Shown here in pieces: positions 1 through 64,000 of a stretch of 64,000 bases of DNA; position 1 is the first letter of the stretch; each line of letters starts with the position of its first letter. Where the stretch lies: contig NZ_CP070225.1 of assembly GCF_021631985.1 (NCBI RefSeq), positions 8,246,001 to 8,310,000 on the forward strand, in the 5' to 3' direction. The DNA comes from Sandaracinus amylolyticus (GTDB lineage Bacteria > Myxococcota_A > Polyangia > Polyangiales > Sandaracinaceae). The notes beneath the pieces are model-generated. The model made no database searches. It had not been told where the DNA came from and worked only from the letters and a program-made list of their open reading frames with translations. The translations under genes and the position numbers were made by a program.

Positions 1-1214
1 CCCTCGGCGAGTGCGACCGCTTGCAGCTGGATCACGGTGCCGCCGTGACGGCGGGCCCAGCGGCGGCTCTCGCCCTCGAAGCGGTCGTAGATCGTGATCT
101 GGTCGAGCGCGCCGAGCCCCGCGACGTTCACGTGGGGAAGACGATCCGGGCTCGCCGGACGATCGAGGAAGAGCCGCAGCACCGCGAACGGCGCGCTCGT
201 CGTGAGCGAGTCGATCGAGCTCGCGAACTCCGCGCTCTCGTGCAGGTCGGGCGAATGCGCCACGAGCTCGCGCAGCGCGGGCACGCACGTCGCGAGCACC
301 GCGCCGTCGCACGCGATGATCGAGCCGTCCTCGAGGTGCACGCGCGTCGCGCCGATCTTGTCGCGCTCGAGCTTCGTCGCGCTCGCGCCCATCCGCAGCT
401 CGACGCCGTGGCGCGCGAGGTAGCGCTCCATCGGCTTCCACAGCACGTCGCTCGTCGGCTCCTCGAGCACGTCGAAGCGAAGCCCTTCGGGGTTGCCGAG
501 GAAGTAGAAGTGCAGGCGCGAGATCATCTCGGCCGCGCTGATCGCTTCTTCGCGGTTGAACACCGAGCGCGAGAAGACGCGGAACAGCATCTCCCTCGCC
601 CGCGGCGGCAGCGCGAGGCGATCGAGCCAGTCGCGCGCGCTGCGATCGTCGAGCTCGCCGTAGCTGCGGATCGGATCGAAGGTCAGCATCGCGCGGAACG
701 ACTCGCCATCGATGCGGCGCAGGTCGTTCAGCGTGAGCCACGGCGTGCGCCGGAAGAGCGAGATCAGGTTGAGCGGCGCGGTCGTCGGCAGGCCGGCGAA
801 CGAGTCGGTCGAGCCATCGGGCCCGAGGATCGGATAGTCGGGCAGCGCCTCGAGCGACGCGAGCTCGGGATCGACGCGCCGCAGGATCGCGCGGAGGTTG
901 TAGTAGTGGCGATGGAACGCGGGGAACGCGCGCTCCATCATGAAGTGCTGCCCGTCGGGCAGGCGCTCGCTCCACGCCGCGAGCCGTCCTCCGAGGAACG
1001 GCTGCTTCTCGACGAGCACCACCTCGACGCCGCGCTCGGCGAGCACGCATGCCGCGCTCGTGCCCGCGATGCCGCCGCCGATCACCACCACGCGGGTGCC
1101 GGGCTCCGCGCGCTCGCGCGTCCCGCGGAACGCACCGCGCACCTCGCGGCGACCGAGCCCCAGTCGCTCCGCGAGCGAGGGACGCGGCGCGAGCGCGAGG
1201 CGGTCCCCGGTCAC
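1..1214 (-). CDS. CrtU-like FAD-dependent carotenoid desaturase/methyltransferase, C-terminus beyond window
   Basis: About 404 codons are visible and the frame is still open at base 1. After about 40 residues comes a Rossmann FAD motif (VVVIGGGIAGTSAACVLAER), then GGRLAAW and a stretch reading FHRHYYNLRAILRRVDP. The latter resembles carotenoid ring-modifying enzymes of the CrtU/CruE type, which desaturate and methylate beta-ionone rings to aryl rings. The start is GTG at 1214, overlapping the TGA of the methyltransferase gene by 4 bases (GTGA), so the two are probably translationally coupled. The neighbouring crtB and nearby crtI support a carotenoid role. A generic amine-oxidase or desaturase role cannot be excluded from the visible part. 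Confidence 0.78.
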   Translation of the reverse strand, partial: MTGDRLALAPRPSLAERLGLGRREVRGAFRGTRERAEPGTRVVVIGGGIAGTSAACVLAERGVEVVLVEKQPFLGGRLAAWSERLPDGQHFMMERAFPAFHRHYYNLRAILRRVDPELASLEALPDYPILGPDGSTDSFAGLPTTAPLNLISLFRRTPWLTLNDLRRIDGESFRAMLTFDPIRSYGELDDRSARDWLDRLALPPRAREMLFRVFSRSVFNREEAISAAEMISRLHFYFLGNPEGLRFDVLEEPTSDVLWKPMERYLARHGVELRMGASATKLERDKIGATRVHLEDGSIIACDGAVLATCVPALRELVAHSPDLHESAEFASSIDSLTTSAPFAVLRLFLDRPASPDRLPHVNVAGLGALDQITIYDRFEGESRRWARRHGGTVIQLQAVALAE

Positions 1215-1948
1215 TCTCGCTCCACCTTCGACGGCGCGTGCGCGACGAAGCTGTGCAGCACGTTGCGCTGCCATCCGTCCATCGGCTCGGTGCGCACGCG
1301 CTCGAACCCGGCGCGCGCGAGGCGCGCCTCGAACGCGCGCACTCCGTCGAACGACACGACGCTCTGGCGCAGGTAGCGATAGATGCGCGCATCGCCCGCG
1401 GTCACGAGCCCGCCGGGGATGATGATCCCGTAACAGACCGCGTCCCATACCGCGCGCGCCGTGAGCGACTCGGCGACCGAGTACTCGTGGAACACGATCG
1501 GTGCGCCCGGCGCGAGCAACGCGCGCAGGTTGCGCAGGCAGCGATCGGGGTCGGCGATGTTGCGGATCCCGTACGCCATCAGGATTCCGTCGAACGTGCC
1601 CTCGATGCCCGCGGCGCGAGGATCGGTGGCGTCGCCGTGCACGAAGTCGACGCCCGCGAGCACCTCCTTGCGGCGCGCGACCGCGAGCATGCCCTCCGAC
1701 GCGTCGAGCCCGACGATGTCGGCGTCGGGGTACGTGACGCGCAGCGCCTCCGTCGAGAGACCGGTGCCGCAGCACAGGTCGAGCACGCGCGCGCCGCGCC
1801 GGAGCCCGAGACGCTCCGCGCTGAGCCGCAGGTGGCGGTGGTATCCGGGGTTCAGCCCGGTGAGGAAGTCGTAGGTGTCCGCGACGTCATCGAAGTCGCG
1901 CGGGACTTCGCGCTTGCGCTCTGCGTTCGGAGAGGAGGCGTTCGGCAA
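1211..1948 (-). CDS. UbiE/CrtT-like class I SAM-dependent methyltransferase
   Basis: The product is 245 aa. The SAM-binding motif I VLDLCCGTGLSTEALR lies near residue 55, followed by GLDASEGML and a motif-II-like region. Size and motifs fit the UbiE/COQ5 family, which methylates quinones; members in carotenoid clusters are named CrtT. The start is TTG at 1948, preceded on the minus strand by GGAG at about 8 bases; no better in-frame start exists before the conserved core. It lies 24 bases after crtB and overlaps the crtU-like start by 4 bases, so the order crtB, methyltransferase, crtU is one operon. Whether the substrate is a carotenoid or a quinone cannot be decided from the sequence; the context favours a carotenoid. 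Confidence 0.85.
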   Translation of the reverse strand: MPNASSPNAERKREVPRDFDDVADTYDFLTGLNPGYHRHLRLSAERLGLRRGARVLDLCCGTGLSTEALRVTYPDADIVGLDASEGMLAVARRKEVLAGVDFVHGDATDPRAAGIEGTFDGILMAYGIRNIADPDRCLRNLRALLAPGAPIVFHEYSVAESLTARAVWDAVCYGIIIPGGLVTAGDARIYRYLRQSVVSFDGVRAFEARLARAGFERVRTEPMDGWQRNVLHSFVAHAPSKVERE

Positions 1949-1972
1949 CGAGGGCTCCGTGTCGCAACGGGT

Positions 1973-2884
1973 TCAAGCAGCGGCGGCGTCGACCAGGAAG
2001 CGCGTCTCCGCGAGCGGTGCGTCGTCGGACCCGCTCCCGCCCGCGACCACGGTGGCGCGCGCGAGGAGCAGAGCCTTTCGTGCGCCGGTCGTGTGAGCCC
2101 GCGCGCTGACGCTATCGCATCCGCGCGCCCGGATCACCCGGCCGATGTCGCGGTAGATCCGCGAGGCTGCGCGGATCGCGAGGCGACAGTCGGCAGGGAG
2201 ATCGGCGATGCCCACCTCGGCGCGCGCGTAGAGCACGTCCGCCTCGTCCAGCAAACGCCGCACCACCCGACCGAGCCCCGGCGAGAAGGTTGGAGCTCCA
2301 ATGAATCGATCGGGGTCGACGCCCTCTTCGCGCATCCAGGTGCGCGGCAGGTAGAGCCGCCCGTTGCGCGCGTCCTCGCCGACGTCGCGCGAGATGTTCG
2401 TGAGCTGCATCGCGACGCCGAGGTCCGCGGCGCGCGCGAGGGTGCGCGGACCGCGGCGGCCCATGAGCGCGGTCATCGCGACGCCGACGCTCGATGCCAC
2501 GCGCGCCGAGTACGCGATGGTGCCGGCGAGCTCGTCGTAGGTGCGGCGCTCGACGTCCCAGAGATAGCCCTCGAGGAGCGCCTCGAGCGGGCCGCGGGGA
2601 AGGCCGTGGACGTGAGCGAGCCAGGCGAGGGCACGGTCGACCGGATCGTCGTGCGGGGTGCCGGCGTAGGCGGCATCGAGGCGCGTGTGGAGGGCGACCA
2701 GCGCGGCGCGCGGGTCGTCGCTCTCGTCGACGGCGTCGTCGGAGACGCGACAGAACGCGTAGAACGCCGCGACCGGATCCCGCAGCCGGTACGGCAGCGC
2801 GCGCGACGCGAACGCGAACGACTTCGATCCACGCGCGAGGAGCGCGCGGCAGGCCTCGAGATCCCGTTCGATCGCGGCGCTCAC
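1973..2884 (-). CDS. crtB: Phytoene/squalene synthase family protein (probable CrtB)
   Basis: The product is 303 aa from GTG at 2884. It contains the two Asp-rich prenyl-diphosphate motifs: DDAVDESDD near residue 48 and NISRDVGEDARNGRLYLP near residue 165. The latter is typical of phytoene synthase, which condenses two geranylgeranyl-PP to phytoene. The frame stays open to 3040, but that extension runs into the divergent ABC transporter gene and is low-complexity, so GTG 2884 is preferred even though no clear RBS is seen. It heads the crtB-methyltransferase-crtU operon and is divergent from the transporter, with the intervening ~37 bases holding both promoters. Squalene synthase is the alternative, less likely with crtI nearby. 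Confidence 0.88.
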   Translation of the reverse strand: MSAAIERDLEACRALLARGSKSFAFASRALPYRLRDPVAAFYAFCRVSDDAVDESDDPRAALVALHTRLDAAYAGTPHDDPVDRALAWLAHVHGLPRGPLEALLEGYLWDVERRTYDELAGTIAYSARVASSVGVAMTALMGRRGPRTLARAADLGVAMQLTNISRDVGEDARNGRLYLPRTWMREEGVDPDRFIGAPTFSPGLGRVVRRLLDEADVLYARAEVGIADLPADCRLAIRAASRIYRDIGRVIRARGCDSVSARAHTTGARKALLLARATVVAGGSGSDDAPLAETRFLVDAAAA

Positions 2885-2921
2885 GGGCGCGCACTGTAGC
2901 AGGCGCCCGATCCCAGGACTG

Positions 2922-5153
2922 GTGAGCGCCCGCGCCGTGCGCATGGGCTCGCGAGAGCTGGTGCGCCTCACCGTCTGCCTCGCGCTCCTCGCGGCGCTCT
3001 CGTGCGCACCGCGCGAGGACGACGACGCGGTCGTGCTCACGTTCCCGGTCAGCGCGGTCGGCGAGGAGCGAGCGATCCTCGCGCGCCAGCTCCGTCGCTT
3101 CGAGGACGAGCACCCCGGGGTGCAGGTCCGGACGATCGAGATGCCCGACGATCCCGATCCGCGGCACCAGCTCTACGTGCAGTGGCTGAACGCGGGCGTG
3201 AGCGAGCCCGACCTGCTGCAGATCGACGTCATCTGGACGGCGGAGCTCGCGTCGGCGGGATGGATCCTGCCGCTCGATCGCTTCGCGCCCGACGTGCGCG
3301 ACACGTTCCCGCGGGTGCTCGAGGCCGGGCGCTACGAAGGTCGGCTCTTCGCGATGCCGTGGTTCGTCGACGTCGGGATGCTCTACTGGCGCACCGATCG
3401 GATCGATCACGCGCCGGCATCGCTCGACGAGCTCACGGCGCGAGCGCGCGAGGCGCAGGTCGATCACGGGCTCGTGCTCTCGGCGGCGCGCGGCGAAGGG
3501 CTCGTGACGGTGTTCATCGAGATCCTCGGCGCATACGGCGGTGAGATCGTCGATGCGCGCGGTGAGGTCGTCGTCGACTCCGATGCCGCGGTGCGCGCGC
3601 TCGAGTGGATGCGCGACGCCATCCACGTCGATCGGATCATCCCCGAGGACGCGCTCTCGTTCCGCGAGGAGCAGGCGCGCTTCTCGTTCCAGACCGGGCG
3701 CGCGCTCTTCATGCGCAACTGGCCGTACGCGTACCGGCTGATGCAGCGCTCGCAGGTCGCGGGTCGGTTCGCGGTGGCGCCGATGCCCGGTGCATCGGGC
3801 GGCGAGCCGACCGCGGCGCTGGGCGGACAGCTCCTCGCGATCAACGCGCGCTCCGAGCATCCCGAAGAGGCGTTCGCGCTGATCGAGTTCCTCTCGCGGC
3901 CCGAGCAGATGCTCGAGCGCCTCGCGATCGCGGGACAGCTTCCTCCACGCCCTTCGCTCTACGACGACCCGCGATTCGCCGTGGCCTCGGCGATCCCCGC
4001 CGACCAAGCGCGCGCCGTGATCCTGCGCGCGGCGCTGCGGCCCGCGACGCCGGTCTACGGCGAGATCTCGCGCGCCCTGCAGATCCACCTCCATCGCGCG
4101 CTCACGAACCAGGAGCCGCCCCGGGCAGCGCTCTCGGCAGCGGCGCGCGAGATGCGCGATCGGCTCGCCCATGCATCGCGGCCCGCGACCGCGACGAGCG
4201 CTCCGTGGCTCCCGTGGGTCGCGATCGCGATCGCGATCACCGCCGCGGCGTGGCTCGCATGGCGGGCGCGCACGCTCACTCGCGAGGAACGCATCGCGTG
4301 GGGCTTCGTCGCGCCGGCGCTCGCAGTGATCGCGCTCTTCGCGATCGTGCCGCTCGCGCTGACCCTCTCGGAGTCGCTGCACGAGCACGATCTGCGCGCG
4401 CCGTGGCGAGGACGACCGTTCGTGGGGCTCGCGAACTACGCCGAGCTCGGGTCGACGCCGCGCTTCTGGGAAGCGCTCGCGCACACCGCGCTCTTCACCA
4501 CGTGCTGCGTCGTGATCGAGGTGCTGCTCGGTCTCGCGCTCGCGCTGATCCTCGATGCGGCGCGCAGAGGGCGGGGCATCACCCGCGCGATGGCGTTGCT
4601 CCCGTGGGCGCTGCCGACCGTCGTCGCGGCACTGGTGTGGCGCTTCCTCTTCGAAGGCGATCGATCACCGGCGAGCGACGCGCTCGTCGCGCTCGGCCTG
4701 CGCGACGAGCCCTTCGCCTTCCTCGCGCACCCGAGCGCGGCGTGGATCCCGTTGATCGCCGCCGACGTGTGGAAGACCACGCCGTTCGTCGCGCTGCTGC
4801 TCCTCGCGGGGCTCACGTCGATCGATCCCGCGCTCCACGAAGCGGCGCGCGTCGATGGCGCCGGACCCGTGCGTCGCTTCGTCCACGTCACGCTCCCGCT
4901 GCTGCGACCGGCGCTCGGTGTCGCGGTGCTCTTCCGCACCCTCGACGCGTTCCGCGTGTTCGATCTCGCCTACGTGCTCACCGGAGGCGGGCCCGGCACC
5001 GCGACCGAGCCGCTCGCGCTCTACGACTTCCACGCGCTCTTCTCCGATCTCCGCTTCGGCTACGGCGCGGCGATCTCGATCGTGATCGTGACGTGCACCG
5101 CGCTCTTCGCGATCGTGTGCGTGCGGATCCTCGGCGCAGGAGCGCCGCGATGA
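2922..5153 (+). CDS. Fusion of lipoprotein solute-binding protein and MalF-like ABC permease
   Basis: The product is 743 aa. Residues 1-28 are a lipoprotein signal with lipobox LLAALSC. Residues ~35-410 are a family-1 extracellular sugar-binding protein (EDEHPGVQVRTIE, ISRP-type pocket region, AVAPMPG). A helix at ~428-446 ends in a positively charged segment (WRARTLTREER), followed from ~455 by a MalF-type six-helix permease. The EAA loop at ~640 reads EAARVDGAGPVRRFVHVTLP. The GTG start at 2922 has AGGA 5 bases upstream; an ATG at 2943 also preserves the signal. The binding domain would lie in the periplasm and the next helix enters the cytoplasm, so the fusion is topologically sound. It overlaps the MalG-like gene by ATGA. 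Substrate unknown, probably a sugar or oligosaccharide. Confidence 0.9.
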   Translation: MSARAVRMGSRELVRLTVCLALLAALSCAPREDDDAVVLTFPVSAVGEERAILARQLRRFEDEHPGVQVRTIEMPDDPDPRHQLYVQWLNAGVSEPDLLQIDVIWTAELASAGWILPLDRFAPDVRDTFPRVLEAGRYEGRLFAMPWFVDVGMLYWRTDRIDHAPASLDELTARAREAQVDHGLVLSAARGEGLVTVFIEILGAYGGEIVDARGEVVVDSDAAVRALEWMRDAIHVDRIIPEDALSFREEQARFSFQTGRALFMRNWPYAYRLMQRSQVAGRFAVAPMPGASGGEPTAALGGQLLAINARSEHPEEAFALIEFLSRPEQMLERLAIAGQLPPRPSLYDDPRFAVASAIPADQARAVILRAALRPATPVYGEISRALQIHLHRALTNQEPPRAALSAAAREMRDRLAHASRPATATSAPWLPWVAIAIAITAAAWLAWRARTLTREERIAWGFVAPALAVIALFAIVPLALTLSESLHEHDLRAPWRGRPFVGLANYAELGSTPRFWEALAHTALFTTCCVVIEVLLGLALALILDAARRGRGITRAMALLPWALPTVVAALVWRFLFEGDRSPASDALVALGLRDEPFAFLAHPSAAWIPLIAADVWKTTPFVALLLLAGLTSIDPALHEAARVDGAGPVRRFVHVTLPLLRPALGVAVLFRTLDAFRVFDLAYVLTGGGPGTATEPLALYDFHALFSDLRFGYGAAISIVIVTCTALFAIVCVRILGAGAPR

Positions 5154-5953
5154 AGGCGCGGGGCTGCGGCGTGCTCCTGCTCGCGGCGATGGCGGCGCCG
5201 CTCGTCCTCGCGCTCGTCGCATCGCTGCGTCCGGAGGCCGAGCTCCAGGACTCGGCGAGCGCGCTGCCCACCGCGCTGACGCTCGACCACTACCGCGCGC
5301 TCTTCGAGCGGCACCACTTCGTCCGCCCGATCCTCAACTCGCTCCTCGTCGCCGCGCTCACCACCGCGCTCGCGGTCCCGGTCGCGGCGGCGTGCGCGTA
5401 CGCGCTCGCGCGCATGACGTTCCGCGGGCGCGGCGCGGTGCTCGCGCTCGTGCTCGCGGTGACGATGTTCCCGCAGGTCTCGATCGTGTCTCCGCTCTAC
5501 CTGCTGCTGCGCGGCGTCGGCCTGGTCGACACCTATCCCGGGCTCGTCCTGCCGTACCTCACGTTCGCGATGCCGCTCGCGGTGTGGCTCCTCGTCGGGC
5601 AATTCCGCGCGCTGCCGCGCGAGCTCGAAGAAGCGGCGTTCGTCGATGGTGCGAGCCGCGTTCGCACGCTGGTCGAGATCGTGATGCCACCCGCCCTGCC
5701 CGGCGTGATCACCACCGCGATCCTCACCTTCGTCTACTGCTGGAACGAGCTGCTCTTCGCGCTCGCGTTCACGGTGGGTGAAGACCATCGCACGGTGCCG
5801 GTCGCGATCGCGCTCTTCCGCGGGCAGTACCAGGTGCCGTGGGGCGAGATCCTCGCGGGCGCGATCGTCGCGAGCCTTCCGGTCGTGCTGCTCGTGCTCG
5901 CGGTCTCGCGCCGCATCGTGAGCGGCCTGACCGCCGGCGGAGTGAAGGGCTGA
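5150..5953 (+). CDS. MalG-like sugar ABC transporter permease
   Basis: The product is 267 aa. It is an inner-membrane permease with about six hydrophobic helices and the family signature EEAAFVDGASRVRTLVEIVM near residue 160, the EAA loop that docks the ATPase. Length and motif fit MalG-type carbohydrate permeases. The ATG at 5150 overlaps the upstream TGA (ATGA), and the TGA at 5951 overlaps the ATG of the ATPase gene (TGATG). The three proteins should therefore form one importer complex, with the fused binding-protein/MalF-like subunit as partner. Confidence 0.93.
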   Translation: MKARGCGVLLLAAMAAPLVLALVASLRPEAELQDSASALPTALTLDHYRALFERHHFVRPILNSLLVAALTTALAVPVAAACAYALARMTFRGRGAVLALVLAVTMFPQVSIVSPLYLLLRGVGLVDTYPGLVLPYLTFAMPLAVWLLVGQFRALPRELEEAAFVDGASRVRTLVEIVMPPALPGVITTAILTFVYCWNELLFALAFTVGEDHRTVPVAIALFRGQYQVPWGEILAGAIVASLPVVLLVLAVSRRIVSGLTAGGVKG

Positions 5954-6996
5954 TGGCGTCGCTCGCGCTCGAGGCCGTCAGCAAGGTCTATCCCGGCGGC
6001 GCAGCGGGCCTGCGGCGGCTCGATCTCGCGGTGCACGACGGAGAGCTCCTGGTGCTCGTCGGCCCTTCGGGCTGCGGCAAGAGCACCGCGCTGCGCCTCG
6101 TCGCCGGGCTCGAAGAGGTCAGCAGCGGACGTGTCCGGATCGGCGAGCGCGACGTGACCGCGCTGCCGCCGCAGGAGCGCAACGTCGCGATGGTCTTCCA
6201 GAGCTACGCGCTCTACCCGCACAAGACGGTGCGCGCGAACCTCGCGTTCCCGCTCGAGACGCGGCGCGTGTCGCGCGACGACATCGATCGCCGGGTGCGC
6301 GAGGTCGCGGGGATCCTCGATCTCGAGCCCTTGCTCGAGCGAAAGCCGGGGCAGCTCTCGGGCGGACAGCGCCAGCGTGTCGCGCTCGGCCGCGCGATGG
6401 TGCGCGCGCCCGACGTGTTCCTGCTCGACGAGCCGCTCTCGAACCTCGATGCCTCGCTGCGGGTGCGGATGCGCGCCGAGCTCCATCGCCTCCATCGCCG
6501 GCTCGGCGCGACGATGCTCTACGTCACCCACGATCAAGAAGAAGCGATGACGCTGGGATCGCGCGTCGCGGTGCTCCGCGACGGAGAGCTCGAGCAGATC
6601 GGCGAGCCGATGGAGCTGCATCGTCGTCCTGCGACGGTCTTCGTCGCACGCTTCCTCGGATCGCCTTCGATGAACGTGATCGAAGGCGAGGTGATCGATG
6701 GACGCGTGCACACCGCGCTCGGCGCGATCGACGCACCGCTCGCGTCGGGCACGCGTGTGCTTGTCGGCGTGCGTCCGCGCGACGTCGTGCTCGAGGCCGA
6801 GGGCGAGATCACGCTGCCGGTCGACGTCGTCGAGCCGCTCGGTGACGAGGCGATCGTCCACCTCGCGGCCGAGACCCCGCTCGTCGCGATCGCACCGATC
6901 GAGCCGCGCATCACCGCGGGCGAGCGCGTCGGAGTCCGCTTCCGACGCGACCGCATCCACTTGTTCGACGCGATCACCGGCCGGCGCGTTCCCTGA
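5953..6996 (+). CDS. MalK/UgpC-type sugar ABC transporter ATPase
   Basis: The product is 347 aa. The Walker A motif GPSGCGKST is at 37-45, the Q-loop MVFQSY at ~80-85, the signature LSGGQ at 135-139, Walker B VFLLDE with catalytic Glu160, and the switch His at ~193 (VTHDQ). The C-terminal ~100 residues form the OB/TOBE regulatory domain typical of the MalK/UgpC/MsmX group. It powers import through the two upstream permease subunits and is translationally coupled to them. The 3' end overlaps the convergent crtI gene by 23 bases. Confidence 0.95.
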   Translation: MASLALEAVSKVYPGGAAGLRRLDLAVHDGELLVLVGPSGCGKSTALRLVAGLEEVSSGRVRIGERDVTALPPQERNVAMVFQSYALYPHKTVRANLAFPLETRRVSRDDIDRRVREVAGILDLEPLLERKPGQLSGGQRQRVALGRAMVRAPDVFLLDEPLSNLDASLRVRMRAELHRLHRRLGATMLYVTHDQEEAMTLGSRVAVLRDGELEQIGEPMELHRRPATVFVARFLGSPSMNVIEGEVIDGRVHTALGAIDAPLASGTRVLVGVRPRDVVLEAEGEITLPVDVVEPLGDEAIVHLAAETPLVAIAPIEPRITAGERVGVRFRRDRIHLFDAITGRRVP

Positions 6997-8611
6997 GGTA
7001 CGCGTCGAGCCGCTCGGGATCGGGCACCACCGTGTCGAGCACGCGCGCGCTCGAGAGCACACCGGGCATGCCCGCGCCGGGATGCGTGCCCGCACCGACG
7101 AGGAAGAGCCCCTCGATGTCCTCGCTCTCGTTGTGCGGGCGGAAGTACGCGCTCTGGTGCAGCACCGGCTCGATGCCGAACGCGGCGCCGTGCACCGAGA
7201 GATAGTCGTCGAGGAACCCCTGTGGCGTGAGCACGCGCGAGCTCACGACGTGCTCCTCGAGCCCCGGCAGGATCGACTCTCCGAGCGACTCCGCGATCGC
7301 GCGCCGGTACTGCTCGATCTTCTGCGGCGTCCACTCGATGCGGCTCTCGAGGTGCGGCACCGGCGAGAGCACGTAGAAGCAGTCGTGCCCCTCGGGCGCC
7401 ATCGACGCGTCGGTGCAGCTCGGCCGGTGCAGGTAGAGCGAGAAGTCCTCGGCGAGCACCTTCTTGTCGAAGATGTCCTCGAGCAGCTCGCGATAGCGCG
7501 GCCCGAGCACGATCGTGTGGTGCGCGACGTCGTCGTACTTCTTGTTCGTCCCGAAGTACCAGACGAAGAGGCTCATCGAGTACCGCGTGAGCTTGTCGAG
7601 CCGGAAGTCGGTCCACGTGCGTCGATGCTCGGGGCGCACCAGACGTCGATAGGTCCACGCCGAGTCCGCGTTGGACACGATCACGTCGGCCCGCACCACC
7701 TCGCCATCACGGAGGCGCACGCCCCGGGCGCGACCGTCCTCGACGAGGATCTCGTCGACCTGCGCGCCGAGCCGCACGGTGCCGCCGAGCTCGGTGATCA
7801 GCGACACCATGCCGCGCACCACCTCGCCGGTCCCGCCCATCGCGAACCACACGCCGAACTCGCGCTCGAGGAACGCGATGAGCGTGTAGATCGACGACGT
7901 CGAGTACGGATTGCCGCCGACGAGCAGCGGATGGAACGAGAAGACCTGACGCATCTTCTCGTCCTCGATGTACTTGCTCACCAGGCCGATCACGCTGCGC
8001 CAGTTCTCGAGCCGCACCATGTCGGGCACCACGCGCGCCATGTCGAGCGGGCTCGAGAACGGCGCATGCGCGAGCTCCTCGAAGCCGACGCGATAGATGC
8101 GCTCGCTGTGCTCGAGGAACTTCTCCCAGCCCTCGACGTCGCGCGGCGAGAAGCGCGCGATCTCGCTCTTCATGCGCGCGCGATCACCGGTGTAGTCGAA
8201 CTGCGATCCGTCGTGGAACCGGATTCGATAGAACGGATCGATCGGCACGAACGTGACGTCGTCCGCCATGCGACGTCCCGCGAGATCCCAGAGCTCTTCG
8301 AACAAGAACGGCGCGGTGATCAGCGTCGGCCCCGCGTCGAACACGAACCCGTCCTGGCGGAACACCCGCGCACGACCGCCCGCTTGATCGAGGCGATCGA
8401 CCACGGTCACGCGATACCCGCGCACCAAGAGCCGGATCGCGGCGGCGAGCCCACCGAACCCCGCACCGATCACCACCGCGTGCGGCGCGCGCGACGAGGG
8501 CGAGACCGGTGCGCGTCGCGTGTTGAGGCGCGTCTCGGGGGTGCGCAGCTTCTTGAGGAACGAGCCGAGGTTCGTGTCGGGCGGCATGAGCGGGCCGAAG
8601 CGTAGATGCAC
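6974..8611 (-). CDS. crtI: Phytoene desaturase (CrtI family)
   Basis: The product is 545 aa; ATG at 8587 is an alternative start that removes 8 residues. The N-terminal FAD motif is VVIGAGFGGLAAAIRL (~46-61), followed by GGRARVFRQDGFVFDAGPT, typical of CrtI. The C-terminus has the family signature FLVGAGTHPGAGMPGVL. CrtI enzymes desaturate phytoene to lycopene or intermediates at the membrane. The gene is separated from the crtB operon by the inserted ABC transporter and converges on it. A related carotenoid desaturase role (CrtD or CrtN) is possible, but the full-length match to the CrtI pattern is strong. Confidence 0.92.
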   Translation of the reverse strand: MHLRFGPLMPPDTNLGSFLKKLRTPETRLNTRRAPVSPSSRAPHAVVIGAGFGGLAAAIRLLVRGYRVTVVDRLDQAGGRARVFRQDGFVFDAGPTLITAPFLFEELWDLAGRRMADDVTFVPIDPFYRIRFHDGSQFDYTGDRARMKSEIARFSPRDVEGWEKFLEHSERIYRVGFEELAHAPFSSPLDMARVVPDMVRLENWRSVIGLVSKYIEDEKMRQVFSFHPLLVGGNPYSTSSIYTLIAFLEREFGVWFAMGGTGEVVRGMVSLITELGGTVRLGAQVDEILVEDGRARGVRLRDGEVVRADVIVSNADSAWTYRRLVRPEHRRTWTDFRLDKLTRYSMSLFVWYFGTNKKYDDVAHHTIVLGPRYRELLEDIFDKKVLAEDFSLYLHRPSCTDASMAPEGHDCFYVLSPVPHLESRIEWTPQKIEQYRRAIAESLGESILPGLEEHVVSSRVLTPQGFLDDYLSVHGAAFGIEPVLHQSAYFRPHNESEDIEGLFLVGAGTHPGAGMPGVLSSARVLDTVVPDPERLDAYLRERAGR

Positions 8612-8777
8612 GCCCAGCGTGCGCCAAGCGAGCGCTCAGCGGGAGCTCGAGCTGCGCATCGACGCAATCCACTCGCCCTGCCCCGCGCGCGCCGCCGGGC
8701 GTGACCGACACGTCGAACGCGCGCCCGTCGACGATCTCGTAGGTCACCACCGGTCCAGCGAGCGATGTTCGCACGCC
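8612..8777. other. Gap between recF and crtI
   Basis: 166 bases with no recognised gene. A GTG 4 bases after the recF stop opens a minus-strand frame of coding-like look (VVTYEIVDGRAFDVSV), but it runs into crtI in another frame. It may be a decayed gene or the crtI leader. Confidence 0.35.
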
Positions 8778-9884
8778 TCACACCGCGCGCGTCACTCGGC
8801 CCGACTCGACGTGCCAGTCGACCCTGCCCTCTGCGAGCCGGATCAGCTCGGGGTGCGTGGTAGTCAAGAACACTTGACCACCCATCTCGGCGAGCAGCGC
8901 GAAGAAGCGCTCGTTGCGCGTGCGGTCGAGCTCGCTCGACACGTCGTCGAGGAGCAGCGGCGGCACCCGACCGATGCGCTTCGCGAGCACCTCGAGCTCC
9001 GCGACCTTCAGCGCGAGCACGAGCGTGCGCTGCTGTCCTTGTGACGCGTGGTGCTTCGCGCCGCGCGCATGCACCTCGAGCGCGAGCTCGTCGGCGTGCG
9101 GGCCCTCGGCGGTGAACCCGCGCGCGAGGTCCTTGTCGAGCGAGCGCACCAGCGCCTCGAGGATCGCCTCTTCGCTCGCCGGCACCCGCGGCACGTAGCG
9201 CACCTCGAGCGGGATCTCGCCGCCGAGGATCTCGCCCGCGACCCGCACCGTGACCGGCGCGATCTCGCGCACCAGCTCCTCGCGCGCCCGACCGAGCACC
9301 GCGCCCGCGCTCGCGACGATCGGATCGAACGACGTGATCGCGCGCCGGTCCGGCGTCTCTTCGCGGAGCAGTCGGTTGCGCGAGCGCAGCGCCTTGCCGT
9401 AGGTCGCGAGCGTCGCGGCGTAGGTCGGATCCATCTCGCTCAGGATCGCGTCGAGCAGCGCCCGCCGCGCGTCGGGCCCGCCCTGCGCGAGCTCGAGGTC
9501 GCCCGGATGGAAGAGCACCACCGGACACACCCCGAGCCACGACGCGACCGAGCGCGGCCGCTTGTCGTCGAGCGCGAGCTCGCGCGCCTTGCCCCCGCGA
9601 TGCACCCGCACCTTGAGCGTGTGGGGCGCAGGCGGCCCGCTCACCTTCGCGGCGATGACCGCGCTCTCGGCATCGCGCGAGACGAGCTCCTCGGCCGGCG
9701 CACCGCGAAAGCTCCGGAGCGACCCGAGGTAGCAGAGCGCCTCGAGCAGGTTGCTCTTGCCCTGCCCGTTGTCGCCCGAGATGACGTTGAAGCGCGCCCC
9801 CGGCGCGAGGTCGAGCGGCGCGAGGTTGCGCCACTGCCGCGCAAAGAGCTGCTCGAAGCGCAGCGCCTCTGAGGCCGTCGTCAC
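8778..9884 (-). CDS. recF: DNA replication and repair protein RecF
   Basis: The product is 368 aa, normal for RecF. The SMC-like ATPase motifs are present: Walker A GDNGQGKSN at 37-45, signature SQGQQR near residue 284, and Walker B PPLLLDDVSSELD near 312. RecF loads RecA at gapped DNA with RecO and RecR. It lies 51 bases downstream of dnaN on the same strand, the usual dnaN-recF order. gyrB, the common next gene, is absent; crtI follows after a 166-base gap. Confidence 0.95.
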   Translation of the reverse strand: MTTASEALRFEQLFARQWRNLAPLDLAPGARFNVISGDNGQGKSNLLEALCYLGSLRSFRGAPAEELVSRDAESAVIAAKVSGPPAPHTLKVRVHRGGKARELALDDKRPRSVASWLGVCPVVLFHPGDLELAQGGPDARRALLDAILSEMDPTYAATLATYGKALRSRNRLLREETPDRRAITSFDPIVASAGAVLGRAREELVREIAPVTVRVAGEILGGEIPLEVRYVPRVPASEEAILEALVRSLDKDLARGFTAEGPHADELALEVHARGAKHHASQGQQRTLVLALKVAELEVLAKRIGRVPPLLLDDVSSELDRTRNERFFALLAEMGGQVFLTTTHPELIRLAEGRVDWHVESGRVTRAV

Positions 9885-9935
9885 GCCGCGAGCCTAGCGC
9901 GCGGCGCGACTACGACAGCTCGGCGAAGGTCGCCA

Positions 9936-11081
9936 TCAGATGCGCATCGGCATCACGACGCCGACGAAGAGCGTCGCGTCGTTCGCCGGCTTGATCACGC
10001 CGGGGTCCAGCTCGCCCGAGAGCTCGAGCGCGACCTCGTCGTCGCTCAGCGACGCGAGCACGTCCTGGATGTACTTCGCGTTGAACCCGATGGTCAGCGG
10101 GTCGCCCGCGTAGTCCACGTCGAGCTCCTCGCTGCCCTCGCCGACATCGGGGTTCTCGCTGACGACTCGCAGCGAGCCCTCCTGCAGCATCAGCCGCACG
10201 CCGCCGCTCTTGTCGCTCGACACCAGCGAGATGCGGCGCAGCGACTCCACCAGCGACGCGCGCGAGCACACCACGCGCTTGTCCTGGTTCTGCGGGATGA
10301 CCTTCGCGTACGGCGGGAACTGCTCGTCCGCGAGCTTCACCGAGAGCTGGATGCCCTCGCGCCGGAAGAACGCGTTGCCGCCCTGGGTCGCGACCCCGAC
10401 CGTGACCGGCTGCGCCTCTTCGCCCTTCGCGGGCTTGTCGGCCTTCGCGTCCTCGAGCAGGCGCTTGAGCTCCGCGATGCCCTTGTTCGGCACGAGCATC
10501 GTGAAGTTCACCATCGACGCGCCTTCACGCAGCTTGTGCTCGCACTTGCTGAGGCGATGGCCGTCGGTCGTGACCATGCGGACCACGCGACCCTCGCCCT
10601 CGAAGAGCGCGCCCGCGAGGTGCGGCCGCGTGTCGTCGGTCGACATCGAGTACGAGGTCTTCGTGATCAGGTCGGCGAGCACGTCGACGTCGATCGACGA
10701 GAACTCGACCTCGCGCGGCGCGGGCAGCGGCGGGAAGTCGTCGCCCGGCATGCCCGGGATGCGGAACCGCACCTTGCCGCTGCGGATCTCGGCGGCGTGG
10801 TTGGGACCGACCGTCCACTGCACGTCGCCGTCGGGCAGGTTCTTCACGATGTCGAACAGCGTCCGCGCTGCGACCGCGATCGACCCGCCCTTCTTGATCT
10901 CGGCGGGCGCGGTGGCCGCGACGCCGAGATAGAGATCCGTCGCAGCGAAGCGCAGCGTGCCGGTGTCCTCCGTGGTGAGGAGGATGTTCGACAGGATCGG
11001 CATCGAGCTCTTCCGGTCCGCGACACCGTGCGTCCGCGCGAGGCCTCGGAGGAAGTTCCTCTTGCTGATCGTCAGCTCCAT
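9936..11081 (-). CDS. dnaN: DNA polymerase III beta subunit (sliding clamp)
   Basis: The product is 381 aa, the usual clamp length. It begins MELTISKRNFLRGL and contains SSMPILSNILL, and ends ATLFVGVVMPMRI, matching the conserved VMPMR terminus of the beta clamp. Three structurally similar domains are expected across the length. The clamp tethers DNA polymerase and repair proteins to DNA. recF follows in the same operon. The upstream non-coding region has DnaA-box-like sites and palindromes, consistent with DnaA-linked control; dnaA itself is not in the window. Confidence 0.97.
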   Translation of the reverse strand: MELTISKRNFLRGLARTHGVADRKSSMPILSNILLTTEDTGTLRFAATDLYLGVAATAPAEIKKGGSIAVAARTLFDIVKNLPDGDVQWTVGPNHAAEIRSGKVRFRIPGMPGDDFPPLPAPREVEFSSIDVDVLADLITKTSYSMSTDDTRPHLAGALFEGEGRVVRMVTTDGHRLSKCEHKLREGASMVNFTMLVPNKGIAELKRLLEDAKADKPAKGEEAQPVTVGVATQGGNAFFRREGIQLSVKLADEQFPPYAKVIPQNQDKRVVCSRASLVESLRRISLVSSDKSGGVRLMLQEGSLRVVSENPDVGEGSEELDVDYAGDPLTIGFNAKYIQDVLASLSDDEVALELSGELDPGVIKPANDATLFVGVVMPMRI

Positions 11082-11171
11082 GCGCGCGCCCTCGGCTCCT
11101 GCCTTCCGGAACGCGCTCCCGACTCGGGCTGGGGAGAAGCGATCAGAAGGATCGGGAGAGTAATTACTTAA

Positions 11172-11188
11172 AAGGAGATCATCTCCTT
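11172..11188. repeat. Perfect inverted repeat (8-1-8) upstream of dnaN
   Basis: AAGGAGAT, one central base, then ATCTCCTT. It lies about 90 bases upstream of the dnaN start, in the most AT-rich spot of the region. The size and symmetry suit a protein-binding operator better than a terminator. Confidence 0.6.
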
Positions 11189-11227
11189 AATCAGTCCTGT
11201 GGATTGTGGGATGAAGTTCGCATCCTG

Positions 11228-11249
11228 CCGGGATCACTGCTGATCCCGG
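11228..11249. repeat. Perfect 9-bp hairpin upstream of dnaN
   Basis: CCGGGATCA, loop CTGC, TGATCCCGG. It is a perfect stem without a following T-run, lying between the permease gene end and the dnaN start. It could be a weak terminator of the upstream permease transcript or an operator. Confidence 0.55.
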
Positions 11250-11361
11250 TCCTCGGTCCCCGTGCACGGAGCGTGGAACGATCGGGGAGGAAATCCATCC
11301 ACGATCTATCCACAGGTCCTTCCACGGGTTCCGAGCACACGAACCCACAGGTGCTGTGACT

Positions 11362-13152
11362 CTACCGAGCGTGGCGGGTCCCCGGCAAGTTTCGCGGATC
11401 TCCACGATCCTGGCCGAACGGCCTGCTCGCCGGCGCGAGCCCCGGGAGCACCGCCGCGGGCCCGGCGATCCACAAGGCGCGCACCACGACGAGCGCCAGC
11501 GCGAGCCCCGAGGCCCAGGCCGCCCACCCGTGCTCGTGGGCCTCTCCGGTCGCGAGCGGCGGGAGCGAGACCGGCACGAGCGCGTTCACCAGGAGCGCAC
11601 CCGCCCACCCGGTCGCGACCAGCGCGACGACTCCGTGCATGGCGGCCCGCGTTCCGTAGCGGCGGCGGAGGAAGGCGAGGGTCGCGACGTTGGTCGCGGG
11701 CCCGAGCGTGACCGCGACCAACACCGCGCCCGGGGAGAGGCCCTTTGCGATGAGCACCGCGCCGAGCGGCGCCGCCGAGGCCGGGCACACGTACGCGGGG
11801 ATCGCGAGCACCGCCATGAGCGGGATGTCGGCGCCGATCGCGGCGAACCCCGCGACCGACTCCGCGGGCACGAGCTCGGCGACCAGCGCAGCGAGCACGA
11901 TGCCGACCAGCGCCCACGGCGCGTTGTGCAGCGCGAGCTCGTCGAACGCGGCGCGCCATCGCGCGAGGAGCGGACCCTCGTGCGATCCGTGATCGTGATC
12001 GCAGCACTCGTCGTGCGAGCACACCAGCTCGAACGAGCGCCCGCCGATCTTGATCGCAGCGGGCTTGCGCGCGACGCGCGCGATCACGACCGCGGCGACG
12101 ATGCTGGTCACGAGCGCGACCGCGAGGTGCGCGCTCGCGAAAGGCACACCGAGGAAGCGCGCCATCACCGCGAAGGTCTCGATGCCCGCCTGCGGCGCGG
12201 CGAGCAGGAACGACACCACCAGCGCCGCGCTCGCCCGACGCATCGCGAGCCCTTCGGCGACCGGGAGGATCCCGCACGCGCAGACCGGAATCGGCGCGCC
12301 GAACACCGCGCCACGGACCGCGTCGCGCAGCGGGCTCGTCTCGCGCATCCAGCGATCGGGGAAGCGCCCGCCGATCGCCTGCACCAGCGCGCCGAGCGCG
12401 AGGCCGAGCAGCAGCATCGGCGCGGCCTCGAGCGTCGTGTCGATCAGCGCGTCGGCGAGGTGCAGCTCGAGCGCGCGCGTCGCGTGCGGCGCGAGCTCCC
12501 AGTGCGCGCGGGTGCCGAGCAGCGTGACGATCACCCCGACCGCGAGCGCGATCAGCTCGCTCACCCGTCGTCCCGAGGTGCGTGCGTGCACCGGCGCCAG
12601 CGCACGCGCGATCACGAAGAGCAGGAGGCCCGACGCGAGCGCATCGAAGATCGGCGCGAGCGAGGCGACCGCATCGCCGCCGAAGCGCGCGAACGACACG
12701 CCGAGCACCGACGCGATCGCGAGCCCGGCAGCGCGCGCGCCGATCGCGCCGGGCGTCGACACCAGGATCAGCGCGGCGGTCGGCATCGAGTGCGCGATCA
12801 GTGCGAGCGCGAGCTCGCCCTCGGGCGCACCGCGCGCCGCGACGGTCATGCGCGCGGCCTCGAACACGTGATGGCCGAGCAGGCCCGCGTAGGTGAGCTC
12901 GGTCGCGAGCACCGCGCTCCTTCGCTCGCGCACCAGCCACGGCACCGCGAGCCCGGCGCCCATCACCAGGAGCGACCACGCGCCGATTCCGCGTGCCGAC
13001 TCGGGCACCAGGTGGGTGACGACGAGCGCGAGCCCGGCGCCGATCGCGAACGTGCGCACCGCGGCGTCGAGCACGGGGCGACGACGCGCGAGCGACGCGA
13101 TCGACGCGCCGAGCGCGCACGAGACGATCGAGACCAGGACGACGAGCGACAT
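11362..13152 (-). CDS. ZIP-like domain fused to YraQ/ArsP-type permease, probable metal transporter
   Basis: The product is 596 aa, a polytopic membrane protein. Residues ~1-215 have about seven helices with His motifs THLVPES, LLGHHVFEA and ALIAHSMP, resembling the metal-binding helices of ZIP carriers. Residues ~225-570 match the permease family of YraQ/ArsP/SO_0444, with paired signatures PIPVCACGILPVAEGL and VCPASAAPLGAVLIAKG. Between them is a His/Cys-rich loop (CSHDECCDHDHGSHEG) near residue 380 that could bind metal. The start has GAGG about 8 bases upstream. A His-rich protein and a SmtB-type repressor lie next to it, so zinc or copper efflux is likely. Substrate and direction are inferred. 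Confidence 0.8.
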   Translation of the reverse strand: MSLVVLVSIVSCALGASIASLARRRPVLDAAVRTFAIGAGLALVVTHLVPESARGIGAWSLLVMGAGLAVPWLVRERRSAVLATELTYAGLLGHHVFEAARMTVAARGAPEGELALALIAHSMPTAALILVSTPGAIGARAAGLAIASVLGVSFARFGGDAVASLAPIFDALASGLLLFVIARALAPVHARTSGRRVSELIALAVGVIVTLLGTRAHWELAPHATRALELHLADALIDTTLEAAPMLLLGLALGALVQAIGGRFPDRWMRETSPLRDAVRGAVFGAPIPVCACGILPVAEGLAMRRASAALVVSFLLAAPQAGIETFAVMARFLGVPFASAHLAVALVTSIVAAVVIARVARKPAAIKIGGRSFELVCSHDECCDHDHGSHEGPLLARWRAAFDELALHNAPWALVGIVLAALVAELVPAESVAGFAAIGADIPLMAVLAIPAYVCPASAAPLGAVLIAKGLSPGAVLVAVTLGPATNVATLAFLRRRYGTRAAMHGVVALVATGWAGALLVNALVPVSLPPLATGEAHEHGWAAWASGLALALVVVRALWIAGPAAVLPGLAPASRPFGQDRGDPRNLPGTRHAR

Positions 13153-13202
13153 GACGAGACCTCACCGGCGAGATGCACGCGGGGCAGGTGCACGCGACGG
13201 AC

Positions 13203-13248
13203 GGAGGAGCGCCCGCATGCGCACGTCGCGACGTGCGCGTGTTCCTCC
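13203..13248. repeat. Nested palindrome/hairpin upstream of the metal permease
   Basis: A 20-base perfect palindrome (GCGCACGTCG/CGACGTGCGC, 13219-13238) lies inside a wider hairpin whose outer arms are GGAGGA (13203-13208) and TCCTCC (13243-13248). It is in the 107-base gap between the His-rich gene and the permease gene, both on the minus strand. It could end the first transcript or attenuate or control the permease. Confidence 0.6.
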
Positions 13249-13259
13249 GACGCGTTCGC

Positions 13260-13634
13260 TCAGGCCGGCGGCGAGGTCTTCGGTGCGTGATCGAGGACGC
13301 GCGCTGCGAGGTGCGGCGCGTCGTGCGGTGCATCGTCGAGGTGCGAGACGTCGAACGCGACGATGCGCGAGGGCGCATCGAGGATCGTGGGCGCAGCGAC
13401 GAGGCGCAGCGCGTCCAGCGCGCATCCGTCGTGTGCGTGATCGTCGCGGCCCGAGAGCGCGTCGTGATCGACGTGCGCGTGCGTCTCGTGCGCTTCGTCC
13501 GCGTGCTCGATGCGCGCGTGCTCCGCGCAGCGGACGTGCCGCACCAGCGCGAGGTGCGCGAGCGTGCCGAGCTGCGCGGTGGCGCACACCGCGAGCAGCG
13601 CGCTGGCCACCAGGCGGAACCAGGGACGCGGCAT
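13260..13634 (-). CDS. Small His-rich membrane-anchored or exported protein
   Basis: The product is 124 aa. An N-terminal hydrophobic segment (LVASALLAVCATAQLGTLAH) is a signal peptide or anchor. The middle has a dense His/Asp/Glu stretch (HADEAHETHAHVDHD, then DDHAHDGC) suited to binding zinc or copper outside the cytoplasm. No catalytic motif is seen. It precedes the ZIP/YraQ-like permease on the same strand and diverges from the SmtB-like repressor, so it is probably part of the same metal response. It could deliver metal to or buffer it for the transporter; this is inference. Confidence 0.65.
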   Translation of the reverse strand: MPRPWFRLVASALLAVCATAQLGTLAHLALVRHVRCAEHARIEHADEAHETHAHVDHDALSGRDDHAHDGCALDALRLVAAPTILDAPSRIVAFDVSHLDDAPHDAPHLAARVLDHAPKTSPPA

Positions 13635-13715
13635 CGGCCGGGTCGTTATGGGCGGCGGCCGCGAGCACGGTCAAGGAAGCAGGCGGTTGCGGTGCCCGTA
13701 GGACGCCGGTACAAC

Positions 13716-13735
13716 ACTTCAACGAATGGTGAAGT
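13716..13735. promoter_or_regulatory. Candidate SmtB/ArsR operator
   Basis: Inverted repeat ACTTCA-N8-TGAAGT in the gap between the divergent His-rich gene and the repressor gene, overlapping the repressor's annotated ATG (13726). TTCA/TGAA half-sites are typical of SmtB-type operators, but the spacing is not the classic 12-2-12 arrangement. If the true start is further downstream, the site would lie in a normal operator position. Confidence 0.4.
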
Positions 13736-14181
13736 CATCGAGCGTCGCCGCCCGCAAGGGCACTCCTGCTGCTCCTCGCACCACCACGAAAGCCACGAAG
13801 GGCACGCCCACCGGCGAGAAGCCCACGTGCCGTCACGACGACGCGCCTGCACGTCGTGGCAGCGTCGGGACGCTCGCGCTCGCGCGTGCGGCCGCGCTCT
13901 TCCGTGCGTGTGGAGACCCCGAGCGGCTACGCCTGCTCGAGCGTCTCTCGCAGGGCGAGTTCTGCGTGTCGGAGCTCGCGGCGGAGTCGGGCGAGGGGCT
14001 CTCGACGGTCTCGCAGCGGCTGCGTCTCTTGCGCAGCGAAGGGCTCGTCAGCCGTCGTCGCGAGGGCAAGCACATCTACTACGCGCTGTCCGATCAGCAC
14101 GTCGCCGATCTCATCCAGAGCGCGCTGGAGCACGCGCTCGAGCCGCACTCCCACGCGCACACCGGAGAAGAGGACCAATGA
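13726..14181 (+). CDS. SmtB/ZiaR-like zinc-responsive ArsR-family repressor
   Basis: The product is 151 aa. A ~45-residue low-complexity N-terminus precedes a winged helix (LRLLERLSQGEFCVSELA, then GLSTVSQRLRLLRSEGLV, wing REGKHIYYALSD). The C-terminal helix DQHVADLIQSALEHALE keeps the alpha-5 zinc spacing of SmtB: Asp, +2 His, +13 His, +16 Glu. A Cys in EFCVSEL and one in the N-terminal CRHDD could form the second metal site. It should repress the locus when zinc is low. It overlaps the His-rich gene by ATGA and diverges from the His-rich/permease genes. The start may be further downstream. Confidence 0.9.
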   Translation: MVKSSSVAARKGTPAAPRTTTKATKGTPTGEKPTCRHDDAPARRGSVGTLALARAAALFRACGDPERLRLLERLSQGEFCVSELAAESGEGLSTVSQRLRLLRSEGLVSRRREGKHIYYALSDQHVADLIQSALEHALEPHSHAHTGEEDQ

Positions 14182-14528
14182 CCCACAAGCACCACGACGA
14201 TCACGAAGGTCACGAGCACGGCGCCGGCTGCGGTCACACCGCGGTGCAGCACGAGGGCCACACCGACTACCTCCACGACGGTCACCTGCACCACAAGTGC
14301 GCGCACGGCGGCGTCGAGGAGCACGAGCTCGCGATCGGCGGCTCGAACCCGGCGGACTGCACGCCGGGCCACGCGTGCGCGGGTCACGCGAAGGGCCACA
14401 CGCACGGGCCGGGATGCGGTCACGAAGCGGTGCCGCACGGCGACCACACCGACTATCTCGTCGACGGTCACCTGCACCATCCGCACGGCACGCACTGCGA
14501 CGATCACGGACCCGTCCGCGCGGCCTGA
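14178..14528 (+). CDS. His-rich metal-binding protein with duplicated unit
   Basis: The product is 116 aa, no signal peptide, about one quarter His. It is built from two copies of the unit GCGHxAVxHxxHTDYLxDGHLHH (residues ~17-40 and ~80-103). Each unit is followed by a His/Cys segment, and the copies are joined by a Cys-containing spacer (PADCTPGHACAGHAKGH). Similar single-unit proteins occur in other bacteria and are often misnamed zinc permease. It is translationally coupled to the SmtB-like repressor (ATGA). A cytoplasmic zinc buffer is the likely role; catalysis is not indicated. Confidence 0.85.
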   Translation: MTHKHHDDHEGHEHGAGCGHTAVQHEGHTDYLHDGHLHHKCAHGGVEEHELAIGGSNPADCTPGHACAGHAKGHTHGPGCGHEAVPHGDHTDYLVDGHLHHPHGTHCDDHGPVRAA

Positions 14529-14529
14529 T

Positions 14530-15030
14530 TCAGAAAGCGATCGCGTAGCGGAGCTCGCGCACCTCGAGCCCGCCGATCGTGTCGCGCTGGGTGGCGCCGT
14601 CGGCGCGCCACCCTTCGCGCTCGTAGAAGCGACGAGCGCGCGCGTTGTGCTCGAGCACCCAGAGGATCGCGCGACCCGAGTCCACGCGCAGCGCGTCGAG
14701 CGCGTGCGACATGAGCGTGCGCGCGACGCCCGTGCCCGCGCTGCGCGAGGTGACGTACATCGCGTAGAGCTCGCCGACGTCCTCGGGCACGTCGCGGCCT
14801 GGACCGATCGACACGAAGCCCTGCGCATCGTGATCGTCGAGCGCGATCCAGGTGCGCTCGCGCGGCGCATCGCGCGCGAGGATGTCGCGCCAACGTGCGG
14901 CGCGATCGCGCACCGAGAGCCCGTCGAGGAACGCGTCGGGGAGGAGGCCGCGATAGCCCCAGCGCCATCCCTCGACGTGCACGCGCGCGAGCGCATCGGC
15001 GTCGTCGCGGTGGGCGAGTCGGATCGTCAT
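14530..15030 (-). CDS. GNAT-family N-acetyltransferase
   Basis: The product is 166 aa from ATG at 15028-15030. It begins MTIRLAHRDDADALARVHVE and has the acetyl-CoA loop SAGTGVARTLMSHALD (R-x-x-G-type motif A) near residue 95, then the motif-B-like region NARARRFYEREGW. Substrate unknown. The gene starts one base after the VOC gene's stop, so the two are co-transcribed. The end is 1 base from the convergent His-rich gene. Confidence 0.88.
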   Translation of the reverse strand: MTIRLAHRDDADALARVHVEGWRWGYRGLLPDAFLDGLSVRDRAARWRDILARDAPRERTWIALDDHDAQGFVSIGPGRDVPEDVGELYAMYVTSRSAGTGVARTLMSHALDALRVDSGRAILWVLEHNARARRFYEREGWRADGATQRDTIGGLEVRELRYAIAF

Positions 15031-15031
15031 G

Positions 15032-15415
15032 TCACTCGAGTTGTGTCGCGAACCACCAGGTGTTGCCCGCGACGTCGACCACACCACCGCGGCGATCGGG
15101 ATCACCCTCGCGCTGCTCGGGCGCGCGCACCGACTTCGCGCCCGCATCGAGCGCGCGCTGGTAGGTCGCGTCGACGTCGTCGACGTAGACGTGGAGGTGC
15201 GTGGGGATCGCGGGCCACTGGTCGCCCGAGTTGCCGAGCATCACGATGCTGTCGTCGATGCGCAGCTCGGCGTGCATGACGGAGCCATCGGGCGCGTCGT
15301 AGCGGCGCTCGACGCGTGCATCGAGGGCCTTCTGCGCGAACTCGATGACGCGCGAGGCGCCGGGGCAGATGAGGTACGCGGAGACGCGCGGATAGTTCGT
15401 CGGTCGCTTGGCCAT
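15032..15415 (-). CDS. VOC (glyoxalase/PhnB-like) family protein
   Basis: The product is 127 aa from ATG at 15415, beginning MAKRPTNYPRVSAYLICPG. The pattern YLICPGASRVIEFAQKALDA, AELRIDDSIVMLGNS and HLHVYVDDVDATYQRALDAGA matches PhnB/glyoxalase-fold proteins. The final GNTWWFATQ also fits. These bind metals or small ligands; the reaction is not predictable. It is co-transcribed with the acetyltransferase downstream. Confidence 0.85.
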   Translation of the reverse strand: MAKRPTNYPRVSAYLICPGASRVIEFAQKALDARVERRYDAPDGSVMHAELRIDDSIVMLGNSGDQWPAIPTHLHVYVDDVDATYQRALDAGAKSVRAPEQREGDPDRRGGVVDVAGNTWWFATQLE

Positions 15416-15622
15416 GAGCGCGAGAGTGGCGTGTCGCGCGAGGTCGCGATTGGAGAAAATCGACGCGCGAGCGCGAGTACATCGGATGCACATCGACGTG
15501 CGCTGGATGTACGCGCGCGCTCGGATCGCCGGCGGACTACGCGAGGTTTGCCACGCGCGCGGAGCGACCCGGCGAATGCAAAGCGGGGCGCGATGCATGC
15601 GCGATGGGGCACGGACCGGGTG
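15416..15622. promoter_or_regulatory. Divergent promoter region with nested hairpin
   Basis: A 207-base gap between the VOC gene (minus) and a membrane-protein gene (plus). At 15477-15512 arms GTACATC/GATGTAC enclose, at equal spacing, a second pair GCAC/GTGC around a 6-base loop. It could be an operator or a leader hairpin. No convincing -10/-35 pair was seen. Confidence 0.4.
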
Positions 15623-16099
15623 ATGGTGAAGGCGCCGAGCGGCTATCGCGACGGCGGGCACTTCGAGGGGCGCCCGCGTTGGATGCCACGCGCGATCGGG
15701 CTCGCGATCGTCGCGACGACCATGCTCGCGGTGATCCGCGCGGGCTGGTTCTTCGTCGCGTTCGTTGGGTGGTCTTTCCTCCTCGGATACAACTCCGATC
15801 CCCGGCCGTGGCCCGCGTTGTTGATCGTCCCCGGTGCGCTGCTCGTCGTGGTGCTCGTGGTCACCGTGGTCCTGCTCGCGACACGGTGCCGTGGGGCGGC
15901 GACGGTCGCGCGCCGAGCTGCGACTTGGCTGCGCGTCCAGCAAGTCGTCGTGGCCCTGCCATTGCTGATCGGGTCGCTCATGACGGAGTGGGAGCTGGTC
16001 GTCCTCGTCGCCGTCGTGTCCGCGCTCGCGACAGGGATCACGTGGCTCGCCGCGCGCTCACTCGTCGCTGCGGCGGACGCGCTCGATGCGCTCGGATGA
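15623..16099 (+). CDS. Small integral membrane protein of unknown function
   Basis: The product is 158 aa from ATG at 15623; ATG at 15593 would add 10 residues. Four hydrophobic stretches (~20-50, 60-85, 105-120, 125-145) suggest four membrane helices. The loops are basic and short, and no catalytic or transport motif is seen. It stands alone on the plus strand upstream of the zinc-ribbon gene. Confidence 0.7.
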   Translation: MVKAPSGYRDGGHFEGRPRWMPRAIGLAIVATTMLAVIRAGWFFVAFVGWSFLLGYNSDPRPWPALLIVPGALLVVVLVVTVVLLATRCRGAATVARRAATWLRVQQVVVALPLLIGSLMTEWELVVLVAVVSALATGITWLAARSLVAAADALDALG

Positions 16100-16178
16100 A
16101 TCGACGCGGAACGGGGTCGATGTTCGCGCGGGCTCCGATCCCCGGTCACCGGAGCCTCTTGGGCGGTACGCTCAGGCG

Positions 16179-16739
16179 ATGTTCTGTCCGAAGTGCGGTG
16201 ACGCGATGACCGCGACGCGCGACGGCACGACGTTGGAGTGCGTGCGCGGCAACATGGAGCTCAGCGTCGCGATGCGCGCGGGTCTCGTCGAGATCTTCGT
16301 CGAGCGCCGGCGCAGCGCGAAGCGTGTTGGTCACCGCTTCGGCGGCGAATGGTTCTGTCCGGGATGCGGCGGGCCGATGATCGTCGACGACGGCGTGCAG
16401 TGCCCGCGTTGCAGTGAGCACCTCGACGAGCTCGTCTACCAGCTCGTCGAGCTCCATCCTCATCGCGTGCGGCGGCGCCTGCTCGTCGTCGAGGAGCGGT
16501 TCGAGATCGCAGGTCGTGGGTTGGTGCTCATGCCGGGCGTTCCGGCCGGTGAAGCGACCCGCAGCGAGCTCTCCGTCGAGCTCCTTCGGCCCGATGGGAC
16601 CACCGCTGTGGTCCGCGCGCACGTCGAGATCACGTTCGCGGTGCCGCTGCCGAAGGAGCGGTGGGCGACCGTTCGGCTCGAGGGAGTGACGAAAGCGGAC
16701 CTTCCGATCGGCACCGAGCTCTGGCTCGACGAGGGGTGA
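16179..16739 (+). CDS. Zinc-ribbon protein of unknown function
   Basis: The product is 186 aa from ATG at 16179 with AGG upstream. Paired Cys motifs occur at residues 3-6 (CPKC), ~61-64 (CPGC) and ~76-79 (CPRC), the latter two forming a clear zinc ribbon. The C-terminal half (AEGVR-free, rich in beta-strand-like segments, ERFEIAGRGLVLMPGV) is of unknown fold and resembles a small translocation or elongation-factor-like beta domain only in composition. No neighbour suggests a pathway. Confidence 0.7.
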   Translation: MFCPKCGDAMTATRDGTTLECVRGNMELSVAMRAGLVEIFVERRRSAKRVGHRFGGEWFCPGCGGPMIVDDGVQCPRCSEHLDELVYQLVELHPHRVRRRLLVVEERFEIAGRGLVLMPGVPAGEATRSELSVELLRPDGTTAVVRAHVEITFAVPLPKERWATVRLEGVTKADLPIGTELWLDEG

Positions 16740-16802
16740 CCGCGACACATCGTTCACGCGCGAGACCAGTCGGAGCCGGGATGGGCTCCGTGACCGCGAT
16801 GA

Positions 16803-17006
16803 CGAGCTCGGCGGCCGCGCCGGGTGCGTCGCAAAGATCGGCTCGCGATCGACGCGCTCGAGCAGTGGGCGCAGATGCGCCTCCAGCAGCACGGCGGCTC
16901 GCTCGCGAACCGCACGTTCATCGCTACCGACGACTTCACGGTGGCGGACGTCCTGATGAGTCAGCGGGCGCTCGACGCGTACCGCGAGCGCGTCGAAGCC
17001 GTCTGA
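16803..17006 (+). pseudogene. Glutathione S-transferase C-terminal remnant
   Basis: An open stretch after an in-frame stop at 16800, ending at TGA 17004-17006. Its translation contains RLAIDALEQWAQMRL, then TDDFTVADVLMSQRALDAY and YRERVEAV, which resemble the GST C-terminal helices including the FT(A/V)AD motif. The thioredoxin-like N-terminal half is missing, and the segment between ADVLM and the final AYRER is shortened compared with GSTs. It is most likely a decayed or truncated gene. Assignment rests on motif resemblance only. Confidence 0.45.
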
Positions 17007-17024
17007 CGCGATCGCGTCGACTCC

Positions 17025-17070
17025 GAGCCGAAGGGCCGAAGGCTCTCGCCGCGGGCCCTCCGATCGGCTC
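17025..17070. terminator. Bidirectional hairpin, first copy of a repeated element
   Basis: Outer arms GAGCCGA (17025-17031) and TCGGCTC (17064-17070) and inner arms AGGGCC (17032-17037) and GGCCCT (17054-17059) form a long GC-rich hairpin just at the flavin monooxygenase stop. The 37-base core at 17027-17063 is about 84% identical to 19296-19332, including the loop GCTCTCGCCG. Its position between convergent transcripts suits a terminator. Confidence 0.6.
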
Positions 17071-18610
17071 ACTCCGCAGCTTCCGCGTGCTCATCGCGCG
17101 TCGCGCGCCCGCGCGATGCCGCGGCGTCGCGCGCGCTCTCTGCGCCGTAACGCGCGCGCAGCGCGCGCTCCACGTGCGCGTAGTCGCTCGGATCGACCGG
17201 CAGGAGCCACTGCGCGACCCGCTTCGCGGGCGAGAGCGTCATCTTCATGTCCGCGAGGAGCTCGTCGATGTGGTGCAGCGAGAACGGGATGATGTTCGTC
17301 CCCTTCGCGTGCTTGCCCGCCGTGCGCTCCTCCATCCACGCGAGCCGTCGCGCGATGTGCTCGCGCTGCGCAGCCTCGCTCGGAAGCGCGATGTCGCCTC
17401 GGAGGTGCTGCACCAGCCAGAGCGCGGACATCTCGCAGTTGAGCTGGCTGAAGAACGACGAGTTGTATCCGTTGAACGCGAGGCGCGGCACGCCGACCGG
17501 GAGCACCGAGCGATGGAGCTGGAAGTTGCCCCGCGCGTCGGTGACGCGGCGCACCACGTCGTCGTCGAGAAAGGGCACGCGCTGCTGGAACCCGGTGCCG
17601 CACACGACGAGATCGGCGCGCACCTCGCGGCCGTCCGAGAGGCGCGCGTAGCCGGCGCCGAGGCTCACGATCTCGACGTTCTTCGCGACCGTGAGCGCGC
17701 CCGACGCGACCTGTTCGAAGAAGCCGTCGCTCGCGAGGCTCACGGTGCTGCGCGCGATGGTCTCGAGCGGCTTGCCCGGGTGCAGCCCGAGCTCGCGCAG
17801 CCGGAGCTGCCGCGTGATCACCGCCTCGACGCTGCCGAGCATCGCGTCGCGGACGCCGCGTCCCGCGCCATGGAGGAAGCGCTCGAGCCCGGCGAGCTCG
17901 ATGTACTCGAAGAGCGCCTCGCCCATGCGCGTGAGGAGGAGGAACTTGAAGTTCAGCAGCTTGCCGAGGAGCTTCGGCACCTTCCAGATCAGCTCGCGCG
18001 CGACGACGGTCGTGCTCGCGCTGGCGCCCGCCACCGCGCTCGCGACGTCACACGACGACTTGCCGTAGCCGACGACGAGCACGTGCTTGCCGCGCGCGTC
18101 CTCGGGGTCGTGGAGCTCGCACGTGTGGCAGATGCGTCCGCCGTTCGCGACGAACTCGTCGCGCCCCGGGTACGACGGCACGAAGGGCGCCGAGAAGATC
18201 CCGTTGCAGACCACGAGGAAGTCGAACGCGAGAGAGAGCGCCTCTCCGCGACGCCGCGCGCGCACCGTCCAGGTCGCGCTGCGCTCGTCGTAGCTCGCGC
18301 GCTGCACCTCGGTCTCCAGCAGCACGCGCTCGGCGATGCCGAAGTGCTCGGCGTACGCCTCGAGGTAGGCCTGCACCTGCTCGCCGGAGGGCCACTCGGG
18401 ATAGCTCTCGGGCATCGGAAAATCCGAGAGCGCGTAGGTCGTGCGCGGATTCTGGGTGGTGAGCCCTGGGTAGCGTCGCGACGCCGACCACACGCCGCCC
18501 ACGTCCGCGGCCTTCTCGAAGACCGTCACCTCGTACCCGAAGGTCTTCAGCACCTTCGCCGTGCTGAGCCCCGCGAACCCCGCTCCGATGATCGCGACTG
18601 TCTTGATCAC
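17069..18610 (-). CDS. Flavin-containing monooxygenase-like NAD(P)/FAD protein
   Basis: The product is 513 aa from GTG at 18610, with GGAGG 5 bases upstream deciding the start. The FAD site GAGFAG is at 9-14, the second nucleotide motif is VVGYGKSSCDVAS near 180, and the late motif DLVVCGTGFQ is near 335. The arrangement fits flavin monooxygenases and Baeyer-Villiger-type enzymes; the FMO linker is degenerate (GGRICHTCEL). Substrate unknown. It is a single gene whose stop lies inside the repeated hairpin. Confidence 0.85.
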   Translation of the reverse strand: MIKTVAIIGAGFAGLSTAKVLKTFGYEVTVFEKAADVGGVWSASRRYPGLTTQNPRTTYALSDFPMPESYPEWPSGEQVQAYLEAYAEHFGIAERVLLETEVQRASYDERSATWTVRARRRGEALSLAFDFLVVCNGIFSAPFVPSYPGRDEFVANGGRICHTCELHDPEDARGKHVLVVGYGKSSCDVASAVAGASASTTVVARELIWKVPKLLGKLLNFKFLLLTRMGEALFEYIELAGLERFLHGAGRGVRDAMLGSVEAVITRQLRLRELGLHPGKPLETIARSTVSLASDGFFEQVASGALTVAKNVEIVSLGAGYARLSDGREVRADLVVCGTGFQQRVPFLDDDVVRRVTDARGNFQLHRSVLPVGVPRLAFNGYNSSFFSQLNCEMSALWLVQHLRGDIALPSEAAQREHIARRLAWMEERTAGKHAKGTNIIPFSLHHIDELLADMKMTLSPAKRVAQWLLPVDPSDYAHVERALRARYGAESARDAAASRGRATRDEHAEAAE

Positions 18611-18700
18611 GACTGCCTCCGCTCTGTCGACGGAGCAGTGCAGCGCGCGTGCCCAGCGCGCGAAGCGCGGATCGGCGCGGAATTCTGGGCGCACGAAGCT
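18611..18700. promoter_or_regulatory. Promoter region of the flavin monooxygenase
   Basis: GC-rich; holds the GGAGG RBS next to the GTG at 18610. No firm -10/-35 pair was seen. The inverted repeat at 18701-18752 borders it. Confidence 0.35.
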
Positions 18701-18752
18701 CGCGAGAATCTGCGCTCACGACTTCTCGCGACGCAGCTCGCAGATTCTCGCG
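18701..18752. repeat. 14-bp perfect inverted repeat across a gene end
   Basis: CGCGAGAATCTGCG (18701-18714) and its complement (18739-18752), 24-base spacer. The right arm encodes the last codons of the adjacent ORF and the left arm follows its stop. It could terminate that transcript before the monooxygenase promoter. No T-run follows. Confidence 0.55.
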
Positions 18753-19192
18753 TCTCCCGACGACGAGATCCGATCGAACGCCGCTCCGTCGGACGCGTTC
18801 AGGAAGAGCGTGCGATCGAACGCGCTGACGTACGTCCCTCCACGCACGATCTCGCTCACTGTTCCACCTGCGAACGAACCGCCCGCGAGCACCAGCAGCC
18901 ACAGGGGCCGCTGCGCGACCTCGACCCGATAGCGATCGACCTTGGCGTTCTTCGCAGTGATCGCGTGCTGCACGGCTTCGGTGAGGAGCACGCCGTTCCC
19001 GCTCACTCCGGCACCGGTGTAGACGGTCGGCGTCTCGGCCGGGCCCACCGTGACCATCGTGAGCCGATCGAGGCCGTGGTCCCGCAGTCCGTCGCGCCGG
19101 TACGTGTGACGTGTGCGACCCGCCTCGACGTGCTCGGTCGCGAGCGCGTAGAGGCCGTCTACGTGGCGGCGCATCGTCGTGCCGTCGTTCAT
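18716..19192 (-). CDS. Hypothetical protein, possible 5'-truncated gene
   Basis: The product is 158 aa from the first usable ATG (19192). Composition is protein-like (YALATEHVEAGRTRHTYRRD, TVGPAETPTVYTGAG), but no family is recognised. Coding-like sequence continues upstream in the same frame (REKLLARLDRGGLCGEVHLR) for about 35 codons without any ATG, GTG or TTG before a stop near 19336. Either the real start is non-standard or the gene lost its 5' end when the hairpin element at 19296-19332 arrived. No RBS precedes 19192. Confidence 0.5.
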   Translation of the reverse strand: MNDGTTMRRHVDGLYALATEHVEAGRTRHTYRRDGLRDHGLDRLTMVTVGPAETPTVYTGAGVSGNGVLLTEAVQHAITAKNAKVDRYRVEVAQRPLWLLVLAGGSFAGGTVSEIVRGGTYVSAFDRTLFLNASDGAAFDRISSSGDARICELRREKS

Positions 19193-19295
19193 CAGCGCGA
19201 TGAAGCCGTCCCGAGTTCGGAGATGGACCTCGCCGCAGAGCCCTCCACGGTCGAGCCGCGCGAGGAGCTTCTCTCGGATGCCGTATCCCGAAACG

Positions 19296-19332
19296 ATCGA
19301 AGGGCCGGAAGCTCTCGCCGCCGGCCCTTCGA
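19296..19332. terminator. Hairpin, second copy of the repeated element
   Basis: A perfect 12-bp stem TCGAAGGGCCGG (19297-19308) / CCGGCCCTTCGA (19321-19332), 12-base loop ending GCTCTCGCCG. It is about 84% identical over 37 bases to the copy at 17027-17063, same orientation. It lies downstream of the tRNA gene and upstream of the unknown ORF. Confidence 0.65.
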
Positions 19333-19335
19333 ATC

Positions 19336-19354
19336 AGCCCGTGTTTCTCGGGCT
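19336..19354 (-). terminator. Probable tRNA-Ala terminator hairpin
   Basis: Stem AGCCCG/CGGGCT with a 7-base loop, 12 bases downstream of the tRNA 3' end. It is followed by the second, stronger hairpin at 19296-19332. A T-run is lacking, as is usual in such GC-rich genomes. Confidence 0.55.
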
Positions 19355-19365
19355 TCCCTGTTGTA

Positions 19366-19438
19366 TGGACGTGCCCGGGATCGAACCGGGGACCTCTAGA
19401 GTGCGATTCTAGCGCTCTCCCAGCTGAGCTACACGCCC
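19366..19438 (-). tRNA. tRNA-Ala(CGC)
   Basis: A 73-nt cloverleaf on the minus strand: acceptor GGGCGTG/CACGTCC, D arm GCTCAGCTGGGAGAGC, anticodon arm CTAGA-ATCGCAC-TCTAG with anticodon CGC (reads GCG, Ala), and T arm CCCGGTTCGATCCCGGG-like. The third acceptor pair is G3:U70, the alanine identity element. The 3' CCA is not encoded. The discriminator is A. Confidence 0.96.
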
Positions 19439-19451
19439 GTGAGGGAGGCGG

Positions 19452-19479
19452 AATATACATGGGCCGATTCGCCGTGCAA
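19452..19479 (-). promoter_or_regulatory. Probable sigma-70 promoter of tRNA-Ala
   Basis: On the minus strand TTGCAC (19474-19479), a 16-base spacer, then TATATT (19452-19457), 13 bases before the tRNA 5' end. The -35 overlaps the first codons of the divergent esterase gene (ATG 19459). The AT-rich -10 stands out in this GC-rich DNA. Confidence 0.6.
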
Positions 19480-20187
19480 GCACTGTTCGTGGTTCTCGTC
19501 GCGTGTGCTCCCAACACGACGGAACCACGGGCGATCTCGCATGATGACGCGCCTCGCTGGGGTGGGCTCGAGGTCGTCGAGCGCGGCCGCGGCGAGGTCA
19601 CCGTGGTCCTGATGCACGGCTATGGCGCCCCCGGTGACGACCTCGTCGACCTCGGCGAGACGCTCTCGGCCGCGGTGCCCGCGCGCTTCGTGATGCCGGC
19701 CGCGCCGCGCACCTGGCTCGGCGGTCCGCCCGGGCGCGCGTGGTTCGAGCGCGAGCCCTCGCTCGCGCGCGCGCAGCTGCCCGCGGCATCGCGCGCCGTC
19801 GACGGAGTGATCGCGACGCTCGCCGACGAAGGTGTGCCCGCGTCGCGCCTGGTCCTCGCGGGGTTCTCGCAAGGCGCGATGATGGCGCTCGAGCGCTCGC
19901 TGCGTGGCGCCGTGACCCCGCGCGCGATCGTGCTGCTCTCGGGCGGTGCGATCCGCGGCGTCGACGAGGGCGAGCTCGACTGGTCGCGGCTCGCGAACGT
20001 GCCGGTGTTCGTCTCGCACGGACGACAGGATCCGATCCTGCCCTTCTCGGGCGCGGAGACGATGGTGCGGCGCGCCGAGGCCGCGGGCGCGCGCGTGACG
20101 TTCGTGCCGTTCGACGGGGGACACTCCATCCCGCCGGTCGTACGAAGCGAGGTGACGCGATTCCTGCGCGAGGTGGTGAGGCCTTGA
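19459..20187 (+). CDS. Phospholipase/carboxylesterase-like alpha/beta hydrolase, lipoprotein
   Basis: The product is 242 aa. The N-terminal signal has a lipobox-like VVLVACAP. The catalytic triad is visible: Ser in GFSQGAMM (~residue 137), Asp in HGRQDPILP (~193) and His in DGGHSIP (~222). The LMHGYGAPGDDL oxyanion region fits the PF02230 esterase group (carboxylesterase/acyl-protein thioesterase type). The lipobox suggests envelope anchoring. It is coupled to the next gene by TTGA overlap. Substrate unknown. Confidence 0.85.
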   Translation: MGRFAVQALFVVLVACAPNTTEPRAISHDDAPRWGGLEVVERGRGEVTVVLMHGYGAPGDDLVDLGETLSAAVPARFVMPAAPRTWLGGPPGRAWFEREPSLARAQLPAASRAVDGVIATLADEGVPASRLVLAGFSQGAMMALERSLRGAVTPRAIVLLSGGAIRGVDEGELDWSRLANVPVFVSHGRQDPILPFSGAETMVRRAEAAGARVTFVPFDGGHSIPPVVRSEVTRFLREVVRP

Positions 20188-20594
20188 GGCTCGCGCTCCT
20201 CGTGCTGCTGCTCGTGCCCTCGATCGCGATGGCGCAACCCCGAACGCTCGAGGTGCGCGCGCTCGGCGGATCGTGCGGCGAGGCGACGCGTGACGTGCCC
20301 CCGGCCTCGCTCCGCGCGAGCGCGAACATGCGCGGCGAGGTCACGATCTCGATCGACTCGATGCGCTTCTACTGCGCGCCCGCGCCGCGCTTCGACGCGA
20401 GCGTGCGCGACGACGGGACGATCGTGCTCGTGGCGCGCGAGCCCGAGCCGCCGGTCGCGCGCTGCACGTGCCCGCACGCCGTGCGGTTGCGCCTGCGCGT
20501 CGTGCCGCCGGGCGTGCACCGCATCGAGGTGCGCTTCCGCGACGAGGTGCTCGCGACCGGCGAGGTCGGCGTCGCGAACGTGCGGCGGCGTTAG
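20184..20594 (+). CDS. Exported protein of unknown function
   Basis: The product is 136 aa from TTG at 20184, overlapping the esterase TGA; GGTGAG lies just upstream of the start. MRLALLVLLLVPSIAMA is a signal peptide with an AMA-Q cleavage site. The mature part is short, beta-rich in look, with four Cys (SCGEAT, FYCAP, CTCPH). No family recognised. The start codon is unusual, but no other start precedes the signal. Its stop overlaps the convergent lipoprotein gene stop. Confidence 0.7.
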   Translation: MRLALLVLLLVPSIAMAQPRTLEVRALGGSCGEATRDVPPASLRASANMRGEVTISIDSMRFYCAPAPRFDASVRDDGTIVLVAREPEPPVARCTCPHAVRLRLRVVPPGVHRIEVRFRDEVLATGEVGVANVRRR

Positions 20595-21313
20595 GGGCGC
20601 GGCGGCTCGCAGCGTCCGGGGCCGAGCGCGCACGACCCGAAGACGCACGCGCCGCATCCGCAGTCGTCGTCGGAGTCGCACGGGACCGTGGTGCAGCCGT
20701 GGGCATCGACGTCGTCGAGGCCGCCGGGCACACACGTCGATCCCACCGGACACGCGTAGCCCTCGTCGCAGCGCAGCGGGCGGCAGTGGCCGTCGTCGCC
20801 GCAGGTCTCCCAGCGCGAGCACGACGTCGCGGTGCAGCGCTCGCGGCACTGGCTGCACGAGCCCTGGTTGAGCTCGACGCACACCTGCGAGGCGCCGCAC
20901 TCGCCGTCGGCGTCGCACTCCATCGGACAGAAGCCGGTCGCGTAGAACGCCGACGTATCGCCCGGTGCCCAGCACGAGCCGGTGCCGTCGCAATCGGCAT
21001 CGCTGCGGCACTCGGTGGTCGTCGCCGCGGGCGGAGGCTCGTACGCGTCGCACGCGCTGCCTGCGCCGCCGTCGAGCCGGGGGCACTCGAACGGGATGAC
21101 CATGATGCGCAGGCGCCCGTCGACGCACGTGTAGTGGGTGTAGCCGCAGTTCGTGGGCCCGTCGCGCACCTCGGTGCAGGGCACATCGGACTCGTCGAAG
21201 TCGCAGCGCGCCCCCTCGCTCGCGCTCGACGCTTCGAAGCACCCGTCGACGCTCTCGCCGCATCCGAGCAGCGCGAGCGCGAGCAGGAGCGGCAGCCCTC
21301 GTTCGATCGTCAT
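20591..21313 (-). CDS. Cys-rich lipoprotein of unknown function
   Basis: The product is 240 aa from ATG at 21313, chosen because GAGGAG lies 4 bases upstream and the lipoprotein signal (MTIERGLPLLLALALLGC) begins there. The mature protein has about 28 Cys in short repeats of Dickkopf/EGF-like type (CRSDADCDGTGSC, CDSDDDCGCGACVFGSC), common in myxobacterial surface lipoproteins. No enzyme motif is seen; disulfide-rich surface domains are likely. Stops TTA and TAG overlap with the convergent gene. Confidence 0.8.
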   Translation of the reverse strand: MTIERGLPLLLALALLGCGESVDGCFEASSASEGARCDFDESDVPCTEVRDGPTNCGYTHYTCVDGRLRIMVIPFECPRLDGGAGSACDAYEPPPAATTTECRSDADCDGTGSCWAPGDTSAFYATGFCPMECDADGECGASQVCVELNQGSCSQCRERCTATSCSRWETCGDDGHCRPLRCDEGYACPVGSTCVPGGLDDVDAHGCTTVPCDSDDDCGCGACVFGSCALGPGRCEPPRP

Positions 21314-21454
21314 CCGGCTCCTCGTGCCACGCAGTGCCAGGCCCACGTGCACACACGCGTGAGCAAGCGCCGGGCCCAAGCTTTACGGGCTCTTCGGGCG
21401 CGGGGTATGCCTTCTCGTTCGCGGCACGAGCCGCGCACTCACGAGGCGGACGCG
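21314..21454. promoter_or_regulatory. Divergent promoter region of Cys-rich lipoprotein and gcdH
   Basis: 141 bases with RBSs at both ends (GAGGAG before the lipoprotein, GAGG before gcdH). A relatively AT-rich spot (AAGCTTTACGG) lies in the middle. No clear operator. Confidence 0.35.
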
Positions 21455-22618
21455 ATGGGATTCTCGGGGCTCGACTACTACGGCATCGACGACGAGCTGA
21501 GCGAAGAAGAGCGCATGGTGCGCGACAACGTCCGTCGCTTCGTCGACGAGCGCATCGAGCCCATCATCGCCAAGCACTTCGAGGACGGCACCTTCCCGAT
21601 GGAGCTCGTCCCCGAGTTCGCGAAGCTCGGTCTGCTCGGCGCGAACCTCGAGGGCTACGGCTGCGCGGGCATGGGCGACGTCGCGTACGGCCTCGCGATG
21701 CAGGAGCTCGAGCGCGGCGACTCGGGCATCCGCTCGTTCTGCAGCGTGCAGGGCTCGCTCGCGATGTACCCGATCCACTCGTTCGGCAGCGAGGAGCAGA
21801 AGCAGCAGTACCTGCCGGGCATGGCGAAGGGCGAGCTCATCGGGTGCTTCGGCCTGACCGAGCCCGACTTCGGATCGAACCCCACCGGGATGATCACGAA
21901 GGCCGAGAAGGTCGGCGGCGGCTATCGCATCAACGGCGTGAAGCGCTGGATCACGAACGGCGATCTCTGCCACCTCGCGGTGGTGTGGGCGAAGCTCGAT
22001 GGGATGGTCCGCGGCTTCATCGTGCCGCGCGGCACCAAGGGCTTCTCGACCCGCAAGATCGACGACAAGTGGTCGCTCCGCGCGAGCGTGACGAGCGAGC
22101 TGTTCTTCGAGGACTGCGTGGTCGGCGAGGACGCGATCCTGCCGGGCGTGCGCGGCATGCGCGGTCCGCTCTCGTGCTTGTCGCAGGCGCGCTTCGGGAT
22201 CTCGTGGGGCGCGATCGGCGCGGCGATGAGCTGCTACGACACCGCGCTCTCGTACGCGAAGGATCGCAAGCAGTTCTCGCGGCCGATCGCGGGCTATCAG
22301 CTGGTGCAGCACAAGCTGACGGAGATGGTCAGCGAGATCACGAAGGCGCAGTGCCTCACGCTGCGCCTCGGTCGACTGAAGGAGGCGAAGAAGGTGCGCC
22401 CTCCGCAGATCTCGCTCGCGAAGCGCAACAACGTCGCGATGGCGCTGAACATCGCGCGCATGGCGCGCGACATCCTCGGCGGCAACGGCATCACGTACGC
22501 GTACTCGCCGGGCCGTCACATGATGAACCTCGAGACGGTCTACACGTACGAGGGCACCCACGACATCCACACGCTGATCGTGGGTCAGGACGTCACGGGG
22601 CTCGCCGCGTTCGAGTGA
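21455..22618 (+). CDS. gcdH: Glutaryl-CoA dehydrogenase-like acyl-CoA dehydrogenase
   Basis: The product is 387 aa from ATG at 21455 with GAGG 8 bases upstream. Acyl-CoA dehydrogenase motifs include CFGLTEPDFGSNPTGM (FAD/acyl contact) and RFGISWGAIGAAMSCYDTA. The C-terminal ETVYTYEGTHDIHTLIVG contains the catalytic Glu of glutaryl-CoA dehydrogenases, which also have the R in RNNV-type context. It oxidises and decarboxylates glutaryl-CoA to crotonyl-CoA in lysine/tryptophan breakdown. It stands alone on the plus strand; a short overlap occurs with the convergent unknown gene. Confidence 0.88.
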   Translation: MGFSGLDYYGIDDELSEEERMVRDNVRRFVDERIEPIIAKHFEDGTFPMELVPEFAKLGLLGANLEGYGCAGMGDVAYGLAMQELERGDSGIRSFCSVQGSLAMYPIHSFGSEEQKQQYLPGMAKGELIGCFGLTEPDFGSNPTGMITKAEKVGGGYRINGVKRWITNGDLCHLAVVWAKLDGMVRGFIVPRGTKGFSTRKIDDKWSLRASVTSELFFEDCVVGEDAILPGVRGMRGPLSCLSQARFGISWGAIGAAMSCYDTALSYAKDRKQFSRPIAGYQLVQHKLTEMVSEITKAQCLTLRLGRLKEAKKVRPPQISLAKRNNVAMALNIARMARDILGGNGITYAYSPGRHMMNLETVYTYEGTHDIHTLIVGQDVTGLAAFE

Positions 22619-23342
22619 TCTCGACGTGCGTGTTGTTGAAGTCGGGATCGTCGAGATCTCCGGCGTGACGACACGTCCATCCTGGCGGCCAGCCGTGCAC
22701 GCGCACCTCGGAGCCCTCGGCGATCACACCGCCTCCGATCTGTAGTTGCGCGAAGCGCAGGACGATCTCGGTCGCGCGATCGAGCTCGTTCTGCGCGAGC
22801 CCGCGCATCGAGAGATCGGGCCGCGCGAACTTGCGCAGGCCGCGCGTGTGCAGCCACGCGCCGTCGGGCTCGTCGGACCGCATCACGAGGAGATGCGCGC
22901 CGACGCGCGGAGCATCGACGTCGAAGACCTCCTCGCGCCATGCCTCGAGCGAACGCAGCGCGAACGTCTGCGCGTCGAGCACCGCACGCGCCGAGGCCTG
23001 CTCGGCGATCGCAGTCGTCAGTCCGACGAGGCTCCGCAGCTCGAGCAGATCTGCGCGATCTTCGAGCTCCGCGCGCACGACGATCTGCACGTCGCACGCG
23101 CTGGCCGCCTCGAGCAGCGCATCGGCGTGGAGCGCGCGCGGAACGATCTCGCGCGGATCGAGGAACCCACGTGTGCCACGCGCGACCATCACCACGTCGT
23201 AGGCGTCGGGCAGATGCCCGACGCGATGCCGGCGCACGCTGGGTCGGAGGTCGCCGGGCGCATCCCCGAACACGACGAACCACACGAGCGCCCGCGCATC
23301 CGTGCGCGTGTGGTGCGCACGTGTCCAGTCCTGTTCGGCCAT
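22593..23342 (-). CDS. Protein of unknown function (DUF4261-like pattern)
   Basis: The product is 249 aa from ATG at 23342. The region AVLDAQTFALRSLEAWREEV followed by LLVMRSDEPDGAWLHTRGLRKFARPDLSM resembles the DUF4261 pattern (an active-site-free, conserved W..T.GL motif). No signal or helices. The gene converges with the acyl-CoA dehydrogenase (26-base overlap) and diverges from the aldehyde dehydrogenase across 63 bases. Function unknown. Confidence 0.6.
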   Translation of the reverse strand: MAEQDWTRAHHTRTDARALVWFVVFGDAPGDLRPSVRRHRVGHLPDAYDVVMVARGTRGFLDPREIVPRALHADALLEAASACDVQIVVRAELEDRADLLELRSLVGLTTAIAEQASARAVLDAQTFALRSLEAWREEVFDVDAPRVGAHLLVMRSDEPDGAWLHTRGLRKFARPDLSMRGLAQNELDRATEIVLRFAQLQIGGGVIAEGSEVRVHGWPPGWTCRHAGDLDDPDFNNTHVEITRTRRAP

Positions 23343-23405
23343 GCCGTCACGTACCACCGTCCGGCGGTCGTCGGCGAGCGCCGCGAGGTGCTCGAATGGC
23401 GCGCG

Positions 23406-25154
23406 ATGACCCTCGATCAATCGGTTCCCACATCGCCCGCGCGCGCGTCGCGCGAGATCGTCGATCGCGCGCTCACCGAGCTGCACGCGCACCGCACCGA
23501 GTGGGCGCGGCTGCCGGTGCTCGAGAAGCGCGCGTTGCTCGAGCAGATCAAGGATCGCGCGGCGCGCCTCGCGCCCGAGTGGGTCGAGGTCGCGATGCGG
23601 ATCAAGCGCCTGCCCTCGGGATCGCCGATCGGCGGCGAAGAGTGGATGAGCGGGCCGTGGGCGCTGATCGCGGGGATCGTCGGGCTCTCGCGCACGCTCG
23701 AGCGCATCGCGAGAGGACGCGATCCGCTCGAGGGCGCGCGCGTGCATCGCGCGGCGGACGGACGGGTGATCGTCGACGTGTTCCCGTCGAACGCGTTCGA
23801 GCAGCTCTTGCTGTCGGGCTACTCGGCGTCGGTGTGGATGCAGCCCGGCGTGGACGAGGCCGAGGTGCGGCGCAGCGCGGGACGGTTCCATCGCGAGGCG
23901 CGCGACGCGAGCGGATCGGTCGCGCTGGTGCTGGGCGCGGGGAACATCACGTCGATCGCGCCGCTCGACGTGCTCTACGAGCTGATCGCCGAGGGGCGCG
24001 TGGTCGTGCTCAAGATGAGCCCGGTGAACGAGGCGCTCGGGCCGGTGCTCGAGCGGGTGATGGCGCCGCTCGTCGAGCGCGGCTTCCTGCGCTTCGTGTA
24101 CGGCGGGGCCGACGTCGGCGAGATGCTCACGCGGCATCGCCTCGTCGAGAAGATCCACGTGACCGGCGCGGCGGCGACCCACGACGCGATCGTGTTCGGG
24201 ACCGGCGAAGAAGGACGTGCGCGCAGGGCGCGCGGCGAGCCGCTCACGAAGGTCCCGGTGACCAGCGAGCTCGGCGGCGTGGGCCCGGTGATCATCGTGC
24301 CCGGGGTGTGGAGCGAGGCGGACATGCGCTTCCAGGCCGAGCACGTCGCGACGCAGAAGCTGCACAACGCGGGCTTCAACTGCGTGGCCGCGCAGGTGCT
24401 GGTGCTGCATCGCGAGTGGCCACTGCGCGAGCGCTTCCTCGCGATCCTGCGCGACACGATCGCGAAGCTCCCGAAGCGCGCGGCGTACTACCCGGGCGCC
24501 GACGCGCGGCAGCGCGAGGCGGTGGAGAAACACGCGCGCACCGAGCTGCTCGGCGGCGAGGACGTGCCGTACACGCGCATCGTCGATCTCGATCCCGACG
24601 ATCGCAGCGCGCCCGCGTACCGCAGCGAATTCTTCGGCGCGACGTGGGCCGAGACGTCGATCTCCGCGCCCGACGTGGAGTCGTTCCTCGCGCGCGCGGT
24701 GACGTTCGCGAACGAGCGGCTCATGGGCACGCTCGGCGCGCAGCTGATCGTGCACCCCGCGACGCAGCGCGCGCATCGCGCGGCGATCGAGCGCGCCATC
24801 GCGGATCTGCGCTACGGCACGATCGCGGTGAACGCGTGGAGCGGGGTGGGGTTCCTCCTCGCGAACGCGAGCTGGGGCGCGTTCCCCGGGCACACGCTGG
24901 AGAACATCCAGAGCGGGCGCGGTGTGGTGCACAACGCGATGTTGCTCGAGCGTCCGGAGAAGACGGTGGTGCGCGGGCCCTTCGCGCCGTTCCCGCGATC
25001 GCTCTTGCTCGGAGAGCGACACACGTCGCCGAAGCCGCCGTGGTTCGTGACGCATCGCCGCTCGGATCGGGTCGGCGAGCTGCTCACCGACTTCGAGGCC
25101 GCACCCTCGTGGCGCAAGCTGCCCGCGATCTTCGCGGCGGCGCTCGCGGGGTGA
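23406..25154 (+). CDS. Aldehyde dehydrogenase-superfamily protein
   Basis: The product is 582 aa. The ALDH-like catalytic parts are the Glu of SELGGVGPVIIV (~residue 285) and the Cys of HNAGFNCVAAQV (~325), with the NAD-binding region VALVLGAGNITSIAPLD near 177. The family member is somewhat long. It oxidises aldehydes or acyl-aldehydes with NAD(P)+; the substrate is unpredictable. Neighbours do not point to a pathway. A close relation to the fatty-aldehyde or acyl-reductase subfamily is possible, from the unusual spacing of the N-terminal part. Confidence 0.82.
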   Translation: MTLDQSVPTSPARASREIVDRALTELHAHRTEWARLPVLEKRALLEQIKDRAARLAPEWVEVAMRIKRLPSGSPIGGEEWMSGPWALIAGIVGLSRTLERIARGRDPLEGARVHRAADGRVIVDVFPSNAFEQLLLSGYSASVWMQPGVDEAEVRRSAGRFHREARDASGSVALVLGAGNITSIAPLDVLYELIAEGRVVVLKMSPVNEALGPVLERVMAPLVERGFLRFVYGGADVGEMLTRHRLVEKIHVTGAAATHDAIVFGTGEEGRARRARGEPLTKVPVTSELGGVGPVIIVPGVWSEADMRFQAEHVATQKLHNAGFNCVAAQVLVLHREWPLRERFLAILRDTIAKLPKRAAYYPGADARQREAVEKHARTELLGGEDVPYTRIVDLDPDDRSAPAYRSEFFGATWAETSISAPDVESFLARAVTFANERLMGTLGAQLIVHPATQRAHRAAIERAIADLRYGTIAVNAWSGVGFLLANASWGAFPGHTLENIQSGRGVVHNAMLLERPEKTVVRGPFAPFPRSLLLGERHTSPKPPWFVTHRRSDRVGELLTDFEAAPSWRKLPAIFAAALAG

Positions 25155-25182
25155 ACGCGCTGCGTCGCGCGTAGATCGCCGC

Positions 25183-25617
25183 ATGTCTCTCTTCGGGCAG
25201 CCGTCCGCGGCCGGCGATCCACGCGCGACGACGCTGCGTCGCTGCGGCAAGTGCAAGGCGGACGCGGTCACCTGCTACCACGTCACGTTCCACTACGTGA
25301 ACGGCATCCCGGCGGGACGCACGTACGAGCACCGCTGTCGGCGCTGCGGTCGTCAGTTCACGACGATCAGTCTGTGGCGCCTGCTGCGCGACGGGTTCGC
25401 GGCGAGCCTGATCGCGGTGCTCGGCCTCTTCCTGGCGCCGTGGCTCACGTACGAGGGCGTGTTCGTGAACCGCCTGATGGGCATGGACGGCGGCGAGTGG
25501 TTCGCGCTCGCGCTCATGTGGGCGTTCGCGATCGGCGGGCCGGCGTGGCTCTTCGTGCTCGCGCTGCGCACCTACCGCTTGTTCGAGAACCCGATCGCTC
25601 AGGTGCCGTCGAGGTAG
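25183..25617 (+). CDS. Small membrane protein with zinc ribbon
   Basis: The product is 144 aa. An N-terminal zinc ribbon (RCGKCKAD and RCRRCGRQF, ~residues 20-60) precedes two hydrophobic helices (~73-90 and ~105-128). No enzymatic motif. The 3' end overlaps the convergent STAS-like gene by 19 bases. Role unknown. Confidence 0.7.
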   Translation: MSLFGQPSAAGDPRATTLRRCGKCKADAVTCYHVTFHYVNGIPAGRTYEHRCRRCGRQFTTISLWRLLRDGFAASLIAVLGLFLAPWLTYEGVFVNRLMGMDGGEWFALALMWAFAIGGPAWLFVLALRTYRLFENPIAQVPSR

Positions 25618-26000
25618 CGCTCGGCGCGCGCGAGGTCGTCGAACACCCGGAAGCCGTCGTCGCGATCCGCGCTCGCGAGACGCTGCGCCTGGAGCCGGCC
25701 GGACGCGCTGCGCACGACGATCGCGACGCGCCGGAAGTCGCGCACGATCTCGCGGCGCAGCGGCGCGTACCACGCTTCGTACTCGGGATCGTTCACGCCG
25801 CGCGCGAGGCGCACGTCCATCAAGAGCGTGTGGGTCGTGCGATCGATCGCGTCGAGCACGTCGAGCACCGGCGTGCATGCGAGCTCGGCGTCGGCTTGCG
25901 ATCGGAAGAGCGGTGGGAGGCGACGCACCACGACGCGATGCGCGTCGCGATCCATGTCGACCTCGAACCAGTCGCTCGCGTGTCTGCGGACCAGCGCCAC
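25599..26000 (-). CDS. STAS-like small protein
   Basis: The product is 133 aa from GTG at 26000; the frame is open further upstream but would run into the PLD-like gene's coding end at 26023. The order of strands and helices (FEVDMDRDAHRVVVRR, HTLLMDVRLARG, VAIVVRSASGRLQAQR, FRVFDDLARAERYL) resembles STAS/SpoIIAA-like domains common in myxobacteria. The regulatory Ser is not obvious. Assignment is by pattern only. Confidence 0.55.
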   Translation of the reverse strand: MALVRRHASDWFEVDMDRDAHRVVVRRLPPLFRSQADAELACTPVLDVLDAIDRTTHTLLMDVRLARGVNDPEYEAWYAPLRREIVRDFRRVAIVVRSASGRLQAQRLASADRDDGFRVFDDLARAERYLDGT

Positions 26001-26022
26001 TGCGGGCGAATCATCGCACGGC

Positions 26023-26610
26023 TCACGCCCCGTCGAGCGGCGCGTCGCACACGTCGCGACGGCCGCACCGAGCGCACTCACCGCCGTTCCAGAGGTGATC
26101 GAAGATGCCCTGCACCTGATCGAGCAGCGCTTCGTCCTCGGTGACGAAGCCGAGCTCGAAGTTGCGATTGCGATCGCCCTTCGCGCCGAGCCCGGCGCCG
26201 GTCCAATTCGCGCTCCCGAGGTACAAGAGCGCGCCGTCGACGATCACCGCCTTGAGGTGCAATCGCGCGCACTGACGCAGCGCGAGGCCGCCCTTCACGA
26301 GCCGCGGGTGCGCGTCGAACGCATCGCGGAACGCCTGCGACGGAAACCCCGCGTGGAGGATGCGCAGATCGACGCTCTTCGTCGCGAGATCGTCGAACAC
26401 CTCGAGCATCGAGCGATAGCTCGCGCGACGCCCCGGCATCTTCGCGCGGGTGTCCTCGACCATCAGCTCCTTGAGGTTCGCGGTGGCGATCCACACGCTC
26501 ACCTTCGCGTCCATCACCGCGCGCACCACGCTCTCGTAGTGACCGCTCCCCGCGACGATCTTCGTGCGCACGAGCCGGGGGGCGCTCACGAAATCGAGCA
26601 GCGCGCTCAT
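26023..26610 (-). CDS. Phospholipase D-like protein with single HKD motif
   Basis: The product is 195 aa. One HKD motif, HLKAVIVDGALLYLGSANWT (His-x-Lys-x4-Asp-x6-Gly-Ser-x-Asn), lies near residue 118. The C-terminus has a Cys cluster CARCGRRDVC at ~180-189 that could bind zinc. With one HKD, it would act as a dimer, like the endonuclease Nuc and related PLD nucleases. Substrate (phosphodiester lipid or nucleic acid) is unknown. It overlaps the hydroxyacid dehydrogenase by ATGA, so it is co-translated with it. Confidence 0.82.
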   Translation of the reverse strand: MSALLDFVSAPRLVRTKIVAGSGHYESVVRAVMDAKVSVWIATANLKELMVEDTRAKMPGRRASYRSMLEVFDDLATKSVDLRILHAGFPSQAFRDAFDAHPRLVKGGLALRQCARLHLKAVIVDGALLYLGSANWTGAGLGAKGDRNRNFELGFVTEDEALLDQVQGIFDHLWNGGECARCGRRDVCDAPLDGA

Positions 26611-27587
26611 CGCAGCTCCGGCCTCTGTAGCTCGGGGACCAGGTGGACCGGCTCTTCGCCGCGCAGCACGCGCATCGCGTCGCGCAGCGCGCTCGACGCC
26701 ATCCGAGCGCGCGCCTCGCGCGTCGCGCTCCCGAGGTGCGGCAGGAGCACCACGTCGTCGCGCGCGACGAGCCCCGGATGCACCCGCGGCTCTTCCTCGT
26801 ACACGTCGAGCCCCGCGCCGCCGAGCTGTCCGCGCTCGAGCGCGCGCACCATCGCGGCCTCGTCGACGACCGTGCCACGCGCGGTGTTGATCAGCATCGC
26901 GCCTCGCTTCATCCGCGCGAATTCGGGCTCGCCGATCAGGTGCCGCGTCGCGCGCGAGCCCGGCACGTGCAGGCTGATCACGTCGCTCTCCGCGAGCAGC
27001 TCGCGTTGCGTGACGTGCACCGCGTAGGGCTCGTTCTCGAAGGGCACGTCGTTCCGGGTGCTCGCGATGACGCGCATCCCGAACGCATCGGCGCGCCGCG
27101 CGACCGCGCGCGCGATGCGCCCGTAGCCGATCAGGCCGAGCGTCTTTCCGTCGAGCTCGTGCCCGAGGAGCATCGTCGGCGACCACCCACCGAAGCGCCC
27201 TTCGCGCACCATCGACTCGCCCTCGCGCACCCGGCGTGCGCACGCGAGCAGGAGCGTCAGCGCGAGATCCGCGGTCGACTCGGTGAGCACGCCCGGGGTG
27301 TGGGTGACGATCACGCCGCGCGCGCGGCACGCGTAGACGTCGACGTTGTCGTAGCCCACCGCAGCCTGGGCGATCACCCGCAGCGCGGGCAGCTGCTCGA
27401 GCAGCTCGCGATCGATGCGATCCGCGACCGAGGTGACGATCGCGCCGCACGCACGACCGCGATCGATCAGCTCCTCGCGCGTCGGGCCGCGCTCGTGCGC
27501 GAACACGTCGATCATCACGCCGGGCCCCACCACGTCGGCCGCGTCCACCGGCCAGCGACGCGTCACGAACACTCGCGGGAAGCTCAT
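26607..27587 (-). CDS. D-isomer 2-hydroxyacid dehydrogenase (glyoxylate reductase-like)
   Basis: The product is 326 aa. NAD(P)-binding motif LGLIGYGRIARAVARRA near residue 150. Catalytic residues are Arg in NTARGTVVDEAA (~235), Glu in YEEEPRVHPGL (~264) and His in LLPHLGSAT (~283). It reduces glyoxylate or hydroxypyruvate, or oxidises other 2-hydroxy acids. Coupled by ATGA overlaps to the MshEN gene upstream and to the PLD-like gene downstream. Confidence 0.92.
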   Translation of the reverse strand: MSFPRVFVTRRWPVDAADVVGPGVMIDVFAHERGPTREELIDRGRACGAIVTSVADRIDRELLEQLPALRVIAQAAVGYDNVDVYACRARGVIVTHTPGVLTESTADLALTLLLACARRVREGESMVREGRFGGWSPTMLLGHELDGKTLGLIGYGRIARAVARRADAFGMRVIASTRNDVPFENEPYAVHVTQRELLAESDVISLHVPGSRATRHLIGEPEFARMKRGAMLINTARGTVVDEAAMVRALERGQLGGAGLDVYEEEPRVHPGLVARDDVVLLPHLGSATREARARMASSALRDAMRVLRGEEPVHLVPELQRPELR

Positions 27588-28564
27588 CGACGATGCTTGC
27601 TCCACTCCTCGACGAACTCCCAGTCGGCGATGAGCCCCTTGCGCAAGAGCAGCGAGAGCAGCGCGGCGAAGAGCGGCTCCCAGCGCGCGTCGGGCAGCAC
27701 CGCGCTCACGTCCTTGCCCTCGGCGCGCGCCTGGAGCGCGGCGATCAGATCGCGCGTGGTGAGCGACTCCTGGGGCACCTGATCCGCGGGCTTCTTCTGG
27801 CCCGGCGCGGGCAGCTTCACCGTCGTGCCGTCGAGCAGCGTGAGCGTGATGGTGCGCGGCTTCCTCGCGGGCGCGGGGCGCGCGACCGGCGCGGGCGCGG
27901 CGGGCACCGAGGGCTCGGGGGAGGGCGCGGCGGGCGGTGCCGGCTCGGGGGTCGCGACCACGGTGGGCACTGCGGGCGCCTTGGGGATCGCGCGCGCGTC
28001 CTCGAGCTCTCGCTCGTCGAGCTCCACCGGCGCGATCGAGGATCGTGTCGAGGCCGGAGGTGGCGCCGCGATCGAGGGCGGCTTGCGCTTCACGATCGGC
28101 GCGGTCGCCGCGGTCTCGCGACCGCCGAAGTAGTAGACGCGGATCGCGTTCCGCACGTCGCTGCTCGACGCGACCATCGGCTTCACCGGCATCGCGGCCT
28201 GCTGCGCGATCGCGATCAGCGCGGTCTCGTTCGTCGGGTCGTCGGTCGCGACGAAGAGCGTGTCGCCCTGCTTGCGAACCTTGCGCACGTAGACCGGCAC
28301 GCAGCCGTACTTCTCCGCGAGCTCGGCGGGGATCAGGTTCAGGAGCTCGCGCGAGAAGTCGACGTGATAGAGGTTCACCCAGGGGATGCTCAGCTGGTTC
28401 GAGAGCACCTGCGCGAGCTGCACCTCGCTCACGTAGCCGAGCTCCACGAGCAGCTCGCCGAGCCGTCCCCCGCGCGTCTTCTGCAGCGCGAGCGCCTCGT
28501 CGACGTGCTCGGCCGTGACCATCTGCGCCTGGACCAGCATGTCCCCGAGTCGGATGCGGCTCAT
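27584..28564 (-). CDS. MshEN-domain (GspE/PilB N-terminal-like) protein
   Basis: The product is 326 aa from ATG at 28564. Residues ~1-140 carry an MshEN (type II secretion ATPase N-terminal) domain: RLGDMLVQAQMVTAEHVDEA and RLGELLVELGYVSEVQLAQVLS. A Pro/Ala-rich linker (~170-260) and a second helical domain (~280-326) follow. In myxobacteria such stand-alone MshEN proteins may bind cyclic-di-GMP or regulate motility/secretion; no ATPase motif is seen. It heads a coupled trio with the 2-hydroxyacid dehydrogenase and the PLD-like gene and diverges from hslO. Confidence 0.85.
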   Translation of the reverse strand: MSRIRLGDMLVQAQMVTAEHVDEALALQKTRGGRLGELLVELGYVSEVQLAQVLSNQLSIPWVNLYHVDFSRELLNLIPAELAEKYGCVPVYVRKVRKQGDTLFVATDDPTNETALIAIAQQAAMPVKPMVASSSDVRNAIRVYYFGGRETAATAPIVKRKPPSIAAPPPASTRSSIAPVELDERELEDARAIPKAPAVPTVVATPEPAPPAAPSPEPSVPAAPAPVARPAPARKPRTITLTLLDGTTVKLPAPGQKKPADQVPQESLTTRDLIAALQARAEGKDVSAVLPDARWEPLFAALLSLLLRKGLIADWEFVEEWSKHRR

Positions 28565-28661
28565 CGCAACGAATTCTCGCGGATCGCGAGCACACGCGAG
28601 AAATAAGCGGCAGGCGCAGCCCTTGCGGTGCACGGGGTCGAGCGTCATAGGCTCGTATCCG

Positions 28662-29537
28662 ATGCTCGAGACCGACGCTCATCTTTCGGGCGGGGATCGC
28701 GCGGTCACCACGATCACCGAGGACGGCTCGTTCCGCGTCGTGACCCTGCGGTCGACCCAGACCGTGACTGCTGCGATCGCTGCGCAGAACGCCACCGGCA
28801 CGACCGCGGAGCACCTCGCGGATCTGATCACCGGCTCCGTGCTGGTGCGCCTCACGATGGCGCCCGACCTGCGCGTGCAGGGCGTGGTGCGCGGCAAGAC
28901 CGGCAAGGGGACCCTCGTCGCCGACTGCCATCCCGACGGCGGCTGTCGCGCCCTGGTGCGCGAGACCGCGGGACCGATCGAGATCGGCCCGGGCTCGCTG
29001 GTGCAGGTGATGCGCTCGCTGCCCAACGGCACGACCCATCAGGGTGTGGTCGAGATCCCCGCGGACTACGGCATCAGCGGCGCGTTCATGGTCTACATGC
29101 TCGAGAGCGAGCAGGTGACGAGCGTGATCGGCGTCGGCTGCGTGATGAGCGAGGACGACAAGGTCTCGGTCGCGGGCGGGTGGATCGTGCAGCTCCTCCC
29201 GGAGTGCCAGGAGCCGCCGCTCGAGCTGATGTACCAGCGGATGCGCCTCGACTTCGCGGATCCGAAGAGCGTGCTGCGCTCGCTCGGCGGCGACCCCGAG
29301 ACGCTGCAGTCGGAGATCCTCTACGGGATGCCGTACCAGCAGACCGGCGGCGCGCTGATCGAGCACCGCTGCTACTGCAGCCCGGAGCGCGTGTTCGCGA
29401 GCATGGCGACGCTGGGCCGCGCGGATCTCGAGGACATCCTGCGCAAGGGCGAGACGCTCCACGTGAGCTGCGACTACTGCAATCGCCCTTACGAGGTGCA
29501 CCCCGAGACGCTGCGGGGGTTGCTCGAGGCGAGCTGA
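28662..29537 (+). CDS. hslO: Hsp33-family redox-regulated chaperone
   Basis: The product is 291 aa from ATG at 28662. The C-terminal zinc site is intact: HRCYCSPERV and VSCDYCNRPYEV (CxC...CxxC, ~243-278), whose oxidation activates the holdase. The body (e.g. TAEHLADLITGSVLVRLTM) matches Hsp33. The length is normal. It diverges from the MshEN gene; the intervening 97 bases should hold both promoters. Confidence 0.94.
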   Translation: MLETDAHLSGGDRAVTTITEDGSFRVVTLRSTQTVTAAIAAQNATGTTAEHLADLITGSVLVRLTMAPDLRVQGVVRGKTGKGTLVADCHPDGGCRALVRETAGPIEIGPGSLVQVMRSLPNGTTHQGVVEIPADYGISGAFMVYMLESEQVTSVIGVGCVMSEDDKVSVAGGWIVQLLPECQEPPLELMYQRMRLDFADPKSVLRSLGGDPETLQSEILYGMPYQQTGGALIEHRCYCSPERVFASMATLGRADLEDILRKGETLHVSCDYCNRPYEVHPETLRGLLEAS

Positions 29538-29547
29538 TCGGGGCCGT

Positions 29548-29704
29548 CGAGCACGCGCAGGTGGCACGAGGACGAGCACGCGGGACGAGCACGTGCACGA
29601 GCACGGTTCGCGACCGCTCGACCGCTCGACCGCGGCCCGAGCTTGCGTGACCCGTGCTCGTGCTCGTGGCCCGTGCTCGTCCTCGTGCCACCTGCGCGTG
29701 CTCG
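29548..29704. repeat. Very long hairpin, two 33-base perfect arms
   Basis: Bases 29548-29580 are the exact reverse complement of 29672-29704. An inner imperfect stem (29587-29606 with 29651-29670, 17 of 20 paired) extends the structure, leaving a ~44-base loop. The arms contain repeats of CACGAG. It sits between convergent hslO and the Pro-rich gene, a place for a bidirectional terminator, but is far longer than normal. Confidence 0.85.
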
Positions 29705-29718
29705 GTCGTCGCGATCGA

Positions 29719-30387
29719 TCACGCCTTCTTGCGCGCCGCCGCGTTCACTGCCGCCGGCGACGGCACGCTCGTGCGGGGCACGTAGCCCGGCGGCGGCGGC
29801 GGGATCGACAGGCGCTGTCCCGGCAGCGGCGGGGCAGGCGGAAGCTTCGCCACCGGCGCGGGCAGCTTCGCGCCCGGCGGGGCCATCGACGGTCGCGACA
29901 CCGGCGGCGCAGGTGGACGCACGGTGGGCGGCGCAGGCGGACGCGCAGCCGACGCGGCGGGCTTCGCGGGCTTGGCGACGATGCCGCTCGAGCTCGCCGT
30001 CGCGGGCTTGGCGACGATGCCGCTCTCGCTCACCGATGCGGGCCTCGTCGTCATCGCGGGGGGCGCGGACGAGGGCCGTCGATCGATCCCGAACGGCTCG
30101 ACGCGGGGGAGCGCAGGGCTGGCGGGGATCGCCGGCATCGCGGGCCGCGACGCGGTCGGCGCCGGCGGTGCCGACGAGAAGCGCGCCGTGGGCTCGCGCG
30201 ACTTGATCGCGCTCGGCGGGATGACGCTCGCCCGCGCGACGGTGCTCGGCGCGGGCATCGGAGCGCGGTCCCCGTCGATCAGCCGCACCACCGTGCGGAG
30301 CTCGCAGAGGACCGGGGACGCGTCGGGGCCCCTGCTCGGGCGCTCCACGACGAACGGCTTGGTGGAATCCTTCGCGCGGCGGGTCAT
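29719..30387 (-). CDS. Pro/Ala-rich disordered protein of unknown function
   Basis: The product is 222 aa from ATG at 30387. The first ~45 residues (FVVERPSRGPDASPVLCELR) look folded; the rest is a low-complexity Pro/Ala/Ser/Lys stretch with two near-identical repeats of SGIVAKPA (~128-150) and a Pro-rich tail (IPPPPPGYVPR). No signal peptide or enzyme motif. An in-frame upstream extension exists but lacks a better start. The gene diverges from the kinase-like lipoprotein gene. Confidence 0.6.
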   Translation of the reverse strand: MTRRAKDSTKPFVVERPSRGPDASPVLCELRTVVRLIDGDRAPMPAPSTVARASVIPPSAIKSREPTARFSSAPPAPTASRPAMPAIPASPALPRVEPFGIDRRPSSAPPAMTTRPASVSESGIVAKPATASSSGIVAKPAKPAASAARPPAPPTVRPPAPPVSRPSMAPPGAKLPAPVAKLPPAPPLPGQRLSIPPPPPGYVPRTSVPSPAAVNAAARKKA

Positions 30388-30522
30388 CGCGAGCGCGTTC
30401 TTCAAGAAGAGTGCCTCGCGAATTCCGCGACGATCCCGTCGCACGCGTGGCACGCGGAGCGCTCCGCGCGGCGCCCGCCGCTTTGTGGACAATCGACTCC
30501 AGCGCGCCCGAACATCCGCGCG
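30388..30522. promoter_or_regulatory. Divergent promoter region of Pro-rich protein and kinase-like lipoprotein
   Basis: 135 bases between the two divergent starts. I saw no certain promoter motif or palindrome in it. Confidence 0.3.
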
Positions 30523-31674
30523 ATGGGCCTCCGCACACGCGCGCGCTCGGCCGCGTCGGCCTGCGGCGTGGTCGCGCTGATCACCGCGTCGTGCGCGGCG
30601 CCCGAAGAGCGTCCCGACGCGGCGCTCGAGGCGGTCGCCATCGCGCCGCACTTCACGATCGAGCTCCCGCCCGCCGAGCCCGCGGCGACGATCGCCCGGA
30701 TCGACACGTTCCTCGGCGAGCCCGATGCGCCTCGCGTCGCGTCGCTCTCGGAGGCCGCGCTCGAGGGCGTCGCACGCGGACGCGGCGGCCGCAGCGTCGC
30801 GTTCGTCGTCACCCTGCGCGACGGAACGCGTGGGTACTTCAAGCCCGAGCAGACCTTCTCGAGCGGCTCCTACGCCGCGGAGATCGCCGCGTACCACCTC
30901 GATCGCGCGCTCGGGCTCGGACGGGTCGCGCCGGTGGTCGGTCGGAGCGTGCCGTGGTCGCGCCTCGAGCCGGTGCTGAGCGAGCACGCGCCCGAGCGAC
31001 TCCGCGAGGTCCTGGTGCAGCCCGACGGAACGGTGCGGGGCGCGCTCGTGTGGTGGATCCCCGAGGCGCTCCCCTCGCTCGATCTGGGCCGGGGCTGGGA
31101 GCGGTGGATCCGCCTCGACGGCGCCCTCGCGATCACGCCGTTCCAGCGTCCCCGCGAGTACGCCGCGCTGGCGTCGGGCGAGGTGCCGATCCCGGTGCGC
31201 GGCGAAGGCCCCTCGGCGGGCGATCCCGATCGCATCGATCGCGCGGCCGAGCTCTCGGACCTCGTGCTCTTCGACTACCTCGCGCACAACACCGATCGCT
31301 GGGGCGGCGACTTCACGAACCTCCGCACCCGCGAGCCCGGTGGGCCGCTGGTGTTCCTCGATCACGGCGCGTGTTTCCTCCGTCACCGCGCGCGCTTCGG
31401 CTACATGGACGCGCGGCTGCGCGCGCTGCAGCGCTTCCGTCGCTCGACCATCGATGCGATCCGCGCGCTCACGATGGACGACCTGCGCGCGCGCTCGATG
31501 CGCGACCCGCTCGGCGCGGCGCTCGACGAGATGCAGCTCGAGCACCTCGAGGAGCGTCGGCGTGTGCTGCTCGATCACGTCGACGCGACACTCGCCGCGC
31601 GCGGCGAGGGCGTGTGGCTCGACGAATCGCCGGCCACCGGCATCTCGAGCAGCCACGTCAACGCTGCGGATTGA
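30523..31674 (+). CDS. FAM20/four-jointed-like secreted kinase candidate, lipoprotein
   Basis: The product is 383 aa. The lipoprotein signal ends ALITASCAAP. Kinase-like features are Lys in GYFKPEQTF (~105), a Glu in SYAAEIAAYHLDRALGL, the segment LFDYLAHNTDRWGGDFTN (~249-266; DRWGGDFTN corresponds to DRHxxN of the Fam20/four-jointed group), and FLDHGACFL (~278), corresponding to the DFG-like Asp. It would phosphorylate extracytoplasmic targets, but activity is unproven. It stands alone, divergent from the Pro-rich gene. A catalytically dead relative or a HipA-like fold is the alternative. Confidence 0.6.
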   Translation: MGLRTRARSAASACGVVALITASCAAPEERPDAALEAVAIAPHFTIELPPAEPAATIARIDTFLGEPDAPRVASLSEAALEGVARGRGGRSVAFVVTLRDGTRGYFKPEQTFSSGSYAAEIAAYHLDRALGLGRVAPVVGRSVPWSRLEPVLSEHAPERLREVLVQPDGTVRGALVWWIPEALPSLDLGRGWERWIRLDGALAITPFQRPREYAALASGEVPIPVRGEGPSAGDPDRIDRAAELSDLVLFDYLAHNTDRWGGDFTNLRTREPGGPLVFLDHGACFLRHRARFGYMDARLRALQRFRRSTIDAIRALTMDDLRARSMRDPLGAALDEMQLEHLEERRRVLLDHVDATLAARGEGVWLDESPATGISSSHVNAAD

Positions 31675-31727
31675 TTCGTTTTTCTGTCCAGAACAGCGCG
31701 GCACGCAGCGTGCTCGGGGGCCGCGCC

Positions 31728-31889
31728 GTGCCTGATCCCGAAGAGAACCGATTCACCCATTCCCCCGACCTGCAGGTGTTCGAGCGCGACGACGCCGAAG
31801 CGGCGCTCCACCTCGCGCTCGCGATGCTCGACGAGGTCGCGCACGCGAACACGCACGACGCGCCCGCGCCCGAGATGCCCGAGGCCTGA
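31728..31889 (+). CDS. Small protein of unknown function
   Basis: 53 aa from GTG at 31728, beginning MPDPEENRFTHSPDLQVFER. Acidic and probably helical (AALHLALAMLDEVAHAN). It lies 53 bases after the kinase-like gene, so it may be co-transcribed. No family recognised. Its small size and the GTG start make the call tentative. Confidence 0.4.
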   Translation: MPDPEENRFTHSPDLQVFERDDAEAALHLALAMLDEVAHANTHDAPAPEMPEA

Positions 31890-32065
31890 GCGCTCGCGTC
31901 ACCGCGCTGCGAGCACGGCGCGGAGCCCGAGGTGCGGTCCCATCGCGCCCGGCTCCGCGCGCTCGCGCGCGGTGACGCGATCACGCGCCCGGAGGCGCGT
32001 CGCGGCCTCGCAGATCTCACGGAGATCCCGAGATCCTCGCGCGCGCTCTGCTACACCTCGCGCCC
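31890..32065. other. Non-coding gap
   Basis: A 176-base gap before the agmatine deiminase gene; it should contain that gene's promoter, but I saw no convincing motif, palindrome or RNA. Confidence 0.4.
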
Positions 32066-33124
32066 ATGAAGACCCCCCACGAAGCCGGATACGAGCAGCC
32101 TGCCGAGTGGGCGCGGCACGAAGCGGTGTGGCTCGCGTGGCCGAGCGACGAGACGCTGTGGCAGGAGTCGCTCGAGGCGGCGCAGCGCGAGTTCGTCGGG
32201 CTCTGCGACGGCATCGCGGATCCCGATCCCCAGACCGGCGCGCCGCGCGGCGAGCGCCTCGAGATCCTGGTGCGCACCGAGAAGGACGAGCGCGACGCGC
32301 GCGCGGCGCTCGAGCACCTCGGCACGCGGTTCCATCGTCAGCCCTACGGCGACATCTGGCTGCGCGACACCGCGCCGGTCTTCCTGCTCGATCGCATGCT
32401 GCGGCTCGGCTCGGTGCGCTTCGTCTTCAACGGCTGGGGCGGCAAGTACGAGCTCGAGGGCGACGCCGATCTCGCGCAGCGCGTGCAGTCGATCGTCGGC
32501 GACGAGGTGCCTGCGTTCGCGCTCGACTTCGTGTGCGAGGGCGGCGCGATCGAGGTCGACGGCGAGGGCACGGTGCTCACGACCGAGCAGTGCATGCTCA
32601 ACCGCAACCGCAATCCGCACCTCGAGCGCGAGGCGATCGAGCGCACGCTCGAGGGCGCGCTCGGCGTGCGTCGCGTGCTCTGGCTCAAGAACGGCCTGCT
32701 CAACGATCACACCGACGGGCACGTCGACACGCTCGCGCGCTTCGTCGCGCCGGGCGTCGTGGTGTGCATGAAGCCGAGCGGCGACGACGATCCCAACGCC
32801 GCGGTGCTCGAGGAGATCGCGAACGATCTCTCGTGGATGGTGGACGCGAAGGGTCGGAAGCTCCAGGTGGTACGGATGCCCTCGCCGGGGGGGGTCGTCG
32901 ACGACGACGGCGAGATCATGCCGGCGAGCTACGCGAACTTCTACGTGGGCAACACCAGCGTCGTGGTGCCCACGTACGGCACGCCTTGGGACGAAGCGGC
33001 GGTGCGCGCGCTCGAGCCCCTCTTCCCCGAGCACCGCGTGGTCGGGCGCATGAGCAAGACGATCCTCGAAGGCGGCGGCGCCTTCCACTGCATCACCCAG
33101 CAGCAGCCGGAGCGATCCCGATGA
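32066..33124 (+). CDS. aguA: Agmatine deiminase
   Basis: The product is 352 aa. The family (porphyromonas-type peptidyl-arginine deiminase/AguA) motifs are present: WLRDTAPVF (~95), NGWGGKYE (~118), HTDGHVD (~214-220) and the C-terminal catalytic Cys in GGGAFHC (~340-346). It hydrolyses agmatine to N-carbamoylputrescine and ammonia. It overlaps aguB by ATGA, completing the agmatine-to-putrescine route. No arginine decarboxylase gene is present. Confidence 0.93.
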   Translation: MKTPHEAGYEQPAEWARHEAVWLAWPSDETLWQESLEAAQREFVGLCDGIADPDPQTGAPRGERLEILVRTEKDERDARAALEHLGTRFHRQPYGDIWLRDTAPVFLLDRMLRLGSVRFVFNGWGGKYELEGDADLAQRVQSIVGDEVPAFALDFVCEGGAIEVDGEGTVLTTEQCMLNRNRNPHLEREAIERTLEGALGVRRVLWLKNGLLNDHTDGHVDTLARFVAPGVVVCMKPSGDDDPNAAVLEEIANDLSWMVDAKGRKLQVVRMPSPGGVVDDDGEIMPASYANFYVGNTSVVVPTYGTPWDEAAVRALEPLFPEHRVVGRMSKTILEGGGAFHCITQQQPERSR

Positions 33125-34020
33125 GCAGCAAGCAGGCGAACGAGGTCACCGTCGCGGCGATCCAGTGTCCGCTCGGCGGCTCGCGCGCGCAGAACGTCGA
33201 GCGCGTGATCGGATGGGTGCGCGAGGCGGCGAAGCGCGGCGCGAACGTGGTGCTCCCGAGCGAGCTCTTCGAGGGGCCCTACTTCTGCTGCGAGGAGAAG
33301 GAGCGCTGGTTCGAGGAGGCGCGTCCCTTCGAGGGCAACGAGACGGTCGCGCTCTTCGCGAAGCTCGCGAAGGAGCTCGGCGTGGTGATCCCGATCTCGT
33401 TCTTCGAGAAGGCGGGACCCGGCGCTTACTACAACACCGTCGCGATGGTCGACGACGGCGGGAACGTGCTCGGCTGCTACCGCAAGAGCCACATCCCCGA
33501 CGGGCCGGGCTACGAGGAGAAGTTCTACTTCCGGCCCGGCGACACCGGGTTCAAGGCGTGGAAGACGCGCTTCGGCACGCTCGGCGTCGGCATCTGCTGG
33601 GACCAGTGGTACCCGGAGTGCGCTCGCGCGATGACGCTGCTCGGCGCGGAGCTGCTCTTCTATCCGACGGCGATCGGCAGCGAGCCCCACGCGCCCGAGC
33701 TCGACACGCGCGACCCCTGGCAGCGCGTGATGATCGGTCACGCGGTCGCGAACGCGACGCCGGTGATCGCGGCGAACCGCATCGGCAGCGAGCTCACCCA
33801 GACGTTCTACGGATCGTCGTTCGTCGCCGACATGCGCGGCGACAAGGTGAGCGAGCTCGATCGCACCACCGAAGGGCTCGTGATGGCGACCTTCGATCGC
33901 CAGAAGATCGCGAGCTACCGCGCGAGCTGGGGCTTCTTCCGCGATCGCCGCCCCGAGCTCTACGGCGTGCTGATGACCGCCGACGGCCAGCACGTGGTGC
34001 GCGCGGCGGGCAAGGTCTGA
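33121..34020 (+). CDS. aguB: N-carbamoylputrescine amidase
   Basis: The product is 299 aa, a nitrilase-superfamily enzyme with the catalytic triad: Glu in VLPSELFEGP (~46), Lys in CYRKSHIPDG (~121) and Cys in GVGICWDQWYPE (~157). It hydrolyses N-carbamoylputrescine to putrescine, CO2 and ammonia. Co-translated with aguA (ATGA overlap), which supports the assignment over a generic nitrilase. Confidence 0.93.
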   Translation: MSSKQANEVTVAAIQCPLGGSRAQNVERVIGWVREAAKRGANVVLPSELFEGPYFCCEEKERWFEEARPFEGNETVALFAKLAKELGVVIPISFFEKAGPGAYYNTVAMVDDGGNVLGCYRKSHIPDGPGYEEKFYFRPGDTGFKAWKTRFGTLGVGICWDQWYPECARAMTLLGAELLFYPTAIGSEPHAPELDTRDPWQRVMIGHAVANATPVIAANRIGSELTQTFYGSSFVADMRGDKVSELDRTTEGLVMATFDRQKIASYRASWGFFRDRRPELYGVLMTADGQHVVRAAGKV

Positions 34021-34043
34021 TCGCGCGCACTTCTTGATCCGGA

Positions 34044-34670
34044 TCAACGCCGCCGCGCGCGCGCGTTCGCACCCTGGCTCGCGAGGCGAGCACGCAATCG
34101 GCTCAGCGCCTCCGGCGTGATGCCGAGGAAGGATGCGAGATGACGCTGCGCGATCCGGCCGGGGAGATCGGGACGTCGGGCGAGCAGCGCGAGCCAGCGC
34201 TGCTCGGCGTCGAGCGCGAGGAGCTCGTGCTCCCGCTCCGCCTTCGCGAGGGCGAGCCGCTCGGCGATGCCGCGCGCGACCGCGCTCCACGTCTCGGCGC
34301 GGAGCTCGCGGCGCAGCGTGGGGTAGTCGGCGCAGAGCAGCTCGGTGGGCTCGAGCGCCTCGATCGCGCTGCGCGAGGGAGCGCCGTCGAGCCCCGCGAT
34401 CAGATCGGCGAGCGAGCCCGAGAGGTCGCCCTCGAGGCAGAAGCTCTTCGCGTGCTCGCGCCCGTCGGCGCCCACGGTGCTCTCGCGCAGCGCGCCGCGA
34501 CACACGAACGCGGCGACACGCGCGACCTCGCCCGCGCGCAGCAGGCGCTCGCCGCGAGCGAGGCGCCGGGGCACGAAGTGCGGCGCGATCTCGCGCCACG
34601 CGTCGTCGTCGATGGGCGCGATCGCGGAGAACGCTCGTCGCAGCGCGGCGCGATCTCGCTCGAGGGCCAC
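34044..34670 (-). CDS. Crp/Fnr-family transcriptional regulator
   Basis: The product is 208 aa from GTG at 34670. The N-terminal cyclic-nucleotide-like beta-barrel (RGERLLRAGEVARVAAFVCRG) precedes a winged helix in which QRHLASFLGITPEALSRLRARL is the recognition helix region. Ligand unknown. It converges with aguB (23-base gap) and diverges from the alpha/beta hydrolase. The deduced operator would lie in the ~55-base divergent gap. Confidence 0.85.
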   Translation of the reverse strand: MALERDRAALRRAFSAIAPIDDDAWREIAPHFVPRRLARGERLLRAGEVARVAAFVCRGALRESTVGADGREHAKSFCLEGDLSGSLADLIAGLDGAPSRSAIEALEPTELLCADYPTLRRELRAETWSAVARGIAERLALAKAEREHELLALDAEQRWLALLARRPDLPGRIAQRHLASFLGITPEALSRLRARLASQGANARARRR

Positions 34671-34724
34671 GCGGGAGCACCCTACCACGACAGCTTCGTC
34701 GTCGACGCCGGCACGCCGGTCTCG

Positions 34725-35480
34725 GTGCGGCGCGCCGGTCGGGGCGCGCGCACGCTCGTGCTGCTCCACGCGAACCCCGGTGACGCGCTCGACTACGAGC
34801 TCGTCGTGCCCGAGCTCGCGCGCGATCACACCGTGCTGGCGATCGACTGGCCCGGCTACGGGCGCTCGCCGGCGCCTGCGGATCTCGCGCACGCAACCGC
34901 AGCGGGGCTCGGTCGGGTGCTGCGCGCGCTGGTCGCGGCGCTCGACCTCCGAGGCGCCGACTTCCTCGGGTGCTCGGTGGGCGCCAACGCGGCGCTGCGG
35001 CTCGCGCTCGACGAGCCCCAGCGAGTCGGGCGGCTGGTGCTGGTCGCGCCGGGAGGGTTCACCGCGCACGGCGTGGTGTCGCGCACGTTCTGCAGGATGA
35101 TGGGGATGCTCGCGATCTCGTCGCGGCTCGCGGGCACGCTCGCGCGCCGCTATTGCCGGGCGCGCACCGACACCACACGCGCGATGATCGCGCGCGCCGA
35201 TGCGATCCCGAAGAGCCCGGCGCGCGCAGCGGTGCACGCGTCGATCTGGAAGAGCTTCGTCGACGCCGACCACGACCTCTCGGAGCGTGCGGGGCAGCTC
35301 ACGCGTCCGGCGCTGCTGGTGTGGGGGAAGCGCGATCCGATCCTCCCGCTCGCCACCGACGGAGCGCGCGCCCGCGAGCGCATCGCGGGCGCGCAGCTCG
35401 TCGCGCTCGACACCGGGCACGCCCCGTTCGCCGAAGATCCGCGAGCGTTCCTCGACGTCGTGTCGCCCTTCCTCGGGTGA
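34725..35480 (+). CDS. Alpha/beta hydrolase
   Basis: The product is 251 aa from GTG at 34725. The motif LLHANPGDALDYELVVP (~12-28) includes the oxyanion region; the nucleophile elbow is FLGCSVGANAAL (~81-91), with Asp in WGKRDPILP (~200) and His in LDTGHAPFAEDP (~228). The upstream frame also looks coding (YHDSFVVDAGTPVSVRRAG) but has no ATG, GTG or TTG, so GTG 34725 is the only standard start and the true start is unsettled. Substrate unknown. Divergent from the Crp/Fnr-like regulator. Confidence 0.75.
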   Translation: MRRAGRGARTLVLLHANPGDALDYELVVPELARDHTVLAIDWPGYGRSPAPADLAHATAAGLGRVLRALVAALDLRGADFLGCSVGANAALRLALDEPQRVGRLVLVAPGGFTAHGVVSRTFCRMMGMLAISSRLAGTLARRYCRARTDTTRAMIARADAIPKSPARAAVHASIWKSFVDADHDLSERAGQLTRPALLVWGKRDPILPLATDGARARERIAGAQLVALDTGHAPFAEDPRAFLDVVSPFLG

Positions 35481-35483
35481 GCG

Positions 35484-35915
35484 TCAGGGCTCGAGATCGG
35501 TCGCGGCGCGGAACGAGCCGTCCATGTGGAACGGCACCGACGTGTGCTCGTGCACGATCTTCCATCCGCCGTTCGCGCGGCGCAGGCCCGCGGTCGCGCG
35601 CATCCACCACTCCGCGCGCTCGCCCTGCTTGGTGGTCGCGCCGACGTGGACCAGCGAGTGTGCGAGCGCGAGATCACCGTCGGTCGAGATGCGCAGATCG
35701 CGGATCGTGTGCTCGATCGGCCCCTGCCAGGTCGCGAGCCACGCCTCGAGCGACTTCGTGTCCATGCCCACGTGACCCAGCGGCGGGGCCAGGTCGTAGA
35801 TCAGCGCGTCCGGGGCGTACTGCCTCGCGATGCGAACGGCATCGCGCTCGCGGAACGCCGCGGAGAGGGTCTCGAACACCGCGCGGATCGCAGTCTCGTC
35901 ATCACGCTTCGTCAT
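35484..35915 (-). CDS. SnoaL/DUF4440-like protein
   Basis: The product is 143 aa. The cystatin-like fold pattern is seen: EDA-type helix AVFETLSAAFRERDAVRIARQYAPDALIYDL, then LEAWLATW and the strand-rich end. GAGGAGG lies ~7 bases before the ATG at 35915, a strong RBS. SnoaL/ketosteroid-isomerase relatives bind small hydrophobic molecules; the catalytic role is uncertain. The end is 3 bases from the convergent hydrolase gene stop. Confidence 0.8.
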   Translation of the reverse strand: MTKRDDETAIRAVFETLSAAFRERDAVRIARQYAPDALIYDLAPPLGHVGMDTKSLEAWLATWQGPIEHTIRDLRISTDGDLALAHSLVHVGATTKQGERAEWWMRATAGLRRANGGWKIVHEHTSVPFHMDGSFRAATDLEP

Positions 35916-36007
35916 CGCGTCCTCCTCGGTTCCTCGGAGGACGTACGAGCATCGCGCGCGCCGACATCGTGCTGGTCGTTTCTCGAGAGCCGTGCGTTGA
36001 TGACCGG

Positions 36008-36916
36008 ATGGCGCGCTGGGATCGTTTCGTGTGCGTCGACTGGAGCAAGGAGCTCGCGGGTCGACAGGCGTGGGTCGCCGAGATCGGGATGCGGCGGATT
36101 GCGCCGCTGGAGGACGTGACCCCGACCCTCGATGCGCTGCTCGCGTTCGCCCGGGCGCTGCCGGGGTGCACCGTGATCGGCATCGACGCGGCGCTCGGCG
36201 TCCCGCGCGCGTATCTCGAAGGCGCGCGCGCCGCAGTGCCGGCGTGGCGAGAGGCGAGCGACTTCCTCACCTGGCTCGTGCTCGCGTGCGAGTCGCCGGC
36301 GTTCGAGCGCGAGGCGGGCTCGGCGGCGGCGTGGCGGCACGATCGCCCGTTCATCGCGGTGCCGGCGGGGAAGGGCGCGCTCGATGCGTTCTGGACGCGC
36401 GCCGGAGGGCGGCTGCTGCGCGAGATCGACGTCGCGACCGGCGCGAAGTCGCCGTTCGTGGTGTCGGGCGTGCCGGGCACGGTGGGCTCGGGCACCCGGG
36501 TGCTGTGGGCGGAGCTCGCGAGGCTGCTGAGCGGCACGTGCGACTTCGCGGTCTGGCCTTTCGACGGAGGGCTCGATGCGATCGAGCGCCGCATCGCGAT
36601 CGCCGAGATCTACCCGCGGGTGTGTTACTCGCTCGCGCTCGCGCCCGAGCTCCCGGCGCCGATCTCGCGTCTCGCGAAGACGTCGCGCGAGGTGCGCGAG
36701 GCCGCGATCGTCGCGCTCGAGCGCGCGACCTGGGTGCGCGATCGCGAGGTGGCGCTGCGCGAGCTCGAGCTGGCGCGAGAGAGCGAGGACCACTTCGACG
36801 CGCTGATGTCCGCGGCAGGGCTGCTGCGCTGTGCGCTCGAAGGACGCGCGCTGGAAGGAGAACGCGACGTGATCGAGGGCGGGATCCTGGGCCTCGCGTC
36901 GGTGCGGCTCACGTGA
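36008..36916 (+). CDS. DUF429-like protein (predicted RNase H-like fold)
   Basis: The product is 302 aa from ATG at 36008. It begins with a Cys/Asp-containing strand (FVCVDWSKELAGRQAWVAEI), consistent with DUF429 proteins of the RNase H-like superfamily, and has VIGIDAALGVPRAYLEGARA near residue 55 and a later EIYPRVCYSL segment. The Asp residues at 11 and 60 could be metal ligands. No other family signature. It converges with the shikimate-dehydrogenase-like gene, overlapping 8 bases. Confidence 0.6.
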   Translation: MARWDRFVCVDWSKELAGRQAWVAEIGMRRIAPLEDVTPTLDALLAFARALPGCTVIGIDAALGVPRAYLEGARAAVPAWREASDFLTWLVLACESPAFEREAGSAAAWRHDRPFIAVPAGKGALDAFWTRAGGRLLREIDVATGAKSPFVVSGVPGTVGSGTRVLWAELARLLSGTCDFAVWPFDGGLDAIERRIAIAEIYPRVCYSLALAPELPAPISRLAKTSREVREAAIVALERATWVRDREVALRELELARESEDHFDALMSAAGLLRCALEGRALEGERDVIEGGILGLASVRLT

Positions 36917-37733
36917 GCGCGTGGCGTGCGGCCGCTGCGATCTGCTCCGCGCTCGGCGTGATGCCGGTGTAGAGCACGAACTGATCGACGGCCTGGAGCA
37001 CGATCACCTCGTCGCCGGTGATCACCTGCTTGCCGAGCGCGCGGGCGCGCGCGACGAAGGGCGTCTCGGGCGGCATCGCGACGACGTCGAACACGATCTC
37101 GGACGCGGCGATCGCGTCGTCGTCGAACGCGAGCGCCTGCGCGTCGGGGCCGGTCATGCCGAGCGGCGTGACGTTGATCAACATCGGCGCGCGCACCGCG
37201 TCGAGGTCGCGCTTCCAATCGAAGCCGAGCGTCTCCGCGAGCGCGGGGCCGCTCGTCTCGTTGCGCGCGACGATTGCTCCGTCGCGGAAGCCCGCATCGC
37301 GCAGCGCAGTCGCGACCGCCTTCGCCATGCCTCCACTGCCGCGCAGCACGAACGGGGTGCTCGGTGCGATCGTGTGGCGCTCGAGGAGGGTGCGGATCGC
37401 GGCGTAGTCGGTGTTGTGCCCGGTGAGCCGCCCCGCGTCGTTCACGATCGTGTTCACCGACTCGATCGCGCGCGCCGAGGGAGCGAGCGCATCGAGCAGC
37501 GGGATCACCGCTTCCTTGAACGGCATCGAGATCGCGCAGCCGCGGATCCCGAGCGCGCGCACGCCGCCGATCGCGGCAGGCAGATCGGTCGTGGAGAACG
37601 CCTTGTAGATCCAGTCGAGCCCGAGCGCTGCGTAGAGGTGGTTGTGGAAGCGCGAGCCGAACGAGCCGGGGCGCGCCGAGAGCGACATGCAGAGCGTGGT
37701 GTCGCGGCCGATGGTGAGTCGGGTCGGGGACAT
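36909..37733 (-). CDS. Shikimate-dehydrogenase-like protein (SdhL/HI0607 type)
   Basis: The product is 274 aa. The catalytic Lys lies in SMPFKEAVIPLL (~72) and Asp in TGHNTDYAA (~109). The N-terminal CMSLSARPGSFGSRFHNHLY pattern and MPFKE rather than NVTVPHK place it in the SdhL-type subgroup, in which shikimate activity is weak. The nucleotide motif is VLRGSGGMAKAVATAL. It follows the SWIM gene by 9 bases on the same strand, so it may be the last gene of the YehI-L-M-P-Q-like operon. Whether it belongs functionally is unknown. Confidence 0.82.
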   Translation of the reverse strand: MSPTRLTIGRDTTLCMSLSARPGSFGSRFHNHLYAALGLDWIYKAFSTTDLPAAIGGVRALGIRGCAISMPFKEAVIPLLDALAPSARAIESVNTIVNDAGRLTGHNTDYAAIRTLLERHTIAPSTPFVLRGSGGMAKAVATALRDAGFRDGAIVARNETSGPALAETLGFDWKRDLDAVRAPMLINVTPLGMTGPDAQALAFDDDAIAASEIVFDVVAMPPETPFVARARALGKQVITGDEVIVLQAVDQFVLYTGITPSAEQIAAAARHALT

Positions 37734-37742
37734 GGAAGTGCC

Positions 37743-39485
37743 TCAGCGTGCTCGGGCCGAGAGATGGTGCTCGATGCGGCGTGCGACGACGCTCGTGCCG
37801 AGGAACGCGCGCGCGAGCTGCGCGGAGTCGACCGTCGCGCGCGCGCCGCGCACGTCGCGATCGTGGGCGAGGGCGCTCTCGGCGAGCGCGCGCAGTACGG
37901 ACGCCGCGGTCGTGAGGTGGATGCGCTCGAGCTCGCGCGCCTCGCGCTCGATCGCGACGCGTGCACCTTGCCCGAGCGTGGCGCGTCCTCCGGTCACGAC
38001 GCGCGCGAGGCGACGACGCAGCGACGCGAGCGGGTCGGCGGGCGCGCGTGGTGCGCGCTCGGGCGCGACGCTCGGCTTCGTGAGGTACGCGGCGTGGAGT
38101 GGATCGAACGAGGGTATCAGTCGGCCGTGCAGCGCCTCGGGGAGCGTGAGGGAGGGGCCCTCGCTGGGGCGGGGATCGACGTAGATCGCGAGCAAAGCGC
38201 TCCCGAGGCGACGACCGAGCCGGAGCCGCAGCGCGAGACCACACGCGAGACCGGGATGACGCGCGAGGACGCGCAGCGCGTCGCGATCGAGCAGCGTCGG
38301 ATGATCCGACGCGATCTCGACCCTCAGCTCGGTGCCGTCCTCGCACTCGACGATCAGCGCGCCCTCGCACGTCGCGCGGAGGGTCGCGCGGGTGAACAGC
38401 AGGTCCCATCCGGCGCGGCGCTCTTCGGGAGGCATCGCGAGCGCGGCGAACGCGCGATCGATCTGCTGCGCGGCCGGCGTCGCGAAGAGCGTCGCGATCG
38501 GCGGCTCGGTCCACGCGCTCGGCGCGCGTCGCACCGCGCGCACGTCCTGGCCGGCACCGAGCCGCCCGTCGGCCGACGCGGTGCCGCTCTGCACGAAGAG
38601 CCCGGCGCGGCAGAGCTCGGCGTGCGAGAGCGTCGCGTCGCCGATGCGCACGCCCGCGTCGTAGCTGGCGCGCGCGCGCGACGGCTCGCCGGGCCTCACG
38701 TCGGCGAGCGTGTAGAGCGCGCCGTCGTCGGCGATCAGCGTGGTGACCACGCCCGCGTGCCCGGTGCCCGCGATCACCGGCTCGCTGAAGAGCCCGGTGA
38801 GCCGCAACGAGCCGATCTCCTCGTGCTCGCGGCGATGACGGCCGATCCACCCGCGCGCGACGTCGGCGCTCGTCGAGAGCACGTGCGCCACCGCGAGCGC
38901 CTCTTCGAGATCGGTGCGCAGCGTCTCGAGCGCGAAGTCGGGCTCGCGCGCCGCGAGCGCGCGCATCCCGCGGGTGACCCGGAGCAGACCGCTCGCGAGG
39001 CGCGGGAGGCTCGCGCTGCGCGCGGCGTGGATCGCGCGCAACAGCTCGGTCTCTCGCAGCGCGCCGAACGACGATGCGCCGTGCTCGACGACGGTCGCGA
39101 GCGCAGCGAGCGAGCGCGAGGCCGCATCGCGCTGGGCCTCGTCGAGCGTGGAACGCTCCTCCGAGCTCACGGCGGGCTCGCCGGTCGTCTCGACCGGCGC
39201 GGCGTCGGCGAGCGGCAGCGCGCGCAGCACGCCGAGCAGGTGCGCGCAGCGCGGCGCGAGCAAGCAGGTGCACGCGGCCTGCTCGGCGCGCTCGATGCGC
39301 ATCGACTCGGGGCGCAGCGTGACGCGCTCGTTGCCCACCGCGATCACCAGCGCGCCATCGGTCTCGCTCCACGGCGCCGCGGTGATCGTCGCGGCGTCGG
39401 CCTCGACCTTCTTGAGCACACGCGCCGGCGCGGCCGCGAGCATCGTCGCGAGCAGCGCGGGATCGATCGTCGGGCGCGCGCTCAT
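37743..39485 (-). CDS. SWIM zinc-finger protein, YehQ-like
   Basis: The product is 580 aa. The SWIM motif CxCx5CxH reads CTCLLAPRCAH (C72, C74, C80, H82). The remaining ~480 residues lack a recognised catalytic motif; a long helical/mixed body includes DLEEALAVAHVLSTSADVARG and GLFSEPVIAGTGHAG. The start ATG 39485 overlaps the VWA-fusion stop (ATGA). E. coli YehQ has the same place and a SWIM domain. It may bind nucleic acid or a protein partner of the MoxR/VWA pair; function unknown. Confidence 0.85.
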   Translation of the reverse strand: MSARPTIDPALLATMLAAAPARVLKKVEADAATITAAPWSETDGALVIAVGNERVTLRPESMRIERAEQAACTCLLAPRCAHLLGVLRALPLADAAPVETTGEPAVSSEERSTLDEAQRDAASRSLAALATVVEHGASSFGALRETELLRAIHAARSASLPRLASGLLRVTRGMRALAAREPDFALETLRTDLEEALAVAHVLSTSADVARGWIGRHRREHEEIGSLRLTGLFSEPVIAGTGHAGVVTTLIADDGALYTLADVRPGEPSRARASYDAGVRIGDATLSHAELCRAGLFVQSGTASADGRLGAGQDVRAVRRAPSAWTEPPIATLFATPAAQQIDRAFAALAMPPEERRAGWDLLFTRATLRATCEGALIVECEDGTELRVEIASDHPTLLDRDALRVLARHPGLACGLALRLRLGRRLGSALLAIYVDPRPSEGPSLTLPEALHGRLIPSFDPLHAAYLTKPSVAPERAPRAPADPLASLRRRLARVVTGGRATLGQGARVAIEREARELERIHLTTAASVLRALAESALAHDRDVRGARATVDSAQLARAFLGTSVVARRIEHHLSARAR

Positions 39486-42400
39486 CGCACCTTCTCTCCC
39501 ACCCAGCGCGCGAGCTCGAGCGGCGTGAGCGCGGCGACCGGCATGCCCGCCGCGACCAGTCGCTCCGCGATCGCGCGCTCGTAGCGAGGCTTGCCCGCGT
39601 CGTCGAGCGCGGCGAGGCCGAGCAGCGTGACGCCCGACTCCGCGAGCGCGCGCACCTCGGCGACCAGGCTCGGCACCGGCCCGCCCTCGTCGAGATCGCT
39701 CACCAGCACCATCAACGTGCGCGAGGGCACCGTCGCCAGCGATCGCGCGTAGCGCAGCGCCTTCGCGATGTCGGTGCCGCCGCCCACCCGCACCTCGAGC
39801 AGGAGCCCGAGGGGATCGTCGACACGATGGCTGAGGTCGACCACCTCGGTGCTGAACGCGACGAACGAGGTCTCGATCGCGGGCAGCGCGCCGAGGATCG
39901 ACGCCATCATCGCGCTGTAGATCACCGAGGGCTCCATCGAGCCCGAGACGTCGACCACCAGGATCACCCGCCAGTCGAGTGAGCGCCGCGAGCGGGTGCG
40001 GAACACGAGCCGCTCGGGCGCGAGCTGCGCGACGCCGTCGTCGAAGCGCGCGGTGCGGAGGTTGCGGCGAATGGTGCGATCGAGATCGATCGGACCGCCC
40101 GAGCGCAGGGTGGGGCGCGGCGTGGTGAGGCCGACCAGCGCGGGGCGCACCCGGGTCGCGAGCTGATCGACGAGCTCGCGCGTGACGCGCTCGACCAGGC
40201 GACGCAGCCGACCGAGCTGGGCCTCGGGGAGCGCGCCCTTCAGCGAGAGAACACTCTCGAGGAGCTCGATGGAGGGCGTGACGGTCTCGGGATCGAGCTC
40301 GAGCAGCGCGCCGACCCGACCCTCGGCGCCGGCGCGCGCGAGCACTTCGTCGCGCACGCTCTCGCCGAAGAGCGCCTCGAGCTCGTCGGACCACTCGCGG
40401 GTGGTGGGGAAGCTCGGCTCGAGCCCCGCGCCACCGCCCGCTCGCGAGCCTTCGCCGCGACCGGGGCCGTAGAGCTCGTCGAGCGCGCGCGCGGCGCGCA
40501 TCGCGTCGGGAGGGAGCGCGCGGGTGTCGCGACCGAGCACGATGCGCCAGCGATCACGCGCCGAGAGGGCGCCGGTGGCGCGCGTCGCCGAGGTGGCCTC
40601 CGGGATGGCGATCGACGTCGCGCTCGGCATCGCGAGCCCGAGCGCGCCGAGCGCGTCGCGCGCGATCAGGTCGGCCTCGGCGTGGAGCGCGAGGAGCGCG
40701 GGATCGATCGTCAGCTCGAAGTCGGCTCGCTCGCTCCCGTGGCGCTCGATCAGGCTCTCGAGGAAGCGACTGCGCGCCGCGGGCGAGAGCACCTCGAACC
40801 CATCGCGCAGCGCGGGGGCCCGCGCGAGGAACTCGCGATCGCCGATCGTCTCGATGCGCGACGCGAGCTCGCCGAGCAACGAGGGATCACCCTCGAGCGC
40901 GCTGGCGCCCGCGATCAACGCACCGCGCAGCCGGCGCGCCAGACGGCGCTGCCCGTCGCGATCGACCGCGGCGTCGACCCACGATCCGAGGGACCGCGAC
41001 ATCGCCTCGGGCGTCAGCGCGTCGAGGCTCACCAACGTCATCCCCGCCGCGCCTTCGATCAGCGGCGCACCCTCGCGGAACAGTCGCTTCAGCGCGTCGG
41101 TGGCGCGAGCGCGCACGCCGTCGCGCGACGATCGGATCAGCGCGAGCGAGTCCACCAGCGCGTGCGCATCGGCCTCGTCGTCGGAGCCCGCGAGCCCCTC
41201 GAGCGCCCCCGCGAGCGCGAGCTCGAGCGCGTCGGGATCGACGTCTGCGGGCCAGGTGAAGCGCGGCACGTCGGCGGCGACATCGACGTCGATCGGCAGC
41301 CCCGGCACGTGCCCGGCGCGCGCCCGCGCGAAGAGCGACGCCCCCGCGACGAGATCGCGCAGCGCGCCCTCGGTGCGCAGCGCGTGCTGCACGTCCGGAA
41401 GGCTCCGCTCCACGTAGCGCACGAGGCCGGCCTCCGCGGCGCGCTCCAGCAGCGCGAGCCGCGCCCGCACCGAGCGCGCGTCCTGCTGCTCGAGCCGCGC
41501 TTCCTCGATGCGCAGCGTGCCTTCCGCGGCTTGCGCGAGGGTCACGCCGCGCACCGCCGCGAGCTCGAGCATCGCCTCGGTCGCGGGCGAGAGCGTGATC
41601 TCCCAGACCTCGGTGAGCGTCTCGAACGGACCCTCGCTCGCGATGCGACGTGCGTAGGGCGCGCCCACCAGCGCCAGGCGCTCGAGCGTGATCTTGCGCC
41701 GGCGATCGAGCGTCGATCCCAGCACGTCGAGGCGCAGCCGCGGCGCGCGCTCGTAGCGCGCGAGGCGCTCGCTCGGGCTCGGCAGGCGCAGCTCTTCGAG
41801 CAGCCCGAGCACGTGCGGCACGAGCCCGGAGCGCGGCGCTCCCGGAGGCAGACGACCGCGCTCGTGCCCCACCATCACCCGGCCCAGCGCGGCGGCGAGC
41901 GCACGACCGCGCCCCAGCGGCTCACCCTGGGCGAGCGCCGACTCGAGCCCTTCGAGCAGCTCGCGGCGCGACGGCGCGTGCAGCCCGCGCAGCTGCGCGA
42001 GATCGAGCGCGACGCGCACCGCTTCGTTCGCGTCGGGCACCCCCGCGACGTGCTTCTTCTCGCGCATCGCGCGGCACACCTCGACCACGGTGCGCCGCAG
42101 CGTCGCCGCGATCTTCGCGGGGTCGGAGCCGCACTCGAGCACCCGCTGGTGCCACGCGGGATCGAGCACGCCCGCCGGATATCCGGAGCGACTGTCGAAG
42201 AGCTCGAAGGTGTAGGGCACGAGCGACGACACCCGGGTCGCGTCGGGCTCCGGCACGTCGATCGGCACGTTCTCGTCGGGCAGCACCGCGTCGTCGAGCA
42301 GCGCCGCCGCGTGGAACGAGCCGACCACCGCCGCGATCCGCGCCCCCGACGCCCGCAGCGCTGCCAGCCGCGCCCTCATGAACCGCTCGCGCGCGAGATC

Positions 42401-42961
42401 GCGCGAGGGCACGCCGGTCTGCTCGGCATCGCGCCGCAGCGCCCACCCGAAGAGCAACGCCGCGCGCCGGATCGCCTCGGGATCGGCGCCCACCGCCGGC
42501 GCTTCCACCATGCGATCCCAGAGCTCCGACGTGTCACTCACGCCGTGCTGCGCGACCAGGCGATCGGCGATCGTCGGTGCCGAATCCGCGCGCATCTCGA
42601 TGCGCTCGTCGCGCTCACCGAGCGGCTGATCGAACGCGCTCACCGGCACACCCTTCGCGCGCGCCCAGCGGATCGCCGCGAGCTCCGGCGAGAACTCGGC
42701 GAACGGATGGAACACGAGGTCCGAGCCCTCGTGCGACACCGACGCCAGCGCGACCGGCGGCACGAGCTCGGGATGTCCGAGCCACTCGATCCACGGCTGC
42801 AGATCCGCCGCCAGCTCGAGCGCGACGTGGGTCGGCGCGAACGCGTCGAGCCAGCGCGGCATCGCGAGCGCACACGCCGGCGAGTGGTGCCGCACCCCGA
42901 TCAGGAACGGCTCCACCGCGCCCGCGAGCCGCGCGATCGCGTGCTCTGCGTCGTCGCTCAC
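39482..42961 (-). CDS. DUF5682 (YehM-like) fused to VWA (YehP-like) protein
   Basis: The product is 1159 aa from GTG at 42961 (GTGA overlap with the MoxR gene stop). Residues ~1-750 match the DUF5682/YehM pattern (EPFLIGVRHHSPACALAMPR near 15-34, VVGSFHAAALL near 220). Residues ~990-1159 form a von Willebrand A domain with an intact MIDAS: DVSGS at ~1004-1008, Thr in GGGTDI (~1063) and Asp in VSDLDEGG (~1089). In E. coli these are two adjacent genes, yehM and yehP. No stop or new start separates them here. The VWA part should bind the MoxR ATPase. Confidence 0.88.
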   Translation of the reverse strand: MSDDAEHAIARLAGAVEPFLIGVRHHSPACALAMPRWLDAFAPTHVALELAADLQPWIEWLGHPELVPPVALASVSHEGSDLVFHPFAEFSPELAAIRWARAKGVPVSAFDQPLGERDERIEMRADSAPTIADRLVAQHGVSDTSELWDRMVEAPAVGADPEAIRRAALLFGWALRRDAEQTGVPSRDLARERFMRARLAALRASGARIAAVVGSFHAAALLDDAVLPDENVPIDVPEPDATRVSSLVPYTFELFDSRSGYPAGVLDPAWHQRVLECGSDPAKIAATLRRTVVEVCRAMREKKHVAGVPDANEAVRVALDLAQLRGLHAPSRRELLEGLESALAQGEPLGRGRALAAALGRVMVGHERGRLPPGAPRSGLVPHVLGLLEELRLPSPSERLARYERAPRLRLDVLGSTLDRRRKITLERLALVGAPYARRIASEGPFETLTEVWEITLSPATEAMLELAAVRGVTLAQAAEGTLRIEEARLEQQDARSVRARLALLERAAEAGLVRYVERSLPDVQHALRTEGALRDLVAGASLFARARAGHVPGLPIDVDVAADVPRFTWPADVDPDALELALAGALEGLAGSDDEADAHALVDSLALIRSSRDGVRARATDALKRLFREGAPLIEGAAGMTLVSLDALTPEAMSRSLGSWVDAAVDRDGQRRLARRLRGALIAGASALEGDPSLLGELASRIETIGDREFLARAPALRDGFEVLSPAARSRFLESLIERHGSERADFELTIDPALLALHAEADLIARDALGALGLAMPSATSIAIPEATSATRATGALSARDRWRIVLGRDTRALPPDAMRAARALDELYGPGRGEGSRAGGGAGLEPSFPTTREWSDELEALFGESVRDEVLARAGAEGRVGALLELDPETVTPSIELLESVLSLKGALPEAQLGRLRRLVERVTRELVDQLATRVRPALVGLTTPRPTLRSGGPIDLDRTIRRNLRTARFDDGVAQLAPERLVFRTRSRRSLDWRVILVVDVSGSMEPSVIYSAMMASILGALPAIETSFVAFSTEVVDLSHRVDDPLGLLLEVRVGGGTDIAKALRYARSLATVPSRTLMVLVSDLDEGGPVPSLVAEVRALAESGVTLLGLAALDDAGKPRYERAIAERLVAAGMPVAALTPLELARWVGEKVR

Positions 42962-44133
42962 GCCGGCTCTTCCAGGAGCGCGCGCAGCTCGTAGAGCTGC
43001 TTCCAGAGCCGCGCGCTGCCGCTCTCGGCGCGACGCTTCACCGCGGAGTCCCAGTAGGCGAGGAGCTTGCCGCGATCGCGCGGCTCGTCCTTGAGCACCA
43101 CGCCGAGCAAGTGGCTCGGCAGCAGCGACGCGGGGTCGCGATCCGCGTCGAGATAGGCCGCCGACAGACCGAGCGCCGACGCGACGCCGACCGCCTCCGC
43201 GGTGCTCATCACGGTGCTGGGGCGATCGACCGACCAGCCCTCGACGGTGCGCCCCGCGCGCAGATCGCGGAACGCGGTGACCAGCGCCTCGAGCACCGCG
43301 TCGTCGACCCGCAGCGGCTCGCCCACCCGCGCCAGCGTCGCCACCGCGCGCCGCTTCACCAGCGCGATCTCGTGCTCGAGCACCGCGATCGGCGGCACCT
43401 GCTCGAAGTTGAAGCGTCGCTTGAGCGCGGCGCTCATCTCGGAGACGCCGCGATCGCGCAGGTTCGCGGTGGCGATCACGTTGAAGCCCGGTCGCGCGTG
43501 CTCGAGCCGACCGAGCTCGGGCACCGAGAGCCGTCGATCGGAGAGGATCGACACCAGCGCGTCCTGCACCTCGGGCAGGCAGCGCGTGACCTCCTCGATG
43601 CGCACCAGCGCGCCGGCGCGCATCGCGGCGAGAACAGGCGAAGGCACGAGCGCCTCGCGATGCGGCCCTTTCGCCAGCAATAACGCGTAGTTCCAGCCGT
43701 AACGAAGGTGCTCTTCGGTGGTGCCCGCGGTGCCCTGCACCACCATCCCGCTGCTGCCCGAGATCGCGGCGGCGAGCAGCTCGGAGAGCATCGACTTCGC
43801 GGTGCCGGGCTCGCCGACGAGCAAGAGGCCGCGCTCTCCCGCGAGCGTGACGACGCTGCGCTCCACCAGCGCGCGATCGCCGACCAGCTTCTCGGCGATC
43901 ACCAGCGAGCGCGGCACCTCGGAGGGCGCATCGACGTCCTTCGGGAGCTCGAGCGCCCCGCCGCGCGAGCCGCACACGAAGAGCACCACCGCGCGCGGCG
44001 TGAGCGCCCATCCCGGCGGTCGCGGACCGCGATCGAGACGCGCCAGGAACGCGAGCTCCTCGGCGTACACGCGCTCGGGCGGAGGAGCCTGGACCTCGTG
44101 CGTCGCGTCGTCGTCTCGTTCGACCGCCGTCAT
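42958..44133 (-). CDS. MoxR-type AAA+ ATPase, YehL-like
   Basis: The product is 391 aa. Walker A GEPGTAKS is at ~107-114, Walker B is LVRIEEV (~163-169), sensor 1 is NVIATANLRDRG (~215) and the Arg-finger region is in AALKRRFNFE. These define the MoxR/RavA-like branch, which remodels proteins with a VWA partner. The ATG at 44133 overlaps the upstream TGA by one base (TGATG). E. coli yehL occupies the same position beside yehM-yehP-yehQ. Its clients are unknown. Confidence 0.93.
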   Translation of the reverse strand: MTAVERDDDATHEVQAPPPERVYAEELAFLARLDRGPRPPGWALTPRAVVLFVCGSRGGALELPKDVDAPSEVPRSLVIAEKLVGDRALVERSVVTLAGERGLLLVGEPGTAKSMLSELLAAAISGSSGMVVQGTAGTTEEHLRYGWNYALLLAKGPHREALVPSPVLAAMRAGALVRIEEVTRCLPEVQDALVSILSDRRLSVPELGRLEHARPGFNVIATANLRDRGVSEMSAALKRRFNFEQVPPIAVLEHEIALVKRRAVATLARVGEPLRVDDAVLEALVTAFRDLRAGRTVEGWSVDRPSTVMSTAEAVGVASALGLSAAYLDADRDPASLLPSHLLGVVLKDEPRDRGKLLAYWDSAVKRRAESGSARLWKQLYELRALLEEPA

Positions 44134-47100
44134 CACGACCTCGCCTTCTTCTTCGGAGCCGTCTTCTTCGCGCGCTTGCCGACGACGCTGCGCGCGTCCT
44201 CGAGCTGCGGGCGATCGCCGCGCTCGAGACGGGCCCACGCCTCGTCGAAGAGCGCGTGCAACGGACGCAGCGCGAGCACGCGTCCGAGCGGGAACCAGGT
44301 GCGCGCGTCCGCGGTCTCCCCGCCGTAGAGCGGGAGCTTCCACCGCTCGAGCGGGAGCTCGGGCGCCGAGCGCTCTTCCCACGGGCCGGGCAGGAAGAGC
44401 TCGCGTCCCGCGCGCGCTCGTTTGCCGCGCACGACGAGCTCGGCGCGCTCGAGCTCCTCGCCGGCGGCGCGCAGCGTCGCGCGCTTCCAGCCGTTCCACG
44501 CGAGCACACGATCGTCGGTGGGCTCGGCGAGCGCGAGCAGCTGCAGGTAGTAGGTCGCGGCATCGCTCGAGACCCCGAGCGCGCTCGCGACCTTCGCGAC
44601 CAGCGCGGAATCCGAGAGCCGCGGATCGGCCTCGGAGCGACCCGTGGGGACCGGCGTCGACGCGACGCGCGCCGCGAGCTCGGAGAGCCCGTCCGAGAGC
44701 CACCACCGCACGAGCGGGAGCATCCGCGTGCCCGCGAGCAGCGCGGCGTCGCCCTCGCTCACTCCGCGCGCGACCTCGCTCGGCCGGAACGCGAGCACGA
44801 TCCCGTCCCAGTGGGTCGGCAGCGCGAGCACGAGCCCGGTGTCGCGGCCGCGCAGCGTCGGCAGCGGCTCGTCGTCGTCGGCATCGAGGGTCGACGCGAT
44901 GGGATCGAAGGGCGTGCCCCCGAGCGCATCGACGTGGGCCTGGGCCTGCGCCGCGATCACCGCCTCGTCGCGGCTCGGGCTCGAGAAGGGAAGGCGCCCG
45001 GCCATGAAGAGCAGATCGCGGCTCGCGAGGCGCTCGCGCACCTTCGCGATCAGCCGCGGGATCCCGGCGCGCAGCGGATCGCCCACCGGGAGCTCGACGA
45101 ACGCCCACGCGACCAGGCGCGCGAGGTCGGTGACCATCGTCTCGTCGAAGACCTCGGCGCGCCCATCGTCGATCGGCGCACCGTTCGCATCGAGCGCGAC
45201 GACGACGCCCTCCACGTCGATCGCGCAGCGCGGCGCGACGGCGAGCACGGGCACGTCGTCGGGCGCGAGCAGCGCCGCGAGCGTGCGCGACGCAGCCGCG
45301 AGCGAGAGGGCCTTTCCGGCGCGGGTCGAGAGCTCGGGCGCGACGGTGACGCGCCGGCCGACCACCTCGGCCCATCGCGCTGCGAGGTGCTGCACGTGCG
45401 CGCGTGGGTCGTCCCACGGCGCCGCGGGATCGGCGGGCAGCGCCGCGAGCATCAGCGCGCTGCGCTTCGCGAACGGGAGCGCGTCGAGCTCCTCGATCGC
45501 CGCGTCGATCGCCGCCGCCTTGAGGCCGAGCGCGTCGCGCACCGGCGCGATCGCGCGCTTCTCCTCGCGCGTGCGCGGCAGCGACGTGAGCAGCCCCCCG
45601 AGCACCAGCAGCGCCTCGGCGCGCGAGATGCTGCACGCCTCGGCGAGCGCGTCGATCCCCGCCGCATCGAGGGTCCGCAGCCCGCGCGCCCGCACCAGCG
45701 CGGCGATCGGCACGATCGGCGGCGCGGCGAGCACGCGCTCGTGCTGCATCGTGCATCCCGGCAGCGCGGTGAACGGCGCGCCCTCGCGCGCGAGCTCGAC
45801 CACGTGCCACGTCGGCGCCCACGGGGTCCCGCGCATGACGAACACGCTCGCGCCCGCGGTGGTGATGCCGATGCGGTGGGCGTCGCCGACGTCGTCGAGC
45901 GCGAGGCTCGCCTTCGCGGCGTCGCTGGGACGCGCCTCGAACGTGCGCATCCGATGCGCCCAGCGCTCGAGCGGGAGCGCCTCGAGCAGCGCGATCACGT
46001 CGGTGAGCACCGTGCGCTCGGCGGCCGCGATCAGCGGCGAGGTCGCGATCATCGCGAGCGCGCCGCGCGCGCCGATCAGCCGCGACCAGTGGACGTTCGA
46101 GGGAACGGTGCGCCCCCATCGCGGCACCGGCTGCCCGCGATCGAACGCGTCGAGCACGCGCGCGAGGCGCCGCAGGAACGGCTCGAACGCGCCGTCGCCC
46201 CAGTGCCGGTCGAGCCAGCGCGCGAGGGGCTCGATCACGTCGTCGTCGTGCAGCGCGCCTTCGCGATCTCCCTCGCCCTCGGGATCGCGCGCCTCGATCA
46301 GCGCATCGAGCGCGTCGGCCTGCGCCAGGGTGCGCGCGACGATGCCCGCGACCGCATCGAGGAGCGCGGGCGCGGTGATCTCGGGCAGCACCGCGCGCAC
46401 CGCGGCGAGCGCGTTCTCGAGCTCCGATGACGCGCCGGTCGCGCCGCGCGCGTGCTCGAGCACCGCCGCGGCGCGCGCCTCGTCGATGCGCGCCAGCGCC
46501 TGCGAGCCCTCGAGATCACGCGGCTGCGTGAAGTGCAGGAAGATCCCGCTGGGGACGACCGACGTGGCGCTGCCGCCGTCCTCGCGCTCCTGGATCTCCT
46601 GCACCAGACGCGCGCCGGAGCCCTCGATCGTCCAGGTCGTGAGGTCCGCGTAGTCCTCGGTGACGACCAGGTGATGCGTGCGCGCCGGGAGATCGACGAG
46701 CGCGGTCCGCCGGCCGCGCAGGCCGTGCGTGACCTCGATGCGCACGCCGTCGATGCGCTCGATGACGCGTCCGGTGCGTCCCCGCAGCGTCACCCGGGTG
46801 CCGAGCATTCCGTCGCGCAGGCCGAGCGGCGATGCGCCGAGCCCGGCCGGCGCGGGCGTCAGCCACGAGCCGTACACGTCGAACGCGCCGTCGCGCGCCT
46901 CCTCGAAGAAGCGCGGCGCGCTCACGCGCCCGTGCTCACCGGTGCGGGGATCGACCTCGATCAGCCGCAGCGCGCCGTCGCGTCGCGTGTCGGTCCAGAG
47001 GGTCGTGCCGTCGAACACCGCGCGATGGCCGCGCTCGGGCTCGCGCTCGGCGCCCGCGCGCAGCGCGATGCCACCATCGCTCGCGCCGAGCCCCGGAAGG

Positions 47101-49094
47101 TGCGCGACGTAGCCGGCGCCATCGTGCCAGCCCGCGTCGGTCGCCACCGCGCGTTTGGGCGCACCGAGCCAGTGCGCGCGCGTCTTGCCGGAGCCGACCA
47201 CGACGAGCACCTCGCCCTCGACCCAGCGCGCGCGGAGGATCATCTCCCTCTTCGCGAGCTTCAGCTCGTCGCGCCGCTCGATGCGCGTCGGGCCCACCGT
47301 GATCGCGCGCACGCCGTCGCTCACGAGCACGCAGGGCCAACATGGATGGACCGCGAGGGCGCGCGTCCCGCTCGGGTCGAGCTCGCGCAGCGCCTCCTCG
47401 AGCGCCGGCCACGCGAGCTCCTCGAGCAGCCCGGCGCGCAGCGTCGTCGCGAGCGCGCGCGCGGGATCGATCGCGCGCAGCGACGCGAAGAGCTCGGGCG
47501 CGTCCTGGAACGTGCGGCGGGTGGTGCCGCGCTCGAGCGTGCCGAGGCCGCGCTCGAACGTGGCCAGCGTGCCTTCGCCCAACGCGTCGATCCGCCCGGC
47601 GACCCAGCGCCGGCGCAGCTCGGCGAACGCCTGCTTCCCCGCGCTCGCCCGCGCGAAGTCGGCGGTCTTCGCGAACGCCGCGAACGCGCTCTCGAGCAGC
47701 GGCCCGTACCGGGGATCGCGCGCGAGGTGGATCGGATCGACGCCGCGGTACGCGCTGCGCGCGGGATCGAGCGCGAACGTGCTCCAGGCGCGCAGATCGA
47801 CGGGCTCGGCGCCCGGGCCCCAGTCGTCGTCGCCTTCGTCGTCGTCGAGCGCGGGCTCGTCGAGCGCGGGCGCGGCGAGCGGGATGCCGAGCGAGAGCGC
47901 GAGCTCCGCGAGGTCGACGTCGAGCTGCGGATGGCGCCCGACGAGCACGCGCAGCGGAGCGCCTTCGGCGACCAGGCGATCGCGCATCGTGCGCACCAGC
48001 TCGAGCATCGCGTCGGGTGCGGCGACGTCGGCATCGCGGTAGCTGTCGAGCAGGCGCGAGAGCCACGCGCCCGCGGCGACACCCGGTGCTTCCGCGGGAG
48101 GGCACGTCACCAGCGCGATCGCGCCCGCCTGCTCGAGCACGCGCAGCCACGCTCCGGCGCGCGCCGAGCCCTTGTCATCGCCATATCGACGCGGATGCAC
48201 CGGCACGATCGCGAGCAGCGCGATGCGCGCCTCGGGCTTGCGCGCGCCGAGCCGACCGAGCGCCTCCGCGTACCCGCTCCACACCTCGATCGGGGCGCGT
48301 GCCATCGACGGCGCGGCGAGCAGCTCCTCGATCACGCGCTCGTCCTCGCGCGCGACGTCGAGCCCTGCGGCCGCTGCCATCTTCCGCAGATCGCCGGGCA
48401 TGCCCGACCACGGCGGCACGCCGCCGAGGGTGCGGCGGATCGCGAGCTCGCGCAGCAGCTCGTAGCTGCGCACCGCGTCCTTCTCCGCCGCGAGCTCCTT
48501 CACGTACTGCCCGAGCTCCTTGGTGGTCAGCGCGCCGGCGAGCGCGGCCTCGAGGTAACGCGCGTTGCGCAGCTCGGCGTCGAGCTTGGTCGCGTGGGCA
48601 CGCTCGGCCTCGCGCGCGCGCCCGAAGAGCTGGGCCGCGTAGGTCGTGTTCCCGAGCTCGGCGAACGCCCGCGACGCGTCGTCGCAGAAGGGCGGGACGA
48701 AGCGCGGCAGCGCGCGCTCGAGGCGCTTCGTGATCGCGTCGATCGCGTCCTTCGCGTGCCCCGGCTTGCTCGCGGCGCGACGCATCGCCTGCTCGAGCTC
48801 GCGACGCAGATCGATCGCGACCCGCGCGTTCCGCGGATCGTTGGTGATCGCCCAGCCCACCAGCCCCACGCTGCGCGTGGCGCCGCGCGCGACGTCCGTC
48901 GTGACCTCGGGCGCCGCGAACCCGTGCAGCGTCATCTCGGCGTCGGCGGCGGCCCCGAGCGAGCGCGGCTCGACCCGCACCACCACGCGCCCCGGCAGCA
49001 GCGGGTGCGCGTAGGCGCGGGCATCGACGCGCTCGCCGACCTCACCCGCGTCCGCCGCGATCCATCCGCCCATCCGCAGCAGCGTCTCGCTCAT
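44133..49094 (-). CDS. Giant YehI/MolR-like protein A
   Basis: The product is 1653 aa, far larger than most neighbours. It begins MSETLLRMGGWIAADAGEVG and contains the shared element SKPGHAKDAIDAI near residue 108 and FLPGPWEERSAPELP near the C-terminus, both also found in the downstream paralog. The rest is mainly helical repeats without Walker or protease motifs; an acidic insert LDDDEGDDDWG lies near 430. Position next to the MoxR ATPase matches E. coli yehI (DUF4132). It probably forms a scaffold or client of the ATPase. No signal peptide. Confidence 0.8.
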   Translation of the reverse strand: MSETLLRMGGWIAADAGEVGERVDARAYAHPLLPGRVVVRVEPRSLGAAADAEMTLHGFAAPEVTTDVARGATRSVGLVGWAITNDPRNARVAIDLRRELEQAMRRAASKPGHAKDAIDAITKRLERALPRFVPPFCDDASRAFAELGNTTYAAQLFGRAREAERAHATKLDAELRNARYLEAALAGALTTKELGQYVKELAAEKDAVRSYELLRELAIRRTLGGVPPWSGMPGDLRKMAAAAGLDVAREDERVIEELLAAPSMARAPIEVWSGYAEALGRLGARKPEARIALLAIVPVHPRRYGDDKGSARAGAWLRVLEQAGAIALVTCPPAEAPGVAAGAWLSRLLDSYRDADVAAPDAMLELVRTMRDRLVAEGAPLRVLVGRHPQLDVDLAELALSLGIPLAAPALDEPALDDDEGDDDWGPGAEPVDLRAWSTFALDPARSAYRGVDPIHLARDPRYGPLLESAFAAFAKTADFARASAGKQAFAELRRRWVAGRIDALGEGTLATFERGLGTLERGTTRRTFQDAPELFASLRAIDPARALATTLRAGLLEELAWPALEEALRELDPSGTRALAVHPCWPCVLVSDGVRAITVGPTRIERRDELKLAKREMILRARWVEGEVLVVVGSGKTRAHWLGAPKRAVATDAGWHDGAGYVAHLPGLGASDGGIALRAGAEREPERGHRAVFDGTTLWTDTRRDGALRLIEVDPRTGEHGRVSAPRFFEEARDGAFDVYGSWLTPAPAGLGASPLGLRDGMLGTRVTLRGRTGRVIERIDGVRIEVTHGLRGRRTALVDLPARTHHLVVTEDYADLTTWTIEGSGARLVQEIQEREDGGSATSVVPSGIFLHFTQPRDLEGSQALARIDEARAAAVLEHARGATGASSELENALAAVRAVLPEITAPALLDAVAGIVARTLAQADALDALIEARDPEGEGDREGALHDDDVIEPLARWLDRHWGDGAFEPFLRRLARVLDAFDRGQPVPRWGRTVPSNVHWSRLIGARGALAMIATSPLIAAAERTVLTDVIALLEALPLERWAHRMRTFEARPSDAAKASLALDDVGDAHRIGITTAGASVFVMRGTPWAPTWHVVELAREGAPFTALPGCTMQHERVLAAPPIVPIAALVRARGLRTLDAAGIDALAEACSISRAEALLVLGGLLTSLPRTREEKRAIAPVRDALGLKAAAIDAAIEELDALPFAKRSALMLAALPADPAAPWDDPRAHVQHLAARWAEVVGRRVTVAPELSTRAGKALSLAAASRTLAALLAPDDVPVLAVAPRCAIDVEGVVVALDANGAPIDDGRAEVFDETMVTDLARLVAWAFVELPVGDPLRAGIPRLIAKVRERLASRDLLFMAGRLPFSSPSRDEAVIAAQAQAHVDALGGTPFDPIASTLDADDDEPLPTLRGRDTGLVLALPTHWDGIVLAFRPSEVARGVSEGDAALLAGTRMLPLVRWWLSDGLSELAARVASTPVPTGRSEADPRLSDSALVAKVASALGVSSDAATYYLQLLALAEPTDDRVLAWNGWKRATLRAAGEELERAELVVRGKRARAGRELFLPGPWEERSAPELPLERWKLPLYGGETADARTWFPLGRVLALRPLHALFDEAWARLERGDRPQLEDARSVVGKRAKKTAPKKKARS

Positions 49095-52000
49095 CGCGCG
49101 ATCTCCTCGAGGCGAGGCGGCTCGACCTTCGCGCGCGCCCACACCGTGCGGAAGTGCGCCGGCATCGGCTCGAGCGGCACCTGCACCCCGAGCGGGAACG
49201 TCCATCCATTCGCGCCCTTGCGCGCGAGGAACGGCAGCTTGAACGACTCGAGCGGCTTCGCGGGCGCGCGCAGCGCTTCCCACGGTCCCGGCAGGAAGTG
49301 ACTGCGCCCGGTGCGCTCGCGCTTGGCGATCTCGACGAGCTCCTTGCCCGCGAGCTCGTCGCGCGCGGACTCGAGCGTCTTCGCGCTCCATCCGTTCCAG
49401 CGCCGCACCTTCGCGTCGCTCGGCGCGGGAAGGGCGAGCGTCTGGGCGTAGAGGATCGCGGCGTCGCGCGAGAGCCCGTGCGTCGCCGCGACGTCGTCGA
49501 CCACGTCGAGCGCCGGACACGCGTCGTAGCTGCCCGCGGTGCGCGTGGGATCGCCGATCCGCGCCACGATCGCGGCGCACGGATCGCTGCGGAGGAAGCC
49601 CGCCCAGTCGAGCGCGCTCACCGGACCGGCGAGCGCGGCGAGGGCCTTGGGATCCTCGCTCATGCGCGCGGGGCGGAAGAAGTACTGCAGCATCCAGCCC
49701 GCGCTCGGCGCAGCGGCGACGTACGCGCCGAGATCGCGGCCGCGCGCACCGTCGCGCTCGAACGCGATGCCACCGAGCTTCGCGAGCGCCTCGTTGGTCG
49801 CTTCGATCGGGCTCTTTCCCTGCTCCCACGGCACGTGGTGCATGCCGAGCGGAAGGAGGAGCTCGGGATCGTCGAGGCGCTCGCGCGCGATGCGATACAC
49901 CGACGCGAGCGTCGCGAGGAACGGGTGCCCCGCGGGCAGCTCGACCGCAAGGTGCGCGAGATAGAGCGCGACGAGGCGCACCGTCGCGACGTCGAACGAC
50001 GCATCCTGGGGGCGGGGGTGGATCGCGAGCTTCGGTTGTCTCGAGAGGCGCGATCCCTTCTCGCCCTCGAGCATCCAGCGCATCGTCGTGGACGGAGGCT
50101 CGGGGACGAGCTTGTTCAGGTCCTTCGCGAGCTCGTCGGCGAGCGCTTCGTCGACCTGCACCGTCTCCCCGACCCGCGCCCGCAGCAGCTCGCCGATGCG
50201 GGTGGCGAGCGCGACGAGATCGTCGCCGAGCGGCTCGCTCGCGAGCTGGGAGAGCATCGCGCGGAACGCAGGACGCTCGCGCGCGCCGAGCGCCACCGCG
50301 ATCTTCTCGGTCTCCTTCGCCTTCACGCCGAAGCGCTCGCGCAGCTCCTTCGAGAAGAATTCGTTGGGCGGCGTCGCAGCGGGCAGACCGCCGAGCCACA
50401 CCGCGGCCTCGGTGCTGGTCGAGCCCGCGCGCTCCATCACGATCGCGGCGTGCTCGCGCCCGAACGCGAGCGCGCCGCGCTGCTCGATCGTGCGCGCGAG
50501 CGCGGGCACCGTCTCGGCCGTGCCGCTCCATACCCGGGCCTCGCGCTCGACGTTCAGCCACGCCGGCGCGACGAACGTGCCGCTGCGCGAGACCTCGAGC
50601 ACGACCGCGCTCTGCCAGACCTTGCGCACCAGATAGAGGCTCTCGCCGCTCGAGAACGTCGCGCACGCGAGCGTCACCGGCTTCGGCAGCTTCGAGACCT
50701 CGAGCGTGCCCCGCAGCACCCGCGCGTTCGGCAGCGAGAGCAGGCCCGCGGCGGCGAGCGCCTCGGCGAACGTGTGCGCGGTGCGCCGGCTCGTGTCGCT
50801 CCACGCGGGGAACGCGGTCTGGAGCACCACCGCGTCGGGCGCCTCGAGCGCGCACTCCCACGCGAGATCGCCACCCTTGCCGACCTCGTCGGGCACTCGC
50901 TCGCCCGCGAGGTGGGCCCGCGCCACCCGGCCCACCGCGTCGATCTCGGCGGTGATCGCCTGGTCGTGCGACCACCCCGCGCCCTGACCGACGAGCGCGA
51001 GCAGCGGCCGCAGCTCTCCGATCGCGATCGTGCCCACGACCGTGCGCGTCGCGCGCGCGGGATCGCGCAGCGCGACCTTCTCGGCGAGCCCCTTCGCGAG
51101 CCAGCGCGCGCGGCGGACCACCCCGGCGATCGCCCGCTGCAGCACCGGGCTCGTCACCTCGGGCAGCGCGCTCGCGACCGCGACACGCGCCTGCTCGAGA
51201 TCGTCGACGTCGCCCGCCGCTGCGAGCAGCGCCGCGGCGCGCTCGGTGGTCATCGCGCGCAGCGCGCGCGAGCCGCGCTCGTCACGCGTCGCCGCGAAGT
51301 GCAGCCACCACGGCGGCATCGGGCGCTCCGTGCCGCGCTGGTACGAGACCGCGTGCGTCGAATTCGCGCCGAGCAGCGATGCCTCGCGTCCCTTCGCGTC
51401 GAGCAGCACGTACATCGGGTCGCCGTGGTGGTGCGCGTGGGTCGCGGCATCGACGATCACCCGCGGCGCGTCGTCGCCCGGCCACGTCACGATCGCGCGC
51501 GCCGCGTGCGGGCCCACCCATCGCACGCCGTCGATGCGCTCGCTCTCGACGATCTCGCCGCGCGATCGCACCCGCATGCCGACGAGCCCGTCGCGCACTC
51601 CGAGCGGCGAGGTCGTGAGCCCGCGCGCCGGCACCAGCGCTGATCGCACCTCGTCGATCCGCGCGTCGCCGTCGGAGAACGACTCGAAGAACGAGGGCAA
51701 CGAGCGTCGACCGAGCTCTCCGGTGCGCGGGCTCTGCTCGACCCACTGCGAGCCCGCAGCGCCGCGATGCTGGAGCGACCACACCGTCCGTCCATCCGAG
51801 CAGAGCGCGCGCATGTCGACGCGCGGCGCGTCCCCCGGCGCGAGCGCGCGACCGCCGAGCGTGGTGAGCCCGTCCTCGAGCTCGATCACGAAGTCCGGCC
51901 CGCGGTACCAGTACGCGAGCTCGTGCACCGTGCGCGCGCCCGACCACAGGTACGAGCGCTTCCACGAGACCTTGCGATCGGCGCACAGATAGAGCACCTG

Positions 52001-53794
52001 CCCGCCGCTCCAGTACGCCGCCTCGACCTTGCCCGGCGGCTCGATCTCGATCTCCGCGATGCGCCCCGTCGCGCCGAGCACGATCGTGCGGCGCGCGCCG
52101 ACGACGATCGGATGCGGGAACGCGCCGGCGAGGGTCGGCATCGCGCCGTCGTCGCGCGCCAGCTGCGCGATCGCCTCGTCGAGCGCGATCCATCCGAGCT
52201 CGTCGACGATCCCGCCGCGCAACGTGACGCCGAGCAGCTCCGCGACGTCGAGGGTGCGCAGCGCGTCGAGCTCGGCGGGGAGCGCGCGGAACGTCTCCGC
52301 GCGCGTCTTGCCCTCGAGCCACACCTTCACGCTCTCGAGCGCGGGCAGCCCACCTTCGCGCAGCGTCTGCACGCGCTCGCGCACGATGCGATCGCGCACC
52401 GCGCCCAGCGCGGGACGCTGATCGGCGAGATCCTCGAACGTCTCGCGGCCCATCGTCTCCTCGACCGCGAGGGCGACCTTGGGCGCGAAGCGCGGATCGT
52501 TCGTCAGCGCGCTCAGCGCGCGCGGGCGCTCCTTGGTCTCGCGAGTCGTCGCGCGGCCGAACGCGTCGCTCCACGCGTGCAGCGGCACCCGCTGGTTCGC
52601 GTGCGGCTCCACGAGCGGCAGCTCGAGCTCGATCGCGAGATCGACGAGATCGGGATCGATCCAATGGCCCTTCGCGAGCGTGAGCGGGACCGCATCCCGA
52701 CGCAGCCGCTCCGCGAACCGGCGCAGCAGCGCGAAGAGCGCGTCGGGCGCGTCGATGCCGCGCCAGCCGCGCTGGAGGTGCGCCGCGATGCGCGACACCC
52801 AGGGCGCGATCGGCTCCTCGAGCGTCGCGAGATCGTCGATCGCGCCCGCGTCGTCGAGCAGCGTGATCCACCACGCGGCCGAGCCGTTCTTGTGAGCGCT
52901 CGGGAAGAGCCCGCGCAGCCGCGCCCGCACCGCCGCATCGCCGCGCGCGACGCGCACCAGCGTGCTGCGCGCGTCCTCCCAGAACGCCATCGACGCGTGG
53001 GCGAGCGCGGGCGACTCGAGCACCTCGAGCAGCACGCTCGCTTCGGCCTCGTGCGCGTCGTGCCCGGCGCGCTTCGCGAGGCGGCGCAGATCGCGCAGCA
53101 TCGTGCCCCAGGGAGGCATGCCGCCGACGGTCGCGCGCACCGCGAGCGCGCGGAGCTCGCGATGGGCGCTCTCCGTGTCGTCGGCGCCCTCGAGATCCTT
53201 CGCGTAGTCGCTCAGCGCCGCCGAGGTCAGCGCGCCGCTCAGCGCGAGCTCGAGGAACGCATCGCGCCGCGCCTCGGGATCGACTTCGAGCGCGTACACG
53301 CGCTCGGCCTCGCGCGCCTTGCCGAAGAACGTCGCGGCCTGGGTCTTCGCGCCCGCGGCCACGAACCGTCGCGCCGCTTCTTCGTAGAACGAGGGCAGGA
53401 AGTGCGGCACCGAGCGCGCGAGCTGCTTCGCGATCGCGTCGATCGCGTCCTTCGCGTGGCCGGGCTTCGACTTCGCGCGACGGGTCGCGCGCTCGAGGTC
53501 GCGCATCACGTCGAGCGCGTGCCGCGCGTTGTCGGGATCGCGCAGGATCGCCGCCGCGGGGAACCCGACCGCGCGCCGCACCGACGCGCCGACCACGACT
53601 GGATCGCCCGCGGGCGCGCACCCGAGCACGCTCATCGCGAGCTCGTCCGCCTCGCGAAGCCCCGCTTGCGAGAGGCGCACGATCACGCGGGCGCCGAGCG
53701 CGGGATGCGAGAAGCGACGCGCCTCGATCGGCTCGGCCGCGCCGCGGATGGGCGCAGGGAGCACGCCGCCGAGCTGCGCGTGTCGCTCACTCAT
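49091..53794 (-). CDS. Giant YehI/MolR-like protein B, paralog of protein A
   Basis: The product is 1567 aa. It shares with protein A the element SKPGHAKDAIDAIAKQLAR near residue 109, the RxWNGW-(x)-LE pattern and the C-terminal FLPGPWEALRAPAKPLESFK, in the same order over the full length, so the two are tandem duplicates that have diverged strongly. No catalytic motif or signal peptide is seen. ATGA overlaps its stop with protein A's start, and its start overlaps the DUF4132-like gene by 8 bases. It is likely co-produced with A in fixed proportion. Confidence 0.8.
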   Translation of the reverse strand: MSERHAQLGGVLPAPIRGAAEPIEARRFSHPALGARVIVRLSQAGLREADELAMSVLGCAPAGDPVVVGASVRRAVGFPAAAILRDPDNARHALDVMRDLERATRRAKSKPGHAKDAIDAIAKQLARSVPHFLPSFYEEAARRFVAAGAKTQAATFFGKAREAERVYALEVDPEARRDAFLELALSGALTSAALSDYAKDLEGADDTESAHRELRALAVRATVGGMPPWGTMLRDLRRLAKRAGHDAHEAEASVLLEVLESPALAHASMAFWEDARSTLVRVARGDAAVRARLRGLFPSAHKNGSAAWWITLLDDAGAIDDLATLEEPIAPWVSRIAAHLQRGWRGIDAPDALFALLRRFAERLRRDAVPLTLAKGHWIDPDLVDLAIELELPLVEPHANQRVPLHAWSDAFGRATTRETKERPRALSALTNDPRFAPKVALAVEETMGRETFEDLADQRPALGAVRDRIVRERVQTLREGGLPALESVKVWLEGKTRAETFRALPAELDALRTLDVAELLGVTLRGGIVDELGWIALDEAIAQLARDDGAMPTLAGAFPHPIVVGARRTIVLGATGRIAEIEIEPPGKVEAAYWSGGQVLYLCADRKVSWKRSYLWSGARTVHELAYWYRGPDFVIELEDGLTTLGGRALAPGDAPRVDMRALCSDGRTVWSLQHRGAAGSQWVEQSPRTGELGRRSLPSFFESFSDGDARIDEVRSALVPARGLTTSPLGVRDGLVGMRVRSRGEIVESERIDGVRWVGPHAARAIVTWPGDDAPRVIVDAATHAHHHGDPMYVLLDAKGREASLLGANSTHAVSYQRGTERPMPPWWLHFAATRDERGSRALRAMTTERAAALLAAAGDVDDLEQARVAVASALPEVTSPVLQRAIAGVVRRARWLAKGLAEKVALRDPARATRTVVGTIAIGELRPLLALVGQGAGWSHDQAITAEIDAVGRVARAHLAGERVPDEVGKGGDLAWECALEAPDAVVLQTAFPAWSDTSRRTAHTFAEALAAAGLLSLPNARVLRGTLEVSKLPKPVTLACATFSSGESLYLVRKVWQSAVVLEVSRSGTFVAPAWLNVEREARVWSGTAETVPALARTIEQRGALAFGREHAAIVMERAGSTSTEAAVWLGGLPAATPPNEFFSKELRERFGVKAKETEKIAVALGARERPAFRAMLSQLASEPLGDDLVALATRIGELLRARVGETVQVDEALADELAKDLNKLVPEPPSTTMRWMLEGEKGSRLSRQPKLAIHPRPQDASFDVATVRLVALYLAHLAVELPAGHPFLATLASVYRIARERLDDPELLLPLGMHHVPWEQGKSPIEATNEALAKLGGIAFERDGARGRDLGAYVAAAPSAGWMLQYFFRPARMSEDPKALAALAGPVSALDWAGFLRSDPCAAIVARIGDPTRTAGSYDACPALDVVDDVAATHGLSRDAAILYAQTLALPAPSDAKVRRWNGWSAKTLESARDELAGKELVEIAKRERTGRSHFLPGPWEALRAPAKPLESFKLPFLARKGANGWTFPLGVQVPLEPMPAHFRTVWARAKVEPPRLEEIAR

Positions 53795-54710
53795 CCTTCT
53801 TCTCCTCGACGACGCGCGCGGCGTGGATCGCGCTCGCCATGCGCATGCCCTCGGAGAACGCGACCGGCCCGACCGCGCCGAGCGCGAGCGAGCGCTCCTT
53901 GTCGTCGACGAAGACGAGCTCGCCCGTGTACGCCTCGGCCTCGGGCGCGTCGGCGCCGAGCCAGAAGCGCGCCTCGACGAGCGCGCCGGCTTCCCACACC
54001 GGGCACGTCGCGAACCCGCCGCGCACGCGGTAGCCGAGCGTCTTGGCCTTGCCGAGCGCGTGGTTGAGCTGCGCGAACTTCGCGTTCTCGAAGTCGCGCA
54101 CCGAGGTCGCGCTCTCGTTCTTCGCCGCGGTGCGCGCGAACGTCTCGCGGAAGAGCTGCTGGACGCCCTGCGTCAGCGAGAGCTCGGTCGCGAGGGCGCG
54201 CAGATCGTCGAGCTCCTCGAGCAGGATCGGATGCGGGATCGCGATGGTGGTCGCGCGGATCCACTCGGTCTCGCCGTCGAGGGTGACGATGCCGACGCCG
54301 CGCTCGGCCTCGGCGGCGCGCAGGAAGCCGAGCTTCTCGTCGTCGCCGTCGGTCGCGCGCACCACCGCGTTCTCGAGCGGCGCGCGCCACGCGGGATCGA
54401 TCCACACCGCCTCGATCACGGTGCGCGGGGTGGGCAGCGAGCGCAGCATCCAGGTCTCGACCGTCTCGCGGCAGCTGCGCTCGTGCGCGTCGAGGTGCTC
54501 GACGAGCTGCTCGAGCATCTCGTGCGCGTCGGTGTCCTTCACCGGCTTCGGGACCGACGCGAGCGTCTTCCCGGCGGCGTTGCGCGCGACGATCTTGCCC
54601 CCCTGGAGCGCGAGCGCGTACCCGGTGCCGGTGTCGATCCAGCCTCCGTCCGCCTCGTGCCCAACGACGCTCTCGCTCTTGGTCTTCGCTGATTTCTTCG
54701 GCTTGGCCAT
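53787..54710 (-). CDS. DUF4132-like protein, head of the Yeh-like operon
   Basis: The product is 307 aa. It has a basic start (MAKPKKSAKTK), then WIDTGTGYALALQGGKIVAR, GKTLASVPKPVKDTDAHEML and LVEHLDAHERSCRETVETWM, followed by LPTPRTVIEAVWIDPAWRAP. This order (W, Gk-..-vPk, long helix, hP..vW) matches the DUF4132 module of YehI/MolR proteins. The module would thus be a separate protein here, instead of part of YehI. It is the first gene of the chain; the 62 bases upstream may contain its promoter, or it may be read from the lipoprotein gene. Confidence 0.75.
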   Translation of the reverse strand: MAKPKKSAKTKSESVVGHEADGGWIDTGTGYALALQGGKIVARNAAGKTLASVPKPVKDTDAHEMLEQLVEHLDAHERSCRETVETWMLRSLPTPRTVIEAVWIDPAWRAPLENAVVRATDGDDEKLGFLRAAEAERGVGIVTLDGETEWIRATTIAIPHPILLEELDDLRALATELSLTQGVQQLFRETFARTAAKNESATSVRDFENAKFAQLNHALGKAKTLGYRVRGGFATCPVWEAGALVEARFWLGADAPEAEAYTGELVFVDDKERSLALGAVGPVAFSEGMRMASAIHAARVVEEKKDE

Positions 54711-54772
54711 CGGCTCTCCCCGGGGCTGCCGATGCTACGCCGATCCGCTCGGGTTGGTGCCCGACCTCGGGC
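54711..54772. promoter_or_regulatory. Gap before the Yeh-like operon
   Basis: 62 bases between the lipoprotein stop and the first operon gene start. It contains a short GC-rich inverted repeat (GCCCGA-GG-TCGGGC) close to the lipoprotein stop. No clear promoter is visible, so read-through from the glycosyltransferase/lipoprotein genes is possible. Confidence 0.35.
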
Positions 54773-56938
54773 TCACTGCTCGAGCCGCCACCGCGTTTCG
54801 TCCGCGAGGGCCTCGAGCATCCTCGCGATCGCCGCGTCGCGCCGTTCGATCGGCCACGCCATCGAGAAGCCCACGCCGGTCAGGGTCGAGAGATCGAGGG
54901 CGTAGATGTCCCGACGGCGGATCGGCTGCGGTCCCTCGAGCGGTGTCGGGTCGTCCACCGCGAACCAGCCGCCGTCGAACGTGATCCCGAGCCCATCCTC
55001 CCACCGGTCGACCTGGCCGACCTCGGCGTCGTCGTCCAGCGCACGCCGCAGGAACGCGCGCAGCTCCGGGATCGCCAGCGTAGTGCGGGTGACGAGGCGG
55101 TCGGGTGCGCGGGGACGCCGAGCCAATGCACCGCGTTCCGCGAAGAGCCGCGCCGCGAGCTGCCGCGTCTCCGGCGCGTTGGGATGCGCGAGGATCGGCC
55201 AGAGCTCGTATGCGCCGTCGAGGTCGGCCAGCCCCGGCCATCGCGCGTATTCGCGTAGCAGCGCGCGATCGTCGAGCGCGGCGACGATCGTCGGCGCGCA
55301 TCCGCACCACTCCGCACGGATGCACGCGCGACCGAACGGCCGCAGGGCGCGCGTCGCGGCATCGAAATCCCACTGCAGCGCGGCGCCGACGAGCTCGCAG
55401 GCGTGGCGCTCGCGGTCGTCGGCCAGCGCGTCGGAAGCACGACGGACCATCTGCTCGGTGATCGTCGGATCGATGTCGGCCCGTAGCGGCTCGCCGCGCA
55501 TCGGTGCATCCGGCGAGACGCTCCGCGGGATCCACGGCAGCGCCAGGCTGCTCTCGAGTCGCGCGCTCCGCTCGCGAGACACGATCCACTCCGCGGCCTC
55601 GGCCCACGCGAGCGACCCGGCACCGTCGTCGGCGAGGATCCGCGCCCTTCGTCGTTCTGGAGGCAGTCCGCGCGTCAGCTCCCAGAGGCGCCGCATCGCC
55701 GCCGCGACCCGGGCGCGCCCCGAGGGCCCGCGTGACGTGAGATCGTCGCCGGTCGCGACCACCTCGAACCCCGACGACTCGAGGATGTTGGCGAGCGCGG
55801 TGTACGCCGCTTCGTGCACGGCGAGCACCGTCCGAGCCGGCACGAAGTCGCGCCAGAAGTGCACCGAGCGAGTGAGACGGTCGTCATGCTCGAGCGTGTC
55901 GAGCAGCGCCGGGATCGCCGGCTCGCCGACTCGGATCAGCGCGTCGACGATCGGATGGCGTGACAGCGAGACCCCGCCCGGCTGTCCGTACTGGCGCTGC
56001 GCGACGTCCTCGAGCGCCGCGATCAGCGCGGGCACCAGCTCGGCCGGAACCGGGCCTTCTGCGGGGACCTCGGGCATCACGGGGCGCGACTGCCGGGCGC
56101 GGCGCTCGAGGTCGGCGAGCAACGGCTCGATCTCTTCGAGGTACTCCCAGTATCCCAGCTGCTCACCCGTCAGGGTCCGCTGGATCTCGCGCCACTCCGC
56201 CGCGACGACCCGTGCGTCGGCGAGCGCGAGACAGTGATCGCCGCGCATGTGGGCCGTGATGGCGCGCTCGAAGTGCAACGCGGCCGACGCCGAGTACGCA
56301 GCGCCGCCCTCGAGCCACTGCCTCGCGACGCGCACCGCGAGCTCGGGGTGCGTCTCGCTCAACGCGACCACCGCGAGCGCGGGGGCGCATCGCTCGTTCA
56401 GTGCACGCTCGAGATCCCAGTCGCGGTCGGCGACCGGGATCGCCTGCATCTCCAGCAGCGCTTCGCACGCCGCCGCGAGGTCCACGCGCGGTCCGACCGC
56501 GTACGCGAGCCACCAGAGCCCGTGCACGAGCACGAACGGCGCGCCACCGCTCGGGTCACGTCGCACCCAGCCCGCGGTGCGGCGCGGCGAGCCTTCGACG
56601 TGCCACACGTCGTTGTCCCAGACCTCCACTTCGCGCAGCTCGAGCGCCCAAGGGTCGAGGCTCGTCCCGACGATCGCCTCCGAGATCACCGCCGCGCGCT
56701 CGGCATCGAGCCCCGGCGGCGGCGTCCACGGCGCCTCCCGCGGCGGCACATCGGGCACCTCGGGCGTGCACGCCACGGGACCGAAGACCGTCCAATCCGA
56801 TGCTTCCGGCGCTGGCTCCGAGGGCTCTGGCGCTGACTCCGAGGGCTCTGGCGCTGGCTCCGGCTGCACGACCGGGCTCACCGGCGGCGCACCACACGCG
56901 CCGAGCCACACCAAGAGCGCGCCTGCTGCGCGCTTCAC
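54773..56938 (-). CDS. Large lipoprotein of unknown function
   Basis: The product is 721 aa from GTG at 56938, overlapping the glycosyltransferase TGA (GTGA). MKRAAGALLVWLGACG is a lipoprotein signal. Residues ~22-48 are a Glu/Pro/Ser repeat linker (EPSESAPEPSEPAPE). The rest is helical and Ala/Arg-rich; a possible HEAT-like part is IPALLDTLEHDDRLTR. No enzyme motif. It is co-translated with the glycosyltransferase. Envelope-anchored function is inferred from the signal only. Confidence 0.75.
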   Translation of the reverse strand: MKRAAGALLVWLGACGAPPVSPVVQPEPAPEPSESAPEPSEPAPEASDWTVFGPVACTPEVPDVPPREAPWTPPPGLDAERAAVISEAIVGTSLDPWALELREVEVWDNDVWHVEGSPRRTAGWVRRDPSGGAPFVLVHGLWWLAYAVGPRVDLAAACEALLEMQAIPVADRDWDLERALNERCAPALAVVALSETHPELAVRVARQWLEGGAAYSASAALHFERAITAHMRGDHCLALADARVVAAEWREIQRTLTGEQLGYWEYLEEIEPLLADLERRARQSRPVMPEVPAEGPVPAELVPALIAALEDVAQRQYGQPGGVSLSRHPIVDALIRVGEPAIPALLDTLEHDDRLTRSVHFWRDFVPARTVLAVHEAAYTALANILESSGFEVVATGDDLTSRGPSGRARVAAAMRRLWELTRGLPPERRRARILADDGAGSLAWAEAAEWIVSRERSARLESSLALPWIPRSVSPDAPMRGEPLRADIDPTITEQMVRRASDALADDRERHACELVGAALQWDFDAATRALRPFGRACIRAEWCGCAPTIVAALDDRALLREYARWPGLADLDGAYELWPILAHPNAPETRQLAARLFAERGALARRPRAPDRLVTRTTLAIPELRAFLRRALDDDAEVGQVDRWEDGLGITFDGGWFAVDDPTPLEGPQPIRRRDIYALDLSTLTGVGFSMAWPIERRDAAIARMLEALADETRWRLEQ

Positions 56939-58185
56939 GCGACCTCGGCGACCTCGGGGTCTGCCGTCTCGTTCGGGCTCACCGTGCTCGCGTAGTGCTC
57001 GCGCAGCACGCGCGCTCGGGCCTCGTGCATCGCGCGATGGGTGAACGTCAGCGCGCGCTCGCGCGCGATCGTGCCCATCCGCTCGAGCTCGCCCACGTTG
57101 CCGTGCGCCCACTCGAGCAGCGCCGCGAGCTCGTTCGCATCGCCGCGTGCGTGCAAGCGCCCGGTCACGTCTTCGTCGACGAACGCCGCCACGCCCGGCG
57201 TGTCCGATGCGAGCACCGGCAGCGCGCGCGCGTACGCGTCGAACAAGATGCGCGGCTGCTCGTCGCCCAGCTGCGGCACGAGCACCGCGTGGTACGCGTC
57301 GAGGAACCGGAAGAACGGCTCGCCGTACGACACCGGCTCGAGGAAGCGCAGCTTCACGACCCGCAGTCGCTGCGCAGCTTGCTCGAACGCGCTCCGGCGA
57401 TCCCCGACGCCGATCACGTCGACGTGCACCGTCTTGCCCTGCGCCTCGAGCTTCACCAGCGCGTCGAGCAGCACGTCGGTGCCCTTCTCGCGCAGCAGGC
57501 GCGAGGGATACACGAAGCGCGGCGTCTCCCCGCGCTTCTTCTCCCAGACCCGCGCCGCGTCCTCGCGGGTGAGCACGTCCTTCTCGTCGATCCACGCCGC
57601 GGGCGTGATGAACGCGCGCCCGCGCGGCTTGGTCGAGAGCTCGCGCCGATAGCCCTCGTGCGTGAAGAACGTGAGGTCCGCTCGGTTCACGAAGAAGCGC
57701 CCCAGCGCCTCGGTCGTGAGCGCCCGCAGCACGTGCACCGGGCGCTCGGCGCCGGTCCCCGCGATGCGCCACGGCGTGCTCTCCACCACCAGCACCAGCG
57801 GCTTCTGCTGGGCGATCGCCATGAAGTTCGCGATCCAGCCGATCGGGTAGGGCCAGCCCACGATCCCCGAGTGCACCAGGCCGGCGTCGCGGATGCCGCG
57901 GTGCAGCGCCCGCACGGTGCGCGGCAGCGCGAGCAGCGCCGTGCGCACCGAGGGCGTCCACGGCAGCTCGGCGATCTCGAGGTGCGTGCCCTCGGGCACG
58001 TCGATGCGCGCGAGGTCGATCCCCGCCGCGTCCTCGATACCGCGCACCGGGCACGCGAGGCGCACGTGCGGGATGTAGTCGAAATGACGCACCAGGTCGC
58101 GCTGCCAGAGGCGGTCGGCGTAGAGCCGGCCCGCGGCGTCGCGATAGAGCGGAATGAACGTCAGAAGCAGATAGGGATCGGACAT
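56935..58185 (-). CDS. GT4-type glycosyltransferase
   Basis: The product is 416 aa from ATG at 58185. The C-terminal half has FVYPSRLLREKGTDVLLDAL (~216-236), IGVGDRRSAFEQ, and LVPQLGDEQPRILFDAYARA (~317-337), which contains the sugar-nucleotide-binding E(x7)E-type pattern of GT-B retaining enzymes in a modified form. It would add sugars to an envelope polysaccharide or glycan. Its partner lipoprotein is translationally coupled. The donor and acceptor are unknown. Confidence 0.85.
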   Translation of the reverse strand: MSDPYLLLTFIPLYRDAAGRLYADRLWQRDLVRHFDYIPHVRLACPVRGIEDAAGIDLARIDVPEGTHLEIAELPWTPSVRTALLALPRTVRALHRGIRDAGLVHSGIVGWPYPIGWIANFMAIAQQKPLVLVVESTPWRIAGTGAERPVHVLRALTTEALGRFFVNRADLTFFTHEGYRRELSTKPRGRAFITPAAWIDEKDVLTREDAARVWEKKRGETPRFVYPSRLLREKGTDVLLDALVKLEAQGKTVHVDVIGVGDRRSAFEQAAQRLRVVKLRFLEPVSYGEPFFRFLDAYHAVLVPQLGDEQPRILFDAYARALPVLASDTPGVAAFVDEDVTGRLHARGDANELAALLEWAHGNVGELERMGTIARERALTFTHRAMHEARARVLREHYASTVSPNETADPEVAEVA

Positions 58186-58306
58186 CCCGCTCTCACGGTC
58201 GAGCGCGTTGTGTGACGTTCGTGGAGGGTACACGCAAGCCGCGGAGATTGCTCCGAGGTTCGAGGTTGCGTCCCCTGCGTGCGAACCCCACGCTCCGCCC
58301 CTCGCG
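58186..58306. promoter_or_regulatory. Divergent promoter region of glycosyltransferase and SNF2 genes
   Basis: 121 bases. A weak candidate plus-strand -35 (TTGTGT) is near 58208, with no strong -10. A long in-frame upstream extension of the SNF2 ORF crosses this region but lacks family resemblance, so ATG 58307 was preferred. Confidence 0.3.
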
Positions 58307-61300
58307 ATGGAGCATTTCCTCGATCGGCTCCGCTCCGATCTGGTCCGGCGGCACGGAAAGGGCGTGTTGCGCGAGCCCGTCGATCGCGTGGCGGAGCAGA
58401 TGGGCGAGGGCCCGGGCGCGGCCGCGCTGCGCAGCCTCGGCACGGCGACCGACGAGAGCTTGCTCGGGCCGGTGCTCGAGAGCCCCGCGGTGCACGAGCG
58501 CTTCGACGAGATCGGGCCCGCGGCCCGCAGCGCGCTGCACGCGTCGTTCGGCGCGTGGTCGCGCGACCGCCAGAAGAAAGCGCGCGCCAGCGAAGGGCGC
58601 ATCAGCGACGTCGCAGAGCACGAGCTCGTCAGCTGGGCGCGCCGGCTCGGCGTCGAGGAGCGCCTCGACGATCCGGTCGCGCAGATCGCGCGCTTCGCCG
58701 AGGGCGGCAGCTGGGTCGCGGACGCGCTGCGCTTCGGGATCGCGGGCGACGTGCGGCGGGCGGCGCTGGGCCGGACCAGCGCGCGGGGAATTCCTCCCCA
58801 CGAGCTCGCGGCGGCGGCGCGCAAGTACCTCGAGGCGTGCGCGGCGGACGCGGCGCAGCACGCGCGGCGCGAGATGTTGTGGCGGCAGACACCCGCCCAG
58901 CCCGCGCTGGCGCGGCTCGCGGAGTCGCTGCGCCGGATGGAGATGTCGCTGCGCACCCAGAACGGCGGGATCGCGGCGCGGGTCGGGCGCGACGCGGTCA
59001 CGCTCGATGCATCGGTGCCCTGTCTCTCGCTGGGCCGCACCGACGAGACGTGGGACGGGCGCGAGCTGAAGCTCGTGCTCGCGGGGCACGAGCAGGGCGA
59101 GCTCGCGTTCGAGCCGCCGCATCCCTCGCCGCGTCGCGCCCTCGCGCTGGTGCGGGTCGCCCTCGACGCGGTGCACGACTCGTCGAACGCGCTGCACGCC
59201 CCGCTCACCGAGGCCCTCGCGATGCCGACCTGGAAGCGGCTCGTCGAGAGCATCGAGGAAGAGCTGATCGCGGCCGACGAGCGCGAGGTCGAGACCCGTG
59301 TCGTGTTCCGCGTCGCGATGAGCGAGACCGGTGCGCCGGTGGTCGACGTCGCGGAGCAGCGTCGCGGCGCGCGCGGTCGGTGGACCAAGGGCTCGCGCAT
59401 CACGCCGGGCGCGGCGCTCGCGAGCAAGCACCCGATCGGTCCCGCGGAGGCGCTCGCGCTGCGCGCGCTCGGCGACATGTACCGCCCCAGCGCGTCGGCC
59501 GAGGCGCTCTTCGCGCTGGTCGGTCGGCCCGACGTGGTGTCGGAGCGCGGCGCGCCGCTCGAGGTGCGCCGGGTGGAGGCGCGCTTCGCGCTCGCCGACG
59601 AAGTGGGCGGCGTGCGCCCCGCGCTCGCCCTCGGCGAGGCGCGGATCCCGGTCGAGATCGCGGCGACGCGGGTGCGCGATGCGAGCTGTGTCGCGCACGT
59701 GATGCTCGAGCGCGGCCTGGTGCTGGTCGCGGCGATCGATCGTGATCTCTCGCGGCTGGTGCTCGCCGCGTCGCGCCACTCCGCGGTGGTGCCCGACGCC
59801 GAGCGCGCCGCGATCCTGCCGCTCGTCGAGCGGGTCGCGGCCCGGGTGCCGGTGACGCTCTCGGCCGCGCTCGAGCGCGAGGTCGCGCCGCTGGCGCCCG
59901 TGCTCTTCGTGCGGATCGTGCCCGACGAGTCGGGCGCGAGCGTGGAGATCCGCACCCGTCTCTCGCCCTCGACCAGCGCGAGCGCGGGCGTCGGCGCGAC
60001 GCTGGTCTCGGTGCTCGGAGACGGCACCGCGGAGCCGGTGCTGCGCCGCCGCGACCTGGGGCGCGAGCTGCACGACGCGCACGAGCTCGCGCGCGCGATC
60101 GGGCTCCCCGAGGAGCAGACCCACGCGCACCTCGCGACCGAGGACGAGCTGCTCTCGCTGATCGCCGCGCTCCACGCGCATCCCGACGTCGAGGTCGAGT
60201 GGCCCGAGGACACCGCGTCGCGCGCTCGCTACGTCGGTGCGATCGGGCGCGGCGGGCTGCGCGTCAGCGTGAAGAGCGCGGCCGAGTGGTTCGGGGTCGA
60301 CGGCGAGGTCGAGATCGACGGCGAGATGGTGAAGCTCGCCGAGCTGCTCGCGCAGGTGCGCGCCGGGCGGCGGTTCGTGCGGCTCTCGCGCGGTCGGTTC
60401 GCGCTGATCGAGGCGGATCTGCGGGCGCGCCTCGAGCGCGCCGCGGACGTGGTGTTCGAGACCAAGCGCGGCCAGCTCGCGGTGGTGCCCGCCGCGGGCG
60501 ACGCGCTCGAGTCGCTCGCCGACGACGGCGCGCTGCGCTCCGACGAGGCGTGGTCGCGCATCCGCACGAAGCTGCGCACCGGCGCGCTGGGCGAGATCGC
60601 GGTGCCCGAGACGCTGCACGCGACATTGCGCGACTACCAGCGCGCGGGGTTCGCGTGGCTGGCGCGGCTCGCATCGGTCGAGGCGGGCGCGGTGCTCGCC
60701 GACGACATGGGCCTCGGCAAGACGGTGCAGGCCCTCGCGCTCCTCGCCCACCGCGCGAGCGACGGGCCCGCGCTGGTCGTCGCGCCGACGTCGCTGGGCG
60801 ACAACTGGCTGCGCGAGGCCGAGCGCTTCGCGCCCTCGCTGCGAGTGCGCCTCCATCGCGGTCCCGCGCGCCACGCCGCGCTGGAGAACGATCCGCCGCG
60901 CGCCGGCGACGTGCTCATCGCGAGCTACGACGTGGTCGCGCTCGACGAAGACGCGCTCACCGCGCTCGACTTCGCGACGCTGGTGCTCGACGAGGCCCAG
61001 GCGATCAAGAACCCCGAGGCCCAGCGCACCAAGGCGGCGCGCGCGCTTCGGGCCCGGGTGCGCATCGCGCTCACCGGCACGCCGCTCGAGAACCGGCTCT
61101 CCGAGCTGTGGAGCATCGTGTCGGTGGTGCATCCCGGACTGCTCGGTCCCTGGGAGCACTTCCGCGCGCGCTTCGCGCAGCCGATCGAGAAGGACGGCGA
61201 CAAGGCGCGCCTCGCCGCGCTCTCCGAGCTGGTGCGCCCGTACCTGCTGCGCCGCACGAAGGAAGTCGTCACGCCCGAGCTGCCGCCGCGCATCGAGCTG

Positions 61301-62026
61301 GTGCGCGACGTCGAGCTCTCCGATGCCGAGCGGCGCCTCTACGACGCCGAGCGCACCCGCGCGATCACCGCGCTCGCGGGCGCCGACGAGTCGCAGCGCT
61401 TCCGCGTGCTCGCGTCGATCACCCGGCTGCGCGAGCTGGCGTGCGACGCGTCGCTGGTGGTGCCCGACGCGAGCGTCGCGTCGTCGAAGCTCGCCTCGCT
61501 GATGGAGCTGATCGACGAGCTCGAGGGTGCGGGCCGCAAGGTGCTGGTGTTCTCGCAGTTCGTGCGCCTGCTCGAGAACGCGGCGTCGCTGCTGCGCGCG
61601 CGCAAGACCAGCTACCTGCAGCTCGACGGCTCCACGCCGGCGCCCGAGCGGGCGCGCCGCGTCGAGGCGTTCCAGCGCGGCGAGGCGACGGTCTTCCTGC
61701 TCTCGCTGAAGGCGGGCGGCACCGGGCTCAACCTCACCGCGGCGGACACCGTGGTGCACCTCGATCCGTGGTGGAACCCCGCGGTCGAAGATCAGGCGAG
61801 CGATCGCGCGCACCGCATCGGCCAGGACAAGCCGGTCACGATCGTGCGCCTCGTGACGAAGGACACGATCGAGGAGTCGGTGCTCGCGCTGCACGCGACC
61901 AAGCGCGAGCTCACGCGCGGTGTGCTCGAGGGCGCCGATGCCGCGGGCGCGCTGAGCGCGGTCGAGCTCGTCGATCTGATCCGCGGCGGCGTCGAGCGCG
62001 ACGTGCGCCGCAGCCGGACGCTCTAG
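58307..62026 (+). CDS. SNF2-family helicase-like protein
   Basis: The product is 1239 aa from ATG at 58307. The SNF2 helicase lies in the C-terminal ~500 residues: motif I DDMGLGKT (~800), motif II DEAQ (~894), LTGTPLENR (motif III), and motif VI DRAHRIGQDKPV (~1168). The ~750-residue N-terminal part is of unknown fold and has no SWIM motif. It may remodel protein-DNA complexes or act in repair. It diverges from the glycosyltransferase and converges with the regulator gene, sharing a CTAG overlap. Confidence 0.93.
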   Translation: MEHFLDRLRSDLVRRHGKGVLREPVDRVAEQMGEGPGAAALRSLGTATDESLLGPVLESPAVHERFDEIGPAARSALHASFGAWSRDRQKKARASEGRISDVAEHELVSWARRLGVEERLDDPVAQIARFAEGGSWVADALRFGIAGDVRRAALGRTSARGIPPHELAAAARKYLEACAADAAQHARREMLWRQTPAQPALARLAESLRRMEMSLRTQNGGIAARVGRDAVTLDASVPCLSLGRTDETWDGRELKLVLAGHEQGELAFEPPHPSPRRALALVRVALDAVHDSSNALHAPLTEALAMPTWKRLVESIEEELIAADEREVETRVVFRVAMSETGAPVVDVAEQRRGARGRWTKGSRITPGAALASKHPIGPAEALALRALGDMYRPSASAEALFALVGRPDVVSERGAPLEVRRVEARFALADEVGGVRPALALGEARIPVEIAATRVRDASCVAHVMLERGLVLVAAIDRDLSRLVLAASRHSAVVPDAERAAILPLVERVAARVPVTLSAALEREVAPLAPVLFVRIVPDESGASVEIRTRLSPSTSASAGVGATLVSVLGDGTAEPVLRRRDLGRELHDAHELARAIGLPEEQTHAHLATEDELLSLIAALHAHPDVEVEWPEDTASRARYVGAIGRGGLRVSVKSAAEWFGVDGEVEIDGEMVKLAELLAQVRAGRRFVRLSRGRFALIEADLRARLERAADVVFETKRGQLAVVPAAGDALESLADDGALRSDEAWSRIRTKLRTGALGEIAVPETLHATLRDYQRAGFAWLARLASVEAGAVLADDMGLGKTVQALALLAHRASDGPALVVAPTSLGDNWLREAERFAPSLRVRLHRGPARHAALENDPPRAGDVLIASYDVVALDEDALTALDFATLVLDEAQAIKNPEAQRTKAARALRARVRIALTGTPLENRLSELWSIVSVVHPGLLGPWEHFRARFAQPIEKDGDKARLAALSELVRPYLLRRTKEVVTPELPPRIELVRDVELSDAERRLYDAERTRAITALAGADESQRFRVLASITRLRELACDASLVVPDASVASSKLASLMELIDELEGAGRKVLVFSQFVRLLENAASLLRARKTSYLQLDGSTPAPERARRVEAFQRGEATVFLLSLKAGGTGLNLTAADTVVHLDPWWNPAVEDQASDRAHRIGQDKPVTIVRLVTKDTIEESVLALHATKRELTRGVLEGADAAGALSAVELVDLIRGGVERDVRRSRTL

Positions 62027-64000
62027 ACGCTCGCCGCGAGCGCGTCGTGCTCGGCGCGGGTGTGCGGCAGGTCGAGGTGGAGGAGCGCGAGCTCGCGCGC
62101 CAGCCCTGCTTCCTCCTCGCGTCCCGCCGCGCGCGCCAGCTCGAGCGCCAGCATCACCTCGCGCGCGAGCATCGTCTCGCGATAGCCATCGCGGCGCGAG
62201 GTCTCGAGCCCCGCGACCAGCCGCGCGCGCATCGCGTCCCAGCGGCCCAGCGTCGCGTCGACGGCTGCGTGCACCATGCCGACGCGCACCGCGAACGCGT
62301 GACGTCCGTGTCGCTCGAGCGTCTCCTCGGAGCGCGTGAGCACCTCGTCCGCGAGATCGGGCCGTCCGTTGCGCGCCCACGCCATCCCGAGCACGACCTC
62401 CGCGAAGTGCTGCTCGGTGGAGCGCACCGATCGATAGAGCGCGATCGACTCCTCCGCGGTCGCGATCGCCTCCTCGAGCGCGCCGCGCGCGAGCGCGATC
62501 GCGGCCTCGCCGAAGCGCACGTGGGCGAGCGCGAGACGGCTGCGATGCGCGATCGCGATCTCCTTCGCCCGCGCGTACGCTCGCGCCGCCTCGGCGATGT
62601 CCTGGCGCGCGAGGTGCGCGAAGCCGATCGCCCAGTAGAGGTGCAGCGCGAGCCGCGGCTCCACCTGCCGCGTGGCGAACGCCTCGATCAATCGGAACCG
62701 ACCGAGCGCGTCGTCGAGGTGCCCGGTGAACGCGTCGAGCCACCCCAGCAGCCAGACCGCTTGGCCTGCGCTGATCAGATCGCCCTGCGGGAGCAGCGCG
62801 TCGTGGGCCTCGGTCAGCGCGATGCGCGCCGCCTCGACCTGGCCGCTCCGACTCTCGACCTCGGCGCGCCGCAGCAGCGCGAGCGGCGCGAGCGCGTCCC
62901 ACCCCGGCAGCGCGCGTCGCGCCGTCGTTCGATCTGCGAGCTCGAGCGCCGCCGGGTAGTCGCCGATGCTCCGCAGCGTGGCCGATCGCGTGAGCCAAGC
63001 GCGCCCCCACAGCGGATCGTCGTCGGCGATCCCCGCGCGATGGGCGCACGCATCCGCGAGGTCGAGCAGCGCGAGCGAGGTCGCGGCCTCCGACTGCACG
63101 CGGCGGTTGTGCGCGCTCTCGATCAAGAGCGGCACCGCCTCGCGATCGCGGCCCGTCTCGGCGAGCAGACGGCCGAGCCGCTCGCCCGCCTCCGCCGCTC
63201 CGGCCTCCACCCGCTCGCGCAGCAGCCGCTCGATCACCACGACCTGCGCGTCGCGCCGCACCGCCTCGACCGCGGCGCGCAGCACGCTCTCCCGCAGCAT
63301 GCCGTGCACGAACGCGAGCCCGCCTCCCTCGCGCCCGCGATCGATCAGCCGCGCGCGCGCCAGCGCCGCCGCGAGCTCGCGCGGCGAGGGCAGCCCGGCG
63401 AGCTCGCACGCCCGCGCCCACTCGGCCTCGTCGACGTGGTGCCCCAGCAGCGCCGCGATCTCCAGCGCCTCGCGCTCCCCCGCGGGCCGGCTCGCGAGCA
63501 GGCGCTCCACCCGCGCGATCCACACGCCGTGGAGATCGTCGGGGAGATCCACCCGCGCCCCGGGCCGCAGCGCGAACCCCTCGGCGCGCACCTCGAGGAT
63601 CTCGCGACGCACCCAGTCGCCGACGAGCTGCTCCGCGAACAGCGGATTGCCCGCGGTGCGATCCACCAGCTCGCGCGCGAGCCCGGGCTCGAGGCGCAGC
63701 AGATCCTGCACCAGCGTGAGCTGGTCCTCTTCGCCGAGCGGCGCGATCGCGAGCACACGCGCGTGCGCGTCGTGCTCGAGCGCCGCGATCGCCGCCGCGG
63801 TCTCGGGCGCGACGTGCAGCGCTTCCTCCTGCACCGTCGCGATCACCAACATCGGCGGCGCGTCGGCGTCGCGCACCAGGTTCGTCAGGAGGCGCGCGGT
63901 CTCGTCGCCCCACTGCAGATCGTCGAGGCCGAGCACCAGCGTGCGCTCGCGCGCCTCACGACCCAGCGCGCGCGTGAGCGCGTACCCCACCGCCTCGCGC
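62023..64000 (-). CDS. PknK-like AAA ATPase/TPR regulator, N-terminus beyond window
   Basis: At least 659 residues; the frame is still open at 64000. The visible part begins with the ATPase region (VLGLDDLQWGDETARLLTNL, Walker B-like, then VIATVQEE), followed by a helical winged segment (ALEIAALLGHHVDEAEWARA) and TPR-type helices (LAFVHGMLRESVL, EAARIALTEAHDALL). This is the layout of large ATPase-TPR regulators, often fused to a Ser/Thr kinase or a cyclase further upstream. Which N-terminal domain it carries cannot be seen. It converges with the SNF2 gene. Confidence 0.8.
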   Translation of the reverse strand, partial: REAVGYALTRALGREARERTLVLGLDDLQWGDETARLLTNLVRDADAPPMLVIATVQEEALHVAPETAAAIAALEHDAHARVLAIAPLGEEDQLTLVQDLLRLEPGLARELVDRTAGNPLFAEQLVGDWVRREILEVRAEGFALRPGARVDLPDDLHGVWIARVERLLASRPAGEREALEIAALLGHHVDEAEWARACELAGLPSPRELAAALARARLIDRGREGGGLAFVHGMLRESVLRAAVEAVRRDAQVVVIERLLRERVEAGAAEAGERLGRLLAETGRDREAVPLLIESAHNRRVQSEAATSLALLDLADACAHRAGIADDDPLWGRAWLTRSATLRSIGDYPAALELADRTTARRALPGWDALAPLALLRRAEVESRSGQVEAARIALTEAHDALLPQGDLISAGQAVWLLGWLDAFTGHLDDALGRFRLIEAFATRQVEPRLALHLYWAIGFAHLARQDIAEAARAYARAKEIAIAHRSRLALAHVRFGEAAIALARGALEEAIATAEESIALYRSVRSTEQHFAEVVLGMAWARNGRPDLADEVLTRSEETLERHGRHAFAVRVGMVHAAVDATLGRWDAMRARLVAGLETSRRDGYRETMLAREVMLALELARAAGREEEAGLARELALLHLDLPHTRAEHDALAASV

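Follow-up and report, generated by a model that had tools for sequence, protein, structure and literature searches.

The closest described relatives of the protein considered here are the animal FAM20 proteins FAM20A, FAM20B and FAM20C (PF06702), whose solved structures include those of hydra Fam20 (5xom/5xoo), human FAM20C (5yh3) and C. elegans Fam20 (4kqa). Passages of two accounts trace Fam20 through animals only (PMC5865150, PMC7948968), and in a passage of another the FAM20 cluster is termed specific to eukaryotes or to Metazoa (PMC9758233). On the bacterial side, CotH is described in part of one article as an atypical kinase similar to Fam20C (PMC12189002).

Here we describe a protein encoded in the window, the whole stretch of 64,000 nucleotides that was analysed, whose membership in the FAM20 family at the level of homology is close to certain and whose relatives form a real bacterial branch of this family. 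The explanation that we prefer as a whole, and regard as fairly probable, is that it acts as a FAM20-family phosphotransferase which is exported and probably anchored in a membrane.

Family membership and predicted fold

The reading frame runs from ATG to TGA over exactly 30523-31674 of the forward strand, in a source genome of 10.96 Mb, and a codon-usage gene caller picks the identical start and end. The gene carries the following features:

30523..31674, + strand: FAM20-family kinase gene, 383 aa (frame and start, FAM20 homology, model and fold)
30523..30594, + strand: putative N-terminal export signal in which ITASC, up to Cys24, resembles a lipobox; type I cleavage at SCA/AP is also possible (sequence, Cys of the ortholog, rule-based scan)
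30841..30843, + strand: codon of Lys107, aligned with the FKP Lys of FAM20C
30880..30882, + strand: codon of Glu120 (AEIAAYHLDR), aligned with the Glu in the AEIAAFHLDR motif of FAM20C
31294..31296, + strand: codon of Asp258 (NTDR), at the catalytic base position, which is Asp299 in hydra Fam20 (as given in a passage of PMC5865150)
31360..31362, + strand: codon of Asp280 (FLDHG), at the DFG-like metal-binding Asp position

Compared on its own with the Pfam Fam20C model, the window protein scores 23.6 bits, under the gathering cut-off of 26.8, and a phmmer search against PDB chains returns Fam20 at E 4.4e-7 and weaker, with only FAM20 chains up to E 10. A profile built from 32 bacterial relatives and searched against the PDB matches human FAM20C (E 5.3e-37), FAM20A (4.2e-31), hydra Fam20 of the FAM20B type (1.1e-28) and C. 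elegans Fam20 (3.5e-27); PI4-kinase type II, the family that comes next, has E 0.005. The match to FAM20C covers profile positions 14-281 of 284, up to the last helix, and the stretch DPLAPVL...LE.L.RR...L.HV is common to both. Within a set of 52 proteins (A2), consisting of the window protein and 51 proteins from the 61 loci of a peptide-pattern scan, the hits at E<=0.01 are to Pfam Fam20C in 40 (best 2e-21), to FAM198 in 26 (best 9e-7) and to HipA_2 in 7. The FAM198/GASK1 match is weak and, in the window protein, limited to the short stretch 118-155. The CotH spore-coat kinases (PF08757) are also bacterial, but the window family is much closer to animal FAM20; the Pfam CotH model matches neither the window protein at E<=10 nor any of the 52 family members at E<=0.01. 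The resemblance to FAM20-like kinases claimed in the preliminary description is thus borne out and falls specifically on FAM20A, FAM20B and FAM20C; the structure and PDB matches to the family include no solved chain of the four-jointed protein Fjx1.

The same description had proposed structure prediction and comparison with FAM20 as a check, and the outcome is a FAM20 fold. The AlphaFold2 model, computed from the 52-row alignment of the window protein and related loci, has a pLDDT of 86.4 and a pTM of 0.82, with pLDDT <50 confined to residues 1-26, 31-36 and 375-383. With this model as the Foldseek query, rows 1-28 are all Fam20 chains (best E 4e-15, DrFam20C1). In VIA-align, Fam20 entries score Z 24.2-25.5 (hydra Fam20 with sugar 25.5, zebrafish Fam20C 25.1, human FAM20C 24.9, FAM20A 24.3), and the next fold is PI4KII at 16.3. 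The kinases of the PI4-kinase type II, HipA-like (Z about 10-12) and SCO1664 families belong to the same superfamily and are far weaker than FAM20 in both sequence and fold; a generic kinase or a chance motif is ruled out, as FAM20 beats every other family on both counts. Since the top rows are tied, the fold gives no choice between the glycan-kinase and the protein-kinase branches. Phage families (PHROGs) and defence families (PADLOC) gave no match.

Catalytic residues, N-terminus and probable export

The segments YFKPEQ (residues 105-110, with Lys107), NTDRWGGDFTN (256-266) and FLDHG (278-282), on whose FAM20-like order the kinase proposal had been built, are all present in that order and align with FAM20C. 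In the profile alignment the counterparts in human FAM20C are the FKP Lys for Lys107, the Glu of AEIAAFHLDR for Glu120, the Asp of NMDR for Asp258 and the Asp of LDNG for Asp280. The most telling motif is AEIAAYHLDR with Glu120, which was absent from the initial list. The bacterial family thus has in common with animal FAM20 the fold, the catalytic Lys/Glu/Asp/Asp and the motifs FKP, AEIAA.HLDR.L...R.PPVVGR, G.L..W.PE, N.DR, LDNG and DPLAPVL...LE.L.RR.

Among the 32 aligned relatives, Glu120, Asn256, Asp258, Arg259, Asn266 and Asp280 are invariant, and Lys107 is conserved in >=90%. A wider set of 75 distinct proteins comprises all called genes at E<=1e-5 among the collected loci together with the window protein, after removal of duplicates (97 to 75); loci with no called gene, such as L131 and L147, are absent from it. 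Here Glu120, Asn256, Asp258, Arg259 and Asp280 are kept in 75/75 and Asn266 in 74/75, position 260 is Trp in 58/75, and Lys107 is Lys in 68/75 and Arg in 5, the other 2 being distant Acidobacteria rows with no Lys aligned. Lack of conservation of the key Lys and Asp in homologs had been named beforehand as the result that would speak against a kinase; what is found is their conservation, and because these residues are invariant or nearly so in the relatives, the three segments are not chance words. The gene is under purifying selection, with a dN/dS of 0.16 against the same-genus ortholog in genome G008 (368 codons). Catalysis by the window protein is considered likely.

This conservation also bears on the idea of a pseudokinase or binding protein, whose fold would be kept for ligand sensing or for the activation of a partner, as FAM20A activates FAM20C. 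The genome has three FAM20 copies, one with Arg for Lys107, which would allow a pair of enzyme and pseudo-enzyme; we nevertheless judge this explanation highly improbable for the window protein, whose four catalytic positions are intact, the acidic ones being kept throughout the 75 relatives. The copy with Arg in place of the catalytic Lys is the third of the source genome (L046:8126-9169; G000:C1:10250128-10250976); four other relatives have the same replacement, and all five are candidate pseudokinases.

Not all details of the active site are those of the animal proteins. None of the animal FAM20 chains has an Asn where the window protein has Asn266, and the metal site is therefore not quite the same. 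Hydra Fam20, which is of the FAM20B type, contacts xylose through His301 and Lys321 (stated in a passage of PMC5865150), and these residues correspond to Trp260 and Ala283 in the window protein. A FAM20B-like xylosylkinase, to which the top fold rank of hydra Fam20 (tied with FAM20C) and the recurrence of GALILWLPE might point, is not favoured because the two contacts are not kept. With the catalytic machinery retained and the xylose contacts replaced, the substrate is probably not proteoglycan xylose, and in a pocket that has neither the His nor the Lys it would differ from that of FAM20B. The window protein has Cys only at 14, 24 and 284, and from residue 62 onwards 40/75 relatives have no Cys and 21/75 have one. 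Animal FAM20 proteins have conserved disulfides, which the bacterial relatives, having so few Cys, would do without.

The bacterial branch further differs from animal FAM20 in its leaders of the Sec/lipobox type. In the window protein the leader reads MGLRTRARSAASACGVVALITASC-AAPEERP, with Thr at -3 of ITAS-C24, where Leu, Val or Ile is usual, and cleavage by signal peptidase I at SCA/AP is also conceivable. The same-genus ortholog (L033) keeps the Cys (LIAASC); textbook lipoboxes occur in relatives, as LLGC (L041), LAGC (L042), VSGC (L043) and VIGC, with LAGC/LLGC in genus g43, and some other relatives carry type I signals. By a home-made rule, export-type N-termini are present at the called starts of 43/75 relatives against 201/647 neighbour genes, and over all nearby starts in 58/75 against 272/647; the lipobox type accounts for 20/75 relatives against 62/647 neighbour genes. 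Export of this FAM20-family protein is considered likely. The earlier designation as a lipoprotein calls for some correction: Cys24 is lipobox-like, it is kept in the ortholog, and export signals are common in the family, but the protein's own lipobox (TASC) is imperfect, and we retain the designation with moderate confidence.

A kinase that stays in the cytoplasm because its N-terminus is no working export signal, and whose target is a metabolite or protein of the cytosol, perhaps one of agmatine/putrescine metabolism, would fit the imperfect lipobox, the 17/75 relatives in which this crude rule detects no signal at any tested start, and the products of the neighbouring aguA and aguB genes, which begin with no obvious signal. 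It fits poorly with the enrichment of hydrophobic leaders, the textbook lipoboxes of relatives and the long, low-complexity linkers behind the leaders, and we regard it as improbable. According to the preferred explanation, Sec would export the chain and a lipidated Cys24 would hold the protein in the envelope, release by signal peptidase I being less likely. A linker modelled at low confidence and poorly conserved would be followed by the kinase domain at about residues 59-368. There the nucleotide would be held by Lys107 and Glu120 and the metal by Asp280 and Asn266, and Asp258 would serve as the base in the transfer of phosphate to a hydroxyl group on a glycan or protein of the envelope.

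Gene neighbourhood and distribution

Downstream of the kinase gene lie two genes of putrescine synthesis:

32066..33124, + strand: aguA-like gene of the agmatine deiminase family (PAD_porph; Pfam PF04371, 373 bits), a conserved downstream neighbour
33121..34020, + strand: aguB, N-carbamoylputrescine amidase, with a 4-base overlap with aguA (NCBIfam agmatine_aguB, 424 bits, cut-off 410)

Against NCBIfam agmatine_aguA the first of these reaches 281 bits, under the cut-off of 381.8. The two genes follow in the same order in 21/75 distinct loci, including the window. A comparison of all 84 aguA places with the 51 FAM20 places among the matches listed, which makes the count a lower bound, finds a FAM20 gene <=3 kb upstream of aguA on the same strand in at least 30 of the 83 aguA-bearing genomes (of 144 in the order), 25 of them with 14-59 bases between the aligned ends. 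Such neighbours occur in genomes of families f1, f3, f4 and f7, and some relatives have the two genes almost in contact (gap of 9 or -4). The position of the kinase gene just upstream of aguA-aguB suggests shared expression with polyamine or growth state. The aguA gene is, however, also common with no FAM20 gene adjacent. Other FAM20 clades have other neighbours, so the aguAB link belongs to this clade and not to the whole family; the neighbourhood need not reveal the substrate of the kinase. A frame of 72 aa between the kinase gene and aguA (31671-31889) is probably not a gene, as it has no Pfam match and no similar stretch in the 114 loci searched.

Elsewhere in the family, a clade with type I signal peptides (L044, L045, L046-L051, L141, L143 and others) adjoins CcmC/CcmD-like genes in 15 loci, a phosphodiester glycosidase (NAGPA) gene lies upstream of FAM20 in 7 loci (L036-L040, L043, L118), and a polysaccharide deacetylase gene is a neighbour in 5 loci; one member of each kind, the CcmD-like gene excepted, was confirmed with Pfam. 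Similar large lipoprotein-like genes stand beside FAM20 in L036, L037, L039 and L199, with Pfam IgGFc_binding confirmed for L037 and L199.

The window protein has matches in 10/10 genomes of its family. The bacterial FAM20 profile matches 114/144 sampled genomes of the order (E<=1e-5) and 77/282 of the phylum (E<=1e-8), and the Pfam Fam20C model alone matches 27/282 phylum genomes and 0/14 control genomes. When 84,980 species were scanned, 61 loci emerged, almost all with titles of Myxococcota or Deltaproteobacteria and a few with titles that are uninformative or name Proteobacteria; as the scan used a single peptide pattern, other phyla may be missed. Two of the 61 are distant, PI4K/SCO1664-like loci of Acidobacteria. 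In these (L160:7695-9751, L161:7869-9904) the kinase, which appears to carry a signal peptide, is encoded 2 bases from a calcineurin-like phosphatase that likewise seems to start with one, and the two may form an exported kinase/phosphatase pair. More distant profile matches occur in f21/f38 and other Myxococcota genomes (G016, G022, G027, G032), often in frames of about 800-1300 codons that are perhaps multi-domain proteins.

Three bacterial clades are resolved in a tree in which animal FAM20, represented by three chains, joins next to the Polyangiaceae clade (SH-aLRT 92); the tree has no outgroup, the animal stem is very long (1.86) and of odd composition, and the tree gives no direction of descent. 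The window gene shares an ancestor with animal FAM20. Full-text literature searches for FAM20 in Myxococcota, myxobacteria or deltaproteobacteria brought up no such description. The review 'forty families and counting' (Gradowski et al. 2020), which is said to cover bacterial kinase-like families, could list the branch, and priority is not claimed.

Possible ATP supply and envelope phosphorylation

That a target outside the cytoplasm would require ATP there had been seen as a puzzle from the outset, and the puzzle is real; one would not expect the ATP of the cytosol in the periplasm. A possible answer comes from one lineage and constitutes the only direct hint of a supply: in 4/4 genomes of genus g43 (G208, G384, G385, G386) the gene directly behind that of a FAM20 lipoprotein, and on its strand, codes for a relative of the ATP/ADP carriers (NTT/TLC), as at L198:4331-6814 (G208) and in L206, L207 and L208. 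The carrier of G208, 12 bases from the FAM20 gene, scores 65 bits with Pfam TLC (cut-off 21) and 71 bits with the NCBIfam NTP/NDP exchanger model, so far under its cut-off of 387 that ATP transport by these carriers is not established. Among the best 30 NTT loci, 4 adjoin FAM20, all in g43.

Co-occurrence at the level of genomes is given little weight. By Pfam, NTT/TLC is found in 37/77 FAM20-bearing genomes of the phylum against 53/205 of the remainder, and in 25/33 against 1/10 in the order, both counts being uncorrected for kinship and genome size; a more sensitive query finds NTT relatives in 211/317 genomes of the class, and the bulk association is for these reasons set aside, leaving the g43 gene pair. 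The source genome itself has TLC-like carrier genes at C1:10436293-10437201, 10440531-10441025 and 5819509-5819751, which are not linked to its FAM20 genes; in one of them weak HEAT-like repeats follow in the same protein.

The ATP problem would dissolve if the exported protein were a working transferase that takes phosphate from a donor other than ATP (polyphosphate, pyrophosphate, or a lipid or sugar in activated form) or that moves a different group, for example AMP as in SelO-type pseudokinases. Asn266 and the metal site that it alters would accord with this, and pseudokinase-like folds other than FAM20 are reported, in a passage of one article, to AMPylate or glutamylate (PMC10211241). 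However, the protein retains the FAM20 catalytic residues in their places, and the window gene has no link to a donor enzyme, so we consider such a transferase unlikely and continue to prefer an exported phosphotransferase of the FAM20 type.

We speculate, with considerable doubt, that Myxococcota may possess a system of envelope phosphorylation in which FAM20 kinases, exported and held by a lipid anchor, modify glycans or proteins of the surface and draw on periplasmic ATP from relatives of NTT-family ATP/ADP carriers, a supply that may be likened to that of the Golgi lumen for animal FAM20; the animal proteins would then be an offshoot or sister of this bacterial family. FAM20 is treated as animal or Metazoa-specific in passages of earlier work (PMC5865150, PMC7948968, PMC9758233), and with a bacterial branch that is large, catalytically intact and for the most part exported, its history would extend beyond animals. 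Such a branch would offer simple monogenic systems for FAM20 biochemistry, and it would make testable both ATP-dependent phosphorylation outside the Gram-negative cytoplasm and the energy supply on which this would draw.

Follow-up and report, generated by a model that had tools for sequence, protein, structure and literature searches.

The six minus-strand genes A–F, located in the 64,000-nucleotide stretch of Sandaracinus amylolyticus DNA analyzed here (the window), may encode an accessory machine of the YehL class ("type II Yeh") that remodels proteins at the expense of ATP and would serve a pair formed by the protein A and a giant protein (A-giant); we give this reading an even chance. It is supported by synteny, by the presence of both cassettes of the locus even where they lie apart (G188, G150, G131, and G171), and by the association of the giants with the fused form of E (8/8 vs. 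0/15). Correlated distances among the components, motifs intact in 13 systems, the precedent of NorQD (PMC13036017), and the architecture of the giants, with an N-terminal solenoid and conserved ends enclosing a variable middle, point in the same direction. On the other hand, the reading is weakened by the poor hydrolase matches of DUF5682, by giants that are mostly unmodelled, and by the existence of orphan giants. The positions of all features are reported in Table 1.

Table 1. Genes and segments of the window considered in this work
Feature	Position	Strand	Description
Peptidyl-arginine-deiminase-type and carbon-nitrogen hydrolase genes	32066-34020	+	adjoining, as in agmatine-to-putrescine conversion
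aroE-type shikimate dehydrogenase gene	36909-37733		flank of the block
Accessory block	37727..56934		19.2 kb; missing from the same-genus genome G001
Gene F	37743..39485	-	SWIM zinc-finger protein, 580 aa, YehQ-like by position
Gene E	39482..42961	-	DUF5682 (YehM-like) + VWA_CoxE (YehP-like) fusion, 1159 aa, MIDAS intact
Gene D	42958..44133	-	MoxR AAA+ ATPase, YehL subfamily, 391 aa, P-loop GEPGTAKS
Gene C	44133..49094	-	giant protein 2, 1653 aa, old paralog of B
Gene B	49091..53794	-	giant protein 1, 1567 aa, family without database model
Gene A	53787..54710	-	stand-alone DUF4132 protein, 307 aa
Lipoprotein-like gene	54773..56938	-	721 aa; GTG start overlaps glycosyltransferase stop
Glycosyltransferase gene	56935-58185		other flank of the block
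SNF2-type helicase gene	58307-62026	+	1239 aa; also in same-genus genome; outside the accessory block

Organization of the locus and its flanks

All six genes have open frames with a strong third-position G+C periodicity. Consecutive genes overlap by 8 bases (A/B), 4 bases (B/C, ATGA), 1 base (C/D, TGATG), 4 bases (D/E, GTGA), and 4 bases (E/F, ATGA); gene D could alternatively start from the GTG at 44136. Such overlaps make translational coupling across the junctions plausible. The relative locus of G041 is equally tight, with a 4-base overlap at 4/4 junctions. A preliminary description of this DNA had reported overlapping junctions all the way from 54710 to 37743; the overlaps in the window and the same tight packing in relatives bear out both this claim and the proposed gene order. 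It had placed the beginning of the block at 36909, and here only the A–F order stands, since the gene starting at that position is of the aroE type and lies outside the system.

This boundary emerges from the comparison with G001, a genome of the same genus (locus L086). The DNA alignment runs at 91.7% up to 56935, where the glycosyltransferase gene ends, and resumes at 37726, in aroE, with 89.5%. The two flanking genes, parted by 19.2 kb in the window, overlap by 4 bases in G001; this direct contact rules out aroE as a member of the operon. The block, which contains A–F plus the lipoprotein-like gene, was gained or lost as one unit. Gain in the window lineage is the simpler reading because the distribution is patchy, but G001 may instead have lost the block. 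No relative of the lipoprotein-like gene was found beside any other copy of the system, so that this gene is probably not part of the machine.

Components of the operon

Within the operon, Pfam confines DUF4132 to A (E=1.5e-26, 93.9 bits with a cut-off of 27). A profile of the YehI family, built from six YehI-type proteins, also detects A (probability 96%, E=2.3e-9), aligned to YehI residues 944–1205. Both searches place A in the YehI/MolR (DUF4132) family and, judging from the aligned region, A represents the YehI C-terminal domain (~260 residues) as a separate protein. The relatives of A in G026 and G136 carry an N-terminal WGR-like extension, which Pfam confirms as WGR in G136 only (E=3.8e-19). 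This extension is relevant to the proposal that the system responds to DNA damage or nucleic-acid stress, with A (WGR-DUF4132 in relatives) and the SWIM protein F binding nucleic acid and the AAA+ protein remodelling nucleoprotein. The invariant SWIM motif (see below) would fit such a role, as would the strong induction of the Deinococcus genes DRA0166 (DUF4132) and DR2173 (WGR) upon DdrO depletion (PMC8533742); however, the A protein of the window has no WGR, and we regard this proposal as improbable.

As to B and C, the preliminary description had taken them for giant DUF4132-type proteins. This assignment is wrong: DUF4132 is found by Pfam in 0/22 giants, and the YehI-family profile yields a probability of 0.1% against the same 22 proteins, while the positive control A works with the same profile. 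The searches thus rule out that the giants are DUF4132/YehI proteins and put them outside the YehI/MolR group, the outcome that the description itself had named as speaking against it. Comparisons with a single YehI sequence were set aside in favor of the family profile, since A, the positive control, failed likewise and they are uninformative. By these profile searches, the giants are a family of their own, separate from YehI; the "expanded" locus is expanded in that it has two copies of the giant, not in its YehI content. Neither B nor C has a match over the cut-off in Pfam, and in NCBIfam and PADLOC none of the proteins A–F has a close family. We found no solved structural relative of the giants. 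An annotated Streptomyces plasmid record names the giant a "DNA-binding protein", but no domain supporting this name was found.

The giants are conserved at both ends and variable in the middle. Their predicted structures have a mean pLDDT of 50 and 42, with most of each protein unmodelled, because the underlying alignments had three rows (window and Hamadaea sequences only). In this low-coverage model, a TPR-like helical solenoid is confidently predicted at the N-terminus, at about residues 90–340. Residues from about 555 to 810 are predicted as strands, mostly with pLDDT below 50, which raised the suspicion of a beta-propeller in this three-row model. The model of the C-terminal half is too poor for use.

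B and C share 35% identity over 961 aa, and B is 54% identical to the giant of G008, whose locus has a single one. The tree joins B to the G008 giant with 100/100 support, while C forms a long, deep separate branch. This topology rules out a recent tandem duplication and indicates that the pair is either old or assembled from two sources. Two adjacent giants occur only in the window among ~25 loci; G041, G026, G131, and G404 have extra giants elsewhere in the genome.

D matches Pfam AAA_5 (E=2e-38); its identity with YehL is 47% over 374 residues, against 21% over 124 with RavA. Therefore, in a comparison of two (YehL and RavA) of the seven known MoxR subfamilies (PMC3893208), D falls into the YehL subfamily, in line with the VWA_CoxE domain encoded by the neighboring gene E. 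Indeed, E contains DUF5682 (E=1.9e-142) and VWA_CoxE (E=4e-59), the latter ending at residue 1154 of 1159, and its identity to YehM (25%) and YehP (39%) identifies it, at the sequence level, as a fusion of the two. DUF5682 shows weak matches to Tiki/TraB/ChaN in 2 and 1 of 16 sequences (best E=0.004) and has the invariant residues H25, E49, and H217; no relative was found in the PDB. These matches weakly suggest that DUF5682 is a putative Tiki/TraB-type metal-dependent hydrolase. PHROG matches to E were also seen. A record labelled "Bacteriophage sp." (L054, MT835988.1) carries MoxR-DUF5682-VWA together with DUF5717 and DUF5716 genes in bacterial-looking DNA.

F scores 17.6 bits against the SWIM model of Pfam, just below the cut-off of 19.6, and contains the zinc motif C-x-C-x5-C-x-H as CTCLLAPRCAH. 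None of the four ligand positions varies among 13 homologs, to which YehQ and proteins of the split type described below belong; outside the motif the similarity to YehQ is weak (hhalign 10%). Overall, the P-loop, MIDAS, and SWIM motifs are intact in 13/13 systems compared, with GEPGTAKS identical in all of them and in E. coli YehL. The MoxR, VWA, SWIM, DUF5682, and DUF4132 components listed in the preliminary description are thus all present according to Pfam, SWIM below threshold, but DUF4132 does not extend to the giants.

Two separable cassettes and their distribution

The order A-giant-D-E-F recurs in other myxobacteria, for which the preliminary description had suggested a synteny check. 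It is contiguous in eight other Myxococcota (G026, G041, G064, G094, G136, G207, G356, and the more distant G372), in Hamadaea tsunoensis (L001), and on two Streptomyces plasmids (L050, L053). The locus consists of two separable cassettes, A-giant and D-E-F, which are usually joined and co-occur. For instance, the two are found at 5.33 Mb (A-giant) and 1.26 Mb (D-E-F) in G188; G150 carries D-E-F upstream of A-giant, and in G131 the two cassettes face each other. In G171, A-giant-D and E-F are parted by six genes, including those of a NACHT protein and an M1-type peptidase; PITM/LNS2-type (lipin-like) and AAA_16 proteins are also encoded between D and E in this genome (L057/L093). Finally, A-giant-D and E are on different contigs in G146.

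DUF5682 is present in 13/17 giant-bearing genomes; those without it include the incomplete assemblies G373 and G275, as well as G296, which has only a fragment of a giant. In a class-level sample, giants occur in 8/8 genomes with the fused E and in 0/15 with only the split DUF5682/VWA (Fisher 2e-6, shared ancestry ignored), and the seven tested genomes with neither form also have no giants. Pairwise distances of A, giant, D, E, and F correlate at 0.75–0.94 over 12 systems; the giant diverges fastest (mean identity 31%) and D slowest (67%). Orphan giants with none of these neighbors (L018, L019, L058) would be expected if the giants were mere passengers, conserved in their neighborhood and functionally unconnected to D-E-F. 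This is very improbable given the exclusive association with the fused E and the retention of separated cassettes in the same genome.

The distribution also bears on a possible conflict system directed against phages or competitors, as proposed for MoxR-vWA ternary systems, in which A-giant would sense the invader, D-E transmit the signal, and DUF5682 act as effector. Giants are found in only 21/331 sampled Myxococcota genomes, the whole block is missing from a same-genus genome, the system resides on Streptomyces plasmids and its E. coli type on rhizobial ones, the giants are duplicated and divergent, and a NACHT gene lies within the G171 operon. Moreover, the ternary systems with FtsH or a beta-propeller (PMC7159879) share the P-loop GxxxTAKS; E. 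coli YehL, however, has the same P-loop. In addition, PADLOC gave no credible defense-system match for A–F and ten neighbors, no conventional effector is present, and scans of viral contigs with narrow patterns returned no relative. We consider a conflict function possible but rather unlikely.

Relation to known systems and proposed mechanism

The closest known arrangement is the yeh operon of E. coli K-12 (yehI, yehK, yehL, yehM, yehP, yehQ), which matches the window in combining DUF4132, MoxR, DUF5682, VWA, and SWIM in the same order within one operon. The equivalence of gene order stated in the preliminary description holds to this extent; the contents differ. YehI is one large protein in E. 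coli, while DUF4132 here is the small protein A; DUF5682 and VWA are separate there (yehM, yehP) and fused here; yehK is absent here, and one or two giants of an unrelated family are added (two in the window). From their domains, we assign A–F to the Yeh operon type, of which they are a distant and rebuilt form; the giants are excepted because they are not YehI. Plasmids of Sinorhizobium, Agrobacterium, and Iodobacter (L104, L105, L102) also have annotated Yeh genes of the E. coli type (DUF5682, large DUF4132, VWA, SWIM, AAA); in Iodobacter, two DUF4132 genes lie near each other.

A split type with the same core occurs in myxobacteria (SWIM - HEAT protein - MoxR - DUF5682 - VWA), and its MoxR is 42–52% identical to D. 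In this type, however, DUF5682 and VWA are separate, a HEAT-repeat protein replaces the giant, and the SWIM gene comes first. The MoxR-vWA-beta-propeller/FtsH ternary systems (Kaur et al., 2020; PMC7159879) likewise combine a GxxxTAKS MoxR, a VWA protein, and a large variable third partner. In the window, on the other hand, VWA lies C-terminal of DUF5682 with no propeller after it, there is no FtsH, and D scores 20.0 bits against the bpMoxR model, below the cut-off of 27. The position of VWA at the C-terminal end of E indicates that A–F is not a beta-propeller ternary system, despite the common P-loop; the families of the window's components are unnamed in the text of Kaur et al. (2020). In the literature searched (most subscription journals not covered), we found no function reported for YehL, no experiment on a YehL-type operon, and no description of the A-giant-D-E-F module.

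NorQ/NorD and CoxD/CoxE also pair an AAA+ MoxR protein with a VWA partner, of the VWA_CoxE type in our case. There the clients are known metalloenzymes, whereas here DUF5682, SWIM, DUF4132, and the giant are added. MoxR rings work with VWA proteins on a client in NorQD (PMC13036017) and RavA-ViaA (PMC3893208), and both pairs act in the maturation of specific clients. By analogy, and since A-giant is the sole constant extra partner, D-E could be a maturation chaperone which inserts a metal or cofactor into A-giant, or assembles it, as the working enzyme or complex, with the assistance of F. This is unlikely considering that A and the giant have no recognizable cofactor site or enzyme domain and that D-E-F has the additional conserved DUF5682 and SWIM, which NorQD does not need.

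The preferred reading of A–F is a remodelling machine of the YehL class. The preliminary description had proposed a multi-protein machine, and this is now probable, with D close to YehL and E covering both YehM and YehP. D would form a hexameric ring that grips E by its VWA part in the way NorQ does NorD, and this ring and the VWA part would constitute the motor. ATP turnover would pull or twist the long DUF5682-VWA protein and thereby either switch on DUF5682, the putative hydrolase, or remodel a client. The A-giant pair would be this client or an adaptor choosing the target; the giant might dock through the TPR-like solenoid at its conserved N-terminus, the C-terminus being conserved as well and the middle variable. 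The zinc finger of F may dock nucleic acid or a partner protein, and the two giants of the window could confer two specificities on one machine.

A more far-reaching and rather doubtful extension is that A-giant sets the specificity of a fixed AAA+ engine, D-E-F, and is itself exchangeable and diversifying. If so, one engine would be combined with one to several divergent giants per genome, in tandem or distant, and new giants would bring new targets. A two-cassette system of this kind, possibly of immune type, would represent a class not described so far and would give the YehL branch of the MoxR proteins its first function.

With the giants, the locus brings in a widespread protein family, of about 1600 residues per member, that has no database model, and A shows that DUF4132 can stand as a separate protein, which defines the natural boundaries of this domain. 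Compared with the E. coli operon, the variant adds a large constant partner family that tracks one form of the machine, together with natural genomes in which engine and partner lie apart; for these reasons, the target of the Yeh operon becomes directly testable.
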